From: Streptomyces sp. NBC_00341 | Lineage (GTDB): Bacteria; Actinomycetota; Actinomycetes; Streptomycetales; Streptomycetaceae | DNA: 64,000 nt | Assembly: GCF_041435055.1 (NCBI RefSeq) | Contig: NZ_CP108002.1 | Span: 992,001 to 1,056,000 of the forward strand | Reading direction: 5' to 3' | Part shown: in pieces, positions 1 through 64,000 of the stretch | Layout of the letters: the number at the start of each line of letters is the position of its first letter | How positions within the stretch are numbered: position 1 is the stretch's first letter | Position numbers and translations under genes: made by a program | The notes under the pieces: generated by a model | Told to the model about the DNA's origin: nothing | Databases searched by the model: none | What the model saw: only the letters and a program-made list of their open reading frames with translations

Positions 1-383
1 AGCACGGCGTTGAGGAGCAGCACGCCCTGTTCGGCCCACGGCATCAGATACCCGTTGTCCGGGACCGGCAGGCCGAGCTCCTCCTTCATCTCCTTGTAGA
101 TGTTCCGCAGCGACGGCGGGGTCCTCACACCGGGGCGCACGGAGAAGCACAGCCCGTGCCCCTGGCCCTCGCCGTGGTACGGGTCCTGCCCGAGGACCAG
201 GACCTTCACCTTGTCGTAGGGGGTCGCGTCGAGCGCGGCGAACACCTGCCCCCGGGGCGGGTAGACCGGTCCTGCGGCCCGCTCCTCCTCGACGAACTCG
301 GTGAGCTCCTTGAAGTACGGCTTCTGCAGCTCTTCGCCGAGGACGCCGCGCCAGGACTCGGGCAGCTGGTCGGTGTCGGTCAC
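1..383 (-). CDS. ung: Uracil-DNA glycosylase, family 1 (3' end cut by window edge)
   Basis: Base-excision repair enzyme that removes uracil from DNA. The start is GTG at 383, preceded by GGAGG about six bases upstream on the minus strand; the frame runs open to base 1, giving about 127 of the usual 220-230 residues. The water-activating motif [18 protein letters not shown] is complete and is diagnostic of family-1 Ung, followed by the conserved PSLRNIYKE segment. The C-terminal half, including the DNA-intercalating leucine loop, lies outside the window. Lies downstream of a solute-binding protein gene on the same strand, separated by a terminator-like hairpin, so probably transcribed independently. 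Confidence 0.95.
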
Positions 384-445
384 GTCAACAACCTCCGGTA
401 AGCAATCAGTTCTTGATGCCAGAACTTACCGGCGACCACTGACAA

Positions 446-470
446 CGCGGCCGGGAGCCTCCCGGCCGCG
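446..470. terminator. Hairpin terminator after the solute-binding protein gene
   Basis: Perfect 11-bp inverted repeat (446-456 with 460-470) with a 3-base loop, about 32 bases beyond the minus-strand stop at 503. GC-rich stem without a T-run, as is usual for Streptomyces terminators. Confidence 0.6.
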
Positions 471-502
471 CTCCTCGAAGGGGCCGCGAGCGCCCCGCCG
501 GG

Positions 503-2089
503 CTACCAGCTGGCCTTGCGGTACAGCTCCCACATCTGCATGACCGTCTGCGGGTCCAGGGCCCGTTCGCCGCCGCCGATGTCCTCGCCGGCCGCCACGT
601 ACAGCTTGCCCTGCCACAGCGGCAGCAGCCGGACGTCGTCGACGAGGGCCTTCTGGGCCACCTCGAACTGCTGGCTGACCGCGCCCCTGTCGCTCTCCTT
701 GCGGGTCTGGGGCAGCACCTGCTTGGTGATCTCGTCCTTCGCGTACGGCATGCCCGTGATGCTGTCCTTGCCCACGAAGGGGGCGATGAAGTTGTCCGGG
801 TCCGGGAAGTCCGGGAACCAGCCCCGGCCGAAGACGGGGTACTCGCCCTTGGTGAAACCCTCCTGGAACGTGTTCCAGGGCCGGCTCTTCAGTGTGATCC
901 TGAAGAGGCCGGAGGCCTCCAGCTGACGCTTGAGCTCGTCGAACTCGGGGCCCGTCGAGGATCCGTACCGGTCGGTGGTGAACCAGAAGGTCATCGCCAC
1001 GGGCTCGGTGATGCCGGCGTCCGTGAGGATCTTCTTGGCCTTCTTCTTGTCCGGGTCGCCGAAGGTGTCGAAGAAGCTGGTCGTGTGGCCCGCGATGCCC
1101 TTGGGCACCATGGAGTAGAGCGGTTCCGCGGTGCCCTGGTAGACCTTGGCCACCAGCGCGTCCCGGTCCACCAGCTGGGCGATCGCCCGCCGCACCGCCG
1201 GCTTCCCGGCGGCCGGGTCCTTGGGGTTGAAGACCAGGAAGCGGATGTCGGCGCCGACCGTCTCGACGAGCTGGAGGTCGCTGTTCTTGTCCTGGTTGTC
1301 CTCCAGACTGACCACCTCCTCCGCGGACAGCCCTCGGTAGGTGGCGTCGATCTCGTTCTTCTTGAGCGCCTTCACCATGGCGCCGGACTCCTTGAAGTAC
1401 CGGATGGTCACGGCGTCGTTCTTGCGGTCCGCGAAGCCCTTGTAGTCGGGGTTCCTGACCAGTTCGGAGCGGTCACCCTGCTTGTACGCGTCCAGCAGGT
1501 ACGGCCCGGACCCGGTGACCTTGCCGTCGTCGCGGATCTTGTGCGCCGAGTACTCGCTCGGCGCGACCAGCGACATGGCGGGCGTGGCCAGGATGAACGG
1601 GAAGGTGGCGTCCGGCTTGGTCAGATGGAAGACGACCTCGGAGTCACCCTTGGTCTCCACCCGGTCCAGCGAGCCGAGCATGCCGACCGGTCCGCCCTTC
1701 ACCGCGATCGTCCTGATCCGGTCGATGGAGTACTTCACGGCCTCGGCGTCGAGCTTCTCCCCGTTGGAGAACTTCAGACCCTCGCGGAGCGTGCAGCGGT
1801 ACGCGGTACTGGTGGTGTCGGTGAACTTGCAGTGGTCCGCGGCGTCCGGCTCCGGGCTCGTACTTCCGGTGGGGAAGCTGACCAGGGTCTGGAACACGTT
1901 GCGCATCAGCTCCCAGGAGCCGTCCCACGCCGCCGCCGGGTCGAGGGTGGAGGGTTGGCTGGTCGTCCCGACAGCTAGCTTCTGCTCCACGTCCGAACCG
2001 CTGTCGGACAACAGACCGCAGCCGGCCAGCAGAGACAGGGAAGCAAGGGCTGCAGCGACCTGCAGACTGGCCCGGTAGAACACGTGCAC
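503..2089 (-). CDS. Peptide/nickel-type ABC transporter solute-binding lipoprotein (SBP_bac_5)
   Basis: Extracytoplasmic binding protein of a peptide/opine-type importer, 528 residues. A lipoprotein signal peptide ends in the lipobox LLAGC at about residues 21-25. The mature protein has family-5 features: the N-terminal TLDPAAAWDG region, the segment LREGLKFSNGEKLDAEAVKYS near residue 110 (written here as a landmark split LREGLKFSNGEK / LDAEAVKYS), and a late lobe around residues 420-460. Start is GTG at 2089 with GAGGAG four bases upstream. No permease or ATPase gene is adjacent, so this is an orphan binding protein in this window; its substrate cannot be deduced. Flanked on both sides by hairpins, suggesting a single-gene transcript. 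Confidence 0.85.
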   Translation of the reverse strand: MHVFYRASLQVAAALASLSLLAGCGLLSDSGSDVEQKLAVGTTSQPSTLDPAAAWDGSWELMRNVFQTLVSFPTGSTSPEPDAADHCKFTDTTSTAYRCTLREGLKFSNGEKLDAEAVKYSIDRIRTIAVKGGPVGMLGSLDRVETKGDSEVVFHLTKPDATFPFILATPAMSLVAPSEYSAHKIRDDGKVTGSGPYLLDAYKQGDRSELVRNPDYKGFADRKNDAVTIRYFKESGAMVKALKKNEIDATYRGLSAEEVVSLEDNQDKNSDLQLVETVGADIRFLVFNPKDPAAGKPAVRRAIAQLVDRDALVAKVYQGTAEPLYSMVPKGIAGHTTSFFDTFGDPDKKKAKKILTDAGITEPVAMTFWFTTDRYGSSTGPEFDELKRQLEASGLFRITLKSRPWNTFQEGFTKGEYPVFGRGWFPDFPDPDNFIAPFVGKDSITGMPYAKDEITKQVLPQTRKESDRGAVSQQFEVAQKALVDDVRLLPLWQGKLYVAAGEDIGGGERALDPQTVMQMWELYRKASW

Positions 2090-2129
2090 GCTCCTCGATC
2101 AGCCATGGGTCGGCAGACCATACCGCAGC

Positions 2130-2163
2130 GCCCCGCCGGGTCAATCCGTAGGCCCGACGGGGC
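2130..2163. terminator. Hairpin between the SDR operon and the binding-protein gene
   Basis: Near-perfect 11-bp inverted repeat (2130-2140 with 2153-2163, one mismatch) located downstream of the minus-strand SDR gene that ends at 2202 and upstream of the binding-protein start at 2089. Probable terminator for the SDR pair. Confidence 0.5.
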
Positions 2164-2201
2164 ACTTGAGTCAATCAGGGCCAAACCCGCTCAGGCCGTT
2201 C

Positions 2202-2957
2202 TCAGCCAACACCCGCGTTCAGGAAGATCCCGCCGTCGACCACCAGGGTCTGTCCGGTGATCCAGTCGGACTGGTCCGACGTGAGGAAGGCCGCCGCGCC
2301 ACCGATGTCCTCGGGAACACCGAGCCGCCCCAGCGGGTAGGCCGCTGCCGCCTCCGCCTCGCGGCCCTCGTACAACGCCTGGGCGAACCTGGTCTTCACC
2401 ACCGCGGGGGCGATCGAGTTGACCCGCACGACGGGCGCGAACTCGTGCGCCAGCTGAAGGGTCAGGTTGATCATCGCGGCCTTGCTCATGCCGTACGCGC
2501 CGATGAAGGGCGAGGCGGAGACGCCCGCCACGGAGGCGATGTTGACGATCGCGCCGCCGTTCTCCTTCTGCCACGCCTTCCAGGTCTGCTGCGCGAAGCC
2601 GAGCGCCGAGACCACGTTCGTCTCGAAGACCTTGCGGGCGACGTTGAGGTCGAGCTCGGCGATCGGGCCGAAGACCGGGTTCGTACCGGCGTTGTTGACC
2701 AGGAAGTCCACCCGGCCGAACGCCTCCATGGTGCGCTCGACGGCCACCGCCTGGTGCGCCTCGTCGTGCGCCTTGCCCGGCACGGCGATGACGCGGTCGG
2801 AGCCGAGCGTCTCGACGGCCTCCTTCAGCGCGTCCTCGCCGCGCCCGGTGATGCACACCCGGTCGCCTCTGGCCACGAGCGCCTGGGCGATGCCGTAGCC
2901 GATGCCCCGGCTCGCGCCGGTGATCAGCGCGACCTTCCCACTGTCCTGCACAGTCAT
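2202..2957 (-). CDS. SDR family oxidoreductase (classical type)
   Basis: NAD(P)-dependent short-chain dehydrogenase/reductase, 251 residues, a normal length for the classical family. Visible motifs: cofactor-binding TGASRGIGYG at about residues 14-23, NNAG near residue 90, catalytic serine in VNIASVAG, YGMSK with the catalytic Tyr and Lys near 155-159, and a C-terminal VVDGGIFLN. Starts with ATG at 2957, 20 bases after the stop of the SDR gene at 2978, so the two form an operon. Substrate unknown; a beta-ketoacyl-type or alcohol substrate are both possible. Confidence 0.85.
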   Translation of the reverse strand: MTVQDSGKVALITGASRGIGYGIAQALVARGDRVCITGRGEDALKEAVETLGSDRVIAVPGKAHDEAHQAVAVERTMEAFGRVDFLVNNAGTNPVFGPIAELDLNVARKVFETNVVSALGFAQQTWKAWQKENGGAIVNIASVAGVSASPFIGAYGMSKAAMINLTLQLAHEFAPVVRVNSIAPAVVKTRFAQALYEGREAEAAAAYPLGRLGVPEDIGGAAAFLTSDQSDWITGQTLVVDGGIFLNAGVG

Positions 2958-2977
2958 GATGTCCGCAGCCCTTCGGG

Positions 2978-3739
2978 TCAGTTGAGCGGTCCGCCGGCGA
3001 CGTACATGACCTGGCCGGAGACGAAGCCCGCGTCGTCGCCGGAGAAGAAGGCGATGGCGTTGGCGATGTCCTCGGGGAAGCCGACGCGCTGCACCGGGAT
3101 CTGGGTTGCGGCCGCGGCCTGGAACTCCTCGAAGCCCATGCCGACCCGGGCCGCCGTCTGCGCGGTCATCTCGGTGACGATGAAACCGGGGGCGACGGCG
3201 TTGGCGGTGATACCGAACTTGCCGAGCTCCTTGGCCAGCGTCTTGGTGAAGCCCTGCAGGCCCGCCTTGACCGCGGCGTAGTTGGCCTGGCCGCGGTTGC
3301 CCAGCGCCGACGAGGAGGACAGCGACACGATCCGGCCGAACTTCTGGTCCACCATGTGCTTCTGGACGGCCTTGGCCATCAGGAACGCGCCCTTGAGGTG
3401 CACGTTCATCACGGTGTCCCAGTCGGACTCGCTCATCTTGAAGAGCAGGTTGTCACGGAGCACGCCCGCGTTGTTGACGAGGATCGTCGGGGCGCCGAGC
3501 TCGGCGGCGACCCGCGCGACGGCGGCTTCCACCTGGGCGCTGTCCGACACGTCGCAGCCGACGGCGAGGGCCCGGCCCCCGGCGGCGGTGATCTTCTCGA
3601 CGGTGTCCTTGCAGGCCGCCTCGTCCAGGTCGAGTACGGCGACGGCGCGGCCCTCGGCCGCCAGGCGTACCGCGGTGGCGGCACCGATGCCCCGTGCCGC
3701 TCCCGTCACGATGGCTACGCGCTGCTCGGTGGTGGACAT
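2978..3739 (-). CDS. FabG-like 3-oxoacyl-thioester reductase (SDR)
   Basis: Classical SDR of 253 residues, closest in pattern to FabG-type 3-oxoacyl-(ACP/CoA) reductases: TGAARGIGAATA at the N-terminus, NNAGVLRDNLLFKMSESDWD, catalytic Ser in SLSSSSALG, YAAVKAGLQGFTK with Tyr/Lys, and AVAPGFIVTEMTA. The NNAG-x-x-RDNL signature is typical of FabG homologues. Start ATG at 3739 has GAGGAGA seven bases upstream. First gene of a two-SDR operon; an inverted repeat lies about 75 bases upstream. A second, non-housekeeping FabG acting in acyl-CoA metabolism is the likeliest role. Confidence 0.85.
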   Translation of the reverse strand: MSTTEQRVAIVTGAARGIGAATAVRLAAEGRAVAVLDLDEAACKDTVEKITAAGGRALAVGCDVSDSAQVEAAVARVAAELGAPTILVNNAGVLRDNLLFKMSESDWDTVMNVHLKGAFLMAKAVQKHMVDQKFGRIVSLSSSSALGNRGQANYAAVKAGLQGFTKTLAKELGKFGITANAVAPGFIVTEMTAQTAARVGMGFEEFQAAAATQIPVQRVGFPEDIANAIAFFSGDDAGFVSGQVMYVAGGPLN

Positions 3740-3812
3740 GCTTGGTTCTCCTCGCCCTTGGATCGCGGCTCAGCGGACGTCAGGCGCATTCCCTGCGAAA
3801 TGATTCCCGATA

Positions 3813-3830
3813 ACTGAGCAACCGCTTAGT
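3813..3830. promoter_or_regulatory. Inverted repeat upstream of the SDR operon, candidate operator
   Basis: ACTGAGC-AACC-GCTTAGT, a 7-bp inverted repeat with one mismatch and a 4-base spacer, 74 bases upstream of the FabG-like start at 3739. The form fits a TetR-family operator for an acyl-CoA metabolism gene; the regulator is not identified. Confidence 0.4.
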
Positions 3831-3911
3831 ACCTTCTCCGGTCGAGACGCTAGAAGGCCTGGCACCCGGTGTCAACGGCCCACGGACGCAGCGGCGCATG
3901 TCACACCGGGA

Positions 3912-4295
3912 TCAGCGCACCAGAAGGTCGAGCAGCCGCTCCACCTCTGCGGCGGGGTCCGTGGTGAGACCGCTGTGCACGGGGCTCGACTGGATGACGG
4001 TCGAGCGCGGGGCGATCAGCCAGCGGAAGCGCCGCCCGGCGTCGTCGCCCGCCGCCTGGCCCGCCTCCGTACCGCCCCTGCAGATGCCCTCGACGCCGTG
4101 CAGCGCGGCCCGCACGCCGGTGACGTCGGCGTCGGGGTCCAGCGCCTTGAGCTTCACCTCGTCGAGTTCGGTGCGGGCGGCGACGAACCCCTTCGCCCGG
4201 CAGTAGACGACCACGCCGGCGTTGAAGAACTCGCCGCGCTGGACCCTCGGCACCACGCGCAGCAGGGCGTACTCGAAGACAACACGCTCAGTCAC
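3912..4295 (-). CDS. DUF3037 family protein
   Basis: Protein of 127 residues with the DUF3037 pattern: FEYALLRVVPRVQRGEFFNA near the N-terminus and a C-terminal FRWLIAPRSTVIQSSPVHSG. The chosen GTG start at 4295 overlaps the TGA stop of the kinase gene (bases 4292-4295 read GTGA on the minus strand), a translational-coupling arrangement; longer open frames upstream have no family resemblance. DUF3037 genes are often found next to HipA-like kinases. The biochemical role is unknown. By context it is a partner, substrate or antitoxin-like modulator of the kinase. Confidence 0.8.
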   Translation of the reverse strand: MTERVVFEYALLRVVPRVQRGEFFNAGVVVYCRAKGFVAARTELDEVKLKALDPDADVTGVRAALHGVEGICRGGTEAGQAAGDDAGRRFRWLIAPRSTVIQSSPVHSGLTTDPAAEVERLLDLLVR

Positions 4296-5179
4296 GGCCG
4301 GCCGCTCTCGTCGCTGTTCTTGGGGTTCTTGATGTTCTTGGTGTTCTTGACGCTCTCGGCGTCGCGCCTCGGGGCGAGGCGGTCGCTGAGCCAGCCCGGG
4401 GCCCGGGACGGCTTGTCGGCGGTGGGCGCGTCCAGGGTGATCCGCTCGTGGATGGTCGCCGCCCTCGGGAGCAGCGCCTCCACATAGGCGCGCCGGAGCT
4501 GATCGGTCGAGTCGAACCCGGGCTCGTCCACCAGCCACTCGTCGGGCACGTCGGCGGCTACCTCGGTGAGCAGTTCCTCCGTGACCAGCGGGGCGAGTTC
4601 GGCGGCGGCCGCGGCGACGTCCGGGGCGAAGGGGGCCAGCGCGTGGTCCGAGGCGTTGTAGGCCTTGGCGGCGGAGGCCTGGGCGCCCGGCCAGTTGTGG
4701 TGCCAGATCATGGTGGCGCCGTGGTCGATGAGCCAGAGGTCACCGTGCCAGATCAGCATGTTCGGATTGCGCCAGGACCGGTCGACGTTGTTGATCAGCG
4801 CGTCGAACCAGACGACGCGCCCCGCCTCGCGCGGATCCACCTGGTAGGCGAGCGCGTCGAACCCGAGGGAACCGGGCAGGAAGTCCATCCCGAGGTTGAG
4901 GCCGCCGCTCGCCTTCAGGAGCTCCTGGACCTCCTGGTCGGGCTCGGCGAGACCGATGACCGGGTCCAGCTGCATCTGCACCAGATCGGGTACGCGCAGC
5001 CCGAGCCGGCGGCCGAGCTGTCCGCAGATCACTTCGGCGACCAGCGTCTTGCGCCCCTGCCCGGCCCCGGTGAACTTCATGACGTACGTGCCCAGGTCGT
5101 CGGCCTCGACGATCCCCGGAAGCGAGCCGCCCTCACGCAGGGGCGTGACATAGCGGGTCGCTACGACTTCTTGCAACAC
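4292..5179 (-). CDS. HipA-like Ser/Thr kinase (C-terminal HipA domain only)
   Basis: Protein of 295 residues related to the HipA kinase fold. The predicted catalytic segment is WFDALINNVDRSWRNPNML near residues 125-145 with the loop Asp and Asn, followed by LWLIDHGATM, the counterpart of the metal-binding DFG. At 295 residues it is shorter than E. coli HipA (440) and lacks its N-terminal subdomain. Start GTG at 5179 has only a weak GGGAAA before it. The overlap with the DUF3037 gene shows co-expression. HipB, the usual helix-turn-helix antitoxin, is absent. Whether the pair is a toxin-antitoxin module or a cellular kinase system is open. Confidence 0.8.
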   Translation of the reverse strand: MLQEVVATRYVTPLREGGSLPGIVEADDLGTYVMKFTGAGQGRKTLVAEVICGQLGRRLGLRVPDLVQMQLDPVIGLAEPDQEVQELLKASGGLNLGMDFLPGSLGFDALAYQVDPREAGRVVWFDALINNVDRSWRNPNMLIWHGDLWLIDHGATMIWHHNWPGAQASAAKAYNASDHALAPFAPDVAAAAAELAPLVTEELLTEVAADVPDEWLVDEPGFDSTDQLRRAYVEALLPRAATIHERITLDAPTADKPSRAPGWLSDRLAPRRDAESVKNTKNIKNPKNSDESGRP

Positions 5180-5289
5180 TTTCCCAGGCCACCCATCTCT
5201 TCAGCCTTACAATCAACGGAGGGCCGCTGCGAGGCGCAGAGGCGGGAATCGCCGGTCGACGGCGCTGGGGCGAATCTGGGGAATTTCGA

Positions 5290-6204
5290 CTAGCGAGCCG
5301 ATGCCCCGCCCTCCCCAAGCAGACCGTCGATGGCGCCGCGCCCCTTGCTGCCGGCCTCCGGCATGAAGTGAGCATAATAACCGAGAGTGATCGCTGGCGA
5401 GGAACGTCCGAGCCACCGCGCCAAGGTCACGACGGACTCTCCGGCTTCCAGCATGATCGAGGCGTAGGTGTGCCGAAGCACGTGGAAACCGTCCTTCGGG
5501 GCCGCCGCCCACTGCCAGGCTTTCGCCCCCTCGGCACGTGGCGGGATGACACCGGCCTTGGCCAAGGCCGGCTTCCAGGTGTAGGTGTTCCACGCGTTCA
5601 CCGCGATGGCGTTGCCGAAGCGCGTGGTGAGCAGCAGAGAAGACTTCCTCCTCTCCCCCTCCGGCTTCCCCCACGGCAGCTCCACCTCAACCGGCGGGAA
5701 CGCTTCGATGTGACGCTTGAGTTCCTCGGCCACCGAGGGGGGCAGATCCACGGTGCGGATCTTCTTCCCCTTCGGCAGGGCGAAGTACAGCCTTCCGTGA
5801 ATCGCCTGCACTTGGCGCCGAACGTGAAGCATGCCGCGTTCATGGTCGATGTCCTCCGGACTCAGCCCGAATACCTCGCCCTGGCGGAGTCCGCAGCCCA
5901 GACCGACTGCGACGGCGATCCTGTTCCGCTCGTTGATGGCATCGCGGACCCGCAGTGCCGTAGCCATCGGCCACGCATCGCGCCGCTCCCGTGGCGACTT
6001 GGGCCACCGCACAGATTTTGCGTGCATGGGGTTGCGCGCGAGGCGCTTGTCGTCGACGGCCGCTTCCAGGACGGAGGAAAGCTCGGACATGATGCCGCGC
6101 TGGTAGTCGACCGACGAGACTCTCGACTCCAAGTTGGCTACGAACGCACGCAGATCCGATGCGGCGATACTCCTGAGAGGAAGCTGGCCCAGGTACGGGA
6201 TGAT
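5290..6204 (-). pseudogene. Tyrosine site-specific integrase, N-terminus removed by IS insertion
   Basis: C-terminal part of a phage/plasmid-type tyrosine recombinase. The catalytic residues are visible in order: Arg in GCGLRQGEVFGL, HVLRHTYAS with His and Arg, and the nucleophilic Tyr in ITLGYYAHF; the frame ends with TAG at 5290. Translation upstream of any plausible start still matches the family's core-binding domain (IIPYLGQLPLRSIAASDLRA) right up to base 6204, where the inverted repeat of the ISAs1-type element begins. The N-terminal arm-binding domain is missing and no continuation appears beyond the element, so an insertion plus deletion destroyed the gene. It marks the edge of a former integrative element. 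Confidence 0.85.
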
Positions 6205-6240
6205 CAGGGCCCCGGCGAGTGCCTGGCTCGTCCGGTTTGA

Positions 6241-7472
6241 TCATGTGATGCCGTAGAGGGTGAGGATGCGGGGGCGGTCGGTGTGGGCTCGTCGTCCGGC
6301 GGCGGTGTTGACGTAGCCGGCGAGCTTGAGCGCGCTGCGGATCAGGTCGCGGAGGGCAGCGAGTACGGCGGGCGCATTGTGGGTCCTGACCTGGGACTTG
6401 TCCTCGTTGAAGGTGACATCTCGGCACTAGTGGACGGTGTTCTCCACAGTCCAGTGGCCGCGAGCCCAGGATGCGATCTCGGCTGCGTTCGCTTCCTCGG
6501 CGGGCAGGTCGGTGACGGCGTAGACGGTCTCGCTGGACCACTTCTTCGCCCCGTGGAGACGACGACGGCGCTGGATGCGCAGGACCTGGGCCGCGTGTGG
6601 GAAGAGCAGGCCGTCGACGGTGACGACCTGTACGAGCCGCTGCTCGTGGCGGCCGTGTCCCCGGGCGTCGTCGCGGTGGATCACGGGGATGGCCTTCCAG
6701 GGCAGGGCGTGGAGTTGACGGGCCTGGCCGCGCTGGTTGTTCTTGATGGTCAGCAGGTAGTGGGCGCCGCGTTCGCGCAGGTAGGTGGCGTGGCCGTGTT
6801 GGGCGTGGAGGGCGTCGGCGGTGACGATCGCCCCCGCGAGATCCGCGTCGTCGATCTGGTCGAGCAGGGGTGCGAACTCGGGGATATCGTTGGTCTTCGC
6901 GCCGATCTCGCGGGAGGCGAGCGTGACACCGTCGCCGTGCCGGACGGCGGACAGGACGAAGACGCGCCTGCCGTCGGGGCGTCTGGCGCCGCGCAGGCAC
7001 TTACCGTCCACCGCGATCGCCCGCCGCCGGGGGCGTACCGGCTCGGCGCGGGCGGCCGCCCGGTGGGCCCGACGCTGTTCACGCTCGGTGCCACCGTCGG
7101 GCATCACCGGCTCCGGACGGCGGGACCGTGCGGACAGCAGGGGCCGCAGGTAGTCGTGCCCGGCCGCGCTGATCTCGCCGGGATCGAGCCGCCCCAGGAT
7201 GCTGCGCAGGGTTTTCTCACTCGGGATCCGGTAGCGGCCAAGGAGCGGGTGGTAGGGCAAGCCGAAGGCGGCCAGCTCCTCCGGCGTCGCACGTCGGCAC
7301 CACTCCGCCGCCGCGGTGATCGAGTCGTGGCCGGACGGGGTCATCGCGCAGACCACCAGGGCCAGGACAGAGGAGAGCCGGTAGCGCACTCCGCAGGCCC
7401 CTCGCGGAGAGCTTCCAGGCAGGGCGCATGAGGCGCACGGACAGCGACAGGAGATGATGGAGGAACGAACAC
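6241..7472 (-). pseudogene. ISAs1-family transposase with nonsense codon and N-terminal frameshift
   Basis: DDE transposase of the ISAs1 group: VRYRLSSVLALVVCAMT, AIAVDGKCLRGARR with the first catalytic Asp, VTADALHAQ with the second, and WTVENTVH with the catalytic Glu. Directly after ENTVH the frame has TAG (6427-6429), where the family has Trp; reading through restores the conserved RDVTFNEDKSQVRTHNAP and a natural TGA at 6241. At the N-terminus, GTG at 7472 opens a frame with a family-like LEALREGP segment, but the following GVRYRLSS is in another frame. Two lesions make it a pseudogene; the longest intact piece is 6427-7389. Confidence 0.85.
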
Positions 7473-7529
7473 GGCACCTTCGTGGATCTTGCAGCGTAGA
7501 GAACTACATGATCCACAGGTGCCGTGTTC
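7467..7529. repeat. Stem-loop covering the transposase start
   Basis: Inverted repeat with arms 7467-7488 and 7510-7529, identical over 20 bases apart from a 2-base bulge, loop about 21 bases. The GTG at 7472 and its upstream region lie in the stem of the minus-strand transcript, so initiation would be masked in any read-through transcript, a control known in other IS families. Confidence 0.6.
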
Positions 7530-7632
7530 ATCTGCTTCCGGGGCTCGCCATCGAGATCAATCACCCCAGGGTGGGGCGATCCAGGTACTCGCCGGGGCCA
7601 TGCCCGGAGCCCCCGGGCCCATCCGGTGTCCG

Positions 7633-8034
7633 TCAGAGCCCGACGGGCTCGCCGTCGATCCACTGGACGCGCCTGTTGCGGCACAGGCAGAAGGGGTGGC
7701 CGACCGGGTCGGTGTAGACGCGCCAGCCGTAGCCCTCCTCGCCGACGGAGTCCTTGCGGAGGGTGGCGCCGAGGGCGGTGAGGCGCTGTTCCTCGGGTTC
7801 GAACTCGTCGACTTCGAAGTCGAGGTGGAACTGCTTGGGGTGCTCGTCGTCGGGCCAGTTCGGTGCGCGGAAGTTGTCGACGCGCTGGAACGCGAGCTCG
7901 ATCTTGCCGAACTTGATGCCGGCCCAGTTGTCGTCGCTGTCGGGCTTGACGGGTTCGCCGGTGACCTCGGCGTAGAACGCCGCGAGCTTCTTGGGCTCGG
8001 GGCAGTCGATGATGAAATCGGTGAGCTTCAGCAT
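7633..8034 (-). CDS. VOC (glyoxalase/bleomycin-resistance fold) family protein
   Basis: Small metalloenzyme-fold protein of 133 residues: KLTDFIIDCPEPKKLAAFY at the N-terminus, EHPKQFHLDFEVDEF with a putative metal His near residue 80, and VYTDPVGHPFCLC near the C-terminus. ATG at 8034 was chosen because the family begins at MLKLTDF; the longer frame upstream reads into a miniature element. The gene sits between the right end of the ISAs1-type element and the 65-bp derivative. Function cannot be narrowed beyond glyoxalase/dioxygenase/resistance superfamily. Confidence 0.8.
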   Translation of the reverse strand: MLKLTDFIIDCPEPKKLAAFYAEVTGEPVKPDSDDNWAGIKFGKIELAFQRVDNFRAPNWPDDEHPKQFHLDFEVDEFEPEEQRLTALGATLRKDSVGEEGYGWRVYTDPVGHPFCLCRNRRVQWIDGEPVGL

Positions 8035-8079
8035 CCGGCGATCTTGCCACGCGGACCGCGAGGGTGGCAGGGGTGAAGC

Positions 8080-8144
8080 CAGGGCCCCGACGAGTGCCTG
8101 GATCACCCCAGGGTGGGGCGATCCAGGCATTCGCCGGGGCCCTG
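8080..8144. mobile_element. 65-bp miniature derivative of the ISAs1-type element
   Basis: Left inverted repeat at 8080-8101 and right inverted repeat at 8123-8144 match the 22-bp ends of the 6205-7602 element. Between them lies the same subterminal 26 bases found at 7560-7585. Essentially the two IS ends with the interior removed, a MITE-like remnant. No target duplication seen. Confidence 0.7.
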
Positions 8145-9022
8145 CGTCCTGGAGATCGGCCTGTACGAGTTCGGCGTCGTCATCGACCCGCGGACCGCGG
8201 CCACCGCTCTGGCCGCCGGTGAACGACGCGCGCTCTTTGGTACTCCAGAACATCATCAACGCCCGCGCCTTCACCGAGGCCAGCTGCCCCATCCCCTTCT
8301 CTGTCTATGCAGGCGAGGAGGACTGGGTGGTCTCAGCCGCTTCCGCCCGTAGCAGCTTCCCCGACGCAGCCGCCCTACCAGGCAACCACTTCACCATCCT
8401 GAGCAGTGAGCGAACCTTCAGCACCCTCAAGCAGCTCCTGCGCTCGGCCGCCGACAGCGAGCCACCCCAGACCACCGCCGTCTCCGCCGGACTGACTACG
8501 CGAGGCACAGCCGCCACAGCTGAACAGTCCAAGCTGGCAGCCGCAGCAGAACAGGGGCGGGCGGCGGTTGCCGATGCCGACGTCAAGAAGGCCGCGCGAG
8601 TGCTGGACGCACTGCCGCCGCAGGCGGGGTGGCTGAGGGTGGTGCGCAACCCGGAGATCCTGCCGATCCACTACGACAAGGTCACCGTGAAGTTCGACGC
8701 GGCCTGCATCGAGCTCCGCACGGAGCGGGAGACCACCGCCGACTTCCTTGATCAGGGCCTCCACACCGCCTTCAGCGCGATGACGGAGGCGCTGGACGCG
8801 CTGGAGAGCTTCATGGACGGCAGCATGTTCGGTCCGGACGACCATCGGCCGTGGCGCGATCTGACCGAGCATCCACCGTCTCGGCAGCGGGACCTGCCCC
8901 TGCTGGCTGAGGCGAGGCTGCACTTTAGCGAGCGGTACCAGGCCATGATGAACCTGCTTAACGCCAGCGGGCTGCTGCCGGCCGAGGCCAGCAAAGCGAC
9001 CGACCAGGGGGGCCAGAGGTGA
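8145..9022 (+). pseudogene. 5'-truncated alpha/beta-hydrolase-like gene with helical C-terminal extension
   Basis: The open frame contains FSVYAGEEDWVVSAASA and FPDAAALPGNHFTIL, which look like the last two catalytic elements of an alpha/beta hydrolase (acid-loop Asp and the final His). The strand bearing the nucleophile is missing. The frame enters directly from the 65-bp miniature element, and the first in-frame start after it is GTG at 8219, so the 5' part was probably lost. The C-terminal about 170 residues (from SKLAAAAEQGR) are helix-rich, with one Cys and no motif I recognise. Ends with TGA at 9022. It may be a broken effector-type hydrolase or a short live protein. Confidence 0.5.
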
Positions 9023-9587
9023 GCTCAAAAGCCGCCACGAGGTGATCTTGAAGCGCGATGCCGTCGCCGGTCATGTTGCCGAGCGTGCCCCCGCCGCACG
9101 ACACCGGACGTGGCGTCCCTCGTTTGCGGCTGGTGACAGTGTTCTTACCGGCACCCGGACCTCGCACGACCAGGAGCGTTGACCACCAGGCCCCCGCGCG
9201 GGCTGCAACCCGCGTCGCTGCCGGGCCGGACGGCCATGGTTGGGCCCCGCCCGGCCCGGCAGCCGCACCCAGCGGGCTCCGTACGAGGCACTGACACATC
9301 TCGTGGCAGATCGACTGACGTTCTCGTGGCGGACGACAATGACATAGCCGCGATGTACAGCTGCAGGCCTGTCGTCTGCCACGACATCGTCAGTGGTTCT
9401 GCCACGGAAGGGTCAGTAGGGCTGGAGTTCGACGAGCAGGCTGTGGTGTGCCCGTCGGCACCGACGAGACCCTGGCCAACCTCGTCAGCCGCAAGGCGCG
9501 TAAAGAACTTCTGCCAGTCTTGAAGCAACCAATGGACGATGCCGACGTTCTGACGTCTCGCGCCCTGCGATCGATGGGAGACACGAG
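9023..9587. other. 565-bp non-genic stretch with mobile-element debris
   Basis: No convincing complete gene. It holds the paired IS21-like ends at 9287-9420. A plus-strand open stretch at about 9451-9588 (containing [19 protein letters not shown]) looks protein-like but has no start or recognisable family. A minus-strand frame at 8958-9299 contains GPGAGKNT, a P-loop-like chance or relic motif. Confidence 0.5.
9287..9420. mobile_element. Paired IS21-like termini without transposase (MITE-like)
   Basis: Plus strand 9291-9332 has two copies of a CTGAC-N6/7-CGTGGCRG unit; the same double unit occurs inverted at 9375-9417. Repeated subterminal units at both ends are typical of IS21-family elements. 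Only about 40 bp lie between them, so this is either a miniature element or a deletion remnant. Confidence 0.55.
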
Positions 9588-11057
9588 ATGAAACCGCATA
9601 TGGCGATGGGCAGCCGCCCTCGGTCGGCGGGACCGGGCTGTCTGTCCAGCTGGGCTCCGGCCACAGCGCTCCTCCTGGCTGTGACGACATCCTGCACCGG
9701 CTCCGCACCGGGAAACGGTGGCGTCGCGGCCGGAAAGCCTGGCACGGCCGGAGTAGGAGATCGGCTCTTCCCAGGGCTCGGCAATGGTGGCTATGACGTG
9801 GTGCACTACGGGCTGACGCTGGATTACGTGCCCGAGACCAACCACCTGAAGGGCACGGCGATCATCACAGCGCAGGCCACCCAGGACCTGAGCCGCTTCA
9901 ACCTCGACCTTTCAGGGCTGCGGCTACGCAGCACCACGGTGCAGGGAGCCAAGGCCCAAGTCGCTCGCGCGGGAGACGAATTGCTCGTGACACCAGCGAA
10001 GACGGTGAGGAACCGCGAAGTCTTCAAGACAGTCGTCACCTACGACGGCACACCGCGCACGCTCAAGGACGACGACGGAGGCCTAGAAGGCTGGATGGAG
10101 ACCGACGACGGCTCGACGGCCCTGGGTCAGCCGTCCGGCTCCATGACCTGGTTTCCGGGCAACCACCACCCGTCGGACAAGGCCACGTACGACACCACGG
10201 TCACCGTGCCCAAGGACGAGGACGGCGACCCCTACGACGTGATCAGTAACGGCAAGCTGATCACGGAGGAGGACAAAGGGAAAACGGTAACCCGCCACTG
10301 GCGCACCGAGGAGCCCATGGCCAGCTACCTCGCACACGTCTCCATCGGATACTTCGAGACCCACAAGGGGCGGACGGACGATGACGTGCCCGTCTACGTC
10401 GCCATCGACCCCGACGAGGCCGAAGACTCCGCCGATGTCCCAGACCTGGTGCCTGAGATCGTCGACTGGGCCAGCAAACTCTTCGGCCCCTACCCCTTCT
10501 CCTCCGCCGGTGCCATCGTCGACCACCTTCCCGGGCTCGACTACGCCCTGGAGACCCAGACCAAGCCCTACTTCGGCGAGGCGCCCGAAGAGGCGCTGCT
10601 CGTGCACGAACTGGCACACCAGTGGTTCGGCAACTCCGTCACCCCACGCGAGTGGAAGGACCTGTGGCTCAGTGAGGGTCTGGCCACCTACGCGGAGTGG
10701 CTCTGGGAAGAGGAGCGGGGCGACAGGGGCACCACGGAGATCTTCGAGGATTACTACGACGGCACGGACACCGAGAGCGAGGGCATCTGGGCGTTCCCGC
10801 CGGCGGATCCGCCCGGCGCAGGACGCGTCTCAGATCCGCCTGTCTACGGACGCGGTGCCATGGTCGTGCACAAGGTGCGCAGGGCTGTCGGCGACGAGAC
10901 CTTCTTCGACATCCTTCGTACCTGGACCCGGCAGCACCGGCACGGCAATGTTGACACCCGGCAGTTCATCGCCCTGTGCGAGAGCAAGTCCGGGAAGGGC
11001 TTGAGCGCGCTCTTCAACACCTGGCTCTTCGACGAGAAGAAGCCCTCCCGGATGTGA
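9588..11057 (+). CDS. Secreted M1-family zinc aminopeptidase (lipoprotein)
   Basis: Membrane-anchored metallopeptidase removing N-terminal residues from peptides, 489 residues. The signal peptide has a lipobox-like VTTSC at about residues 33-37. The N-terminal beta domain is followed by the zinc motif HELAHQWFG at residue 340 and the third ligand Glu in [11 protein letters not shown]; the substrate-binding GAMVVHKVR region follows. The exopeptidase motif corresponding to GAMEN is not obvious: the expected place reads [11 protein letters not shown], so substrate preference may differ. It lacks the long C-terminal helical domain of PepN, as many secreted actinobacterial M1 enzymes do. ATG at 9588 has GGGAG eight bases upstream. 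Convergent with the protease at 11124. Confidence 0.9.
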
Positions 11058-11075
11058 GGAGGGCGATCCGACGAG

Positions 11076-11106
11076 AGAAGGGCTCTCCCCGAGGGAAAGC
11101 CCTTCT
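11076..11106. terminator. Bidirectional hairpin terminator
   Basis: AGAAGGGCT at 11076-11084 pairs with AGCCCTTCT at 11098-11106. Lies between two convergent genes ending at 11057 and 11124 and can serve both. Confidence 0.75.
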
Positions 11107-11123
11107 CCGGCCCGCAGAAGGCC

Positions 11124-13097
11124 CTATACAGGCGGGTACACCAACGTGATCTCGCGGTTCAGGCCGGTCTCGTCCACATCCGGGTACATGGACACCTCAC
11201 CGTCGGACCACCGCACCAGGAAGTCGTCCGGGTGGCGGTTGTCCGTGTAGTCGCCCGCGCCCAGGACGGTGGCGTGCGTCCAGAGCCGGTTGGGCTTCTT
11301 GACCTGGCTCTCGCCGTGGAAACCGTTCTGGTCGACGTCCTTGTAGAGGGTCAGCTCTCCGTCCGTCCAGCGCACGATGAGGTCGTGCTGGTCGTTGCCG
11401 GTGAAGTCGCCCGACGTGATCGTCGCGGCGTGCTTCCAGGTGCCGTTGGGCGCGGCGAGTTTCTTCTCGCCGTGGAAGCCGTCGCGGTTGACGTCGGTGT
11501 ACAGGGTGACTTCACCGTCGCTCCAGCGGACCAGGAGATCGTCGGCCCACTTGTTACTGGTCGTGTAGCGACCACCGGTTATGGAAGTGGCGTGCTTCCA
11601 CAGATCGTTGGGCTTTTGCAGCTGTACCTCGCCGTGGAGCCCCTTCTCGTCGACATCGGGATACAGCGTCAGTTCGCCATCCGTCCAGCGGACGATGAGG
11701 TCGTCGCGGTCGGCCCCGGTGAAGTCGCCCGCGGCCATGGTCTCGGCGTGCTTCCAGGTGCCGTTGGGCGCGATGAGACGAATCTCCCTGTCGAAGTTGT
11801 CGCCTTCCTCCCCGGCACCTCGGTACAAGGTCAACTCGCCGTCGGACCAGCGCACGATCAGGTCGGAGTAGTCCCAGGAACCCGGATTACCGTCAGTGAA
11901 GTAGCCACCCGCCATGACCTCGGCATGCTGCCAGGTCTCAGCTTTGCCCAAAACACCACGGCCCGCCGGCTGACGGTTGTTGACCGCGTCGTCGTACAGC
12001 GACTTGGCGTCACCGTCGAGGTAGGAGCTGTAGGAGATCTCGTCCTTGTCGCCGCCCGTCTTCCAGCCGCCGATCACGCCGATGATGCCCCAGTCGCTGC
12101 CTCGCTTGATGAGGAACGGCCCACCGGACGCACCACCCGAGTACTTGTCACAGGCGATGCGCAGGAAGCTGCCCGGGATCTTAGGGTCGGTGCTGTCGTA
12201 TCGGACGGTCTTGTCCGTGCAGTCCAGCGGGCGCTTCTGGTTGGCCGGGTAACCGATGAGGCGGGTGGGGTTGTGGTTGTACCCGGCATTGATCATCAAC
12301 TCGGCGCCGCCGACAACGTCCTCGACGTTCTTGCCGCCGCGCGGTTCGAGCAGCAGGAAGTTGAAGTCGAGGTCGGCCGCGGCGTCCGGGCCCTTGGCCA
12401 GGTACCGCTTGTCGACGTAGATACGTCCGGGCTTGACAGTGAAGGAGCCGTGCGGCTTCTTCCCGTCGTCGTACTGCGGGACGAACGCGAGGTTTTTGCG
12501 CGCGTCCTGGTCGTCGAAGCAGTGGCCGGCGCTCATCACGATGTTCTTGCCGGGGCTCTTGACGACCGTGCCACCGCAGAAGCGGCCGGTCGCGGTGCCG
12601 TCGTTCCAGAAGAAGGTGCCGACGATGGGCAGCCCTTCGAACGGCTGACTAGCGGCGCGCCCCGTCCTGGGCGGGGCGGGAAAGTGCTTGGCCTCCTGCT
12701 CCTTGACGGGCTTCGCGGCCCGCATGCGCTCTGGGGTCCAGTAGTCGTCGGCGTCAGCCGGCGTGAACCCGCGCGCGTCGTCGTCTCCGCCTGCCGGGAC
12801 GGGGACCGACGGAGCGGAAGACTGCTCCTTCGGGACAGGGGCAGACGGAACGGAAGGCTCCGTCGGTGGCACGGAGGCCGGCGGAACAGAAGGCTCCGTC
12901 GGTGGCACGGAGGGCGGCGGAACAGAAGGCTGCTCCGGGACGGCCGTCGGCGAAGCGGAGGACGGCTGCGCCGGGGTGCTCGGGACGGAGCTCCCCGAGG
13001 GAGCCGGATCGCCCTGGTCGGCAATCGCCGGAAAGCCCGGCAGCAGCATGAGTGCTGCGGCGCCCGCCGCAGTACCCAGCGCTCTGCGTATTCTCAT
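11124..13097 (-). CDS. Secreted trypsin-like serine protease with five C-terminal propeller-type repeats
   Basis: Protein of 657 residues. Order: Sec signal peptide (residues 1-26); Pro/Ser/Glu-rich linker with repeated VPPTEPSVPP units (about 30-115); S1-type protease domain with NIVMSAGHC (catalytic His), AADLDFNFLLLE (Asp) and GGASGGPFLI (Ser); then five repeats of about 51 residues each (398-657), pattern W-x-HA-x5-G-(D/Y)(F/Y)T...DLIVRW-x-DGE-x-TLY-x-DVD-x2-G. These resemble FG-GAP/VCBS beta-propeller blades and probably bind a surface or polymer. ATG at 13097 has GGGGGA seven bases upstream. A strong hairpin lies just before it. Oddly, two secreted peptidases occur back to back inside a region framed by IS21-like ends. 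Confidence 0.9.
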   Translation of the reverse strand: MRIRRALGTAAGAAALMLLPGFPAIADQGDPAPSGSSVPSTPAQPSSASPTAVPEQPSVPPPSVPPTEPSVPPASVPPTEPSVPSAPVPKEQSSAPSVPVPAGGDDDARGFTPADADDYWTPERMRAAKPVKEQEAKHFPAPPRTGRAASQPFEGLPIVGTFFWNDGTATGRFCGGTVVKSPGKNIVMSAGHCFDDQDARKNLAFVPQYDDGKKPHGSFTVKPGRIYVDKRYLAKGPDAAADLDFNFLLLEPRGGKNVEDVVGGAELMINAGYNHNPTRLIGYPANQKRPLDCTDKTVRYDSTDPKIPGSFLRIACDKYSGGASGGPFLIKRGSDWGIIGVIGGWKTGGDKDEISYSSYLDGDAKSLYDDAVNNRQPAGRGVLGKAETWQHAEVMAGGYFTDGNPGSWDYSDLIVRWSDGELTLYRGAGEEGDNFDREIRLIAPNGTWKHAETMAAGDFTGADRDDLIVRWTDGELTLYPDVDEKGLHGEVQLQKPNDLWKHATSITGGRYTTSNKWADDLLVRWSDGEVTLYTDVNRDGFHGEKKLAAPNGTWKHAATITSGDFTGNDQHDLIVRWTDGELTLYKDVDQNGFHGESQVKKPNRLWTHATVLGAGDYTDNRHPDDFLVRWSDGEVSMYPDVDETGLNREITLVYPPV

Positions 13098-13120
13098 GGT
13101 TGTTCCCCCACACGAAAAGA

Positions 13121-13154
13121 TGACACAGCCACGCCGTCTGGCGTGGCTGTGTCA
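13121..13154. promoter_or_regulatory. 15-bp perfect inverted repeat in a divergent promoter region
   Basis: TGACACAGCCACGCC (13121-13135) and its exact complement (13140-13154) with loop GTCT, between the protease start (13097, minus) and a secreted-protein start (13202, plus). Position 24 bases before the protease start suggests a 5'-leader hairpin or an operator rather than a terminator. Confidence 0.6.
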
Positions 13155-13201
13155 AGGTCAGTCAAAATCGTATGACTACTAATGGCACGGGGAAAACGCA
13201 T

Positions 13202-13768
13202 ATGCTCGACTTCACACGTTCGTCCATCCGCTGCGGACTTGCCGCTACTGCCCTGCCGCTGATGTTGCTCGGGCAGGCCGGAGCGGCCCACGCCGATCAG
13301 CTCCCCTTCCCCAAGCAGGGGTACAGCTTCGTCGGTGGCCCCGCGGCGCCTGGCGAGGTAGTGAACCTCACGGTCAAGGAACGCCCCGGCAACCCGCACC
13401 CGACGGACGTCGAGGTCTCAAGCCCTGCGCTGACCGACGACACCGTCCTCGGTGACACCAGGAGAGCCTGGGTGGGCGCGGGCCGGATCAAGAAGACGGT
13501 GAAGCCCGGAACGTATCCGGTGACATTCACGCTGCGACACAAGAGCGCCGAATGCGTGACGGAAGAGGACCGCGACTACGTGTGCGACTATCCCGCGATC
13601 GTCCTGCGCTCGAAGGTGACGGTATCGGGTCAGGACGAGACCGCGGCATCGAGCGAAGGGCCAGGCTTCGGTGGCGGATTGGCCATCGGTATCGCGTCGG
13701 GCGCCGTGGCGACACTGGCGGTGGGCGGGGTACTTCTGCGCCTTCGCCGCCGCCAAGTTCCGTCTTGA
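13202..13768 (+). CDS. Small exported, C-terminally membrane-anchored protein of unknown function
   Basis: 188 residues from ATG at 13202 (GGGGA nine bases upstream; an in-frame ATG at 13172 would add ten residues). Sec signal peptide ends near AHADQ. The extracellular domain is about 110 residues, with two cysteines (AECVTEE, YVCDY) that may form a disulfide, and beta-rich composition (VVNLTVKERPG, YPVTFTLRHK). A single hydrophobic segment, GLAIGIASGAVATLAVGGVLL, is followed by an Arg-rich tail, giving a type-I membrane topology. No sortase motif is present. Divergent from the repeat-bearing protease and sharing its hairpin region, so possibly co-regulated. Resembles cell-surface proteins of Streptomyces of unknown role. 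Confidence 0.7.
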   Translation: MLDFTRSSIRCGLAATALPLMLLGQAGAAHADQLPFPKQGYSFVGGPAAPGEVVNLTVKERPGNPHPTDVEVSSPALTDDTVLGDTRRAWVGAGRIKKTVKPGTYPVTFTLRHKSAECVTEEDRDYVCDYPAIVLRSKVTVSGQDETAASSEGPGFGGGLAIGIASGAVATLAVGGVLLRLRRRQVPS

Positions 13769-14208
13769 CCCTCGTCGGCACCCCGGGGCCCGGTTCAGCG
13801 CGTCGAGCTGCCGGTCGAGCCGTTGTGATCCGGTGCTGACCCGCATACCCAATACGGATGTCGGTCAGTACGCGCGGCCACGCGGAGAGTAGATGTTGTC
13901 GGCGGCGTCCAGGGCCTCGGTCAGGGCGTCCCCCGGACAGGATACCCTCAAGTAGCCATCGGTTTCTGAGGATTGGCCGCAGGTCACCGGAACGAGCTCG
14001 ACTGCCGCGACGAGGGCGAGTGCCCCAGTTGCGGGCACACCACCGGCAAGACCCTGCTCCCGCCGTACGCGGCCGCATCATCGCCGCCCATCCGCTCAGC
14101 GCTGACTTCCTGTACCTACTGACACACCTCATGGCAGAGCCACTGACATCCAGTGGCAGACTCCGCTGACGTCCCGATGGCAGTCGACACCTTCGGCTTT
14201 CCCTCTTA
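13769..14208. other. 440-bp non-genic stretch left of the IS5-family element
   Basis: No supportable gene. Contains an IS21-like end (14116-14185). A plus-strand frame around 13975-14110 includes ECPSCGHTTGKTLLPP, zinc-ribbon-like, but with no start or continuation; likely a relic. Confidence 0.5.
14116..14185. mobile_element. Solo IS21-like terminus
   Basis: Three direct units of the CTGAC...(A/G)TGGCAG pattern at a period of about 24 bases, starting CTACTGACAC at 14116, the same start as the inverted copy ending near 9420. No istA/istB genes are in the window. Cut on the right by the IS5-family element. Confidence 0.5.
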
Positions 14209-15066
14209 GACGTCGTTTCCTATGGTGTGGTCGCTCGTTGGTCTGTGCATGACGGATCTGGTTGAGCGGTTGGTGCCGGATGAGTTGTGGGTATTGTTCC
14301 GGCGGGTGGTGCCGCCCACGGAGGTGAGGCGTCCGCAGGGCGGGGGCCGTCGTCGGGCCGGTGACCGTGAGGTTCTGGCGGCGGTCGTCTTCGTGGCTAC
14401 CTCGGGCTGTACGTGGAGGCAGCTTCCGCCGGTGTTCGGCCCGGCCTGGCAGACGGTTTACCGGCGGTTCGCCCAGTGGAGCGCGGATCGGGTCTGGGGC
14501 CGTCTCCACCGTGTGGTCCTGGACGAACTCGGGGCGCGGGGTGAGCTGGACTGGTCGCGGTGCGCGATCGACTCCGTCAGCGTCCGGGCGGCAAAAGGGG
14601 GCTCCTGACGGGACCGAATCCGACCGACCGAGGCAAGTTGGGATCGAAAATCCATCTGGTCACCGACCGGAACGGACTGCCGCTCTCACTGGGCATCTCC
14701 GGCGCCAACACGCACGACAGCCAGGGACTGGAACCGCTCGTCCGTGGAATCCCGCCCATCCGTTCCCGTCGCGGCCCACGCCGCAGGCGGCCGGCGAAGC
14801 TGCATGCGGACAAGGGCTACGACTACAACCACCTGCGGCGATGGCTTCGTTCACGCGGCATACGTCACCGCATCGCCCGCAAGGGAGTCGAGTCCTCCAC
14901 CCGGCTCGGCCGTCACCGCCGGGTGGTCGAACGAACCGTCTCCTGGCCGGCCGGCTGCCGACGCCTCCACCGCCGCTACGAACGCAAACCCGAGCACTTC
15001 CTCGCCTTCGTCGGCATAGCAGCAACCCTCATCTGCCACCGACGACTCACCAAATGAGACAACCTC
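14209..15066 (+). mobile_element. IS5-family (IS427-group) insertion sequence, 858 bp
   Basis: Ends are imperfect inverted repeats (GACGTCGTTTCC at 14209 against the complement of GAGACAACCTC at 15056-15066), flanked on both sides by TTA (14206-14208 and 15067-15069), a short target duplication of the kind expected for this group. Contains two overlapping transposase frames. Inserted into an already degraded Uma2/IS21-like junction. Confidence 0.8.
14249..15057 (+). CDS. IS5-family transposase, two frames joined by -1 frameshift
   Basis: First frame 14249-14608 (MTDLVERLVPDELWVLF ... CAIDSVSVRAAKGGS, with the first catalytic Asp in AIDS), second frame to 15057 (LTGPNPTDRGKLGSKIHL, second Asp in HADKGYD, Glu in VVERTVSW). 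The two frames overlap at A4G5 (14593-14601); a -1 slip there gives VRAAKGGLLTGPNPTDRGK, which is how uninterrupted relatives read. All three DDE residues are present and nothing else looks broken, so this is a programmed frameshift of the kind used by the IS427 group, and the element may still be active. An alternative start at 14222 adds nine residues. Confidence 0.8.
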
Positions 15067-15577
15067 TTAGCGCCGGTTTTCGTTCGGATGTTCCTCGGCC
15101 CCCGAGCTGCTGTTCCAGGTGCTGACCGAACGGGTCCGGCAGCCGTAGTACCGCACCGAACGGGTGCGGGCCGTCAACGCGGGTGTAGCCCAGGTGCCCG
15201 GGCTCGGAGAACAGTGTGATGCTGCCCTCGATCCGGTCGACGAGGAGGTAGAGCGGGGCCCGGTACTCGGCGTACCGGCGCCGCTTCACGATCCGGTCGG
15301 TTTCAGCGTTCGACTCCGACTTCACTTCCACGACGAGGAAAGTCTGATCGGGGAGTAGTGCCCCGCCGCCCTTGGCGAGCTCCTTGGGGACGACAACGAC
15401 GTCACGCTCGGCATTGTCGATCCGCCACGGATCACGGACGTCCGCGCTCGACTTCCAGCGACAGCCTGTTTGAGCAGCAGTGAGTGTCCAGCGTCGCCAC
15501 GCTTGTTCACGAGAACTCAGAGTGCCGTAAAGGGACTTCCTCCACAAGCCCCCGCGAAACCAGCCGGTCAAGGCCAT
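15047..15577 (-). pseudogene. Uma2-family (PD-(D/E)XK) nuclease remnant
   Basis: The core of a Uma2/DUF820 restriction-endonuclease-fold protein is clear: ERDVVVVPKE with the catalytic Asp, LVVEVKSESNAETDRIVKRR with the E-x-K pair, and YLLVDRIEGSITLFSEPG. The N-terminal 50 residues (from ATG at 15577) do not match the usual domain and the C-terminus reads into the IS5-family element, stopping inside it at 15047. Before that insertion the frame would have run into the IS21-like end. Family members are usually about 190 residues with a conserved N-terminal segment, so this is best seen as a decayed copy. Confidence 0.6.
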
Positions 15578-15795
15578 GGCCCGGCCGCACGCGTCATCGA
15601 CACAAAAAGCACATCAGGCGGATATCGCCAACACTCCATGTACGCAAGGTCGCGATTACAGACCCTGACGGGCATCTTTGCGACACTTCGAACGTCTGCG
15701 CGCACTACGAAATGTGTAACCGCCTAGCATCGAATTTACCGCAGCCTCGAACGCACGGTTCGAGAACCCATGCGGCATGAATCGGGGTTCAATAA

Positions 15796-16281
15796 ATGCG
15801 TTTCCATGCTGCCCTGTCCACAGCAGCAGCCAGTGTTCTGGTTCTCTTCGCAGGAACCGGAACTTCCCATGCCGCATCGGACAGCCGGGAAGCCATACCT
15901 TCCATCACCGCTGATGCCACGACCAAGGCATCCGCAGTGGTTGTTGGCTGCCTCTTCGAGTCAATGAAGCCGTTTTACGTCACCGCCGGCGGTCCTTTGT
16001 ACGCACAAGGGAAGATCAAGAGCTGCACGACTCCGAAACCGGACGCGTGCAAGCTCGACGTCACACTGGAGAAGAAGCTGTCGAACGGCCTGTACGGTGT
16101 CGTTGCCAACAAGAACACGGGCTGGAAGACGTGCAAGGCCAAGACCCTCAGCGTGCCGTACAAGTGCCCCCAGCGGATCCAGAAGCACACGCACAAGACC
16201 GTGTCCTCCCTGCAAATCGAGTACAAGGGAAAGTACGGCACAAAGGTCGTCGGCAGTTCAACAATAGCTACGAACTGCTGA
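15796..16281 (+). CDS. Small secreted cysteine-containing protein of unknown function
   Basis: 161 residues from ATG at 15796. Sec signal peptide (MRFHAALSTAAASVLVLF ... SHAA, cleavage near residue 27). The mature part has six cysteines (VVGCLFE, IKSCTT, DACKLD, WKTCKA, YKCPQ, ATNC), suggesting three disulfides, and is Lys-rich and basic. No family recognised; size and composition fit secreted inhibitors or small binding proteins of Streptomyces. Base composition is lower in G+C than neighbours, in keeping with an acquired gene. About 220 bp upstream hold no other gene. Confidence 0.7.
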   Translation: MRFHAALSTAAASVLVLFAGTGTSHAASDSREAIPSITADATTKASAVVVGCLFESMKPFYVTAGGPLYAQGKIKSCTTPKPDACKLDVTLEKKLSNGLYGVVANKNTGWKTCKAKTLSVPYKCPQRIQKHTHKTVSSLQIEYKGKYGTKVVGSSTIATNC

Positions 16282-16314
16282 CTTAGCGCGGCTGGCGAGA
16301 GGGTGGATCGCACC

Positions 16315-16734
16315 TCAGGGTGCGGGTCGCCCTTCGTTCTTCGGGCGGGGATTTAGCTCCTCATCGAGCAGTTCCTCCTCACTCAGCTCAACGGCGAATT
16401 CGTTACCTTCCGGATCGGCCATCGTCACACAGGACAGGTCAAATGGATCCCGGGATTCCGCAAGGAGTACAGCCCCCAACGCAGTGAGCCTGCGGACTTC
16501 CTCTTCCAATGTTCCGCACACGGCCCCAATACCCAGACGCATCGTCGCGCGGGGGCGCTCGCTGTTTGCGGCAGGTTTGAAATACAGGGAATGCGGCTCG
16601 TTGCCATCAACCAGTTGCAGATGGAGCCCGTGGCTGCCGTCGATCACTGGCTTGTTAAGGACGGAGCTCCAGAACCGAGCCAACGCCTCCGGATCCGTAC
16701 ACAAGAAGGTCACGCGTCGCAGCTGTGTGGTCAT
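16315..16734 (-). CDS. VOC family protein (glyoxalase-like)
   Basis: 139 residues from ATG at 16734. RRVTFLCTDPEALARFWSSV opens the first beta-alpha-beta-beta-beta unit, HLQLVDGNEP and the C-terminal VTMADPEGNEFAVEL complete the fold, with the terminal Glu acting as the usual metal ligand. The longer frame upstream has no family similarity; a GTG three codons earlier is an alternative start. The Streptomyces glyoxalase-like group of this pattern is mostly uncharacterised. Sits in the accessory island beside gene fragments, unrelated in sequence to the VOC protein at 7633. Confidence 0.8.
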   Translation of the reverse strand: MTTQLRRVTFLCTDPEALARFWSSVLNKPVIDGSHGLHLQLVDGNEPHSLYFKPAANSERPRATMRLGIGAVCGTLEEEVRRLTALGAVLLAESRDPFDLSCVTMADPEGNEFAVELSEEELLDEELNPRPKNEGRPAP

Positions 16735-16925
16735 ACGCTTCACCGTACTGAACTTCGCTCCGGGCAGGAGGAGCGCGAGGGCGCGGGGCCGGCGGCGGGG
16801 GCCGGTGGAGCCGATGACGCGGGCGTCGGTGGTGTCCGCGTGCCGGATCTTCAACCTTAACTGCACCATCCGGAGAACCGTTGGGGTGTGTGCTTCGGTG
16901 GATATATGAGCTCGGGAGTGGCTGC

Positions 16926-16967
16926 CTGACCTGGTCACGGGGTTGCGCGGGCACCGGACCAGGTCAG
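16926..16967. repeat. 11-bp inverted repeat at the end of a gene remnant
   Basis: CTGACCTGGTC (16926-16936) and its exact complement (16957-16967) around a 20-base loop that includes the stop of the minus-strand remnant. Possible terminator. Confidence 0.45.
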
Positions 16968-17306
16968 CCGCTCAGCCAGTCGCCTCGCCTTCGACCGCAC
17001 GCCCTCCACCTTCGCCGGCGTCGGCTCCAGCCCCAGCACCACCGCGATCTCTTTGGCCTTCACCGACCCTTGGCCCGACCGGTCCGCAACAATGCCCAGG
17101 ATCCGCTGGTAGTCCGGCGCGAGAACAGACGTCGGCAGACCATCCCGCCAGGACGGCACCGTCGTTCCCGCCAACGGCGCGGGCGCGGACACCGATTCTG
17201 TCGCCGTTTCCTTCGCTGCCTCGGTCACGGCGGTGGTCTCGGCAGCGGACATGGCCAGGGCCTCGAGGAGTTCCTCCCGCGCGATCACCCGCCGGTCCAG
17301 CTCGAT
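16935..17306 (-). pseudogene. C-terminal fragment of a coiled-coil/winged-helix protein
   Basis: The frame from about 17306 down to the TGA at 16935 shows DRRVIAREELLEALAMSAAE (helical), an Ala/Pro-rich linker, then YQRILGIVADRSGQGSVKAK followed by EIAVVLGLEPTPAKVEGVRS and KARRLAERL, a winged-helix-like C-terminal domain common in actinobacterial accessory proteins. Upstream, the same frame becomes antisense to a GntR fragment, so the true N-terminus has been replaced. Confidence 0.5.
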
Positions 17307-17309
17307 CTC

Positions 17310-17742
17310 GGACGTCGCCAACGCCGTACGGATCAGGGACGCCCTCGACCCGCTGCTGATCGAGGACGCCCTGTGGCACGCTTCACCCGCCGACATCTCC
17401 GGCCTCAAGGAGCACATCACGGCCATGGAGACGGCCGTGGGCACCGCTGACCCGGTGGCGTTCGTGCACGCGAACTGGCGGCTCCACGCAGCTATCGCGG
17501 CGATCAGCCCGAACGCCCTGCTCAGCTCCCTGTACTCCAACCTGCTGGACCTCATCGAGGCCCACACGCTGACGGTGCTGCCGGCCAGCGAGGAACCACT
17601 GGACCACTACATCGCCCACCGCCACGAGCTCCACCGCGATCTCGTCGATGCCCTCGAACGGCGCGACCGCGAGGCGGCGCTCCAGCTGATCCGTGAGCAC
17701 AACACCAGTCTCCAGCCCGAGGAGCCCGCCGCAGAGCGCTGA
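17310..17742 (+). pseudogene. GntR-family regulator remnant (FCD ligand-binding domain only)
   Basis: From about 17310 the plus-strand frame reads RIRDALDPLLIEDALWHASP, then FVHANWRLHAAIAAISPNAL and HYIAHRHELHRDLVDALE, the FCD effector domain of FadR-subfamily regulators, to TGA at 17742. The N-terminal winged-helix DNA-binding domain is absent; upstream sequence is antisense to another fragment. In the usual metal-site motif D-x3-H the Asp is Asn here. Not expected to bind DNA. Confidence 0.65.
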
Positions 17743-17833
17743 CCAGGCAACTTCACCCACCGCCGCACCTTGGGCCCGGTCCTGTCCCAGGACGGGGCCT
17801 ACCTGTGGGGCCCCTTCAGCACCGGCCCGCACG

Positions 17834-17859
17834 TCGCACCGCCGCCGGGGACGGTGCGA
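17834..17859. terminator. Hairpin after the SGNH esterase gene
   Basis: TCGCACCG (17834-17841) pairs with CGGTGCGA (17852-17859), 16 bases beyond the minus-strand stop at 17875. Confidence 0.5.
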
Positions 17860-17874
17860 TGTGCCGCATACGGG

Positions 17875-19008
17875 TCAGACGGTCGTCCATTTCTGGTTGG
17901 TGCCACCGTTGCAGTCCCACAGCACCAGCTGGGTGCCGTCGGTGGTGGAGGCTGCGGGGTCATCGAGGCACCGTCCGGATACCGGGTTCTGGTAGCCGCC
18001 GTCGTAGGCCTGCCAGACCTGGTTGGTGCCGCCGTTGCAGTCCCAGAGCTCCACCCGGGTGCCGTTGGCGGTGCCGGAGCCCGTGGCGTCCAGGCACTTG
18101 CCCAGTGCCCGTAGCGTTCCGTCGGATCCCGCGGTCCACCACTGCGCGTCGGTGTTGTTGCAGGACCACAGCTGGACCGCGGTGCCGTTCGCGGAACCGC
18201 CGCCGTTGACGTCCATGCACTTGTCGGCGAGTGCGGATCTCACCTGACCGCCGGTGCGGACGGGTTCGCCGATCCAGCCGGCGGCGTCGGCTGCCTGGAT
18301 GCCGCTGTTGAAGGCGTCGGCCATCTTGCGGTACCCGACGTCATTGGGGTGCAGCCCGTCGGCCAGGTCACCGGTGGTCAGAGCGCCCATGTCCACGTAG
18401 CGGACATGCTGGCCGGCCGCCTGCTTCGCCTGGACCATCCCCGGGATCCGCTGGTTGTACCCACCCCTGTTCGCCTCGATCGTGGGGTTCGTGGAGACGG
18501 TCAGGGACGCGACGAGCACGGTCGCGTCCGGGGCATCGGCCACCACCTGGTCGATCAGGGAATTCAGCCGGTCCGGCGCGGTGGGCACCTGGTAGTTCTG
18601 CCCCAGGTCGTTGGTGCCGATCATCAGGGTCACGACGTTGGGCCGGTAGCGGGACAGCGAGGCGTCCGCGATGGAGGCGATCTGGTCGATGCGCCAGCCG
18701 GAGTGGCCTTCGTTGTCGGGGTCCGTCATGGAGCCTGCCCGGGACGTGCCGACGAAGTCCAACGAGTAGCCCTTGGCACTCAACTCGTCCCAGAGCGGGC
18801 CTCGATAGCCGTTTCCGGTGCTGCTCCCGAGGCCATCGGTGATCGAGTCACCCAGGGGCATGACACGTAAGGCGGAGGCCGCCGCGACGGACCGCTCGCC
18901 CGGTGCCGCGGCCCGATCGGCCGCCGTAGCGGGCAGCGTGCCGCCCCAGAGCAGCCCGGTGGCGGTAGCCAGCATCAGGCCGAGAGTTGCGATGGATCTC
19001 TTCTTCAT
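17875..19008 (-). CDS. Secreted SGNH/GDSL esterase with ricin-type lectin domain
   Basis: 377 residues from ATG at 19008 (GAGG seven bases upstream; the preceding GTG is possible). Tat/Sec-type signal peptide ends near ATAADR. The SGNH hydrolase domain has block I MPLGDSITDG (Ser), block III IGTNDLG (Asn), and DGLHPNDVG with the catalytic Asp/His. The last about 125 residues form a ricin B-type beta-trefoil with three repeats ending in QLWSCNNTDAQWW, ELWDCNGGTNQVW and VLWDCNGGTNQKW (Q-x-W motifs). Probably removes acetyl or acyl groups from a polysaccharide. It follows the GH76 gene by 45 bases on the same strand, so they are likely one operon. Confidence 0.9.
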   Translation of the reverse strand: MKKRSIATLGLMLATATGLLWGGTLPATAADRAAAPGERSVAAASALRVMPLGDSITDGLGSSTGNGYRGPLWDELSAKGYSLDFVGTSRAGSMTDPDNEGHSGWRIDQIASIADASLSRYRPNVVTLMIGTNDLGQNYQVPTAPDRLNSLIDQVVADAPDATVLVASLTVSTNPTIEANRGGYNQRIPGMVQAKQAAGQHVRYVDMGALTTGDLADGLHPNDVGYRKMADAFNSGIQAADAAGWIGEPVRTGGQVRSALADKCMDVNGGGSANGTAVQLWSCNNTDAQWWTAGSDGTLRALGKCLDATGSGTANGTRVELWDCNGGTNQVWQAYDGGYQNPVSGRCLDDPAASTTDGTQLVLWDCNGGTNQKWTTV

Positions 19009-19053
19009 CACCAGTCCTCATCAGATGGAGTGTGAATTTCTCGGGTGGTTGCC

Positions 19054-20502
19054 TCAGCCGGTGGCGGCGTTGAGGAGGTCGAGAGCGCTCTGCTGGCAGC
19101 CGTAGTCGGTGGCGCCGTTGCCGCCGCTCCAGTGCGGGCCGTACTGGTCGAGCGCGTTGCGGTCGTGGTCGTGGGCGCTGTCCGCCCAGCGCGTGAGCGT
19201 CGCGGCGTAGGGGTGGTCGGACAGTTGGCGGTTGAGTGCGCCGAGGCCGCGTACGTAGGCGCCCTTGAAGCTCGGGCCGTCCCCCGTGCAGCTGTCGCCC
19301 TCGCCCGGTTCGCGCAGGACGCCGTCCGTCTCCAGCCGGGTGGTGGAGGAGTCGGCCAGGTCGCGGGCCGTCGTCAGGAGTCCGTCGTCGCCGGTGGCTT
19401 TATGGAACTCGGTCAACGCGCCCAGGACGACGCCCTGGTTGTAGGTCCAGGTGGGCTGGCCGTTGTTGGCGCAGGCGTCGGTGAGGCCGTCGTTGATCAT
19501 GCGGTCGCCGTTGATCATGCCGCTGTCCCGGAACCAGTTCCATTCACTCTTCGCCCGGTCCAGGTACGCGGTGTCGCCCGGGATGCGGTTGTGCAGGGCC
19601 GAGTTGAGCTGGAGGTACAGCTCGTTGGTGATGGCGTTCTTGTAGTTGCCGTTCGTGCTCCAGCGGACCCCGCCCCCACACGTGTCGTTCCAGTTCGCGT
19701 TCATGTGGTCCGCGTCGGCCCGCGCGGTCTCCAGGTAGCGGCTGTCGCCGGTCACGTCGTACGCGTCGATCCAGGCCAGCCCCCACCACCCGGTGTCGTC
19801 GAGGTACTCGTTGCGGAACTGCCCTCCCTGCGCGTTGATGTTCTTGTCGTACGTCTCGGCGATGGCGTAGGTGTAACTGCCCATGCCAGTGATCCGGCTG
19901 TTGTCGATCACCGCCGTCAGCGCGTTGGCCGCCGTCCACCAGCCGTTGCCGCCGAACAGCTTGCTGCTCCGGTCGAACGACATCATCAGCGCGGTGGCCG
20001 CCGCGGTACTGCGGCTGCCCGCGTTCCAGGTCGTCCGCGCCCAGGCCGTACACGCGATGCCTCCCCCGGCCGGCTGCCCGCAGGCCCGAAGAGCCCCCAC
20101 ACCCTCGGTGTTCCAGTCATCCACGTTGTACATCTGGGTACGCCAGCCCTGCCCGCCATCAGGGACGGCGGTATCGCCGAGACGGCTGCCAGAGCCCCAC
20201 GTCCGGCCGCCGTCCATGGAACGGTCCAGCCACACACGGTCCCCTGACCCGCCGTGGTCGATGGACGCCCAGCCCATCGCGGCGGCGTCGTCGAAGTGCA
20301 GCGCGATCGACCGTCCGGCCGCCTCGGCGGTGACGGAGCCGCGGTCCTGGGTGCTCTGCGCGGGATCCCGCGCGTCGCAGTACGTGTTGCACACGGCCGC
20401 CGAGGCCGACGCCGCGGAAGCGGTCGACACACCGGCGGAAAAGGATGACAGCGTTGCCATAAGCACGAACAGGGCTAACGAGGTGGACCTCTGTGACTTC
20501 AT
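19054..20502 (-). CDS. Secreted GH76 endo-alpha-1,6-mannanase
   Basis: 482 residues. Signal peptide ends near STASAASA. An N-terminal about 110-residue segment (CNTYCDARDPA ... RSIALHFDDAAAMGWASIDH) is a domain often joined to actinobacterial GH76. The GH76 (alpha/alpha)6 domain follows, with the catalytic Asp pair in NEYLDDTGWWGLAWID and conserved NQGVVLGALTEFHKATGD. The enzyme cleaves the alpha-1,6-mannan backbone of fungal or mycobacterial mannans. ATG at 20502 has GGGGAG ten bases upstream. A LacI-type palindrome lies about 55 bases before the start. Operon with the esterase. Confidence 0.9.
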   Translation of the reverse strand: MKSQRSTSLALFVLMATLSSFSAGVSTASAASASAAVCNTYCDARDPAQSTQDRGSVTAEAAGRSIALHFDDAAAMGWASIDHGGSGDRVWLDRSMDGGRTWGSGSRLGDTAVPDGGQGWRTQMYNVDDWNTEGVGALRACGQPAGGGIACTAWARTTWNAGSRSTAAATALMMSFDRSSKLFGGNGWWTAANALTAVIDNSRITGMGSYTYAIAETYDKNINAQGGQFRNEYLDDTGWWGLAWIDAYDVTGDSRYLETARADADHMNANWNDTCGGGVRWSTNGNYKNAITNELYLQLNSALHNRIPGDTAYLDRAKSEWNWFRDSGMINGDRMINDGLTDACANNGQPTWTYNQGVVLGALTEFHKATGDDGLLTTARDLADSSTTRLETDGVLREPGEGDSCTGDGPSFKGAYVRGLGALNRQLSDHPYAATLTRWADSAHDHDRNALDQYGPHWSGGNGATDYGCQQSALDLLNAATG

Positions 20503-20555
20503 GAAACGGACTCCCCTACTTCTCGGTCACGGCCGAAGACGCTCCACCGATGGAG

Positions 20556-20567
20556 GGGAGCGCTCTC
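20556..20567. promoter_or_regulatory. LacI-type palindrome upstream of GH76
   Basis: GGGAGCGCTCTC, a GAGCGCTC-centred palindrome 54 bases before the GH76 start codon. It matches GAGAGCGCTCTC at 23560-23571 in ten of twelve positions. LacI-family sugar regulators of Streptomyces bind sites centred on such cores. Confidence 0.6.
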
Positions 20568-20700
20568 TGGTGTGTACGTCGGATGGCCCGCGCCAACGTG
20601 CGGCACACGCGCGACATACGTGGTCATGTCGTCGGCGCCCCGGATGGCGTACCCGTCTGCACAGGCGTGCCATCGCGCGGGGCGCAGGAGCGCCCCGGAT

Positions 20701-23313
20701 TCAGGAGGGCAGGCTCCATTTCTGGTTGTTCCCGCCGTGACAGTCCCAGATCTCCAGTTGGGTGCCGTCGGCGGTGCTGGCGTCGGGTACGTCGAGACAG
20801 CGGCCGGACTGGGGGTTGACCAGTGCGCCGGTCGAGGCCGTGTAACTCCATTTCTGGTTGTTGCCGCCGTTGCAGTCCCACAGCTCGACCAGCGTGCCGT
20901 TGGCAGCTCCGCCGTTACCCGTGATCTCCACACACTTGCCCAGCACCTGGAGGGATCCGTCCACGGCCACCGTGACGCGCTGAGCGGTGGAGTCGTTGCA
21001 GGTCCAGAGCTGGATCTTGTTGCCGTTCGCCGCCGAGCCCGAGTCGTCGTCCAGGCACTTGTCACCGACCGCCGACTTCACCGCACCGGAAGGCGCTACG
21101 GGCGGCCCCGGGGGCTTGGCGCCGCCATCACCTTCGTACGACGGCGGCGCGGAGGACGCGGAGGTGGCCCAGTCAGTGTTGGCGCTCGTCCCCAGGTCGA
21201 GGTCGAGCGTCCCGCCGCCGGTCGCGAAGTCGGCCGGCAGGTAGGCGTTGTTCCAGTCGGCGCCGTTGAGGGTGGCGCTCTGCACGTAAGGGGCGTTGCC
21301 TGCGGCCTGTGGAGCGTCGACGACCATGTGCCGGCCGTTGCCCAGCGTCACGTCCACATGGGTGAACAGCGGGCTGCCCAGGGCGAGATCGGAAGTGCCG
21401 GGGGTCTCGGGGTAGAAGCCCATCGCGGACCAGACGTACCAGGCGCTCATCGTGCCCAGGTCGTCGTTTCCGACGCCCCACTTCGCCGGGTCGTTCGGCC
21501 ACAGCCGGTCCTGGACCTTGCGGACGATCTCCTGGGTCTTCCAGGGCTGCCCCACGTAGTCGTACTCCCACGGCAGCTCGATGGACGGTTCGTTGCCCAG
21601 GTCCGCGTGCGTTCCGCCGGATCCGTCGAACTCGGACAGCACACTGTCCAGGTAGTTCACGTACTCGCTGTTGCCGCCCATGGCATCGGCCAGTCCGCGG
21701 GTGTTGTGCGGCACCGCCCCGGTGTACTGCCAGGACGTCCCCTCGACGAACTGGTCACTGCCGGCCGGGTCGAACTCCGGCTTCCAGGAGCCGTCCAGTT
21801 GCTTGGGCCGCATGAAGCCGCTGGAGGCGTCGAAGGTGTTCTTCCAGTCCTGCGCACGGTTGGCGAACTGCGACTGAGTGGTGGTGTCCCCCAGCGCGCC
21901 CGCGAAGGCTGAGGTGGCGAAGTCCTGTGCGCTGTACTCCAGGAGCGTGGCGACGGAACCGTAGAAGTCCCGTGGGTAGGAGCCGTCGGACGGCAGATAG
22001 CCGTACTTGGTCTGCAGGTCCAGGCCCATCCGGATCGGGTTGCTGGTGGTGCCCTCCTTGATCATGTCCGCCTTGGCCGCCGCGGTGTCGAAGTCGCGCG
22101 CGCCGAAGGCGTAGTAGTCGGCGATGATCGCCGGGCCGGGGTCGCCGTTCATCACCTGGGTCTCGGCCGAGTTGAGCGACCACTTCGGGAAGAATCCGGC
22201 CTGTTCGTAGTCGTTCACCAGGGACTGGGCGCTGTCGCCGGCCTGCTCCGGTGCGACCAGCGCTTCCAACTGTGCCTGCGTGCGGTAGATGTCCCACCCG
22301 GAGTAGGTGCCGTACTGCGCCTTCTGGCCCCCGGACACCGTATGGACCTTCTTGTCGAAGCCCCAGTACTTCCCGTCGCTGTCGCTGAGCAGGTTCGGGT
22401 GCAGCAGTGAGTGGTAGAGCGAGGTGTAGAAGACTTGCCGCTGGTCGGACGAACCACCGGTGACAGCGATCTTGCCGAGCACGTCGTTCCATGCGTCGTG
22501 TGCGGCGGTCCGGGTTCCGGTGAAGTCCCAGTCCGGGTTCTCCGACTCGCGGTTGGCCTTGGCTCCCGCGATCGAGACATACGACAGGCCGACCTTGGCC
22601 TGCACCGTGCGGTTGCCGGTCGTGTCGAAGGTCAGCGAATCGCCCCCGTCGAAGGTGCCGCTGCCGGTGATCGGCCGGTCGAAGACCATGTCGAAGTACG
22701 CGGTGTACGACGGGGCCGAGGCGCAGAAGAGACCGGCGTCCACGGAGCCGCTGACCTCGGTGCTGCTCACCTTGTCGAAGTGCAGATTGGTGGCCTTGTC
22801 GGCGTTCAGCTTGAACAGGAGATTGGCCTGTGTGGTCGCCGGGAACGTGAAGCGCGCCATGCCGGAGCGCGCGGTCGTCGTCAGCTCGGTGTTGACCCCG
22901 TTGTCGAGGTTGACCGAGTACGCGCCGGCGCTCGCCGTCTCGTTGCTGTGCGAGAAGCCGACCGTCGCGTTTCCGTCGATGCCGCCGGTGGTGGGCAGGA
23001 CCGGGATGTCGCCCATCGCACCGCAGCCGGGACCGGAGATGTGGTTGAGACCGAACCCGGTGACAACGTTGTCAGAATATGCGTAGTTACCGCCGGGCGG
23101 GCGGGAGTCCGTGTCGGGACTCCACGAGACCATGCCGAACGGCGTGTCGGCTCCGGGGAAGGTATTGCCCCCGTTGGAGGTACCCAGCAGCGGATTGACC
23201 AGGGAGGCGGGATCGGTCACGGCGGCCGGCGTGGCGGCGTGCGCGACGGTGGTCGGCGCGGCGAGTCCGAAGAAGAGCAGACAGGTCGCGAGAAAGGTGC
23301 GCCATCTTTTCAT
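20701..23313 (-). CDS. Secreted GH92 alpha-1,2-mannosidase with ricin-type lectin domain
   Basis: 870 residues from ATG at 23313 (GGAG eight bases upstream; an earlier GTG would add 12 residues before the signal peptide). Signal peptide MKRWRTFLATCLLFFGLAAP. GH92 landmarks: VNPLLGTSNGGNTFPGADTP at the start, GFGLNHISGPGCGAMGDIP, YSGWDIYRTQAQL, and GNDDLGTMSAWYVWSAMGFYP with the catalytic Glu/Asp region. These calcium-dependent exo-enzymes remove alpha-1,2-mannose side chains. After a Gly/Pro linker, a C-terminal beta-trefoil has three repeats with Q-x-W motifs (SRCLDVPDA-type). With GH76 it would debranch and cut fungal-type mannan. Confidence 0.92.
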   Translation of the reverse strand: MKRWRTFLATCLLFFGLAAPTTVAHAATPAAVTDPASLVNPLLGTSNGGNTFPGADTPFGMVSWSPDTDSRPPGGNYAYSDNVVTGFGLNHISGPGCGAMGDIPVLPTTGGIDGNATVGFSHSNETASAGAYSVNLDNGVNTELTTTARSGMARFTFPATTQANLLFKLNADKATNLHFDKVSSTEVSGSVDAGLFCASAPSYTAYFDMVFDRPITGSGTFDGGDSLTFDTTGNRTVQAKVGLSYVSIAGAKANRESENPDWDFTGTRTAAHDAWNDVLGKIAVTGGSSDQRQVFYTSLYHSLLHPNLLSDSDGKYWGFDKKVHTVSGGQKAQYGTYSGWDIYRTQAQLEALVAPEQAGDSAQSLVNDYEQAGFFPKWSLNSAETQVMNGDPGPAIIADYYAFGARDFDTAAAKADMIKEGTTSNPIRMGLDLQTKYGYLPSDGSYPRDFYGSVATLLEYSAQDFATSAFAGALGDTTTQSQFANRAQDWKNTFDASSGFMRPKQLDGSWKPEFDPAGSDQFVEGTSWQYTGAVPHNTRGLADAMGGNSEYVNYLDSVLSEFDGSGGTHADLGNEPSIELPWEYDYVGQPWKTQEIVRKVQDRLWPNDPAKWGVGNDDLGTMSAWYVWSAMGFYPETPGTSDLALGSPLFTHVDVTLGNGRHMVVDAPQAAGNAPYVQSATLNGADWNNAYLPADFATGGGTLDLDLGTSANTDWATSASSAPPSYEGDGGAKPPGPPVAPSGAVKSAVGDKCLDDDSGSAANGNKIQLWTCNDSTAQRVTVAVDGSLQVLGKCVEITGNGGAANGTLVELWDCNGGNNQKWSYTASTGALVNPQSGRCLDVPDASTADGTQLEIWDCHGGNNQKWSLPS

Positions 23314-23405
23314 CGTTGCGGCTCCAGGTACGGACAGCACGGCTGTCACCGGACCGGTGGGGGTGAGACCCCGAAAGCAAAGGGCAGGGTCGCAACACTT
23401 GTCAA

Positions 23406-23425
23406 CGCAATCGACCGAAATTGCG
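23406..23425. promoter_or_regulatory. Inverted repeat upstream of GH92
   Basis: CGCAAT-N8-ATTGCG, 92 bases before the GH92 start. Candidate operator distinct from the two LacI-type palindromes in the same intergenic region. Confidence 0.4.
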
Positions 23426-23559
23426 AACAGAGACCAACAGACGTCGGAGCAAAGGCAGTTGAGCCTCCGGCACGGAGAGCCTTAGGTCGCGGACGCCCTC
23501 CGATTGACCCGACCACACGCTCAGACCGTTGACGCGGTCATGCTGACTGGCTAGCTTCA

Positions 23560-23571
23560 GAGAGCGCTCTC
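23560..23571. promoter_or_regulatory. LacI-type palindrome GAGAGCGCTCTC
   Basis: Perfect 12-bp palindrome in the 518-bp region between divergent GH92 (start 23313) and GH59 (start 23832), about 250 bases from each. Same core as the site before GH76. The rest of this region holds two other palindromes and no gene. Confidence 0.6.
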
Positions 23572-23669
23572 CCCTGTCGCCCATGCATACCCTCGCATCC
23601 CGGCCAGAGCTCTCGGGAGCGCCTCGGGAGTCCCATGAAGCCTGAACCGAGACGGATCGGCCGCAAGAA

Positions 23670-23681
23670 GACAACGTTGTC
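23670..23681. promoter_or_regulatory. Palindrome GACAACGTTGTC upstream of GH59
   Basis: Perfect 12-bp palindrome with CG centre, 150 bases before the GH59 start. An identical GACAACGTTGTCAG occurs at 23062-23075 inside the GH92 coding region. CG-centred AACGTT palindromes are typical LacI-family operators. Confidence 0.55.
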
Positions 23682-23831
23682 AGTCACCATGTGCAGCACA
23701 GCTCCGGACCGCCCGCCCCGGCAGACGCCTTGGCCGCCGCCCTGTTCACGTCCGCCTGCCGGTCGGGGACGCGGGCCCGGAGACGAACACCGCACCGCGT
23801 TGGCCGAAGTTCTCCCAGAAGAAGGATGTCG

Positions 23832-26216
23832 ATGATGAAACGGCTACGGAGACTTGCCCCCTTATGGGTACTGACCCTTCTCGCTGCCGTGCTGGCGGTG
23901 AGTGCCGCCCCCGCACAGGCCGCGACCACGTCCATCACTGTGGACGGAGCCCGGAGCGGCCGGACCTTCGACGGCATCGGCGCGATCAGCGGCGGTGGTG
24001 GCAACTCCCGTCTGCTGACGGACTATCCGGCCGCCCAGCGGTCCCAGATCCTGGACTACATGTTCAAGCCGGGTTACGGCGCCAACCTCCAGCTGCTCAA
24101 ACTGGAGATCGGCGGCGACGCGAACTCCACCGACGGCTCCGAGCCGTCGATCGAACACGCCCGCTCCACCATCAACTGCGATGCCGGCTACGAGTTCTGG
24201 CTGGCCGAGCAGGCCAAGGCCCGTAACCCCGGCATCGGCCTGTACGGACTGGCCTGGGCCGCACCCGGCTGGATCGACGGCGGGTTCTGGTCCACCGACA
24301 CCATCAACTACCTGATCTCCTGGCTGGACTGCGCCAAGCAGCACGACCTGGACATCAAGTACCTGGGCGGCTGGAACGAGCGCGGCCATGACGTCAACTG
24401 GTTCATCCAGCTGCGCTCGGCGCTGGACAACGCCGGCTATGCCGGCGTCCAGCTCGTCGCGGACGACAGTGGCTGGGGCGTCGCCGACGACATGGCCGAC
24501 AACCAGGCGTTCAACGACGCCGTCTCGATCATCGGCGCGCACTACTCCTGCAACGGAGGCGACGGGGGCGACGCCAGGACCTGTTCCAGCAGCACGGCGG
24601 CGAAGGACAACGGGAAGCCGTTGTGGGACAGCGAGAACGGCTCCCAGGACATGAACACGGGCGCCCCCGCACTGATCAGAGCGATCACCCGTGGCTACAC
24701 CGACGCGAGGATGACCAGCTACTTCAACTGGCCGCTGATGGCCGCGATCTACCCGAACCTGCCCTACAACACGGTCGGCCTCGCCACCGCGGACTCACCC
24801 TGGTCGGGCAACTACCGGATCGGCGCGAGCACCTGGGCCACCGCCCAGGTCACCCAGTTCACCGAGCCCGGATGGAAGTTCATCGACTCGGCCTCCGGCT
24901 ACCTGGGCGGCGACGAGAACAACGGCACGTACGTCACCGTCAAGTCGGACACCGGTTCCGACTACTCCACGATCCTGGAGACGACGACGTCCACCGGGTC
25001 CCAGACAGCGAACCTCACCGTGCGGGGCGGCCTGTCGACCGGCACCGTGCACGTGTGGGCGACCGACGTCAACAGCCCCAGCGACGCGACGTCCTTCATC
25101 CACACCCAGGACATCACTCCGGTCAACGGCTCCTACTCGCTGACGATGCAGCCGGGCTACGTCTACACGGTCAGCACCCTCGGCGGCCAGGGCAAGGGCA
25201 CCGCGACCGCCCCGGCGGCGCACCCGCTCGCGCTGCCGTACAGCGACGACTTCGACGGCTACGAAGACAACACCCAGGCCAGGTACATGTCCGACATGCA
25301 GGGCTCGTTCGAGGTCCAGCCCTGTGCGGCCGGCCGTGCGGGCAAGTGCGTGCAGCAGATGGCTCCGGTCAAACCGATCGAGTGGCAGGACGACTCCGAC
25401 TCGTACACCTTGACCGGAGATCCGAGCTGGTCCAACTACACCGTCAGCTCCGATGTCTTCCTTCGCGGTGCCGGCACGACCGAGCTCCTGGGCCGCGCCA
25501 ACACCCAGCTGCGTCCGCAGTCGCACATGAACGCGTACTACCTCCGCGTCCGTGACACCGGCCAGTGGTGGATCGAGAAGATGCAGACGGACGGCTCGAA
25601 CCGCACCCTGGCCACCGGCACCACCACCGCCCTGGGAACGGGCAAGTGGCACAACCTGTCGCTCACCTTCCAGGGCTCGCAGATCACCGCGAAGCTCGAC
25701 GGCAACCAGTTCGGTTCGGTCAGCGACGGCTCCTTCCAGACCGGCCAGGCGGGCCTGGGCATCCAGGGCTACCGCACCGACCAGTTCGACAACCTGTCCA
25801 TCACCCCCGGCACCGGCAATCCCCCCACGGGCGGCACGGGACGGATCAGCTCGGTCCTCAACGGCGACAAGTGCCTGGACGACTTCACCGGGTCGACCAC
25901 CGCGGGCGCCGTCGTGGACATCTGGGACTGCAACGGCTCCCCCGCACAGCAGTGGACCGTGGGCAACGGCTCCGTCAAGGCCGGCGGGCTCTGCCTCGAC
26001 GTGGTCGCCAACGGCACCGCCAACGGCTCCCTGGTGAACCTGTGGACGTGCAACGGCGCCGCGAACCAGCAGTGGAACGTGAGCAACGGGACCCTCGTCA
26101 ACCCCCAGTCGGGCCGCTGCCTCGACATCCCCGCGCTCAACACGGCCAACGGCACCCAGCTCGACATCTGGGACTGCGACAACGGATCGAACCAGAAGTG
26201 GAATCTCCCTTCCTGA
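23832..26216 (+). CDS. Secreted GH59 galactosylceramidase-like enzyme with ricin-type lectin domain
   Basis: 794 residues from ATG at 23832 (AAGGA six bases upstream; ATG at 23826 is too close to it). Signal peptide ends at APAQAA. The catalytic TIM barrel has FDGIGAISGGGGNSRLL, ILDYMFKPGYGANLQLLKLE, the acid/base Glu in GGWNERGHD and the nucleophile Glu in LWDSENGSQD, matching GH59, the family of lysosomal galactocerebrosidase. The following beta-sandwich and lectin-like domain (YSDDFDGYEDN ... AQFDN-type end FDNLSITPG) also correspond. A C-terminal beta-trefoil has three repeats with Q-x-W motifs. Probably an exo- or endo-galactosidase on a galactose-containing glycan; GH30 is the main alternative. 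Confidence 0.85.
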   Translation: MMKRLRRLAPLWVLTLLAAVLAVSAAPAQAATTSITVDGARSGRTFDGIGAISGGGGNSRLLTDYPAAQRSQILDYMFKPGYGANLQLLKLEIGGDANSTDGSEPSIEHARSTINCDAGYEFWLAEQAKARNPGIGLYGLAWAAPGWIDGGFWSTDTINYLISWLDCAKQHDLDIKYLGGWNERGHDVNWFIQLRSALDNAGYAGVQLVADDSGWGVADDMADNQAFNDAVSIIGAHYSCNGGDGGDARTCSSSTAAKDNGKPLWDSENGSQDMNTGAPALIRAITRGYTDARMTSYFNWPLMAAIYPNLPYNTVGLATADSPWSGNYRIGASTWATAQVTQFTEPGWKFIDSASGYLGGDENNGTYVTVKSDTGSDYSTILETTTSTGSQTANLTVRGGLSTGTVHVWATDVNSPSDATSFIHTQDITPVNGSYSLTMQPGYVYTVSTLGGQGKGTATAPAAHPLALPYSDDFDGYEDNTQARYMSDMQGSFEVQPCAAGRAGKCVQQMAPVKPIEWQDDSDSYTLTGDPSWSNYTVSSDVFLRGAGTTELLGRANTQLRPQSHMNAYYLRVRDTGQWWIEKMQTDGSNRTLATGTTTALGTGKWHNLSLTFQGSQITAKLDGNQFGSVSDGSFQTGQAGLGIQGYRTDQFDNLSITPGTGNPPTGGTGRISSVLNGDKCLDDFTGSTTAGAVVDIWDCNGSPAQQWTVGNGSVKAGGLCLDVVANGTANGSLVNLWTCNGAANQQWNVSNGTLVNPQSGRCLDIPALNTANGTQLDIWDCDNGSNQKWNLPS

Positions 26217-26237
26217 TGTGCTGATCCAGCGGTGAGC

Positions 26238-26277
26238 CGGGTCGGGCGGGTGCGGGACACCGCACCCGCCCGACCCG
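26238..26277. terminator. Strong hairpin after GH59
   Basis: Perfect 17-bp inverted repeat (26238-26254 with 26261-26277), loop of six bases, 21 bases after the GH59 stop. Confidence 0.75.
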
Positions 26278-26653
26278 CGTGCCGAGCCGACTGCCCGCCG
26301 TGCCCCTCGAACACCTCCGGCTCCCGGCGCCGGGCGCCACGGTGAGCCCTGCCGGCGAGGAGCGTCCGGGCCGCGGTCACGGAGTGGTCCGCCGGGGCGG
26401 ATAGCATGTCCGCATCTCGTCTCATTCTCATTGCTGAGGAGCGGGTGGTGTGCCGGGAAGCCTGGTCGGCGACGTAACAGTCGTGCGCCCGGAAAGGCCT
26501 GCCGTGCCCATCGCTTCCCGTGTCCGCCGGTCCGGCGTGCGACTCGTCGTCGACAGAGCCACACCCCGTGTGCCGTGCGAGCCGATCCCTCGGTGCCCTG
26601 TGGGCGCCCCGCTCCGGCCTGCCCGGCAGCTTCGACTGGATGAGAGTTCAGAG
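26278..26653. other. About 375 bp without a supported gene
   Basis: GC-rich spacer. A GTG at 26450 with GAGGAG nine bases upstream would extend the small gene at 26654 by 68 codons, but the added sequence is Arg/Pro-rich and looks non-coding. Nothing else seen. Confidence 0.4.
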
Positions 26654-26869
26654 ATGTCCCCGCAGCGCCCCTCGTCGCAGCCTCCCGCCATACCCCAGGA
26701 GTCGGCGATCCAGCAGGTGCTCGCCTGCTTCGACGCCTACGCCCGTGTCCACGGGACGCGCGACAGCATCCTGCCGGCCTCCCGGGTCACGCCCAGGGAG
26801 GAGCAGCGCGCCTTCGACGAACTCCGGCACGCCGTCGAGCGGCTCCGCGACACCACAGAAGAGGACTGA
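26654..26869 (+). CDS. Small hypothetical protein
   Basis: 71 residues from ATG at 26654. After a Pro/Ser/Gln-rich N-terminus, SAIQQVLACFDAYARVHGTR and EEQRAFDELRHAVERLRDTT look like two amphipathic helices with a single Cys; acidic C-terminus. No family recognised, no signal or membrane segment. The ribosome-binding site is poor, and GTG at 26450 is an alternative start giving 139 residues. Lies alone between the GH59 terminator and a convergent TetR gene. Confidence 0.4.
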   Translation: MSPQRPSSQPPAIPQESAIQQVLACFDAYARVHGTRDSILPASRVTPREEQRAFDELRHAVERLRDTTEED

Positions 26870-26949
26870 TCCTCCGGGGCCGGGGACGGGGGCGGGGACG
26901 GTGACGGGAGCCGGGGCCGTGACGGGGGCCCGGAGCGCCCGCCCCGGGC

Positions 26950-27666
26950 TCAGCCGGTCTCCCCGTCCGCCGACGGCAGCCTGGCCTCGACCGCGTCGAG
27001 CAGCAGTTCGAGCGCGAACGGATAGCCGCTGAACCTCATCTCGTGGGCCAGCAGGCGCACGGTGGCGACGATGTGCGGGTAGGCGTCCGCGTCCAGCCGG
27101 CCGTAGCGGTCCTGCCACACCTGGAGATCGGCCTTCTGCGCGGCGGCCGGCAGCGCGAGGGCGGCCGCGTCCAGGGCCGCGAAGGCGAGCGCCTGGTCCA
27201 CGAAGGCGTGGTAGACGCGGACCGCCTCCCGGTCCCCGAAGCCCGCAGAGCGCAGCACGCCGAGGATCATCTCCACGGCCCGCCGCTCGTTGTCCCGCCC
27301 GGTCGTCCGGTGTGCGGCCAGCAGGGCTGCCTGCGGATGCGCCCGGTAGGAGGCCTGGATGCGCAGACCCAGCTCGCACAGGTCGAAGCGCCACCGGCCG
27401 GTGGGCTGCCAGCCGCGCTGCGAACGGCCGATGAGCTCGTCGGCGACCGCCAGCAGCAGGTCGTCGGTGTTGCGGAAGTACCGGTACAGCGCGCTGGGGT
27501 CGGCGCCCAGCGCGCCGCCGAGGCGGCGGACCGTCAACGCGTCCGCCCCGTGCTGCCCGACCAGGCGCAGCGCCGTCTCCACGATGACCTGTTCGGACAG
27601 CACGGTGCCCTGTTTCGTCGGCCGCCTGCGCCGTCGCTGCGGCTCCGGAACCACCCGCTCAACCAT
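26950..27666 (-). CDS. TetR/AcrR family transcriptional regulator
   Basis: 238 residues. The N-terminal helix-turn-helix is clear: IVETALRLVGQHGADALTVR followed by RLGGALGADPSALYRYFRNT at residues 29-70. The C-terminal ligand domain (AHPQAALLAAHRTTGRDNER region) is of the TetR_C type with no recognisable ligand. The gene is divergent from the amino-acid permease with about 50 bp between start codons, so it most likely represses the permease and, through it, the amidohydrolase downstream. Confidence 0.88.
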   Translation of the reverse strand: MVERVVPEPQRRRRRPTKQGTVLSEQVIVETALRLVGQHGADALTVRRLGGALGADPSALYRYFRNTDDLLLAVADELIGRSQRGWQPTGRWRFDLCELGLRIQASYRAHPQAALLAAHRTTGRDNERRAVEMILGVLRSAGFGDREAVRVYHAFVDQALAFAALDAAALALPAAAQKADLQVWQDRYGRLDADAYPHIVATVRLLAHEMRFSGYPFALELLLDAVEARLPSADGETG

Positions 27667-27717
27667 GGCCGGAGCTTACGACAACACCATTGACCTGTGA
27701 AGGAGACGGCGGGTTTC

Positions 27718-29292
27718 ATGACCAGCCATCCAGGCTCTCCAGCCCCCTTCCCCAGGCAAGGCGACGATCCGTTGGCAGCAGCAGTGAAGAATGCGAATCC
27801 CGGGCCGAGAAGTGGCGCCGAGGCGCCCCGGGCCGCGATGCGAAAGTCCATAGGCGTCGTCGACGGCGTCGTTCTCGCCGCTTCCAGCACGGCGGCCACC
27901 AGCAGTATCGGCATCGGACTCGGCCTGATGGCGGGCATCGTCGGCCTGCACCTGCCGGCGATCATGCTGCTGGCCTTCCTGCCCGTGCTCGGCATAGCCG
28001 GCGGATACGGGCGGCTCAACCGCGTCGACCCCGACGCCGGCAGCAGCTACAAGTGGGTCGGCGGGATCTTCAGCCCCTGGCTGGGCTTCCTGACCGGCTG
28101 GGTCAACGTCGTCGGCACGGTCGTGTTCATGGCCTACACCACCACGGTGACCGGCTCGGCGATCATCCAGCTCCTGCGCCAGGCCACCGTCCACAGCGTC
28201 GCCGGGCTCTCCCTCGATCCGGACTCGACCCTGCAGTCCACGCTCCTCGGCATGATCGTGCTGCTCGCCGCCTCGCTGGTCGCCGTGCGCGGGCTGGACC
28301 TCGCCGCGCGTCTCCAGAAGTACCTGCTGATCTTCGAGTACGGCGTGCTGATCGCGTTCTGCGTCTACGGCCTGTTCGCCGGGGACCAGCCCTTCTCGCT
28401 CTCCTGGTACAACCCCTTCGACCTCCCCTCGGCCGAGGCGCTCGCCCAGGGCATGATGCTCGCGGTCTTCTGCTACTGGGGCTTCGAATCGGTCTTCAGC
28501 GTCGGTGAGGAGGTCGGTGACCCGCGCGACGCCTCCCGCGGCGGGTTCATCGCCCTGGTCGTCATGCTGCTGCTCTTCCTGCTGGCCGGCACCGCCTTCC
28601 AGCGGGTCCTGCCGCTGGACGAACTGGCCGGCAACGGCGCGCAGGGGCTCGCCTACTTCGGTACGAAACTCGCGGAGCAGCCACTGGCCGCGCTGCCGCT
28701 CGTCGCTCTCATGTTCTCCGCGGTGGCCTCGCTCCAGGCCTCGGTCATCCCCACCGCCCGGGGGATGTACGCGATGGGCCGCGACGGTGTCCTCGGCCCC
28801 GTCTGGACGCGGCTGCACCCCAAGCACGGGACCCCGGCCGCCGGAACCCTGCTGATCACCGCGATCGCACTGGTTCTCGCCGCGCTGTCGCTCGTCATCC
28901 CCACCGTCAACGACCTGATCTTCGCCGCCGTCAACGCGATCGGCATCGTGGTCGCCCTCTACTACGCCCTCACCGCCACGGCCGCCGCGGTGCGCTTCCG
29001 GCATCTGCTGCGCACTTCGCCCCTGGAGGCGCTGCGCGCGGTCGTCGCGCCGCTGCTCGGCGCGCTCGTGCTGCTCGCCACCGGCGGCTACCTCACCTGG
29101 ACCTTCTACACGTCCACCGACCACTTCGAGGTCTCCGCGGACAACGGCTGGTTCGCCCTGCTCGTCCCGGTGCTGATGATCGGCTCCGGACTGCTGGCCG
29201 CCGCGTGGGCCCGCTGGTACCGCCGGTCGCCCTATTTCACCCGTTCCCGTACTCCGGGCGCCCCCGACACGTCGCGGGAGACCAGCACATGA
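27718..29292 (+). CDS. APC-superfamily amino-acid permease
   Basis: Cytoplasmic-membrane transporter, 524 residues from ATG at 27718; AAGGAG lies 12 bases upstream, and GTG at 27697 is an alternative giving 531. The N-terminus has the helix-break motif ASSTAATSSIGIGLGLMAG typical of APC transporters, followed by about 12 hydrophobic segments (for example VVMLLLFLLAGTAFQRVL and LLITAIALVLAALSLVIP). The conserved FCYWGFESVFSVGEEVGDPR corresponds to TM6 and the following loop. Substrate unknown; the downstream amidohydrolase gene suggests a substituted amino acid or amide. Confidence 0.88.
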   Translation: MTSHPGSPAPFPRQGDDPLAAAVKNANPGPRSGAEAPRAAMRKSIGVVDGVVLAASSTAATSSIGIGLGLMAGIVGLHLPAIMLLAFLPVLGIAGGYGRLNRVDPDAGSSYKWVGGIFSPWLGFLTGWVNVVGTVVFMAYTTTVTGSAIIQLLRQATVHSVAGLSLDPDSTLQSTLLGMIVLLAASLVAVRGLDLAARLQKYLLIFEYGVLIAFCVYGLFAGDQPFSLSWYNPFDLPSAEALAQGMMLAVFCYWGFESVFSVGEEVGDPRDASRGGFIALVVMLLLFLLAGTAFQRVLPLDELAGNGAQGLAYFGTKLAEQPLAALPLVALMFSAVASLQASVIPTARGMYAMGRDGVLGPVWTRLHPKHGTPAAGTLLITAIALVLAALSLVIPTVNDLIFAAVNAIGIVVALYYALTATAAAVRFRHLLRTSPLEALRAVVAPLLGALVLLATGGYLTWTFYTSTDHFEVSADNGWFALLVPVLMIGSGLLAAAWARWYRRSPYFTRSRTPGAPDTSRETST

Positions 29293-29376
29293 CCTGATGA
29301 CAACGCCATGGCGCAGGGCCGCCCGAGCCCACCGCATGACACCCCGCCCCCACCTCCCTCACGTCTGGAGCACCGT

Positions 29377-31011
29377 ATGACCACGGCCGATCTGGTCTTC
29401 ACCCGCGGCCCCGTCTTCACCGCCGATCCGGCCCGCACCCGGGCCTCCTCACTCGCCGTCACCGGTGACCGCATCACGGCGGTCGGGCACGACGAGGTCC
29501 GCGAACTCATCGGTCCCAACACCGAAGTCGTCGATCTCGCGGGGAAGCTGCTGCTCCCCGGCTTCCAGGACGCCCACATCCACCCGGTGTTCGCCGGGGT
29601 GGAGCTGGCCCAGTGCGATCTGACCGGCACCGTCGGCGCCGCGGAGTACCTGGCCCGGATCCGGGCCTATGCCGACGCCCATCCGGAGCGGGCCTGGATC
29701 ACCGGTGGCGGCTGGTCGCTGGAGAGCTTCGACGCAGGACTGCCCACCCGGCAGCTGCTCGACTCCGTGGTCCCCGACCGCCCGGTCCTGCTGGCGAACC
29801 GCGACCACCACGGCGCCTGGGCCAACACCCGGGCCCTCGAACTGGCGGGCATCACCGCCGCCACCCCCGATCCCCCGGACGGCCGTATCGAGCGCGAGCC
29901 GGACGGCTCGCCCGGCGGAGTGCTCCAGGAAGGCGCCCAGGCGCTGGTCGCCCGGCTGGTGCCGCCGACCACCCCGGCGGACCGGCTGGCGGGGCTGCTG
30001 CGTTCGCAGCGACTGCTGCACTCCCTCGGTGTCACCGGCTGGCAGGACGCCCTGCTCGGCGTGTTCAACGGCAACACCGATCCGTCGGACGCCTATCTGA
30101 CCGCCGCCCGCGACGGCTCGCTCACCGCCCGGGTCACCGGCGCGATGTGGTGGGACCGCGAGCGCGGGGCCGAGCAGATCGACGAACTGGTCGCCAGGCG
30201 TGCGCAGTTGAGCCACGGGCGGTTCCGGGCCGGCTCGGTGAAGATCATGCAGGACGGCATCGCGGAGAACTTCACCGCGGCGATGACCTCCCCGTACCTG
30301 GACGGCTGCGGCTGTGCCACCGCCAACAGCGGACTGAGCTTCGTCGACCCGGACGCCCTGCGCGGCCATGTCACCCGGCTCGACGCCCTCGGCTTCCAGG
30401 TCCACTTCCACGCGCTCGGTGACCGGGCCGTCCGCGAGGCGCTCGACGCGGTGGAGGCCGCCGTCGAGGCCAACGGCCGTCGCGGGAACCGTCACCACCT
30501 GGCCCATCTCCAGGTCGTCCACCCCGACGACATCGGGCGCTTCGCCCGGCTCGGCGCCATCGCCAACATCCAGCCGCTGTGGGCCGCCCACGAGCCCCAG
30601 ATGGACGAGCTGACCATCCCGTTCCTCGGTCCCGAACGCGCCGCCTGGCAGTACCCGTTCGGGGACCTGCTGCGCGCGGGCGCCACCCTCGCCGCGGGCA
30701 GCGACTGGCCGGTCAGCAGCGCGGACCCGGTCCAGGGCATCCATGTCGCGGTCAACCGGCGGGAGCCCGGGAGCACCGACAGCCGGGTCTTCCTGCCCGA
30801 ACAGCGTCTGGACCCGGCCTCGGCCGTCGCCGCGTACACCGCAGGCAGCGCGCATGTGAACGGCGTGGACGACGCGGGCAGTCTGCTCCCCGGCAACCTG
30901 GCCGACCTGGTGGTCCTGGACCGTGACATCCTCACCGCGCCGCCGGAGGAGATCGGCGGGGCACGGGTCCTGCGGACGTATGTCGGGGGCGCGCTCGTCC
31001 ACTCCGGCTGA
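29377..31011 (+). CDS. YtcJ-type metal-dependent amidohydrolase
   Basis: 544 residues from ATG at 29377 (GGAG seven bases upstream). Composite beta-sandwich plus TIM barrel of the amidohydrolase_3 family: VVDLAGKLLLPGFQDAHIHP carries the H-x-H metal ligands, VHFHALGDRAVREALDAVE and HHLAHLQVV supply further His ligands, and AAGSDWPVSSADPV the catalytic Asp. The family hydrolyses cyclic or N-acyl amides and formamides; individual substrates vary. It follows the permease by 84 bases on the same strand, so uptake and hydrolysis of one compound is likely. Ends against a strong terminator shared with the amidase. Confidence 0.88.
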   Translation: MTTADLVFTRGPVFTADPARTRASSLAVTGDRITAVGHDEVRELIGPNTEVVDLAGKLLLPGFQDAHIHPVFAGVELAQCDLTGTVGAAEYLARIRAYADAHPERAWITGGGWSLESFDAGLPTRQLLDSVVPDRPVLLANRDHHGAWANTRALELAGITAATPDPPDGRIEREPDGSPGGVLQEGAQALVARLVPPTTPADRLAGLLRSQRLLHSLGVTGWQDALLGVFNGNTDPSDAYLTAARDGSLTARVTGAMWWDRERGAEQIDELVARRAQLSHGRFRAGSVKIMQDGIAENFTAAMTSPYLDGCGCATANSGLSFVDPDALRGHVTRLDALGFQVHFHALGDRAVREALDAVEAAVEANGRRGNRHHLAHLQVVHPDDIGRFARLGAIANIQPLWAAHEPQMDELTIPFLGPERAAWQYPFGDLLRAGATLAAGSDWPVSSADPVQGIHVAVNRREPGSTDSRVFLPEQRLDPASAVAAYTAGSAHVNGVDDAGSLLPGNLADLVVLDRDILTAPPEEIGGARVLRTYVGGALVHSG

Positions 31012-31020
31012 CCGGGGTGG

Positions 31021-31058
31021 CCGCGCCCGGCCCGGTGCTCAGGCCGGGCCGGGCGCGG
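31021..31058. terminator. Bidirectional hairpin terminator
   Basis: Perfect 15-bp inverted repeat (31021-31035 with 31044-31058), loop of eight bases, between convergent amidohydrolase and amidase genes; its right arm covers the amidase stop codon. Confidence 0.75.
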
Positions 31059-32442
31059 TTCCCCAGGGCGCCGCCTCCTCCAGCTGGGCCGCCAGCGCGA
31101 GCAGTACTCCCTCGCCGCCCAGGGGCGCGCCGAACTGGACGCCGAGCGGCAGCCCCTGGCCGTCGTGGCCGAAGGGTACGGACATGGCCGGCATGCCGGT
31201 CACGTTGTACACGCCGGTGAAGGCGGAGTAGACCGAGGCGTGCCGGTAGATCGACTCCGGCTGCGCGGTGTCCAGGGTGCCGAGCGACGGAGTGGGCCGC
31301 GCGAGGGTCGGGGCGAGCGTGACGTCCAGGCTCCGGAACAGCGCGCCGGTCTCCCAGCCGATCTCCTGGGCCCGGCGCAGCGCCCGGCTGACGTCGGCCG
31401 CCGGGAGGGTGCGGTAGTGGTCGTACAGCACGCGGGTGAAGGGTTCGATGTCGTCGTCGGCCGGCGGCCTGCCGAGTACGGCGAGGCGGGCGTCGATCTG
31501 GGCGACGAGGTCGGCGCCCATCAGGACGCCGGAGGTGGCGCCGACGTCGTCGGGGCGGTACGGGGCGGTGGTCTCGGTGACGTGGTGGCCGAGGCGTTCG
31601 CAGAGCAGGGCCGCGGCGCGTACCGCCCGTTCGCAGTCCGGGTGCACGCCGGGACCGTCCGGCAGGGCGGTGATCAGCCCGATCCGCAGCCGTCCGGGGG
31701 CGCGGCGGGCGAGTTCCGCGAAGGGTGCGGCGGGGGCCGGCGCGGCGTACGCGTCGCCGGGCAGCGGTCCCGCGGCCACGTCGAGGAGCAGGGCGCTGTC
31801 CCGGACGGTCGTGGTGAGGGCGTGGTGGGCGGAGAGGAGGCCGGAGAGGGTGGTGGGGCGGGGCGCGGGCGACACGCGCCCCCGGCTGGGCTTGAGGCCG
31901 AAGAGTCCGCAGGCGGCCGCCGGGATGCGGATCGAGCCGCCGCCGTCGCTGGCGTGCGCGACCGGGACCATGCCGGCCGCCACCGCGGCCGCCGAGCCGC
32001 CGCTGGAGCCGCCGGGTGAGTGGGCGGGGCTCCAGGGGTTGCGGGTGGGGCCGAAGAGGGCCGGTTCCGTGGAGGCGTTGAGGCCCAGTTCTGGGGTGTT
32101 GGTGGTGCCGAGGACGACGGCTCCGGCGCGCCGGTAGCGGGCCACGAGTTCGCTGTCGCGCCGGGCGGTCGCGTCGGCGAAGAGCCGGCTGCCGCCCGTG
32201 GCGGGCAGTCCCGCGACCTCGGTGCCGAGGTCCTTGACCAGCATCGGGACGCCGTGCAGCGGGCCGTCGGGCAGGCCGGCCGCGATCTCGGCGCGGGCGG
32301 CGTCGAACCGGGTGTGGACCACCGCACCGAGTGCGGGGTCCAGCGTCCGGATGCGGTCGATCGCCTCCTCCGTGACGGTACGGGCGTCGGTGCGGCCGTC
32401 CCGGACCGCCGCGGCCGTGGCGACCGCGTCGGGCCCCCTCAC
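31039..32442 (-). CDS. Amidase signature family hydrolase
   Basis: 467 residues. The amidase-signature Ser-cisSer-Lys triad is visible: Lys in GVPMLVKDLG, the cis-Ser in SPGGSSGGSAAAVAAGM, and the nucleophile Ser in DGGGSIRIPAA. These enzymes hydrolyse carboxylic amides to acid and ammonia or amine. GTG at 32442 overlaps the TGA of the OYE gene (GTGA at 32439-32442), so it is the last gene of the transporter operon. It lacks the partner genes of the GatCAB amidotransferase, which argues for a catabolic amidase. Linkage to an importer suggests an imported amide or amino-acid conjugate as substrate. Confidence 0.9.
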   Translation of the reverse strand: MRGPDAVATAAAVRDGRTDARTVTEEAIDRIRTLDPALGAVVHTRFDAARAEIAAGLPDGPLHGVPMLVKDLGTEVAGLPATGGSRLFADATARRDSELVARYRRAGAVVLGTTNTPELGLNASTEPALFGPTRNPWSPAHSPGGSSGGSAAAVAAGMVPVAHASDGGGSIRIPAAACGLFGLKPSRGRVSPAPRPTTLSGLLSAHHALTTTVRDSALLLDVAAGPLPGDAYAAPAPAAPFAELARRAPGRLRIGLITALPDGPGVHPDCERAVRAAALLCERLGHHVTETTAPYRPDDVGATSGVLMGADLVAQIDARLAVLGRPPADDDIEPFTRVLYDHYRTLPAADVSRALRRAQEIGWETGALFRSLDVTLAPTLARPTPSLGTLDTAQPESIYRHASVYSAFTGVYNVTGMPAMSVPFGHDGQGLPLGVQFGAPLGGEGVLLALAAQLEEAAPWGTAPGPA

Positions 32443-33665
32443 TTCACGTATCCGGCGGGCGTGCCCCAGGTCTCGCGGCGCGTGGTGTCACGGTCGACCA
32501 GGACACAGCGGGTGCCGGTGAAGTTGGTCGGCATGCACTTGTTGCAGTGGATGCACAGGGACGGGGTGGTGGCGTCGTCCCGCAGGCGGTTGATCAGGTC
32601 GGGTTCGCGCAGCAGGGCGCGGGCCATGGCCACGTACTCGAAGCCCTCCCGCATGGCGAGGTCCATGCCCGCCCTGTCGGTGATGCCGCCGAGCAGGATC
32701 ATCGGGAGTTTCACGGCGGCGCGGATCTGCCGGGCGTCCTGGAGCAGATAGGCGTCCCGGTAGGGGTAGCTGCGCAGGAACCGCTTGCCGACCGCCTTCA
32801 CCCCGAGCTTGATCGGCTGCGGCATGATCGCGGAGAACTCCCTGAGCGGGGCGTCCCCCTTGAACAGGTACATCGGGTTGAGCAGGGAGCTGCCCGCGGT
32901 CATCTCCAGGGCGTCGACGGTGCCGTCCTGTTCGAGCCACTGCGCGACGGGGATGGCCTCGTCGAGCCAGAAGCCGCCGGGCACGCCGTCGTCCATGTTC
33001 ATCTTGGCGATGACGGCGATCCGGCCGCCGACGGCGTCGTGGACGGCGCGCATGATCTCCCGGGCGAACCGGGCCCGGTTGGGCAGGCTGCCGCCGTAGG
33101 CGTCGGTGCGGTGGTTGATCCGGGGGCTGAGGAAGGAGCTGGCCAGGTAGTTGTGGCCGAGGTGGATCTCGACGGCGTCGAAGCCCGCGTCGATGGCACG
33201 CCGCGCGGCCTGTGCGTGTGCCTCTGTGACGCGCCGGATGTCGGTGAGGGACGCCTCCTGGGCCCAGCTGAGGGTGGTGGCGTGGAAGTGCCTGGACGGG
33301 GAGAGGGCCGGGGCGCCGTTGCCCTTGGGGTTGGCGACGGGTCCGCCGTGACCGATCTGCGCCGCGATCGCGGCGCCCTGCGCGTGCACGGCCTCGGTGA
33401 GTACCCGGAGTCCCGGCATGGCTTCGTCGGTCCAGTAGATCTGGTGGCGGTCGGTGCGGCCCTCCCTGGAGACGGCGCAGTAGGCGACGGTCGTCATGCC
33501 GACGCCGCCGCGTGCGTAGCCGACGTGGAAGTCGACGAGGTCCTGGGTGACCAGGGACTTGTGGCTGAGTCCCTCGTAGGTCGCGGCCTTGATGACGCGG
33601 TTGCGGAGCCCGACCGGGCCCAGCTGGGCGGGGGCCAGGGCGTCGGGTGCCTCGGTGGTGGTCAC
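32439..33665 (-). CDS. Old Yellow Enzyme family NADH:flavin oxidoreductase with C-terminal Cys motif
   Basis: 408 residues, FMN-binding TIM barrel: LRNRVIKAATYEGLS, AAQIGHGGPVANPKGNG, EIHLGHNYLASSFLSPRIN followed by RTDAYGGS (barrel strand of the OYE active site), and VAMARALLREPDL. The C-terminal CIHCNKCMPTNFTGTRC gives C-x2-C-x2-C-x10-C, similar to the iron-sulfur-binding cysteines of 2,4-dienoyl-CoA reductase and bile-acid BaiCD/BaiH enzymes, but the flavin/NAD domains that follow in those are missing. GTG at 33665 overlaps the ATPase stop. A probable enone or dienoyl reductase. Confidence 0.85.
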   Translation of the reverse strand: MTTTEAPDALAPAQLGPVGLRNRVIKAATYEGLSHKSLVTQDLVDFHVGYARGGVGMTTVAYCAVSREGRTDRHQIYWTDEAMPGLRVLTEAVHAQGAAIAAQIGHGGPVANPKGNGAPALSPSRHFHATTLSWAQEASLTDIRRVTEAHAQAARRAIDAGFDAVEIHLGHNYLASSFLSPRINHRTDAYGGSLPNRARFAREIMRAVHDAVGGRIAVIAKMNMDDGVPGGFWLDEAIPVAQWLEQDGTVDALEMTAGSSLLNPMYLFKGDAPLREFSAIMPQPIKLGVKAVGKRFLRSYPYRDAYLLQDARQIRAAVKLPMILLGGITDRAGMDLAMREGFEYVAMARALLREPDLINRLRDDATTPSLCIHCNKCMPTNFTGTRCVLVDRDTTRRETWGTPAGYVK

Positions 33666-34678
33666 GCGTGGTTCCTTTCCGGTTCGACGTGATGACAGGC
33701 GACCCGGTGTCCGGGGCGGATGTCCCTGAGCGGGGGCTCCTGCTGGGAGCACAGATCGGTGGCCAGCGGACAACGGGTACGGAAGCGGCAGCCCGACGGC
33801 GGGTTCAGGGGCGAGGGGAGCTCGGCGGGCGGGGCGGGGTCCCCGGCCGTTCCCGGGCCGCGCCGGGCCTGCGGGAGGGAGGCGAGCAGCAGCCGGGTGT
33901 AGGGGTGGAGGGCCTCGTGCTGCATTCCGCCGGAGGGCAGTACCTCGCATACCTTGCCGAGGTACATCACCATGACGCGGTCGCTGATGTTCTTCACGAC
34001 GGAGACGTCGTGGGCGATGAAGACCATGCTCAGTCCGCGCCGCCGCGTCGTCGTCTCCAGGAGGTTGAGGATCTGGGCCTGGACCGACACGTCGAGGCTG
34101 GAGACGGGTTCGTCGCAGATCAGCACCTCGGGGTCCAGGAGCAGCGCGCGGGCGATGCAGACCCGCTGGCACTGGCCGCCGGAGAGTTCGTGCGGCCGGC
34201 GCTCCCGTACGGTCGCGGGGTCGAGGCCCACGTCGCGCAGCGCGTCGTCGGTCCGGGTGTCCTTGCCCCGGGTGGCGTCGCCGCTCCCCCAGATCGAGGG
34301 GCCCTCCCAGACCAGGTCCTTGACCCTGCGGCGGGGGTTCAGGGCGGAGACCGGGTCCTGCATGATGATCTGCATCCGCGCGCGGGCCCGGCGCAGTTCC
34401 CCGGGGGCGAGGCCGGTCAGGGTCACCCCGCCGAGCCGTACGGTGCCGGAGTCCGGGGGCGGCAGCTGGATGAGGGCGCGGCCGACGGTGGACTTGCCGC
34501 AGCCGGACTCACCGAGGATGCCGAGGGTCTCGCCCGCCGCGACGTCGAGGCTGACGCCGGAGACGGCGTGCACCTTGCGGCCCCGGCCGGCGGGGTACTC
34601 CACGACGAGGTCCTGGGCGTGCAGTGCGGGCGGCGGCGCGCCCCGTTCTCCGGTGGCGGTGGTGCGGGTGCTCGTCAT
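33662..34678 (-). CDS. Peptide-type ABC importer ATPase (DppF/OppF-like)
   Basis: 338 residues. Walker A GESGCGKST, Q-loop MQIIMQDPVSALNPRRR, signature LSGGQCQR (Cys where Gln or Arg is usual), Walker B VLICDEPVSSLDVS and H-loop IAHDVS. The C-terminal oligopeptide-transporter extension ends in CRFRTRCPLATDLC with the family's cysteine cluster. ATG at 34678 overlaps the TGA of the companion ATPase (ATGA at 34675-34678). Energises import with the other ATPase and two permeases; acts at the inner face of the membrane. Confidence 0.93.
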   Translation of the reverse strand: MTSTRTTATGERGAPPPALHAQDLVVEYPAGRGRKVHAVSGVSLDVAAGETLGILGESGCGKSTVGRALIQLPPPDSGTVRLGGVTLTGLAPGELRRARARMQIIMQDPVSALNPRRRVKDLVWEGPSIWGSGDATRGKDTRTDDALRDVGLDPATVRERRPHELSGGQCQRVCIARALLLDPEVLICDEPVSSLDVSVQAQILNLLETTTRRRGLSMVFIAHDVSVVKNISDRVMVMYLGKVCEVLPSGGMQHEALHPYTRLLLASLPQARRGPGTAGDPAPPAELPSPLNPPSGCRFRTRCPLATDLCSQQEPPLRDIRPGHRVACHHVEPERNHA

Positions 34679-35724
34679 ACGGCGGCCTCCTCTGCGGCGC
34701 CCAGCGGGTGGTGGCAGGCGACGACGCCGCCGGCGTCGCGGTCACCGGCGTACGCGGCGAGCGGCGGCGACTGGGCGGTGCAGTGGTCGGTCGCCGCACC
34801 GCAGCGGGGGGCGAACCGGCATCCGGGTGGCGGGTGCAGCAGATTGGGCGGGCGGCCCTCGATGGTGGGGAGCAGGGTGTGCGGGGGCAGGTCGAGGCGG
34901 GGGATGGAGGCGATCAGGGCGCTGCTGTACGGGTGCCGGGGGCGTTCGAAGACGGCCGGGGTGGGCGCGTACTCGACGAGCCGGCCGGCGTACATCACCG
35001 CGACCCGGTCCGTGCGGCCGGCGACGGTGGCCAGGTCGTGGCTGATGAGGACGGTCGCCATCCGGAGGTCCCGGGCCAGTGTCTGGAGCAGGTCCAGGAT
35101 CTGCTTCTGCACGGTGACGTCGAGCGCGGTGGTCGGTTCGTCCGCGATGAGCAGCCGGGGGCCGCAGGCCAGTGCCATGGCGATGACGACGCGCTGCCGC
35201 ATTCCGCCGGAGAGTTCGTGCGGGTACTGGCGGGCGCGCCGGGCGGGTTCGGGGATGCCGACCTGCCGGAGCAGCTCGACGGCCCGTTCCCGGGCCTCGG
35301 CGCGGCTCAGGCCCTGGTGCAGCCGGACGCTCTCGGCCAGATGCGCGCCGGTCTTCTTCACCGGGTTCAGTGAGGTCATGGGGTCCTGGAAGACCATGGC
35401 GGCCTCGGTGCCCCACAGGGCCCGCCGGCCGGCCGGGCTCAGGGCGTGGACGTCCCGCCCGCCGAGCAGGACCGTTCCGGAGACGGTGGTGCCGGGGCCG
35501 TCGGTGATCAGGCCCATCAGGGTGCGGCCGAGCACGGACTTGCCCGATCCGGACTCTCCGACGATGCCGAGGGTCTCGCCCTCCGCCAGCGACAGGCTGA
35601 CGCCGTCGACGGCCCGGACCGGGCCGCGGGGGGTGTGGAAGGCGGTGCGGACGTCGGTGGCCGTGAGCAGCGGCGGTGGTCCGGCGCCGGGTGCGGGTGC
35701 CTCGGGCAGCGGTGCGGTGGTCAC
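34675..35724 (-). CDS. Peptide-type ABC importer ATPase (DppD/OppD-like)
   Basis: 349 residues. Walker A GESGSGKSV, Q-loop AMVFQDPMTSLNPV, signature LSGGMRQR, Walker B LLIADEPTTALDVT, H-loop ISHDLA and a C-terminal CRFAPRCGAATDHC extension. GTG at 35724 was chosen because it overlaps the permease stop (GTGA) and has GGAG nine bases upstream; an in-frame ATG eight codons earlier is possible. Partner of the ATPase at 33662. Confidence 0.93.
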   Translation of the reverse strand: MTTAPLPEAPAPGAGPPPLLTATDVRTAFHTPRGPVRAVDGVSLSLAEGETLGIVGESGSGKSVLGRTLMGLITDGPGTTVSGTVLLGGRDVHALSPAGRRALWGTEAAMVFQDPMTSLNPVKKTGAHLAESVRLHQGLSRAEARERAVELLRQVGIPEPARRARQYPHELSGGMRQRVVIAMALACGPRLLIADEPTTALDVTVQKQILDLLQTLARDLRMATVLISHDLATVAGRTDRVAVMYAGRLVEYAPTPAVFERPRHPYSSALIASIPRLDLPPHTLLPTIEGRPPNLLHPPPGCRFAPRCGAATDHCTAQSPPLAAYAGDRDAGGVVACHHPLGAAEEAAV

Positions 35725-36761
35725 AGTTTCACGCTCCGGGAGTCCCATCGGCCGCGGGCCTTCTCGCCGACGATGTTGAAGGCGAACACGGTGAGGAAGA
35801 GGAAGGCGCCGGGCACGAGCACGATGTGCGGGTGTTCCTCGAAGACCCGGCCCTCCCCCTCCGCGATCATGTTTCCCCAGGTGGGTTCCGGCGGCTGGAT
35901 CCCGAGTCCGAGGAAGCTGAGGGAGGCCTCCGCGACGATGAGGACCGAGATCATCACGACGGCCAGGGACAGCAGGGGCAGCAGCACGTTGGGCAGCAGT
36001 TCGCGCAGCAGGATGCGGGAGCGGCTCGCTCCCATGGCGCGGGCGGCGACGACGAACTCCCTGTTGGCGTAGGCCATGGTCGTGGCGCGGGCGAGCCGCA
36101 CCATGCCTGGGACGGTGAGCAGCGCCAGGGAGAACGCGACGTTGCGCAGCCGCGGCTGGAGAACGGTCGCGAGCGCGATGAGCAGGATGAGCGGCGGTAC
36201 GGCGAGCAGTGAGTTGGTGGCGATGCCCACGGCCCGGTCGGCGGCCTTGCCGAAGTAGCCGGCGACCATGCCGACGGCCCCTCCGAGGACGGTGCCGATG
36301 GCGACCGCGGACAGCGAGATGAGCAGCGAGGAGCGGGCGCCGTAGAGGGATCTGGCCAGCAGGTCGAGGCCGAAGCCGTTGGTGCCGAGCGGGTGGCTTC
36401 CGGTGAACGCCGGTGGGCTGAAGACGGGTTCGAGGACGGTGCTCGCGACGTCGCGGTCCTCGGCCAGCCCCAGCCAGGGGGCGAACAGGATCGCGAGGCC
36501 GAGCAGCAGCAGCCAGCAGGCGCCGAACCAGAACACCACGTCGAAGCCGGGGCCCGCCCACCGCTTGCCGAGCCGGGAGGCGCCGCCGAGCGTCATGCCG
36601 AGGCCGAGCAGTGCGACGGCCGCCCTGGCGAGCGGGACGAGCTGGACCGTGGTCGCCCCGAACACCAGGAGGGCGAGGCCGGCGGCGGTCAGGGCGACGG
36701 CGGTGAGCAGGGGCAGGGGGAGAGCGGTCCGCGTGCGCGGCACGATGTCAGACATGGACAC
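35721..36761 (-). CDS. Peptide-type ABC importer permease (DppC/OppC-like) with extra N-terminal helices
   Basis: 346 residues, longer than the usual about 300. The permease core has HPLGTNGFGLDLLARSLYGA, the cytoplasmic EAA-type loop AARAMGASRSRILLRELLPN and C-terminal FLGLGIQPPEPTWGNMI. Two additional hydrophobic segments (about residues 15-38 and 43-63) precede the first conventional helix, which is unusual for this family. GTG at 36761 (GAGG eight bases upstream) overlaps the end of the first permease gene by 14 bases; ATG at 36755 is the alternative. Confidence 0.92.
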   Translation of the reverse strand: MSMSDIVPRTRTALPLPLLTAVALTAAGLALLVFGATTVQLVPLARAAVALLGLGMTLGGASRLGKRWAGPGFDVVFWFGACWLLLLGLAILFAPWLGLAEDRDVASTVLEPVFSPPAFTGSHPLGTNGFGLDLLARSLYGARSSLLISLSAVAIGTVLGGAVGMVAGYFGKAADRAVGIATNSLLAVPPLILLIALATVLQPRLRNVAFSLALLTVPGMVRLARATTMAYANREFVVAARAMGASRSRILLRELLPNVLLPLLSLAVVMISVLIVAEASLSFLGLGIQPPEPTWGNMIAEGEGRVFEEHPHIVLVPGAFLFLTVFAFNIVGEKARGRWDSRSVKL

Positions 36762-37719
36762 GTCGCGTCCTCGGGTCGAGACAGCCGTAGGAGAGGTCGA
36801 TGCCGGCGTTGATCACCACGTAGATCACGGCGATGGTGAGCACGGCGCCCTGGACCATCGGGTAGTCGCCCTGGCCCGCCGCGTTGACGATGAGGGTCCC
36901 CATGCCGGGCAGGGCGAAGAGGTACTCCACGACGACGGTGCTGCCGATCAGCCGGCCGAGGCTGAGGCCGAGCAGGGTGACCAGGGAGAACGAGGAGGGG
37001 CGCAGCGCGTCGGAGAACAGGATGCGCAGCGGGTGCATGCCCTTGGCCCGGGCGGCGAGGATGAAGTCCTCCCGCAGGGTCACGATGAGGTCGCCGCGCA
37101 GGACCCGGGTGAACATGGCGAGTTCGGCCAGGGCGACGGTCAGGGCGGGCAGGAAGGCGTGGTGCAGATTGCCCGCGAGGTCGCCTTCGCCGAGTCTTAC
37201 CCATTCGGAACGCGGGAACCAGCCTGCCGAGTCGACCAGGACGAGGACCAGCAGCAGGCCGGCCAGGAAGCTGGGCACGGACAGCACGCCGAAGGTGCCG
37301 GCGCCGATGATCCGGTCGGCGGCCGAGCCCTCGCGGTAGGCCGACCACATGGCCAGCGGCACGGCGATCAGCAGGGCGATGAGCAGTCCGAGCGCCGCGA
37401 TCTCGAAGCTGACGGGCAGCGCGGACATCACCCGGTCCGTGACCTCGCTCCGGGGCGGTACGACGGAGTGGCCGAGGTCGCCGGTCAGGGCGTTGCCCAG
37501 CCAGTGGAAGTAGCGGGTGACGACGGGCTGGTCGAGTCCGAGGTCGTGCCGGAGTCCGGCGTACTCGGAGGGTGCCCGGCCCGCGCCGAGGATGTCGACG
37601 GCGGGATCGCCCGGCATCAGGACGACCAGGGAGAACACCCCCATGCTCGCGATCAGGAGCACGCCCGCCAGTTCCAGCACCCGGACGGCGAGCCGGCGAA
37701 GCACCGCGGGGGCCGTCAT
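36748..37719 (-). CDS. Peptide-type ABC importer permease (DppB/OppB-like)
   Basis: 323 residues, six predicted membrane helices. N-terminal FSLVVLMPGDPAVDILG (the LxPGDP motif of DppB), DLGHSVVPPRSEVTDRV, EAA-type loop AARAKGMHPLRILFSDALRP and VEYLFALPGMGTLIVNA are all family hallmarks. ATG at 37719 overlaps the TGA of the binding-protein gene (ATGA at 37716-37719). Confidence 0.93.
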   Translation of the reverse strand: MTAPAVLRRLAVRVLELAGVLLIASMGVFSLVVLMPGDPAVDILGAGRAPSEYAGLRHDLGLDQPVVTRYFHWLGNALTGDLGHSVVPPRSEVTDRVMSALPVSFEIAALGLLIALLIAVPLAMWSAYREGSAADRIIGAGTFGVLSVPSFLAGLLLVLVLVDSAGWFPRSEWVRLGEGDLAGNLHHAFLPALTVALAELAMFTRVLRGDLIVTLREDFILAARAKGMHPLRILFSDALRPSSFSLVTLLGLSLGRLIGSTVVVEYLFALPGMGTLIVNAAGQGDYPMVQGAVLTIAVIYVVINAGIDLSYGCLDPRTRRVHV

Positions 37720-39329
37720 GTGCTGATCCAGGCCTGCCCGAAGAGGGCCATGTACTCGTCGGTGGGCACGATGCCGTGCACGTTCTTGCCCCAGGCGGTG
37801 AAGCCGGCGCTCGCGCCGAGGTTCACCACGGGCACGTCCTCGTTGAAGAGCCGCTGGACGTCGTCGAGGATCCGCTGGGTCTCCGCGTGGCCCCGGGCTC
37901 CCTGGAGTTCGACCAGGAGTGCGTCCATCTTCGGGTTGGCGTACGCGCCGGGGTTGCCGTAGCTCTTGGAGTTCAGGACGCTCTGGAGGCGGTGGTAGGG
38001 GTCGCTCTCGGAGATGCTCGCCGCGCCGCGGCTGATGTCGAAGTCGTGCTCCACGTAGGTCTTGGACACCCGGTCCGCGATGGAGGAGACCAGGTCGAGT
38101 TCGACCGTGAAGCCGACCCGCTCCAGCATCGCCTTGGTGACGACGGCCTTGGCGCGCGAGACGGGGTCGGTGCCGTCCATGTAGGTGAGGGTGCCGTCGA
38201 AGCCGTCCTTCTTGGCTTCGGCGACGAGCTTCTTCGCCTTGCCGAGGTCGATGCCGACGGGCTTCACCGCGGAGTGCAGGCGTGATTCGGGCGGGAAGAT
38301 CTCCTGCCCCGGCAGCCCCTTGCCCTCGTAGGCGCGTGCGGTGTCGAGCTCGGGGTCCAGGGCCAGCGCCATCGCCTCGCGGATCCGCAGATCCGCGCCG
38401 GGGCGGCCGTGGCGGGTGTTGATGGTGATCATGTTGCCGAGTCCGGTGAGGGTCAGCTCCCCGGGGTGTCCCTCGTGCACGGCGTCGTCCACGACGTCGG
38501 GGCTGCGCAGGTACGTCACGTCGGCGGTGCCGTCGTTCAGCGCGTCGAGCTTGGAGCGGTCGGACTGCGGCCAGGTGAAGCGCAGCGCGTCGAGGTAGGG
38601 CGCGCCCTTCCAGTACTTCTTGTTCGCCTTGAGGACCATCTCCTCCTGGGGGGCGTACGTGCCCAGGGTGAAGGGCCCGGCGCCGATCGGCCGGAAGGTC
38701 TTCGAGGCGTACGCGGCGGGGGCCACGATCATCCCGGGGGCCTGGGCGAGCATCGCGGGGAAGGTGGCCCAGGGCTTGCGGAGGGTGAAGACGACGGTGG
38801 AGTCGTCGGTGGCCCGCGCGGCGGCGAGATTGGGGGCGAGCAGCGCGGTGTCGGCGCCCTTGCTCCGCTGGTACCAGTCGATGGAGCCGACCACGGCATC
38901 CGCGTCCAGGGGGGTGCCGTCGGAGAACCTGACGCCGTCGCGGAGTCTCAGGGTCCAGGTCTTCAGGTCGGCGCTGCTGTGCAGCGATTCGGCCAGCCAC
39001 GGCCGGTACTTCTTCGCCTCGGTGTCGTAGCGCATCAGTACGTCGTAGACGGCGGCGAGCGCGGAGCCGCCGGACGCGCCTGTCGCGTAGGTGACGGCGG
39101 GACTGAGGCTGCGGGCCTCCGCGTAGTCCGCGAAGCGCAGGGTGCCGCCGCGGACCGGTTTGCCGCCCGCCGGCTGGTTTCCGACGCTGCCGAACTCGTA
39201 GCGGCCGCGTTCGGTCTTCTGCTGCTTGCCGCTGTTCCCGTCGTCGGGTGAGGCGCATGCCGAGGTGAGCATCGCCGCGACGGCCAGGGCCGCTGCGAGA
39301 CGGGCTCTCACCCGTGGTGCTCGCTTCAT
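37716..39329 (-). CDS. Peptide-type ABC importer solute-binding lipoprotein
   Basis: 537 residues from ATG at 39329 (GGAGGA four to six bases upstream). Lipoprotein signal with lipobox TSAC near residue 25. Family-5 binding-protein landmarks: [37 protein letters not shown] and [20 protein letters not shown]. First gene of a seven-gene operon (binding protein, two permeases, two ATPases, OYE, amidase), so it sets substrate specificity. It has little resemblance beyond the fold to the orphan binding protein at 503. The substrate is unknown; family members carry peptides, opines, nickel or sugars. Confidence 0.9.
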
Positions 39330-39343
39330 TTCTTCCTCCAGTT

Positions 39344-39384
39344 GTCCGGTGCGGGAAGCGGAGTTCGTCCGGTGCGGGAAGCGG
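39344..39384. repeat. Tandem repeat GTCCGGTGCGGGAAGCGG x2
   Basis: Identical 18-bp copies at 39344-39361 and 39367-39384, period 23 bases (about two helix turns), starting 15 bases upstream of the importer binding-protein start. The spacing allows binding on one face of the helix; alternatively a recent duplication. Confidence 0.7.
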
Positions 39385-39533
39385 CGAGGAGCGTGGGGCC
39401 GGATCAGATGGGGGACGCTACGGCCGGCGAAATCCGGCCGACGTGACGCATCCCACTCACCGGGAGCCGGGCCCGGGGGCGGTCCGGGCCGGTGGCGCGG
39501 CGGTTGCCCTCCCCTGCGCAGCCGTCGCACGTT

Positions 39534-39550
39534 GTCCCAGTGACCGGAAC
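39534..39550 (+). promoter_or_regulatory. 17-bp dyad, copy 1 (GTCCCAGTGACCGGAAC)
   Basis: Member of a five-copy family with half-sites GTNCCR and CGGNAC separated by five bases. 84 bases upstream of the acyl-CoA ligase start. Confidence 0.6.
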
Positions 39551-39634
39551 CGGCCGGGGGCCCGCGCGCCCGTACTGGCCGACACTGGCGTCGACCGCGA
39601 TTCCAGTGGAGTTCACGACGCCCAGGAGTTCCCG

Positions 39635-41272
39635 ATGTCCAGCGAAACGGATCACCGCACCCCCGCCCCGGCGACCGGGCTCACCGGCCCCGGCGGCCGG
39701 TTCGAGCTCCGCGACGACGAGGTGCTGGGCACCCGGCTGCCGGTGTTCACCCACCGGCAGCGGGCCCTGCACGAGGTGCTGCACGCGTCCGTGGCCTACG
39801 CCGAACGCGACTTCATCGTCACCGCGGACCGCCGGATCACCTTCGCCGGGCACGCGGCGCAGGTCGCCTCGCTGGCCCGGGTGCTGCGTGAGGAGTACGG
39901 CATCGCCAAGGGCGACCGGGTGGCCATCGCCGCCGCCAACTCACCGGAGTGGATAGCGGTGTTCTGGGCCACCGTGTCGATCGGCGCGGTGGCGGTCGGG
40001 TTCAACGCCTGGTGGTCGGCGCGGGAGATGGCCCACGGGCTGGGCAACGCGGAGCCCGCCCTCGTGGTGGCCGACGCCAGGCAGTCGGGAAAGCTGGCCG
40101 GCTGCACGGTTCCGGTGCTGTCCGTGGAGGAGGACATCGGCCGCTGCCTCACGGCCCACACCGGAGCGCCCCTGCCGTCCGCGGAGGTCGCGGAGGACGA
40201 CCCGGCCGTCATCCTCTACACCTCGGGCACCTCGGGCCGTCCCAAGGGCGCGGTGCACACGCATCGCAACCTGCTGGCCGTCGTCGAGTACCACCGCATG
40301 AACGACGCGCTGCTCCAGGAGTTCGGTGACCCGCTGCCCCCGCAGGACCGGGTGTACCTGCTGACGCTGCCGCTGTTCCACATCGCGAGCCTGCACAACC
40401 TGGCGGTGCCGAGGCTCGCCACCGGCAGCCGGATCGCTCTGCACCAGGGCGCGTTCGACGTGGACGCGGTGCTGGGCATGGTCGAGCGGGAGCGGGTCAC
40501 CAACTGGGGCGCGGTGCCGACGATGGCCCACCGGCTGCTCGAACACGGCGGCGCCGGCCGGTACGACACCTCCTCGCTGACGGCGTTCTCGCTGGCCTCC
40601 GCCCCGTCGTCGACCGCGTTCAAGGAGCGGTTGCGCACGAGCCTGCCGTTCGCGAAGGACTCGCTGGTGGACAGTTACGGACTGACCGAGACCTGTACCG
40701 CCGTCGCCGCGGCGAGCCCGCAGGAACTGGCGGCGGCCCCCGGCACCCTCGGCCGGCCCGTCACCGGTGTGGAGCTGGAGATCCGTGACCCCGGCGGTGA
40801 GGTGCTCGGCGAGGGCGAGGAGGGCGACATCTGGGTCCGCAGCCAGTACAACATGCTGGGTTACTGGGGTGATCCCGAGGCCACCGCCGGGGCCATCGGC
40901 CCGGACCGCTGGCTGCGCACCGGGGATCTGGGGCAGTTGCGCGAGGGCAGGCTCCATCTCAGCAGCCGCCGCTCGGACCTGATCATCCGGGGCGGCGAGA
41001 ACGTGTACCCCGCGGAGGTCGAGACGGTCCTGGCCGAACACCCGGACGTCCGGGAGTGCCTGGTGCTGGGAGTGCCGCATCCGGACCTCGGCCAGGAGGT
41101 CGCCGCCGTCGTGGTGCTCGCGGCGGGCTCCGCGCTCACCGAGGAGGCGCTGCGGGAGTACGCGGCACAGGAGCTGGCGTACTTCAAGGTGCCCAGGCGG
41201 TGGCGGCTGACCACGCGGGAGCTGCCGCGCAACGCGACCGGCAAGGTGATCCGGCCCGAGGTGCGGATCTGA
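39635..41272 (+). CDS. AMP-forming acyl-CoA ligase (FadD-like)
   Basis: 545 residues from ATG at 39635 (AGGAG six bases upstream). Adenylate-forming enzyme: P-loop [37 protein letters not shown] with the conserved Asp, hinge [20 protein letters not shown], and the catalytic Lys in [12 protein letters not shown]. Activates a carboxylic acid to its CoA thioester. Its dyad links it to the steroid genes to the right, so a steroid side-chain or bile-acid-type acid is a reasonable guess; a medium- or long-chain acid is the alternative. Followed by a terminator with alternative arms. Confidence 0.9.
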
Positions 41273-41309
41273 CGTCCCCGCCCCGGGCCGCGACCGGCCC
41301 GGACTCCAC

Positions 41310-41360
41310 GGTGCCCCGGCCACCCTGCGCGGCCGGGGCACCCTGCGCGGCCGGGGCACC
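41310..41360. terminator. Terminator with duplicated right arm
   Basis: GGTGCCCCGGCC (41310-41321) pairs perfectly with GGCCGGGGCACC at 41331-41342 or the second copy at 41349-41360; an 18-bp direct repeat (41322-41339 and 41340-41357) created the second arm. Between convergent ligase and SDR genes. Confidence 0.7.
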
Positions 41361-41372
41361 GTCGCGTCACGC

Positions 41373-42149
41373 TCAGAAGTGGCCGGGGCCGCGCAGGTTC
41401 GCCTCTGCGCCTCCGTCGACGTACACCACCTGCCCGGTGATGTGGCTGTTCTCCTCCGAGGCCAGGAACAGCGCGGCCGCCGCGACGTCCTCCGGCCGCA
41501 GATAGCCGTTGAGCGGCATCGGCACCGCCGCGTCCATCACCTTCTTCATCTCCGGGTCGTCGAAGAGAGCCGCGCTCATCGGGGTGAGCACGATGCCGGG
41601 CGCGACCACGTTGACCGGGATCCCGGCGGATGCCCAGCCCTCGGCGACCGCGGTGCGCCGGGCCCACTGGGCGAGCGCCGCCTTCGACGAGGGGTACAGC
41701 TGCCGGGCGCGGCCTTCGGTGACGGCCCGTTCCGCGTGCGTCAGGGCCGTGGCCTCGTCGTCGGCCAGGCAGGCGGCGACGACGTCCGCGTCAACCGGCT
41801 GGGTGCCGGAGATGGAGCCGATGGCCACCACCCGGGGCCGGTCCGCCGCGGCGAGTGCGGGCCGCAGCGCCGTCAGGAACCCGGTGGTGCCGAAGTAGTT
41901 GACGGTGACCATCGCGGTTCCCGGTACGGAGGTGCCGGCGCAGGTGACGACCGCGTCCACCACGCCGCCGGCCTCCTCCTGGGCCGCCGCCGCGGCGGTG
42001 GCGCGGCCTTCGGGGGTGGACAGGTCGGCGTCGACCTCGCCGCCGCGCAGGTCCACCCCGATCACCCGGTCGCCCCGGGCGCGGAGAGCTGCGGTGAGGG
42101 CCGCACCGATCCCGGATCCGGATCCGGTGACGACGACATTGCGGGGCAT
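41373..42149 (-). CDS. SDR resembling 3-alpha-hydroxysteroid dehydrogenase
   Basis: 258 residues from ATG at 42149 (GAGGAG five bases upstream). NAD-binding VVTGSGSGIGAAL, VDADLSTPEGR, VTCAGTSVPG and VSVNYFG-like TVNYFGTTGFLTALRPAL, catalytic Ser in IGSISGTQ and Tyr/Lys in YPSSKAALAQWARR, C-terminal YVDGGAEAN. The combination of ADLSTPEGR and VNYFGTT closely follows the Comamonas 3-alpha-hydroxysteroid dehydrogenase/carbonyl reductase pattern rather than FabG types. It would convert a 3-alpha-hydroxysteroid to the 3-ketone. Divergent from the LLM gene, with a dyad on each side of the shared control region. Confidence 0.82.
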   Translation of the reverse strand: MPRNVVVTGSGSGIGAALTAALRARGDRVIGVDLRGGEVDADLSTPEGRATAAAAAQEEAGGVVDAVVTCAGTSVPGTAMVTVNYFGTTGFLTALRPALAAADRPRVVAIGSISGTQPVDADVVAACLADDEATALTHAERAVTEGRARQLYPSSKAALAQWARRTAVAEGWASAGIPVNVVAPGIVLTPMSAALFDDPEMKKVMDAAVPMPLNGYLRPEDVAAAALFLASEENSHITGQVVYVDGGAEANLRGPGHF

Positions 42150-42235
42150 GGGTACTCCTCGGATCGGTCGATGGTGCCGGTGGGGACGGGTCCCCCGCGC
42201 ACCGTAGGTGTTCCGTCCCCCGGCGCGGGTGTGCG

Positions 42236-42252
42236 GTCCCGCTGGCCGGAAC
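42236..42252 (+). promoter_or_regulatory. 17-bp dyad, copy 2 (GTCCCGCTGGCCGGAAC)
   Basis: 86 bases upstream of the 3-alpha-HSD-like gene start (minus strand). In the 307-bp divergent region 42150-42456, which otherwise holds only copy 3. Confidence 0.6.
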
Positions 42253-42326
42253 GGGGCTCCGGGCCCCGTCGCTCGTGCCGGCCTCCGGGGCGGGCGCCGC
42301 GCCCCGTTGCCGGTGCCGGATGCCCC

Positions 42327-42343
42327 GTTCCGGTCAGCGGGAC
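42327..42343 (-). promoter_or_regulatory. 17-bp dyad, copy 3 (inverted)
   Basis: Minus-strand GTCCCGCTGACCGGAAC, 113 bases upstream of the LLM oxidoreductase start. With copy 2 it forms a back-to-back pair serving two divergent genes. Confidence 0.6.
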
Positions 42344-42456
42344 CGGTCCTGCTTGCGCCGCGCGCGGCGACTTGGATGGGCTCTCGCCCCTGCTTCCCCT
42401 CCCGCTACCCACTCCCGCCGACCTTCCGACCCTGTCCTGACCGAGAGAGGTTCCCC

Positions 42457-43335
42457 ATGCGGCTAGGCATCAACAGTCCCGTCGTCACGGCCGTCCCCGG
42501 TGTCCACTCCCCCTGGGAGCGCACGGCCGGAATCGAGGAGCTGGGAGCGGTCGCAGAGGCCGCGGACCGGCTCGGCTTCGACCATCTGACCTGCTCGGAA
42601 CATGTCGCGGTGCCCGTGGACGTCGCCCGGCAGCGCGGCGGAACGTACTGGGATCCGCTCGCCACGTTCGGCTTTCTGGCCGCCCGGACCAGCCGGATCC
42701 GGTTCGCCACCCAGGTCCTGGTGCTCGGCTACCACCATCCGCTGGCCCTCGCGAAGCGCTACGGCACGCTGGACCGGGTCTCGGGCGGACGGCTGGTGCT
42801 GGGGCTCGGGGTGGGCAGCCTGGAGGAGGAGTTCCGGCTGCTGGGCGCCGAGTTCGGCGGCCGGGGGGCGATCGCGGACGACGCGGTCGCGGCGCTGCGG
42901 GCCTCGCTCTCCCGCCGTGAACCCGCTTACCACGGTGAGCACTTCGACTACCAGGGGCTCGTCGTGGAGCCGCACGCGGTACAGGACCGGGTACCCCTGT
43001 GGATCGGCGGCCGGACCCCGCGTTCGCTGCGCCGGGCGCTGACGCACGGCGATGGCTGGGTGCCGTTCGGGCTGCCGCTCGACCGGCTGCGCGAGATGGT
43101 CGCCGCGGCCGAGCTCCCGGCCGGCTTCGAGGTGGTGCTGAGCCCGGGCCGCCCGCTCGATCCGTCCGGCGAACCGGACCGTACGACGCGGGCACTGCGG
43201 CAGGTGTCCGACGCCGGTGCCACGCTGGTCAGCGTCTCGCTGAGCGCCGGGTCCGCGAGCCATTACGTGGAACAGCTGGAGGCCCTGGCCGTACTCGCCG
43301 GCACCACCACGGCGGACGCGGCGGCCCGCGCGTGA
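42457..43335 (+). CDS. LLM-class (probably F420-dependent) oxidoreductase
   Basis: 292 residues from ATG at 42457 with GAGAGAGG nine bases upstream. Luciferase-like TIM barrel: FDHLTCSEHVAVPVDVAR, RIRFATQVLVLGYHHPLALA, LDRVSGGRLVLGLGVGSLEE, followed by VPLWIGGRTPRSLRRALTHG. This pattern belongs to the F420-type subgroup common in actinobacteria. Reaction unknown; candidates are oxidation or reduction of a steroid ring. The stop overlaps the start of the NTF2-like gene, so the two are co-translated. Dyad copy 3 lies upstream. Confidence 0.88.
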   Translation: MRLGINSPVVTAVPGVHSPWERTAGIEELGAVAEAADRLGFDHLTCSEHVAVPVDVARQRGGTYWDPLATFGFLAARTSRIRFATQVLVLGYHHPLALAKRYGTLDRVSGGRLVLGLGVGSLEEEFRLLGAEFGGRGAIADDAVAALRASLSRREPAYHGEHFDYQGLVVEPHAVQDRVPLWIGGRTPRSLRRALTHGDGWVPFGLPLDRLREMVAAAELPAGFEVVLSPGRPLDPSGEPDRTTRALRQVSDAGATLVSVSLSAGSASHYVEQLEALAVLAGTTTADAAARA

Positions 43336-43823
43336 GCGGCGACCGGCCGGTATCGGTCGAGGCCCGGCTCGCGGCGTTGGAGGACGAACGCGATATCGCC
43401 CGCATGATGGCCTCTTACGGGCCACTGGTGGACGGCGGCGAGGCGGACGGTGTCGCGGCGCTCTGGGCGCCCGACGGTGTGTACGACATCGACGCGATCT
43501 TCCTGGCGGGCCGGGAGCGGATCCGCGAGATGGTGCGCTCGCCCGCGCACCAGGGCTGGATCCGGCAGGGCTGTGCCCATGTCGTGGGTCCGCCGCACGT
43601 CACGGTCACCGGGGACGAGGCCGTGGCGGTGTGCCACTCACTGATGGTGGTGCACGAGGCGGGCCGGTACACCGTGCGCCGGGCCACCGCCAACCACTGG
43701 CGGCTGCGCCGTACGGAGTCCGGCTGGCAGGTGGTCACCCGGACCAACCGGATCCTGGACGGCCGCCCGGACTCCCCCGGACTGCTGGTCCGAGGGGTGC
43801 GCGGGGAACCTGCGGGCGACTGA
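43332..43823 (+). CDS. NTF2-like/SnoaL-type protein
   Basis: 163 residues from GTG at 43332, which overlaps the LLM stop (GTGA at 43332-43335). ARLAALEDERDIARMMASYG, WAPDGVYDIDAIFLAGRERI and ANHWRLRRTESGWQVVTRTN form the alpha+beta barrel of the nuclear-transport-factor-2 superfamily (SnoaL_4 group), which includes ketosteroid isomerase and small-substrate dehydratases. With a DDG-type isomerase activity it could act on a steroid enone; a catalytic Tyr/Asp pair cannot be assigned with certainty. Confidence 0.82.
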   Translation: MSGDRPVSVEARLAALEDERDIARMMASYGPLVDGGEADGVAALWAPDGVYDIDAIFLAGRERIREMVRSPAHQGWIRQGCAHVVGPPHVTVTGDEAVAVCHSLMVVHEAGRYTVRRATANHWRLRRTESGWQVVTRTNRILDGRPDSPGLLVRGVRGEPAGD

Positions 43824-43862
43824 ACACGGCTGCTGCGGTGGCTGCGTGACGACCCGTTACAC

Positions 43863-43895
43863 GGGGGCTGCGCGAGGAGCGGTCGCGCAGCCCCC
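43863..43895. terminator. Bidirectional hairpin terminator
   Basis: Perfect 13-bp inverted repeat (43863-43875 with 43883-43895), loop of seven bases, between convergent NTF2-like and SDR genes. Confidence 0.75.
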
Positions 43896-43909
43896 GCCAC
43901 GGAGCGGCT

Positions 43910-44830
43910 TCAGCGCGCCCCGTACACCGGCTGCGGTGTCTCGGCGGCCGCGAGCAGTCCGGACGCGGCCGCCCCGGCCTCGGCCGGGGTCCAGCGGGCA
44001 CCCTTGTCGGCGGTGGGGCCGGGCCGCCAGCCCTCCATCACGGTGATCCGCCCGGCCTCGGCCTCGAAGACCCGGCCGCTGACCCCGGCGCACGCTTCTG
44101 ACCCCAGCCAGACGACGAGCGGCGAGACGTTCTCCGGGGCCATCGCGTCGAACCCTCCCCCGGCGGGCGCCGCCATGGTCTCGGCGAAGGTCTCCTCGGT
44201 CATCCTGGTCCGGGCGGCCGGGGCGATCGCGTTGACCTGCACCCCGTAGCGGCCCATCTCGGCGGCGGCCACCAGGGTCAGGGCGATGATCCCGGCCTTG
44301 GCGGCGGAGTAGCTGCCCTGGCCCACGCTGCCCAGCAGCCCTGCCCCGGAACCGGTGTTGACGACCCTCGCCACCGGCACCCGGCCGGCCTTCGCCTCGG
44401 CGCGCCAGTGCGCCGCCGCGTGCTTGAGCGGCAGGAAGTGGCCCCTGAGGTGGACGCGGGTCACCGCGTCCCAGTCGTCCTCGTCCAGGTTCACCAGCAT
44501 CCGGTCGCGGAGGAATCCGGCGTTGTTGACCAGGGTGTCGAGGCGGCCGAAGGAGTCGAGGGCGGTCGCGACGAGCGAGGCCGCGCCGTCGGCGGTGGCT
44601 ATGTCCCCGTGGTGCGCGACGGCCTCGCCGCCGGCCGCGCGGATCTCCTCGACGACCTGCTGGGCGGGGCCGACGGCCGCGCCGGCGCCGTCGGGGCCCA
44701 CGCCGAGGTCGTTGACGACGACCTGTCCGCCCTCGGCGGCGAAGGCCAGGGCGTGGGCGCGGCCGAGTCCGCGGCCCGCGCCGGTGACAACGGCGACGCG
44801 ACCGGCGCACAGGGCTGTCGATGAGGTCAT
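43910..44830 (-). CDS. SDR of the KstR2 regulon (Rv3548c-like)
   Basis: 306 residues; long for an SDR and close to the M. tuberculosis Rv3548c protein, which occupies the same position next to echA20. VTGAGRGLGRAHALAFAAEG, NDLGVGPDGAG (a multifunctional-enzyme-2-like NAD loop), NNAGFLRDRMLVNLDEDDWD, catalytic Ser/Tyr/Lys in NTGSGAGLLG and YSAAKAGIIALT, and C-terminal FEAEAGRITVMEGWR. The RDRML signature is typical of the peroxisomal 3-hydroxyacyl-CoA dehydrogenase type. Divergent from echA20 across a KstR2-like box. Exact step in C/D-ring breakdown is not known. Confidence 0.85.
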   Translation of the reverse strand: MTSSTALCAGRVAVVTGAGRGLGRAHALAFAAEGGQVVVNDLGVGPDGAGAAVGPAQQVVEEIRAAGGEAVAHHGDIATADGAASLVATALDSFGRLDTLVNNAGFLRDRMLVNLDEDDWDAVTRVHLRGHFLPLKHAAAHWRAEAKAGRVPVARVVNTGSGAGLLGSVGQGSYSAAKAGIIALTLVAAAEMGRYGVQVNAIAPAARTRMTEETFAETMAAPAGGGFDAMAPENVSPLVVWLGSEACAGVSGRVFEAEAGRITVMEGWRPGPTADKGARWTPAEAGAAASGLLAAAETPQPVYGAR

Positions 44831-44934
44831 GACGAGTGTCCTTTCGAGGGGCGACGAGCGGAGAACGGGGCGCCGGGACCACCGGGTGGACCGACGCTCT
44901 CCCGCGGCGTCCGTATCACTGCTACGTTGAATCT

Positions 44935-44948
44935 AACAAACGTTTGGT
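44935..44948. promoter_or_regulatory. KstR2-like operator A
   Basis: AACAAACGTTTGGT matches eight of ten fixed positions in the published KstR2 consensus AnCAAGnnCTTGnT. Lies between the SDR gene (start 44830) and echA20 (start 44970). On the minus strand TTAGATT just beyond the box is a possible -10 for the SDR gene, shared with operator B. Confidence 0.65.
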
Positions 44949-44969
44949 GGAAAGGTAGCTGATTCGCTC

Positions 44970-45725
44970 ATGAGTGTCTCCACCTCCGCCCCTCAAGAGG
45001 GCGTCGCCGTCGTCACCGTGGACTTCCCCCCGGTCAACGCCCTCCCCGTACAGGGCTGGTACGACCTCGCCGCCGCCGTGCGCGCGGCCGGGGCGGACCC
45101 GGACGTCCGCTGCGTGGTGCTCACCGCCGAAGGCCGCGGGTTCAACGCGGGCGTGGACATCAAGGAGATGCAGCGCACGGACGGGCCGGAGGCGCTGATC
45201 GGCGCCAACCGGGGCTGCTTCGAGGCATTCGCGGCGGTCTACGAGTGCGAGGTCCCCGTGGTCGCCGCCGTACACGGCTTCTGCCTCGGCGGCGGCATCG
45301 GCCTGGTGGGCAACGCGGACGCGATCGTGGCCAGTGACGACGCGACCTTCGGGCTGCCGGAGCTGGACCGGGGCGCGCTCGGCGCGGCCACACATCTGGC
45401 CCGGCTGGTTCCGCAGCATCTGATGCGGACCCTGTACTACACCTCACGCACCGTCACCGCCCAGGAGCTGCACGGACACGGCTCGGTGTGGCGCGTCGTC
45501 CCGCGTGCCGAGCTGTCCCGGGCCGCCGGGGAGCTGGCCCGGGAGATCGCGGCCAAGGACGGATACCTGATCCGGCTGGCCAAGGCGGCCATCAACGGCA
45601 TCGACCCGGTCGACGTACGCCGCAGCTACCGCTTCGAGCAGGGCTTCACCTTCGAGGCCAACCTCAGTGGCGTCGCCGACCGCGTGCGCGACACCTTCGG
45701 CACGGACAAGGAGCAGCAGACGTGA
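44970..45725 (+). CDS. echA20: Enoyl-CoA hydratase-family ring-opening enzyme EchA20
   Basis: Crotonase-fold protein, 251 residues (M. tuberculosis EchA20 is 247). VVLTAEGRGFNAGVDIKEMQ and HGFCLGGGIGLVGNADAIVA are the oxyanion-hole segments; PELDRGALGAATHLARLVP is the second active-site region. In steroid C/D-ring degradation EchA20 hydrolytically opens the first ring of the HIP-CoA-derived intermediate. First gene of echA20-ipdA-ipdB-ipdC, with its stop overlapping the next start. The identification rests on the intact neighbourhood as well as sequence. Confidence 0.88.
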   Translation: MSVSTSAPQEGVAVVTVDFPPVNALPVQGWYDLAAAVRAAGADPDVRCVVLTAEGRGFNAGVDIKEMQRTDGPEALIGANRGCFEAFAAVYECEVPVVAAVHGFCLGGGIGLVGNADAIVASDDATFGLPELDRGALGAATHLARLVPQHLMRTLYYTSRTVTAQELHGHGSVWRVVPRAELSRAAGELAREIAAKDGYLIRLAKAAINGIDPVDVRRSYRFEQGFTFEANLSGVADRVRDTFGTDKEQQT

Positions 45726-46588
45726 CACACGACAAGACGATGACGGCCGACGACGTCGTCGGCCGGCTGGAGAGCGGGATGACGCTCGGCATCGGCGGCT
45801 GGGGTTCGCGCCGCAAGCCGATGGCCCTGGTCAGGGCGCTGCTGCGCTCGGACGTCACCGATCTGACCGTGGTGTCGTACGGCGGGCCCGATGTCGGGCT
45901 GCTCGCCGCCGCGGGAAGGATCCGCAAGCTGGTCGCGGCGTTCGGGACGCTCGACTCGATACCGCTGGAGCCGCACTTCACCGCCGCCCGGCAGCGCGGC
46001 GCGTTCGAGATGGTCGAGCTCGACGAGGCGATGATGATGTGGGGGCTGACGGCGGGCGCGCAGCGGCTGCCGTTCATGCCGGTGCGGGCCGGTCTCGGCT
46101 CCGACCTGATGAAGGTCAACCCGGGCCTGCGTACGGTCACCTCGCCCTACGAGGACGGGGAGAAGCTGGTCGCCGCACCGGCCCTGCGGCTGGACGCCGC
46201 CCTGGTCCACCTCAACCGGGCCGACGCCCAGGGCAACGGCCAGTACCTGGGCCCCGATCCGTACTTCGACGACCTGTTCTGCGAGGCGGCGGACCACAGC
46301 TACGTCTCCTGCGAACGGATCGTGGAGACCGCGGACCTGCTCAAGGAGCACGGGCCGCAGACGCTGCTGGTCAAGCGGCTGTTCGTGGACGGGGTCGTCG
46401 AGACGCCGAACGGCGCGCACTTCACCTCCTGCGTGCCCGACCACGACCGGGACGAGAGCTTCCAGCGCGCCTATGTCCGGGCCGCCCGCGATCCCGAGGC
46501 CTGGCCCGTCTTCGCCGAACGGTTCCTGTCAGGGGACGAGGCCGCCTACCAGGCCGCCGTCACCGCGTTCCACCAGGAGGAAGCATGA
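45722..46588 (+). CDS. ipdA: COCHEA-CoA hydrolase subunit IpdA (CoA-transferase fold)
   Basis: 288 residues from GTG at 45722, overlapping the echA20 stop. CoA-transferase alpha-subunit fold: LESGMTLGIGGWGSRRKPMALVRALL (seen as LGIGGWGSRRKPMALV), VVSYGGPDVGLL, VRAGLGSDLMKVNPG. IpdAB resembles class I CoA transferases but works as a hydrolase that opens the last steroid ring (COCHEA-CoA). Length matches the M. tuberculosis protein (292). The downstream ipdB overlaps by four bases, as expected for the two subunits of one complex. Confidence 0.92.
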   Translation: MTHDKTMTADDVVGRLESGMTLGIGGWGSRRKPMALVRALLRSDVTDLTVVSYGGPDVGLLAAAGRIRKLVAAFGTLDSIPLEPHFTAARQRGAFEMVELDEAMMMWGLTAGAQRLPFMPVRAGLGSDLMKVNPGLRTVTSPYEDGEKLVAAPALRLDAALVHLNRADAQGNGQYLGPDPYFDDLFCEAADHSYVSCERIVETADLLKEHGPQTLLVKRLFVDGVVETPNGAHFTSCVPDHDRDESFQRAYVRAARDPEAWPVFAERFLSGDEAAYQAAVTAFHQEEA

Positions 46589-47364
46589 GCGGCACCGAGT
46601 CCACCGGCAGCGCGGCGGCGAGCCGGGCGGAGTACTGCGTGGTGGCGTGCGCCGAGGCGTGGCGGGACGCCGGCGAGATCCTCGCCAGTCCGATGGGCAC
46701 CGTCCCGGCCATCGGGGCGCGCCTGGCCAGGCTCACCTTCTCGCCCGAACTGCTGCTGACCGACGGGGAGGCGCTGCTGACGGGCGACACCCCCGCGCTG
46801 GGGGCGCGGGCCGCGAGCATCGAGGGCTGGCTGCCGTTCCGCCAGCATCTGACGCTCACCGCGACCGGCCGCCGGCACGTGATGATGGGCGCCAGCCAGA
46901 TCGACCGGCACGGCAACCAGAACATCTCCTGCATCGGCCCCTGGGACAGGCCCGTGCGGCAGCTGCTCGGGGTCCGCGGGGCCCCGGTCAACACCCTCAA
47001 CAACCCCACGAGTTACTGGGTGCCGAAGCACTCGTCCCGGGTGTTCGTGGAGCACGTGGACATGGTCAGCGGGGTCGGGTACGAGCGGGCGGCGGCGGCC
47101 GGTCCCTCCGCGACCCGCTACCACCGCATCCCCGAAGTCGTCTCCAATCTGGGCGTCTTCGACTTCGAGACCCCGGACCGCACCATGCGGCTGCGCTCGC
47201 TGCACCCCGGGGTGAGCGTCGAGGAAGTCACCGGGGCCACCGGTTTCGCCCTCACGATCCCCGACGGCGTGCCGCTCACCCGGGACCCGTCGGAGGCGGA
47301 ACTCCGGCTGATCCGCGAGGTCATCGACCCGAAGGGGCTGCGCGAGCGCGAGGTCCCGGCATGA
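46585..47364 (+). CDS. ipdB: COCHEA-CoA hydrolase subunit IpdB (CoA-transferase fold)
   Basis: 259 residues from ATG at 46585 (AGGAGG six bases upstream). CoA-transferase beta-subunit fold: SPMGTVPAIGARLARLTFSP, HVMMGASQIDRHGNQNISCI, VNTLNNPTSYWVPKHSSRVF and LRSLHPGVSVEEVTGATGF. Forms a heterotetramer with IpdA to hydrolyse the ring-D cyclic diketone CoA thioester, giving a linear CoA thioester for beta-oxidation. ATGA overlaps at both ends show tight translational coupling. Confidence 0.92.
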   Translation: MSGTESTGSAAASRAEYCVVACAEAWRDAGEILASPMGTVPAIGARLARLTFSPELLLTDGEALLTGDTPALGARAASIEGWLPFRQHLTLTATGRRHVMMGASQIDRHGNQNISCIGPWDRPVRQLLGVRGAPVNTLNNPTSYWVPKHSSRVFVEHVDMVSGVGYERAAAAGPSATRYHRIPEVVSNLGVFDFETPDRTMRLRSLHPGVSVEEVTGATGFALTIPDGVPLTRDPSEAELRLIREVIDPKGLREREVPA

Positions 47365-48437
47365 GCGGGCCCGCGCCGCTGCCGACCGCGCTCACCGAAC
47401 TGACCGGGGTACGGTATCCGCTCGTGCAGACCGGGATGGGCTGGGTGGCCGGTCCCCGGCTGGTGTCCGCCTCCGCGAACGCGGGCGCGCTCGGCATCCT
47501 GGCCTCCGCGACGATGACCGTGGAGCAGTTGCGCGCGGCGGTCCGCGAGGTCAGATCCCGTACGGACGCGCCGTTCGGCGTCAATCTGCGCGCGGACGCG
47601 GGCGACGCCGCCGAGCGGGTCCGGATCGTGATCGACGAGGGTGTGCGGGTGGCCTCGTTCGCGCTCGCCCCTTCGAAGGAGCTGATCGCGCGGCTCAAGG
47701 ACGCGGGCGTCGTCGTCATCCCGTCCGTGGGCGCCAGGAGACACGCGGAGAAGGTCGCCGCATGGGGTGCCGACGCGGTGATGGTGCAGGGCGGCGAGGG
47801 CGGCGGTCACACGGGCGACGTGGCCACCACCGTGCTGCTCCCCCAAGTCGTGGACGCCGTGGACATCCCGGTCATCGCGGCGGGCGGCTTCCACGACGGC
47901 CGCGGCCTGGTCGCCGCGCTCGCCTACGGGGCGGCCGGGATCGGGATGGGCACGCGCTTCCTGCTCACCTCCGACAGCACCGTCCCGGCGGCGGTGAAGG
48001 CGAAGTACCTGGCCGCCACCGTCAAGGACGTCACGGTCACCGACCGGGTCGACGGAATGCCGCACCGCATGCTGCGCACGGAGATGGTCGACTCGCTGGA
48101 GCGTTCCGGCCGGGCCGCCGCACTGCTGGGGGCGGTACGGCACGCCTCGGCCTTCCGGAAGGAGACCGGCACGAGCTGGCGCGGGCTGGTCCGCGACGGT
48201 CTGGCGATGAAGCACGGCAGGGAACTGACCTGGAGCCAGGTGCTGCTGGCCGCCAACACGCCGATGCTGCTCAAGGCCTCGATGGTCGAGGGCCGTACCG
48301 ATATCGGGGTGATGGCCTCGGGACAGGTGGCCGGTCTGATCGAGGACCTGCCGTCCTGCGCGGAGCTGGTCGAGCGAATCATGTCCGAGGCGCTGGCCGT
48401 GCTGAAGTCGCTGCCGGGGGCGGAACGGAGCTCCTGA
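47361..48437 (+). CDS. ipdC: IpdC, nitronate-monooxygenase-family flavoprotein of steroid C/D-ring breakdown
   Basis: 358 residues from ATG at 47361, overlapping the ipdB stop. FMN-binding TIM barrel of the 2-nitropropane-dioxygenase/enoyl-reductase II family: YPLVQTGMGWVAGPRLVSAS, DAVMVQGGEGGGHTGD, PVIAAGGFHDGRGLVAALAY followed by GAAGIGMGTRFLLTSDS. In rhodococci and mycobacteria ipdC always lies after ipdAB and is needed for growth on HIP; it is thought to oxidise the hydroxylated indanone propionyl-CoA. Last gene of the operon, followed by a hairpin. Confidence 0.92.
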   Translation: MSGPAPLPTALTELTGVRYPLVQTGMGWVAGPRLVSASANAGALGILASATMTVEQLRAAVREVRSRTDAPFGVNLRADAGDAAERVRIVIDEGVRVASFALAPSKELIARLKDAGVVVIPSVGARRHAEKVAAWGADAVMVQGGEGGGHTGDVATTVLLPQVVDAVDIPVIAAGGFHDGRGLVAALAYGAAGIGMGTRFLLTSDSTVPAAVKAKYLAATVKDVTVTDRVDGMPHRMLRTEMVDSLERSGRAAALLGAVRHASAFRKETGTSWRGLVRDGLAMKHGRELTWSQVLLAANTPMLLKASMVEGRTDIGVMASGQVAGLIEDLPSCAELVERIMSEALAVLKSLPGAERSS

Positions 48438-48445
48438 CGCACGCG

Positions 48446-48489
48446 GACGCGAAGGGGCGGTCCGGACCCACGGGCCGCCCCCTCGCGTC
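48446..48489. terminator. Terminator of the echA20-ipdABC operon
   Basis: 15-bp inverted repeat with one mismatch (48446-48460 with 48475-48489), eight bases after the ipdC stop. Confidence 0.7.
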
Positions 48490-48617
48490 GTCAACGGCGG
48501 CGAACTCGCGCGCCGCGGACGTGCCCCGGGCCGACAGCGCGCCGGAAAAGTCTGCACCAGAGCGGAATTATGGCTTCCGTCACAGCGGTTACCGAGGCGC
48601 TCTGGTGAGATCACCGG

Positions 48618-49592
48618 ATGCTCGGTCTCCTCCTTCGCCTCCTGCCCTTCTGGGTCCGCGAGCCCCTCTTCATCCTGGTCGGGTCCGTCTTCGGCGTACG
48701 CATCATGTATCTCGCCGCTCACGAACAGAACTGGGCCGCGGCCGGCATCGGCACGGCCTTCCTCGTGTTCACCGCGGTTCGCGTCCACACGGTGGTCCGT
48801 GCGTGGCGCGCCCGCCGGAGCCCGGACCAGCCGGCCCCGGCGAGCGGCGCCGCGCCGCAACCGCAGCCCGGAGCCGTACCCGCGACACCGAAGAAGGAAC
48901 CCAACGCCTGGGGACAGGCGTTCGCGGCCGTGGCCCTGTTCGGGGCGCTCGCGGCCGCGGTGTGGGTGGCTCCCCACATGACTGCGGACGGCGACGACAA
49001 CACACCCGCGCCCGCCTCCTGTTCGGACAGCGAGGGCGGGAAGCTGCCGAAGGCGTACGCCAGGACTCCGAAGGCCGCAACCGGTGACGAACTGTGCGAG
49101 GCGCTCAACCGTCCCGACCTGGCAGAGCTCATGGGAACGCCGGACGAGAGGGCGACCTCGGCGACCGGCACCAGCGGCACCTCGGCCCTGACCAACGGGA
49201 AGGTGGCCGAGCCCGAAGCCCAGGTCGAGTTCGACACGTACACCGTGAACCTCTCGGCCACGTACAACAAGCTGTCGGTCGCCCAGTACGGGAAGATGAT
49301 GAAGACCGGAGGTGAGAACAACAGGACGGACACGATTCTCGGCCGGCCGGCGGTCTTCTCCTCCGATCCCACCATGAAGATCGAGATCAACCTCGGGGGC
49401 GAGGATTCCAGCGGGCCCGTGGAGGCAGGCCCGCTCGCCAGGACGCTGACCGTGGCTCTCGACCGGAAGGACGCGGGCGGCTACTACGACATCACCGTCT
49501 GGAGCGAGTCCGGAGCCCTCCCCGACGACGGCGTCCTCCTCGACATCGCCGAGGAGGTTCTTCCAACGATTCCGGGCCGGGCGGCCCGATGA
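48618..49592 (+). CDS. Membrane-anchored protein of the DUF6215 type
   Basis: 324 residues from ATG at 48618. Two or three N-terminal hydrophobic segments (LFILVGSVFGVRIMYLA, TAFLVFTAVRVHTVV, FAAVALFGALAAAVWVAP) precede an extracytoplasmic domain of about 200 residues: CSDSEGGKLPKAYARTP, LCEALNRPDLAELMGTPDER, GRPAVFSSDPTMKIEINLGG, YYDITVWSESGALPDD. This resembles a Streptomyces family I recall as DUF6215; function unknown. It interrupts an otherwise purely catabolic cluster, has its own upstream region, and is convergent with fadA6, so it is likely unrelated to steroid degradation. Confidence 0.75.
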   Translation: MLGLLLRLLPFWVREPLFILVGSVFGVRIMYLAAHEQNWAAAGIGTAFLVFTAVRVHTVVRAWRARRSPDQPAPASGAAPQPQPGAVPATPKKEPNAWGQAFAAVALFGALAAAVWVAPHMTADGDDNTPAPASCSDSEGGKLPKAYARTPKAATGDELCEALNRPDLAELMGTPDERATSATGTSGTSALTNGKVAEPEAQVEFDTYTVNLSATYNKLSVAQYGKMMKTGGENNRTDTILGRPAVFSSDPTMKIEINLGGEDSSGPVEAGPLARTLTVALDRKDAGGYYDITVWSESGALPDDGVLLDIAEEVLPTIPGRAAR

Positions 49593-49616
49593 GTCACCCG
49601 GCCCGGCCGGCACGTA

Positions 49617-50774
<1,158 letters not shown>

Positions 50775-50806
50775 GACTGCTCCTTCGTAGGGACGGTGCT
50801 GGCGTG

Positions 50807-51409
50807 TCAGGTACGTGGGGTGATGCCTTCCAGGACCATAGACAGGTACTGGCGGGCGATCTCCTCCGGGCTGTGGGTGCCGCCGGGCCGGTACCAGGAG
50901 GCGGCGACCCAGACGGTGTCGCGGACGAAGCGGTAGACGAGCCTGACGTCCAGGTCGCTGCGGAAGGCCCGCTCGGCCACCCCGCGCTCCAGGGTCCGCA
51001 GCCAGGCGTCCTCGAACTTCCCCCGGGAATCGCTGAGGTAGGCGAATCGCGGCTGGGCGGAGAGCCGGCCGGACTCCTTCTGGTAGATGGCGACCGCCGG
51101 GCCGTGCCGGTCGATCTGCCGGAAGGACTGGGTGACGAGTGCCTCGATGGTCGCAGCGGGCCCGAGACCGGCGGCGAGAACGGTGCCGTAGCCCGCCCAC
51201 AGCTCGTCCAGGAAGGCCGAGAGGATCTCGTCCAGCATCGACTCCTTGGAGTCGAAGTGGTAGTAGAGGCTGCCCGCGAGCAGCCCCGCCTCGTCCGCGA
51301 TCCGGCGGACGGTGGTGGCGTTGTAGCCCTGGGCGGCGAACACCTCGGCTGCGGTGGCCAGGAGTTCGGCGCGTCGTTCGGCGTTGGCGTTCCCGGCGAT
51401 CGGGGTCAC
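50807..51409 (-). CDS. kstR2: TetR-family repressor KstR2
   Basis: 200 residues, the same as M. tuberculosis KstR2, from GTG at 51409, which overlaps the ipdF stop. Helix-turn-helix: RAELLATAAEVFAAQGYNAT followed by TVRRIADEAGLLAGSLYYHF and DSKESMLDEIL. The C-terminal part VYQKE-like AIYQKESGRLSAQPRFAYLS and VYRFVRDTVWVAASWYRPGG are strikingly close to KstR2. KstR2 represses the HIP degradation genes until HIP-CoA binds. It lies within the operon it probably controls (fadE30-ipdF-kstR2-fadA6), giving autoregulation through operator B. Confidence 0.92.
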   Translation of the reverse strand: MTPIAGNANAERRAELLATAAEVFAAQGYNATTVRRIADEAGLLAGSLYYHFDSKESMLDEILSAFLDELWAGYGTVLAAGLGPAATIEALVTQSFRQIDRHGPAVAIYQKESGRLSAQPRFAYLSDSRGKFEDAWLRTLERGVAERAFRSDLDVRLVYRFVRDTVWVAASWYRPGGTHSPEEIARQYLSMVLEGITPRT

Positions 51410-52187
51410 GCCCTCTGACTGCTGACGGAGACGGTCTCCCCCGTCATGTACGAGGAGTAGCCGCTGGCCAGGAAGACGATGACGTTGGCGATCTCCCAGG
51501 GCTCGGCGTACCGGCCGAAGGCCTCCCGTTCGGTGAGTTCGGCCAGCAGCTCGGGGGTGGTGACCTTCACCAGGTGCGGGTGCATGGCCAGGCTCGGGGC
51601 GACGGCGTTGACGCGTACGCCGAAGTCGGCGGCCTCCAGGGCGGCGCACCGGGTGAGGGCCATCACGCCCGCCTTCGCGGCGGCGTAGTGGGCCTGGCCG
51701 CGCTGGGCCCGCCAGCCCACGACGGAGGCGTTGTTGACGACGACGCCGCCTCCGTCGCGGTCCTTGAAGTAGCGCAGGGCGGCCCGGGTGCAGCGGAAGG
51801 TGCCGTTCAGGGTGACGTCGAGGACCTTCGACCACTGTTCGTCCGTCATGTCGACGAGGTCCGCGGTGCCGCCGAGTCCCGCGTTGTTGACGACGATGTC
51901 GAGGCCGCCGTGGCGTTCCGCGGCGAAGCCGAACAGCGCGTCGACCTGTTCCTGCACCGTGACGTCGCAGGGCAGGGCGGCGACGCGGTCCGCGCCGAAC
52001 TCCTCGGCCAGGGCGGTGGCGCTCTCCCCGAGCCTGCGCGCGTGGGCGTCACCGATGACGATCCGGGCGCCCTCCTCCAGGAACCTGCGGGCGGTGGCGC
52101 CGCCGATCCCGGCGCCCGCGGCGGCGGTGATCACTGCGGTGCGTCCGGCCAGGAGCGAGTGCCCTGCTACATAGGGCGGCTGGGTGG

Positions 52188-52191
<4 letters not shown>
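51406..52191 (-). CDS. ipdF: IpdF, SDR acting on 5-hydroxy-HIP-CoA
   Basis: 261 residues. Distinctive cofactor segment TAAAGAGIGGATARRFLEEG (TAAAGxGIG rather than TGxxxGIG), VIGDAHARRLGES, NNAGLGGTADLVDMTDEQW, catalytic Ser/Tyr/Lys in NNASVVGWRAQRGQAHYAAA and KAGVMALTR, and C-terminal YMTGETVSVSSQ. This matches M. tuberculosis Rv3559c (IpdF), which oxidises the 5-hydroxyl of the indane propionate CoA thioester. GTG at 52191 overlaps the fadE30 stop, and its own stop overlaps kstR2. Confidence 0.92.
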
Positions 52192-53354
<1,163 letters not shown>

Positions 53355-53370
53355 GGGGGTACGTTAATCT

Positions 53371-53384
53371 ACCAAACACTAGTT
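53371..53384. promoter_or_regulatory. KstR2-like operator B
   Basis: ACCAAACACTAGTT matches eight of ten fixed positions of AnCAAGnnCTTGnT. Lies in a 46-bp gap between fadE30 (start 53354, minus) and the hydratase (start 53401, plus). The flank TACGTTAATCTA repeats that of operator A (TACGTTGAATCTA). Confidence 0.7.
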
Positions 53385-53400
53385 AGGGAAGGAGGGGCCG

Positions 53401-54249
53401 ATGTCCGCTGCCCATGACGAACCGGTGCGCTACGAGAAGCAGGGCCCCGTCGCGACGGTGACCATGAACCGGCCCGACTACCGCAACGCGCAGAACTCCG
53501 CCATGACCTACGCCCTGGACCGGGCCTTCTACCGCGCGGCCGACGACACCGAGGTGAAGAGCGTCGTACTGGCGGGAGCGGGCAAGCACTTCTCCGCCGG
53601 CCACGACATCGGCACCCCGGAGCGCGACGCCCACCTGCCCTTCGAGCGCCGGGCGGGACTCTGGTGGGACCACTCGGACAAGGTGGGCGCGGAGAGCCGC
53701 TTCGCCCGCGAGTCCGAGGTGTATCTGGGCATGTGCCGCCGGTGGCGGGAGTTGCCCAAACCCGTCATCGCGTCCGTACAGGGCGCGTGTGTGGCGGGCG
53801 GCCTGATGCTGGCCTGGGTATGCGATCTGATCGTGGCCTCGGACGACGCGTTCTTCGCCGACCCGGTGGTCCGCATGGGCATCCCGGGCGTCGAGTACTT
53901 CGCGCATCCCTGGGTGATGCCACCCCGGATCGCCAAGGAGTTCCTGTTCACCGGCGACCGGATGAGCGCGCGGCGCGCATACGAGGTCGGCATGGTCAAC
54001 CGGGTCGTCCCCCGGGCGGAACTGCCCGCTCGGACACGCGAGTTGGCGCTGCGGATCGCGGAGATGCCGCGCCTGGGCCTCGCCCTGACCAAGCGCGCCG
54101 TCAACCAGGCCGAGGATCTGCAGGGCATGCACACCGGCATGGACTCGGTGTTCGGCCTGCACCACCTGGCGCACGCCCACAACGCCGAGACCGCGCACGA
54201 CGCGCTGGGCGGCATGGACATCCGGGCGATGAAGGAGGCGGGTGCCTGA
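53401..54249 (+). CDS. Enoyl-CoA hydratase of the fadE31-33 operon
   Basis: 282 residues, crotonase fold, from ATG at 53401 with GGAGGGG four bases upstream. VVLAGAGKHFSAGHDIGTPE and SVQGACVAGGLMLAWVCDLI form the oxyanion hole; IPGVEYFAHPWVMPPRIAKE follows. An insertion (AHLPFERRAGLWWDHSDKVG) typical of a mycobacterial EchA subgroup is present. Its TGA overlaps the fadE31 ATG by one base. In M. tuberculosis fadD3 holds this position, so here the hydratase gene replaces it; it likely hydrates an enoyl-CoA produced by FadE31/32. Confidence 0.85.
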   Translation: MSAAHDEPVRYEKQGPVATVTMNRPDYRNAQNSAMTYALDRAFYRAADDTEVKSVVLAGAGKHFSAGHDIGTPERDAHLPFERRAGLWWDHSDKVGAESRFARESEVYLGMCRRWRELPKPVIASVQGACVAGGLMLAWVCDLIVASDDAFFADPVVRMGIPGVEYFAHPWVMPPRIAKEFLFTGDRMSARRAYEVGMVNRVVPRAELPARTRELALRIAEMPRLGLALTKRAVNQAEDLQGMHTGMDSVFGLHHLAHAHNAETAHDALGGMDIRAMKEAGA

Positions 54250-55424
54250 TGGACCTCGATTTCGACGCGGCCGACGAGGAGTTCCGGACCGAGGTGCGCG
54301 ACTGGCTGTCCGCCCAGGTGCCGGCCGTCCCCCTGCCGTCCCTGGAGACCGCCGCCGGATTCGCCGCCCACCGGGAGTGGGAGGCCACCCTGGCCGCCGA
54401 CCGCTGGTCGGTGGTGTCCTGGCCGGAGGAGTTCGGCGGACGCGGCGGCTCACTGCTGCGCTGGCTGGTCTTCGAGGAGGAGTACTACGCCGCCGGGGCG
54501 CCCGGCCGGGTCAGCCAGAACGGCATCAATCTGCTGGCCCCCACCCTCTTCGAGAACGGCACCGCCGAGCAGCGGGCCCGGATCCTGCCCCCCATGGCGC
54601 GCGGCGAGGTCATCTGGGCACAGGCCTGGTCGGAGCCGGAGTCCGGCTCCGACCTGGCCTCACTGCGTTCGACGGCCGTACGGACGAAGGGCGGCTGGCT
54701 GCTCAGCGGCCAGAAGACCTGGTCCTCCCGGGCCGCCTTCGCGGACCGCGCCTTCGGCCTGTTCCGCAGCGACCCGGCCGCGGACCGGCCGCACCGGGGT
54801 CTGACGTATCTGATGTTCCCGCTGGACGCGGAGGGCGTCACCGTGCGGCCCATCGGGCGGCTCGACGGGAAGCCCGCCTTCGCGGAACTCTTCCTGGACG
54901 AGGTGTTCGTCCCCGACGAGGACGTGATCGGTGAGCCCGGACAGGGCTGGCGGGTCGCGATGAGCACCACCGGGAACGAGCGCGGACTGACCCTGCGCAG
55001 TCCGGGCCGGTTCACGGCCGCCGCGGACCGGCTGACCGCGCTGTGGCGCGAACACGGCGATCCGGCCGATACGGCGCTGCGCGACCGGGTGGCCGACGCC
55101 GTGATCGGGGCCCGCGCCTACCGGCTGTTCTCCTACCGGGGCGCCTCCCACGTACTGCACGAGGAGGGCGGGCCCGCCGGGGCCGCCTCCAGCCTCAACA
55201 AGGTCTACTGGTCCGAACTGGACATCGCCCTGCACGAGACGGCCCTCGACCTGCTCGGCCCGTACGGCGAACTCGCCGACCACGCCGCCGAATCGCCGGC
55301 CGGCGGGGCCTGGGCGGAGGGCTACACCTTCTCCCTGGCCGGTCCCGTGTACGCGGGCACCAACGAGATCCAGCGCGACATCATCGCCGAGCGGCTGCTC
55401 GGCCTGCCGAAGGGACGCCGGTGA
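54249..55424 (+). CDS. fadE31: Acyl-CoA dehydrogenase FadE31
   Basis: 391 residues from ATG at 54249. VVSWPEEFGGRGGSLLRWLV, VIWAQAWSEPESGSDLASLR, LLSGQKTWSSRAAFADRAFG and PVYAGTNEIQRDIIAERLLG are acyl-CoA dehydrogenase hallmarks, with FAD-binding Ser/Thr in SEPESGSD. Works with FadE32 as a heteromeric enzyme in late C/D-ring breakdown in mycobacteria. Neighbour order fadE31-fadE32-fadE33 is the same as in M. tuberculosis. Confidence 0.88.
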   Translation: MDLDFDAADEEFRTEVRDWLSAQVPAVPLPSLETAAGFAAHREWEATLAADRWSVVSWPEEFGGRGGSLLRWLVFEEEYYAAGAPGRVSQNGINLLAPTLFENGTAEQRARILPPMARGEVIWAQAWSEPESGSDLASLRSTAVRTKGGWLLSGQKTWSSRAAFADRAFGLFRSDPAADRPHRGLTYLMFPLDAEGVTVRPIGRLDGKPAFAELFLDEVFVPDEDVIGEPGQGWRVAMSTTGNERGLTLRSPGRFTAAADRLTALWREHGDPADTALRDRVADAVIGARAYRLFSYRGASHVLHEEGGPAGAASSLNKVYWSELDIALHETALDLLGPYGELADHAAESPAGGAWAEGYTFSLAGPVYAGTNEIQRDIIAERLLGLPKGRR

Positions 55425-56410
55425 TGCGCTTCTTCCCCGACGCCGAGCAGCGGGAGTTCGCCCGCTCGCTCGACGCCCTGCTCACCGCCGGCGGCACCCC
55501 GGCGGTGATCCGGTCCTGGGCCACCGGCGACCACGCTCCGGGGCGGGCGCTCTGGGCGAGGCTGGCCGAGGCCGGGGTGTTCGCCCTCGCGGTCCCGAAG
55601 GAGCACGACGGATTCGGCCCGCTGCCGGTCGAACTCGCCGTCGCCTTCGAGGCGCTGGGACGCCACGCGGTTCCCGGACCGCTGGTCGAGACGGTGGCCG
55701 CGGCGGCGCTGCTGGACCGGCTCGGAGACCCGGACACGGCCGCCGCCCGGCTGCCCGCCATCGCCTCCGGCACATCCCTCGTCTCGCTCTGCCTGACCTC
55801 GCTCGGCCCGTACGCCCTGGACGCGGACGCGGCCGACGCGGTGTTCGTGGTGGACGGCGACACCCTGCGCCTCGCAGCCGGAGCCGGCCCCGTACAGCCG
55901 TCGGCCGATCCGGCGCGGCGGCTGTCGCGGCCGTCCGGGGGCGCGGTCGTCGCCCGTGGGCCGGGGGTGACCGCCGCCGCCGAGTACGCGGCCGATGTCG
56001 CCGCGCTCGCCACGGCGGCCCAGGCACTCGGGGTCGGCCGCACCCTGCTCGCCCGTACCGTCGCCTACGTCACCCAGCGCACCCAGTTCGGCGTGGCGAT
56101 CGGCTCCTTCCAGGCGGTCAAGCACCGGCTGGCGGACACCCTGCTGGCCCTGGAGTTCACCGAGCCGTTGGTGCACGGCGCCGCCCTCGCGCTCGCCGCC
56201 GGCGACGAAGGGGCCGGGCGCGAGATCGCCGCGGCCAAGGTCACCGCGGGCGAGGCCGCGTACGGGGCGGCGCGCACCGCCCTCCAGCTGCACGGTGCGG
56301 TGGGCTATACCGACGAGCTCGACCTGTCCCTGTGGATCCGCAAGGCCCGTCCGCTAAGGGACGCCTGGGGCACCCCGGCCGCGTGCCGGACCCGCGTACT
56401 GGCCGGCTGA
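55424..56410 (+). CDS. fadE32: Acyl-CoA dehydrogenase FadE32
   Basis: 328 residues from ATG at 55424, whose first base is the last of the fadE31 stop; GTG at 55421 is the alternative. Shorter, divergent family member: FALAVPKEHDGFGPLPVELA, VAYVTQRTQFGVAIGSFQAV followed by KHRLADTLLALEF, and ALQLHGAVGYTDELDLSLWI. The central beta domain is reduced and the usual catalytic Glu is not evident, as expected for the non-catalytic subunit of an alpha2beta2 acyl-CoA dehydrogenase. Confidence 0.87.
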   Translation: MRFFPDAEQREFARSLDALLTAGGTPAVIRSWATGDHAPGRALWARLAEAGVFALAVPKEHDGFGPLPVELAVAFEALGRHAVPGPLVETVAAAALLDRLGDPDTAAARLPAIASGTSLVSLCLTSLGPYALDADAADAVFVVDGDTLRLAAGAGPVQPSADPARRLSRPSGGAVVARGPGVTAAAEYAADVAALATAAQALGVGRTLLARTVAYVTQRTQFGVAIGSFQAVKHRLADTLLALEFTEPLVHGAALALAAGDEGAGREIAAAKVTAGEAAYGAARTALQLHGAVGYTDELDLSLWIRKARPLRDAWGTPAACRTRVLAG

Positions 56411-56434
56411 CCGCACACGGAGGGGAGCAGCCGG

Positions 56435-57508
56435 ATGAGGCTGACTGAGGAGCAGGACGAGCTGCGGTCGGCCGTCCGCTCACTGCTGACGAAACATCAG
56501 GGCCACGGTGCCTGGGACCTGTTGTCGGGCCAGATCGGTGCGGCCGGGCTCGCCGTGCCCGAGGAGTACGGCGGGGCAGGCGGGGGCGCCAGGGACGTCC
56601 ATGTGCTGATGGAGGAGCTGGGCCGGAGCCTGAGCCCGCTGCCGTTTCTGGGCTCGGCGGTCCTCACCGTGGGCGCGTTGCTGGCCTCCGGCGACAGGGA
56701 GGCCTGCGGGCGGCTGCTGCCGGGGCTCGCGGAGGGCGCCTTGGTGGGCACGCTGGCCTGGGCCGAACGCGGCTCCTGGGATCCGGCGGCGATCCGCGCC
56801 GGGGCCGTGCCCGGGCCCGGCGGGGGCTGGCTGCTCACCGGGACCAAGGAGCATGTGCTCGACGGACCCGATACCGATGTGCTGCTCGTCGCGGCCCGTA
56901 CGGCGTCGGGGGTCTCACTCTTCGAGGTGCCCGCCGCGGGTGCCGGGGTGCGCCGGGAGCCCGTCGTGACCATGGACGGCACCCGGAGCCAGGCCCGCTG
57001 GGTGCTGGAGGGCGCCGGGGGCCGGCTGCTGGGTGCAGACGGCGAGGGCGGACGGACCCTGGAGCACGTACGGGATCTGGCGTGCGCGGCGCTGGCCGCC
57101 GAACAGGTGGGGGCGGCCGCCCGCGCGCTGGAGCTCACCGTGCAGTACGCCGTGGACCGGGTGCAGTTCGGGCGGCCCATCGGCTCCTTCCAGGCCGTCA
57201 AGCACCGGCTGGCGGACGCCTACGTGGCTGTGGAGTCGGCGCGTTCGGCCGCGCTCGGGGCCGCGTTCGCGGCGGACGAGGACCCGGGCGCGCTGCCGCG
57301 GGCCGCCGCCGTCGCCAAGTCGGTCTGCTCCGAGGCGTTCTCGGCGGTGGCCGGCGAGATGATCCAGCTGCACGGCGGGATCGGGATCACCTGGGAGCAC
57401 GACGCGCACCGCTACTTCAAGCGGGCGCACGGGTCCGGCGAGCTGTTCGGCCCGCCCGCCCACCACCGGGCCCGGCTCGCCGCCGGGCTCGGACTGACCG
57501 CGCGCTGA
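56435..57508 (+). CDS. fadE33: Acyl-CoA dehydrogenase FadE33
   Basis: 357 residues from ATG at 56435 (GGGGAG eight bases upstream). GLAVPEEYGGAGGGARDVHV, QYAVDRVQFGRPIGSFQAVK, HRLADAYVAVESAR, MIQLHGGIGITWEHDAHRYF. Third member of the fadE31-33 set; late dehydrogenation step of C/D-ring catabolism. Like FadE32 it lacks a full middle domain. It is 24 bases after fadE32. Confidence 0.87.
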   Translation: MRLTEEQDELRSAVRSLLTKHQGHGAWDLLSGQIGAAGLAVPEEYGGAGGGARDVHVLMEELGRSLSPLPFLGSAVLTVGALLASGDREACGRLLPGLAEGALVGTLAWAERGSWDPAAIRAGAVPGPGGGWLLTGTKEHVLDGPDTDVLLVAARTASGVSLFEVPAAGAGVRREPVVTMDGTRSQARWVLEGAGGRLLGADGEGGRTLEHVRDLACAALAAEQVGAAARALELTVQYAVDRVQFGRPIGSFQAVKHRLADAYVAVESARSAALGAAFAADEDPGALPRAAAVAKSVCSEAFSAVAGEMIQLHGGIGITWEHDAHRYFKRAHGSGELFGPPAHHRARLAAGLGLTAR

Positions 57509-57557
57509 AACCCGTCGGACGAGATCGGACAAGATCGAACAGGAGAGGCCTCACATC

Positions 57558-58346
57558 ATGGACACCGAAAGCCCGTTGGACTTCACCGGGCGCGTGGTGC
57601 TGGTCACCGGCGGCACCAAGGGCATCGGGGCCGCCATCGCCGCGGCCTTCCTCGGGGCCGGGGCGGACGTGGTGGTCTGCGGACGCACCACCCCGGACAC
57701 CCTGCCCGCCGCCGGGGGCCGGGAGGCCGTCTTCCTCGCCGCCGACGTGCGCGACCCGGCGGCGGCGTCCTGGCTGGTCGACAGCGCGGTGGAGCGCTTC
57801 GGCCGGCTCGACGTGCTCGTCAACAACGCGGGCGGCTCCCCGGACTCCGACGCGGCCACCGTCTCACCGCGCTTCGTCGAGAAGATCGTCGCGCTCAATC
57901 TGCTCGCACCCTTCTACGTGGCGCAGGCGGCCCACCGCGTCATGCGGGACCGGGAAGGCGGCGGTTCGATCGTCAACATCGGCAGCGTCTCCGCCCACGA
58001 CCCGCAGCCCGGCACCGCCGCCTACACCGCCGCCAAGGCCGGGCTCCTGGCGCTCACCAAGGCGCTGGCCCTGGAGTGGGCGCCCGCGGTCCGGGTCAAC
58101 CACATCACCACCGGGCTGATCCGCACGCCGAACGCGGCCTCCGTCTACGGCGCGGACGGCGGCGCCGCGGTGGCGGGCGTCATCCCGATGGGCCGGATGG
58201 CCGTGCCGGAGGACGTCGCCCGTGCCTGCCTGTTCCTCGCCAGCGAGCTGTCCGGATACGTCAACGGGGCGGATCTCGCGGTGCACGGCGGCGGGGAGTT
58301 CCCGGCCCGCTACCTCGCCGCGAGGGCGGCGGGCGAACCGGGGTGA
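57558..58346 (+). CDS. SDR family oxidoreductase at the end of the fadE31-33 operon
   Basis: 262 residues from ATG at 57558 (AGGAG nine bases upstream). VVLVTGGTKGIGAAIAAAFL, NNAGGSPDSDAATVSPRF, catalytic Ser in NIGSVSAHDPQ, Tyr/Lys in YTAAKAGLLALTK, AVHGGGEFPARYL at the end. Same strand as fadE33, 49 bases downstream, and followed by a strong terminator, so the last gene of this operon. Probably a 3-hydroxyacyl-CoA dehydrogenase acting after the hydratase; specific substrate unproven. Confidence 0.83.
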   Translation: MDTESPLDFTGRVVLVTGGTKGIGAAIAAAFLGAGADVVVCGRTTPDTLPAAGGREAVFLAADVRDPAAASWLVDSAVERFGRLDVLVNNAGGSPDSDAATVSPRFVEKIVALNLLAPFYVAQAAHRVMRDREGGGSIVNIGSVSAHDPQPGTAAYTAAKAGLLALTKALALEWAPAVRVNHITTGLIRTPNAASVYGADGGAAVAGVIPMGRMAVPEDVARACLFLASELSGYVNGADLAVHGGGEFPARYLAARAAGEPG

Positions 58347-58350
58347 GGAC

Positions 58351-58394
58351 GCGCACAGGTCCCGTACCCCGCGCGGGGTACGGGACCTGTGCGC
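58351..58394. terminator. Perfect 22-bp palindrome, bidirectional terminator
   Basis: Left arm 58351-58372 is the exact reverse complement of right arm 58373-58394, with no spacer. It fills the 52-bp gap between the convergent SDR gene and hsaA. The longest perfect palindrome noticed in the window. Confidence 0.8.
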
Positions 58395-58398
58395 GCGC

Positions 58399-59565
58399 TC
58401 AGACCAGGTTGTCCTCGACCGTCAGCCCGAAGGCCCCGCGGCCGTACATGGCCAGCGCGCGTTCCACGTCGTTGGCGACATGGACGCTGCCCGCGTGGGC
58501 GTCGCGCCAGGCGCGTTCGACGGGGTTGCCGCGGCGCAGCGCGTTGCCGCCCGCCGTCTTGAAGAGCAGGTCGATCGCGGCGACGGCCCGTTCGGTGCCC
58601 CGGACCTGGTCGCGCCGGGTGCGCAGCCGCAGCTCCATGGGGATCTCCCCTCCGGTGGACGCGAGTTGGGACAGCTCGCGCAGGTTCCGGTCCATCTGGA
58701 GGACCGTCGCGTCGATGTCGGAGGCGGCGCGCGCGATGGCGACCTGGGCGAACGGGTCCTCGGCGAAGCTGCCGCCGCCCAGGCTGAGCCGTACCCGCTC
58801 CTTCATCCGCGACACGTAGGAGGCGTAGCCGCCCGACACCGCCCCGACCACCGGTGCGGTGATGGCGCTCGTGAAGATCGCGCCGAACGGCAGCCGGTAC
58901 AGCGGACCCGGGTTGACCTGCTGGCCGGGCACCTTGAGGCGGGCCTGCTCGTAGTTGCGGAGCACCCGGTGGCCCGGCACGAACGCCGACTCGACGAGGA
59001 TGTCGTTGCTGGCGGTGCCCCGGAGCCCGACCACGTCCCACATGTCCTCGATCCGGTAGTCGCAGCGCGGCACCAGGACGGTGAGGAAGTCCACCGGCCG
59101 TCCCCGCGCGCCGACGACGAGCGCGCCGAGCAGCGCCCACGAGGCGTGTTCGCAGCCCGAGGAGAAGCTCCACCGGCCGGCCAGCCGGTAGCCGCCGTCG
59201 ACCGGTGTCAGCCGGCCGACCGGGGCGTACGAGGAGGAGACCAGGGTGTCCTGGTCCTCGCCCCACACGTCCTCCTGGGCCCGCCCCGGGAACAGGCCCA
59301 GCTGCCAGGGGTGCACGCCCAGGACGGACGCCACCCAGCCCGTGGAGCAGCACACCGCGGAGATCGCCCGCACCACCTGGTAGAAGTCGACCGGGTCCGC
59401 CTCCAGGCCGCCGTACCGGGCCGGCTGGAGCATCCGGAACACCCCGGCACCGGTCAGCTCCTCGATCGTGGTGTCCGGGATACGCCGGTCCTCGTCCGTG
59501 GCCGCGGCCCGCTTCCCGATGGCCGGCAGCAGGGCGCGCACCGACTCCAGAACCTCGTTGCCCAT
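58399..59565 (-). CDS. hsaA: Flavin-dependent 3-HSA hydroxylase HsaA (oxygenase component)
   Basis: 388 residues from ATG at 59565 (GGAGG seven bases upstream); M. tuberculosis HsaA has 394. Acyl-CoA-dehydrogenase-fold monooxygenase: LQPARYGGLEADPVDFYQVV, CCSTGWVASVLGVHPWQLGL, WSFSSGCEHASWALLGALVV, DVVGLRGTASNDILVESAFV, WRDAHAGSVHVANDVERALA. It would hydroxylate 3-HSA to the catechol 3,4-DHSA in steroid A/B-ring cleavage, using reduced flavin from HsaB, which is not encoded in this window. Same strand as fadD3, 41 bases downstream of it. Confidence 0.88.
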   Translation of the reverse strand: MGNEVLESVRALLPAIGKRAAATDEDRRIPDTTIEELTGAGVFRMLQPARYGGLEADPVDFYQVVRAISAVCCSTGWVASVLGVHPWQLGLFPGRAQEDVWGEDQDTLVSSSYAPVGRLTPVDGGYRLAGRWSFSSGCEHASWALLGALVVGARGRPVDFLTVLVPRCDYRIEDMWDVVGLRGTASNDILVESAFVPGHRVLRNYEQARLKVPGQQVNPGPLYRLPFGAIFTSAITAPVVGAVSGGYASYVSRMKERVRLSLGGGSFAEDPFAQVAIARAASDIDATVLQMDRNLRELSQLASTGGEIPMELRLRTRRDQVRGTERAVAAIDLLFKTAGGNALRRGNPVERAWRDAHAGSVHVANDVERALAMYGRGAFGLTVEDNLV

Positions 59566-59606
59566 AGTCCGTCCTCCATGCCCTTGTGCTCTGTGGAGCG
59601 TGTCCG

Positions 59607-61202
59607 TCAGACCGTCCGCAGGGCGGCCTTGTCCACCTTGCCGGTGGCGTTGCGCGGGAGGGCCCCGAGGACGACGACCTCGCGGGGGACCTTGAAGTTG
59701 GCGAGCCGCTCGCGGCAGTGGCCGACGAGCTCGTCCGGCCCGGTCCCGGTGCCCGGACGGACCGTCACGTACGCGCGTCCGACCTCGCCGAGCCGGGCGT
59801 CCGGTACGCCGACCACGGCGGCCTCCGCCACGGCGTCGTGCCCGGCGAGCACCTGCTCGACCTCGGCCGGGTACACGTTGAACCCGCCGACCACGAACAT
59901 GTCCTTGGAGCGTCCGGTGATCACCAGGTTGCCGCGTGCGTCGAGGTGGCCGATGTCGCCGGTGTCCAGCCGGCCGTCCGCGTCGACGGCCGCCGCGCTC
60001 GCCTCCGGGTCGTCCAGGTAGCCGAGCATCACGTGGAAGCCGCGCACCAGGATCCGGCCGTCCTGCCCGGCGGGCAGCGCGTGCCCGGCGGCGTCGGTCA
60101 CGAGCACCTCGGTGCCGTCGATCGGGCGGCCCGCGGTGCGGGCCACGGTCTCGGCGTCGTCGTCCGCCGAGCAGACGGTGACCGTGCCGCAGGTCTCGGT
60201 CAGCCCGTACGCGGTGAGCACCTCGGGGAAGAGTTCGGCCCGCATCCTGCGGACCAGGGCGACGGGCACGTCGGAGGCGCCGGTCACCGCGAGCCGCAGC
60301 GACGAGAGGTCGAACCGGTGCCGGCCGGGCGCGTCCAGCAGTTCGGTGTAGATCGTGGGCGGGCCGGGCAGCACGGTGATCCGTTCGGCCTCGACGGCGC
60401 GCAGGACCCGGTCCGCGTCGAACACCGGCTGGAGGACCATCGTGGCGCCCCGCAGCAGGCAGGCCAGTACGCCGGCCTTGTAGCCGAAGCAGTGGAACAT
60501 CGGGTTCACGATCAGGCAGCGGTCGTCGCCGGTGACTCCGGTGCGGCTGCTCCAGGCCCGGTAGGTGGTGAGGTTCTGCCGGTGCGTGGTCAGGGCGCCC
60601 TTGGGCCGGCCGGTCGTGCCGGAGGTGAAGAGCAGGTCGGACGGGTCGTCGGGGTGCACCTCCGCGCCGCGGGCGGTGGCCTCTGAGTCCGACAGCCGCT
60701 CGCCGCGGCGCAGGAAGCGGTCCCACGGCAGGGTGCCGGGGCGCTCGGTGCCGTCGAAGGTCACCACCCGTTCCAGGCGGGGCAGTGCGGGCACCGGCCG
60801 GCCGTCGTCGCCGGGGCCGCGGCCGGTGTCCAGCATGGCGAGGTAGTCCTTGCCCAGGAAACCGTTCTCGACGAACAGCAGCCGCACACCGCCGCGTTCC
60901 AGGAGCCAGCTCGCCTCCGCGCCCCGGTAGCGGGTGTTGACGGGGACCAGGACCGCTCCGGCGGACGCGGCGGCGAGTGCGGCCACCACCCAGCGGTGGC
61001 TGTTGGGCGCCCAGACGGCGATCCGGTCACCGGGCCGGATGCCGAGGGCGATCAGCGACTTCACGGCCGTCCGCACCCGGGCCTCCAGCCCCGCCCAGGT
61101 GAGCCGTACGCCGCCGTCCACGACCGCGTCCCGGCCGGGGTGCAGGCGCGCGGCGAGGCCGAGGGCGCCGGGGATGGTGAGTGGGTGCTCGGTCTCGCTC
61201 AT
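59607..61202 (-). CDS. fadD3: HIP-CoA ligase FadD3 (AMP-forming)
   Basis: 531 residues. LLFTSGTTGRPKGALTTHRQ is the P-loop; [58 protein letters not shown] and [13 protein letters not shown] with the catalytic Lys complete the adenylate-forming fold. The hinge region is close to mycobacterial FadD3, which starts C/D-ring breakdown by attaching CoA to HIP. Here it lies with hsaA instead of beside fadE30-31. Start ATG at 61202 after a weak Shine-Dalgarno. Another aromatic or fatty acid ligase is possible, but the context favours FadD3. Confidence 0.82.
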   Translation of the reverse strand: MSETEHPLTIPGALGLAARLHPGRDAVVDGGVRLTWAGLEARVRTAVKSLIALGIRPGDRIAVWAPNSHRWVVAALAAASAGAVLVPVNTRYRGAEASWLLERGGVRLLFVENGFLGKDYLAMLDTGRGPGDDGRPVPALPRLERVVTFDGTERPGTLPWDRFLRRGERLSDSEATARGAEVHPDDPSDLLFTSGTTGRPKGALTTHRQNLTTYRAWSSRTGVTGDDRCLIVNPMFHCFGYKAGVLACLLRGATMVLQPVFDADRVLRAVEAERITVLPGPPTIYTELLDAPGRHRFDLSSLRLAVTGASDVPVALVRRMRAELFPEVLTAYGLTETCGTVTVCSADDDAETVARTAGRPIDGTEVLVTDAAGHALPAGQDGRILVRGFHVMLGYLDDPEASAAAVDADGRLDTGDIGHLDARGNLVITGRSKDMFVVGGFNVYPAEVEQVLAGHDAVAEAAVVGVPDARLGEVGRAYVTVRPGTGTGPDELVGHCRERLANFKVPREVVVLGALPRNATGKVDKAALRTV

Positions 61203-61268
61203 CTGCTCTCCGGAAGGGGACGGCCCGCGGGGTGCGAACGGGAGGGTGTACCGGTTGCTGAGGCTCCG

Positions 61269-62063
61269 TCAGGACGGTTTCGGCAGCAGCCTTCTGGACG
61301 CCTCATCGGCTCCGAGCACCAGGTCGGCGCGGGGGAATCCGCTGCGCTTCTCCGCGGCCCCCGCGTTGCCGCCCGCGACCCGCACGGGACCGTCGCCCAG
61401 GTGTTCCAGTCCCTCCCTGGCGATGTCGTCCGGCTCGGCCACGTTCAGTCCTGGCAGGTCCATCCGCAGTCCCGCGCGCTCCATGGCGGGGGTGCGGGTC
61501 ACACCGAGGACGAGCTCAAGGACGTGGACGCCGTACGGCCGCAGTTCCAGCCAGAGCCCCTCCGCGAAGACCCGGCTGAACGCCTTGGCCGCCGAGTAGA
61601 CGCTGATCCGCGCCTGGCCCAGGTATCCGGCCAGCGAGCCGACCAGCAGGATGCCGCCCCGGCCCCGCTCCTTCATCAGGGCCCCGAAGTGGTGGGTGAG
61701 GGCGAGCTGCGCGGTGATGTTGAGGTCGAGGACGTCCTGGACCCGGTCCAGGTCTCCGGTCACGAACTCGTGGCCGTAGCTGTTGGCTCCCGCGTTGAAG
61801 ACCAGCAGGCCGATCTCCAGACCGTCGGTGGCAGCCCGGACGGCGGCCGGGGCGGCGGGGTCGAGCAGGTCGAGTGCGAGGGTGCGGACCTCGACGCCCT
61901 GGGCGCGTGCCAGCTCCGCGGTCTCGTTCAGCGGGCCGGGCCTGCGGGCGATCAGCACCAGGTTGATCCCGGCGTCCGCGAGGAGGCGGGCGAACGAGGC
62001 GCCGACCCCCTCCGACCCTCCGGCGACGACCGCCCACGGCCCGTATTCGTTCCTGTCCAGCAT
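61269..62063 (-). CDS. SDR family oxidoreductase
   Basis: 264 residues from ATG at 62063 (AGGAGAGG about nine bases upstream). AVVAGGSEGVGASFARLLAD, LLVFNAGANSYGHEFVTGDL, catalytic Ser in LVGSLAGYLGQ and Tyr/Lys in YSAAKAFSRVFAEGL. The GGSxGVG glycine motif and the HSD-like VFAEGLWLELRPYGV segment place it nearer the 17-beta-HSD/KAR-type SDRs than FabG. Dyad copy 4 lies 73 bases upstream. A steroid hydroxyl oxidoreductase is plausible. Confidence 0.82.
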   Translation of the reverse strand: MLDRNEYGPWAVVAGGSEGVGASFARLLADAGINLVLIARRPGPLNETAELARAQGVEVRTLALDLLDPAAPAAVRAATDGLEIGLLVFNAGANSYGHEFVTGDLDRVQDVLDLNITAQLALTHHFGALMKERGRGGILLVGSLAGYLGQARISVYSAAKAFSRVFAEGLWLELRPYGVHVLELVLGVTRTPAMERAGLRMDLPGLNVAEPDDIAREGLEHLGDGPVRVAGGNAGAAEKRSGFPRADLVLGADEASRRLLPKPS

Positions 62064-62136
62064 CGGATGCCTCTCCTTCTGTCCCGGCCGCCGGTGCCGT
62101 GACCGTAGAACGCTGTTCGGGGCCGTACCGCCGGCG

Positions 62137-62153
62137 GTCCCACTGGCCGGGAC
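62137..62153 (+). promoter_or_regulatory. 17-bp dyad, copy 4 (GTCCCACTGGCCGGGAC)
   Basis: 73 bases upstream of the SDR start at 62063 (minus strand) and 20 bases after the kstD-like stop. Half-sites GTCCCA and CGGGAC. Confidence 0.6.
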
Positions 62154-62173
62154 GGCTCCGGCCGCCGGCCGGG

Positions 62174-63721
62174 TCAGCGGCCCTCGCGCGCCAGGTGGCG
62201 GACGGCGAGGGAGGCGAAGACCATGGCGCTGCCGAGGGGAACGCCGGGGCCCGGATAGACCCGGCCGGTGAAGGACGCGCTGGTGTTCCCGGCCGCGTAC
62301 AGGCCGGGGAGGGGGCGGCCCTCCCGGTCGAGGACGCGGGCGTGGGCGTCCGTGCGCAGTCCGCCCTTGGTGCCGAGGTCCGCGAGGACCAGCCGGGCCG
62401 CGTAGTACGGCGGCCGGTCGAGCGGGACCAGGCACGGGTTGGGTCCCGGGGCGTTCCCTGCGGCGAAGAACAGGTCGTAGGGGTCCTCGCCCCGGTGGTG
62501 GTCCTCGTCCCTGCCGGTCGCGGCGAAGCCGTTGAAGCGGGCGACGGTGTCCGTCAGGGCCTGGGCGGGTACGCCGATGAGCGCGGCGAGCCCCGACAGC
62601 GAGTCGGCCCGCACCCAGGCACCGGCGGCCAGTTGCCGCGCGGGGTCCGCGGGCGGCACGGTGATGGCGGGCAGGGCGCCGCCCTCGCGGGAGTCGAAGA
62701 CCAGGTGGACGGGTGTGTCCGCGCCCCGGGCGGCCATGGCCCGGCCCATCCGGTCGTACGGCAGCGACTCGTTGGCGAACCGCCGCCCAGAGCCGTCCAC
62801 GGCCAGGCCGCCGCGCAGCCCGAGGGTGAACGCGGCCGTGCTGTCGGGGAGTTCGGTACCCGGGCACCACCAGGCCTCGTCCATGAGAGCGGTGCCGGCA
62901 CCGGCCTCGACGGCGGCCCGCAGTACCTCTCCGGTGTTGGTGCCCCGGGGCGCCATGCTCCAGCCGGCGCCGCCGGGCACCCGGTGCTCGGTGCGCAGGG
63001 CGTCGTCGCCCTCGAAGCCGCCCGCGGCCAGCAGCACCCCGCGCCGGGCCCGTACCCGGACCGTGCCGTGCGCCGTGCGCGCCTCGACTCCGGTGACCCG
63101 GCCCTCCTCCGTGACCAGCCCGGTCACCCGGTGGCCGGTGCGGACCCGGGCGTTCCCGGTCCGGGTGGCGGCCAGCAGCAGGCGGCCGATGAGGGCGCGG
63201 CCCGCGCTCAGCGGTGCGTCGGGGTGGCCCAGGCCGGCGCGGTCCCGGCCGACCGCCGGGCGTACCAGGGGCAGCAGTTCACCCAGCAGCCCGGGCGCCA
63301 GGTCGAGCGGTACGAAGGAGCGCCCGGCGTCCATCCGGCCGGGGGCCGCGACGTAGTCGGGGAAGGCACGCCACTCGAACGCGATGGCGGGGTCGGCCTC
63401 CAGCCGGGCCACCAGTTCGGGGGCGTGCCGCAGGAAGGCCTCCCGGCGCTCCGCCTCCGCGTCACCGGTCAGGGCCCGCAGGTAGCGGCGCGCGGCCTCG
63501 GTGGAGTCGTCGAGACCGGCCCGCTCCTGCACCTGGGTGCCGGGCAGCCAGCAGGCCGCCCCGGAGTAGGCGGAGGTGCCGCCGAGCAGCGCCGTCCGTT
63601 CCAGTACGACGGTGTCGAGGCCCTCCCCGGCGGCCGCCAGCGCTCCGGTCAGCGCTCCCGCGCCGGACCCGACGACGATCACGTCGTGGGTGGCGTCCCA
63701 TTCCTGCCGGCCGTCCCGCAT
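62174..63721 (-). CDS. KstD-like FAD-dependent 3-ketosteroid dehydrogenase
   Basis: 515 residues from ATG at 63721 (AGGAGGGG within ten bases). N-terminal FAD-binding VIVVGSGAGALTGALAAAGE, TALLGGTSAYSGAACWLPG, and C-terminal GLYAAGNTSASFTGRVYPGP then GVPLGSAMVFASLA, corresponding to the substrate-binding YPGPG Tyr/Gly region of 3-ketosteroid-delta1-dehydrogenases. Length (510-560 is usual) fits. Introduces a delta-1 (or related) double bond in a 3-ketosteroid A ring. Divergent from a TetR gene, with dyad copy 5 between. A delta4-(5-alpha)-dehydrogenase or fumarate-reductase-like ketosteroid enzyme is the alternative. Confidence 0.83.
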   Translation of the reverse strand: MRDGRQEWDATHDVIVVGSGAGALTGALAAAGEGLDTVVLERTALLGGTSAYSGAACWLPGTQVQERAGLDDSTEAARRYLRALTGDAEAERREAFLRHAPELVARLEADPAIAFEWRAFPDYVAAPGRMDAGRSFVPLDLAPGLLGELLPLVRPAVGRDRAGLGHPDAPLSAGRALIGRLLLAATRTGNARVRTGHRVTGLVTEEGRVTGVEARTAHGTVRVRARRGVLLAAGGFEGDDALRTEHRVPGGAGWSMAPRGTNTGEVLRAAVEAGAGTALMDEAWWCPGTELPDSTAAFTLGLRGGLAVDGSGRRFANESLPYDRMGRAMAARGADTPVHLVFDSREGGALPAITVPPADPARQLAAGAWVRADSLSGLAALIGVPAQALTDTVARFNGFAATGRDEDHHRGEDPYDLFFAAGNAPGPNPCLVPLDRPPYYAARLVLADLGTKGGLRTDAHARVLDREGRPLPGLYAAGNTSASFTGRVYPGPGVPLGSAMVFASLAVRHLAREGR

Positions 63722-63792
63722 GGGGTGCCCCTCCTGCCGCTCGGTGGTGTGGGGCCCAGCAGACCCGCTCCGGGGCGGCGGGCGCGGGGCCG

Positions 63793-63809
63793 GTCCCGCT
63801 GACCGGTAC
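63793..63809 (+). promoter_or_regulatory. 17-bp dyad, copy 5 (GTCCCGCTGACCGGTAC)
   Basis: Between the kstD-like start (63721, minus; 71 bases away) and the TetR start (63895, plus; 85 bases away), as expected for an autoregulated divergent pair. Confidence 0.65.
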
Positions 63810-63894
63810 GGCGGGGCGGACGGCACCTGACGCGGAACCGGGCCCGGCGTATTGTCTGAGGCGCCGTTGACATCCGAGCGCCGGGAGGGAGAGC

Positions 63895-64000
63895 GTGCCC
63901 AGAATCGCCGAGGCCAGAGCGGGGGCCGAGCCCACGTCACCCCGGCAGCGCGCCCGCCGTCAGAGCATCCTGAGGGTGGCGGCGGACATCGCCGCTTCCA
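63895..64000 (+). CDS. TetR-family regulator, 5' end only
   Basis: GTG at 63895 with GGAGGGAG a few bases upstream; 35 codons before the window edge: a Pro/Ala-rich arm (EARAGAEPTSPRQRARRQ) and the first helix ILRVAADIAAS, the beginning of a TetR helix-turn-helix. Reminiscent of KstR-type regulators but too short to assign. By position, the likeliest regulator of the five dyads. Confidence 0.7.
   Translation, partial: MPRIAEARAGAEPTSPRQRARRQSILRVAADIAAS

Follow-up and report, generated by a model that had tools for sequence, protein, structure and literature searches.

How the breakdown of bile acids is controlled is a matter on which knowledge is limited, according to those sections of a 2021 review that touch on it (PMC8399759). 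The 64-kb window studied here (the whole stretch of DNA analysed, 64,000 nucleotides) holds five copies of a 17-bp dyad. All five copies reported by a first-pass annotation are present (Table 1); the window has 5 matches where 0.77 would be expected, a number that no shuffle out of 100 reached. With the start codons judged likeliest (ATG 39635 for casG, ATG 42149 on the minus strand for SDR1, ATG 42457 for the LLM gene, ATG 62063 and ATG 63721 on the minus strand for SDR2 and the kstD-like gene, and GTG 63895 for the TetR), the dyads lie 71–113 bases ahead of a start and are all intergenic, as had been described. The LLM start is the point at which the alignment of 13 orthologs begins; an alternative ATG is found at 42376.

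Table 1. Operator-like sites and genes of the locus (window numbering).
Feature	Position	Strand	Basis
Operator-like site ATCCCACTCACCGGGAG between SBP gene and casG, missing from the first-pass annotation	39450..39466	+	13.9 bits, seven-site matrix
Operator-like dyad upstream of casG	39534..39550	+	motif match
Operator-like dyad upstream of SDR1 (minus-strand gene)	42236..42252	+	motif match
Operator-like dyad upstream of LLM gene	42327..42343	-	motif match
Operator-like dyad upstream of SDR2 (minus-strand gene)	62137..62153	+	motif match
Operator-like dyad between divergent kstD-like and tetR genes	63793..63809	+	motif match, 21.9 bits
ABC ATPase, after SBP	33662-34678	-	PF00005 + PF08352
ABC permease, after SBP	35721-36761	-	PF00528
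Solute-binding protein (SBP) of a peptide-type ABC transporter, divergent from casG	37716..39329	-	PF00496
casG, steroid-24-oyl-CoA synthetase	39635..41272	+	NCBIfam NF052580, 890 bits vs cut-off 750
SDR1, short-chain dehydrogenase	41373..42149	-	PF13561; 0/25 NCBIfam rows shown reach cut-off
F420-dependent LLM-class oxidoreductase	42457..43335	+	TIGR03619, 239 bits vs cut-off 167
fadD3-like acyl-CoA ligase	59607..61202	-	NCBIfam FadD3 family, 700 bits vs cut-off 657
SDR2, short-chain dehydrogenase	61269..62063	-	PF00106
kstD-like FAD-binding dehydrogenase	62174..63721	-	PF00890; all NCBIfam matches listed under cut-off
TetR regulator, KstR3 type, 203 aa	63895..64000, 506 further bases past window end	+	PF17925 + PF00440

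The informative motif takes in the conserved spacer, while the loose 17-mer of the first-pass annotation is weak across the genome; with 115 matches compared with 53 for a reversed control pattern, the background was too high and genome-wide counting of the loose form was dropped. In the strict form GTCCCRSTGRCCGGNAC, a pattern picked after the sites had been seen, there are 6 copies in the 9-Mb genome, every one inside 41 kb, and 0–3 copies in each of 149 other genomes of the genus (Streptomyces, as inferred for the sampled comparison genomes); at least one isolated strict match occurs in 60 of the 150 genomes, among them genomes in which the TetR has no close relative. Dyads arising by chance in 71% GC DNA, which the genome count of the loose form might suggest, are scarcely credible as an explanation when the strict form keeps to the cluster in this genome and the same promoters carry sites in other genomes. 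As an outcome that would count against its proposal, the annotation had named a genome scan placing the motif equally often in coding regions or ahead of unrelated genes; the loose pattern half realizes this outcome and the strict pattern does not. Two other measures were set aside: a pattern allowing any base at position 11 was given no weight as proof (8 matches here, and 8 also in genome G062, which lacks a close relative of the TetR), and a crude coding-frame test was discarded after flagging 6 of 14 cluster sites, five of them through over-long ORF starts (of 25 other matches in the genome it assigned 18 to coding frames, 1 of the 25 being too close to a contig end to be judged).

Seven sites of this genome, including two beyond the window, supplied a matrix. 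The palindrome reads TCCC-RST-S-RSY-GGNA, and in relatives the outermost G/C of the motif is variable. Scanning 112 kb with the matrix returned 14 sites of at least 12 bits, all within 39450-89540 (window numbering); those outside the window lie at 68078, 68789, 73910, 79728, 79877, 79923, 89456 and 89524. Additional sites are present at the promoters of casG, casI and kshA/thiolase, and the SDR adjoining tetR has only an 8.8-bit site in this genome.

The protein encoded at 63895 (TetR 63895) finds its best PDB match in 3bjb, which is probably the cholate-cluster TetR of RHA1, and is 54–60% identical to Rhodococcus and Nocardia proteins. A helix region, VQMHEVAK-x-AGVAI, is nearly invariant among 80 TetR relatives. 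PF17925 occurs in this genome in TetR 63895 and one distant paralog only, the latter falling far outside the group in a tree of 36 rows and carrying R at the position where 76 of the 80 relatives have H. Among 150 sampled genomes a close TetR was found in this one and one other (93%) only, and the other 82 genomes with a match hold just a 35–42% paralog. Judged by these comparisons TetR 63895 belongs to the KstR3 family, but it need not be a one-to-one ortholog of the Nocardioides simplex KstR3, since the Nocardioides proteins are closer to a second Streptomyces TetR, described below, than to TetR 63895 (99/97 on a long branch, same tree).

TetR 63895 might instead be a steroid repressor of the KstR or SRTF1 kind whose site has drifted, an identity encouraged by its similarity to KstR chains over nearly its whole length (1e-19) and by the description of SRTF1 of N. 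simplex, a regulator that likewise adjoins a kstD gene, the SRTF1 site lying in the gap (PMC7807495). From the comparison with KstR we regard this as very improbable: against the NCBIfam KstR equivalog the protein scores 100.4 bits and misses the cut-off of 280, and 3bjb is far closer than KstR. KstR and KstR2 do share with TetR 63895 the TetR superfamily and steroid gene targets. The KstR consensus is TNNAACNNGTTNNA and the KstR2 consensus core is ACAAGNNCTTGT; the five sites coincide with none of the 11 window matches to the former (at most 1 mismatch) and with none of the 20 to the latter (at most 2 mismatches), which bears out the earlier statement that the motif is unlike both.

The same annotation had taken regulator and motif to be new, and here the literature speaks otherwise. 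The palindrome was predicted in 2020 in N. simplex as Lcin1, located at lithocholate-induced genes and tentatively assigned to the KstR3 ortholog KR76_18060, one of two candidate regulators in the available sections of that report (PMC7593942). Lcin1, TCCCGGT[C/G]ACCGGGA, scores 23.1 bits, with G and C ends added, using the matrix from this genome alone; the palindrome is the same, and a site lies at the kshA ortholog in both systems. Whereas the link between regulator and site in N. simplex was presumed from induction data and, in a phrase of that text, 'requires further research' (PMC7593942), here it comes from promoter linkage in 72 of 80 loci. The Rhodococcus jostii cholate cluster encodes a KstR homolog, as the review states (PMC8399759); the R. 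jostii NBRC 16295 relative of TetR 63895 is 57% identical to it, matches 3bjb along its length nearly residue for residue, and has in its locus (L065) a casG with a site, but its own tetR site is weaker, at 12.4 bits. The KstR3 of Mycolicibacterium neoaurum, a negative TetR-type regulator, is alike in name and described role and differs in its target, the steroid side-chain operon atf1-chsH4-chsE6 (PMC10398937). Regulator and motif are already known; what is added is a strong linkage of regulator to site, and the genus Streptomyces.

With the strict pattern and the matrix both drawn from this genome, the promoters of other genomes are the fair tests. We surveyed 80 loci selected by similarity to the TetR, which are not independent, taking tblastn alignment starts as gene starts and omitting hits below 42% identity or 55% coverage as well as genes starting no more than 350 bp from a locus end. 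In 72 of the 80 loci (15 genera, hand count) the tetR relative has a site no more than 400 bp ahead of it, against a mean of 0.54 and a maximum of 12 loci for 100 permuted matrices; 8 loci have no upstream site of at least 12 bits. Over whole loci the true matrix gave 282 hits in 78 of the 80, compared with 10–95 hits in 9–56 loci for eight permuted matrices. Sites precede casG in 13/13 cases, kshA in 45/55, the kstD-like gene in 42/57, the SDR adjoining tetR in 31/46 and casI in 9/14, while presumed operon-internal genes have few or none (e.g., 0/33, 1/44 and 3/48). They are absent before the kstD-like gene in 15/57, kshA in 10/55, thiolase in 40/54, SDR1 relatives in 30/35 and fadD3 in 14/14. 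For SDR2, 6 of 7 genes lacked a site when an over-long query was used; in a repeat test all 13 close relatives had one (10.6–15.0 bits, 69–155 bp from the SDR2 alignment start). At locus L059 the SDR2 site is identical with the site counted for tetR.

Could another protein read the palindrome, with TetR 63895 merely its neighbour? In 9 of 13 close relatives a second TetR, 46–52% identical to TetR 63895, lies between SDR1 and the LLM gene with sites alongside, and an IclR gene is found beyond the cluster, so that a second KstR3-type protein or IclR could be imagined in this role. We consider it unlikely: this genome has just TetR 63895 and the distant PF17925 paralog, yet two sites between SDR1 and the LLM gene, and it is this tetR that the site precedes across the surveyed loci. 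It is highly probable, in our judgement, that the sites are operators of TetR 63895, a KstR3-family regulator of the cholate (bile-acid) gene clusters of actinobacteria, for which we propose repression of steroid genes. The locus has an Lcin1-type palindrome at the promoter of the regulator gene itself and sites at casG, casI and kshA, as expected of a KstR3-type cholate regulator; in line with the autoregulated layout proposed earlier, TetR 63895 probably reads the sites and regulates its own gene. Equally, the idea of a second steroid regulon, separate from those of KstR and KstR2 and joining casG with ring and side-chain genes, gains support, and the regulon probably controls bile-acid breakdown genes.

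Regarding TetR binding, the sign of regulation, the ligand and the operon limits, we infer the following. Without ligand, a TetR dimer would sit on the palindrome, ~70–115 bp ahead of the start codons, and keep the following genes silent: casG, SDR1, the LLM gene, the SBP/ABC operon, SDR2 (and with it perhaps fadD3), the kstD-like gene, casI, kshA/thiolase and tetR itself. A molecule derived from bile acids, perhaps a 3-keto compound or one linked to CoA, would make the dimer let go of the DNA. This yields a regulator, the operator it is likely to use and a list of targets, strongly backed by comparison between genomes, in a genus where the regulator is uncommon, and points to a candidate bile-acid importer; the repressor might serve as a bile-acid sensor.

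Relative to the published text available, the peptide-type ABC transporter, the F420-type LLM enzyme and SDR2-fadD3 are likely new members, and the second KstR3-like TetR of relatives is likewise a likely addition. The SBP gene is divergent from casG in 13/13 close relatives, all with a casG promoter site, and a counterpart of the 39450 site (13.6–13.9 bits, 82–85 bp from the casG-proximal site) is present in 13/13 Streptomyces casG loci; at least one upstream site of at least 11 bits accompanies the LLM ortholog in 13/13 distinct relatives. Tentatively, and with more doubt than confidence, the Streptomyces KstR3 regulon might be seen as a full switch for bile-acid uptake and entry, with a two-operator promoter between casG and a divergent peptide-type ABC importer, an LLM enzyme that depends on F420 and is not known from the classical pathway, and, in most close relatives, a second KstR3 copy next to the same palindrome, the two paralogous repressors sharing the regulon.

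CasI, like casG, passes a curated cut-off; the kstD-like name, kept here as a handle, belongs to a protein under every curated cut-off listed, and SDR1, only putatively a 3-alpha-HSD, reaches none of the 25 NCBIfam cut-offs shown. The regulon had further been said to skip the KstR2-type core, and between 42344 and 62136 the matrix scan indeed finds no site of at least 12 bits (best, 11.6 bits at 61020). The 62137 site, however, precedes SDR2, which is followed after 66 bp by the fadD3-like gene on the same strand; C/D-ring genes may therefore not be skipped completely. The divergent promoter at 44831-44969 has no match to the KstR2 consensus given above; a CAAACGTTTG palindrome is present there.

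All five copies of the GTNCCR-N5-CGGNAC dyad described in the first-pass annotation (39534, 42236, 42327, 62137 and 63793) were found at their positions, against 0.77 expected in 64 kb, and none of 100 shuffles contained five. With the most likely start codons, the sites are intergenic and the gaps to the starts span 71–113 bases, as had been proposed. Specificity across the genome was borne out for a strict form of the motif but not for the loose one: the loose 17-mer matches 115 times in the 9.06-Mb genome, compared with 53 for the reversed control, whereas the strict form GTCCCRSTGRCCGGNAC occurs in six copies, all within C1:1031534-C1:1071939, the sixth being a new copy outside the window. 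The distinguishing mark of the five sites is a conserved spacer in addition to the arms. Each of the 149 further genomes searched within the genus contains zero to three copies of GTCCCRSTGRCCGGNAC, and 60 of the 150 genomes have at least one match. The observation of the five sites is confirmed and extended.

The TetR protein encoded from 63895 (plus strand), divergently from the kstD-like gene, contains domains PF17925 and PF00440. Its assignment as KstR was rejected (100 bits against a model cut-off of 280), and among solved structures the best match is 3bjb (8.5e-65), with KstR chains at about 1e-19. The structure 3bjb is a near residue-for-residue match to a relative from R. jostii NBRC 16295 that shares 57% identity with our protein. 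The helix region VQMHEVAK-x-AGVAI is near-invariant in 80 relatives (the best 80 of 123 confirmed in one scan) and different in a distant PF17925 paralog of the same genome (G000:C1:2448702-2449298, 37% identical). At 1e-30, 84 of 150 genomes of the genus contain a match, which is close only in the organism's own genome and in genome G070 (93%); in the other 82 the sole match is a protein of 35–42% identity. This regulator is uncommon in Streptomyces.

To relate sites and regulator across genera, the same best 80 of 123 loci, together with flanking DNA of up to 10 kb, were scanned with a matrix built from seven sites of the own genome. A site of at least 12 bits lies within 400 bp upstream of tetR in 72 of the 80, at about -82 to -182 (the exceptions are loci L062, L070, L073, L110, L115, L119, L124 and L125), compared with a mean of 0.54 and a maximum of 12 loci for 100 permuted matrices. 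Over whole loci, the true matrix gave 282 matches in 78 of the 80, and eight permuted matrices 10–95 matches in 9–56. Among these best 80 of 123, sites precede casG (13/13), kshA (45/55), the kstD-like gene (42/57), the SDR adjoining tetR (31/46), casI (9/14), the thiolase gene (14/54), SDR1 (5/35), LLM (3/4), the HsaD-like gene (1/2) and SDR2 (1/7, with an over-long query), with none before fadD3 (0/14) or flavin reductase (0/2); presumed operon-internal genes have few or no sites. In place of the new regulator suggested previously, the sites are best explained, with high probability, as predicted operators of the 63895 TetR in a KstR3-type regulon of bile-acid breakdown. A palindrome, TCCCGGT[C/G]ACCGGGA (Lcin1), is described in a lithocholate-induced cluster of Nocardioides simplex, including at a kshA ortholog; for the two new motifs of that work, KR76_18605 and the KstR3 ortholog KR76_18060 are put forward as presumptive factors, which "requires further research" (PMC7593942). 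In the passages retrieved from open-access papers, no study of binding by the regulator of this cholate cluster was found.

In 112 kb of sequence that joins the window to three adjoining stretches, the matrix found 14 sites of at least 12 bits, confined to 39450-89540 in window numbering; those at 79877 and 79923 were among the seven used to build it. The best score in the C/D-ring block, 42344-62136, is 11.6 bits, in agreement with the earlier view that the KstR2-type core between the sites is skipped, and the SDR adjoining tetR has only an 8.8-bit site in this genome.

Additional predicted operator sites (window numbering, continued past its end)
Position	Score (bits)	Location
39450	13.9	between SBP and casG
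68078	12.7	inside a gene, without clear promoter role
68789	15.0	without clear promoter role
73910	18.4	before casI
79728	12.9	between steroid thiolase gene and kshA
79877	18.7	between steroid thiolase gene and kshA
79923	21.9	between steroid thiolase gene and kshA
89456	14.0	between HsaD-like hydrolase and flavin reductase
89524	14.4	between HsaD-like hydrolase and flavin reductase

Thirteen distinct genomes form the set of close relatives (G070 and the genome of locus L051 share coordinates and were counted once). In all 13, SBP is the divergent neighbour of casG, whose promoter contains two sites 82–85 bp apart (39450 and 39534 here); LLM has at least one upstream site (threshold 11 bits) and SDR2 one of 10.6–15.0 bits, the 15-base core of which, TCCCACTGGCCGGGA, is kept in 12, locus L052 deviating. 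Nine of the 13 (loci L130, L132, L133 and L135-L140) encode a second KstR3-like TetR, 46–52% identical, beside LLM (between SDR1 and LLM); it was not found in the own genome, though the SDR1-LLM sites are retained. In a tree of 36 proteins, eight second copies form one clade (100/100), joined with two Nocardioides proteins (99/97, long branch), and our TetR and five close relatives form a separate one (100/100). The strict ortholog of Nocardioides KstR3 may therefore be either Streptomyces copy, which slightly lowers our confidence in the operator assignment. The parts that merit testing are the transporter and LLM as regulon members, the casG promoter with its two sites, and the relatives' second TetR.

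Curated models identify casG (890 bits, cut-off 750), fadD3 (700, 657), LLM (239, 167), the thiolase (677, 515) and casI (968, 900), and KshA has its C-terminal domain (315 bits); the kstD-like and HsaD-like proteins scored under the cut-offs of the curated models. Activation of cholate side chains, C5 and C3, is ascribed to CasG and CasI (PMC8708139, PMC8399759). Because of these identities and roles, the genes look like a bile-acid cluster. Peptide-type ABC transporter genes occupy 33662-39329 (minus strand), a candidate importer of a bile acid or conjugate. A second KstD-type FAD enzyme lies about 22 kb downstream of tetR (L017:4779-6485, minus strand), adjoining HsaD-like and HMGL-like genes; it scores 890 against a cut-off of 837 for PRK12835 ('FAD-binding protein' model) and under cut-off for named KstD models.

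In the divergent promoter that serves the C/D-ring genes, ACAAACGTTTGG (44936-44947) includes a perfect 10-bp palindrome and resembles a KstR2 operator. At 864-877, TGGAACGTGTTCCA is an exact match to the KstR consensus, and with up to one mismatch this consensus has 11 matches in the window against 3.2 expected.
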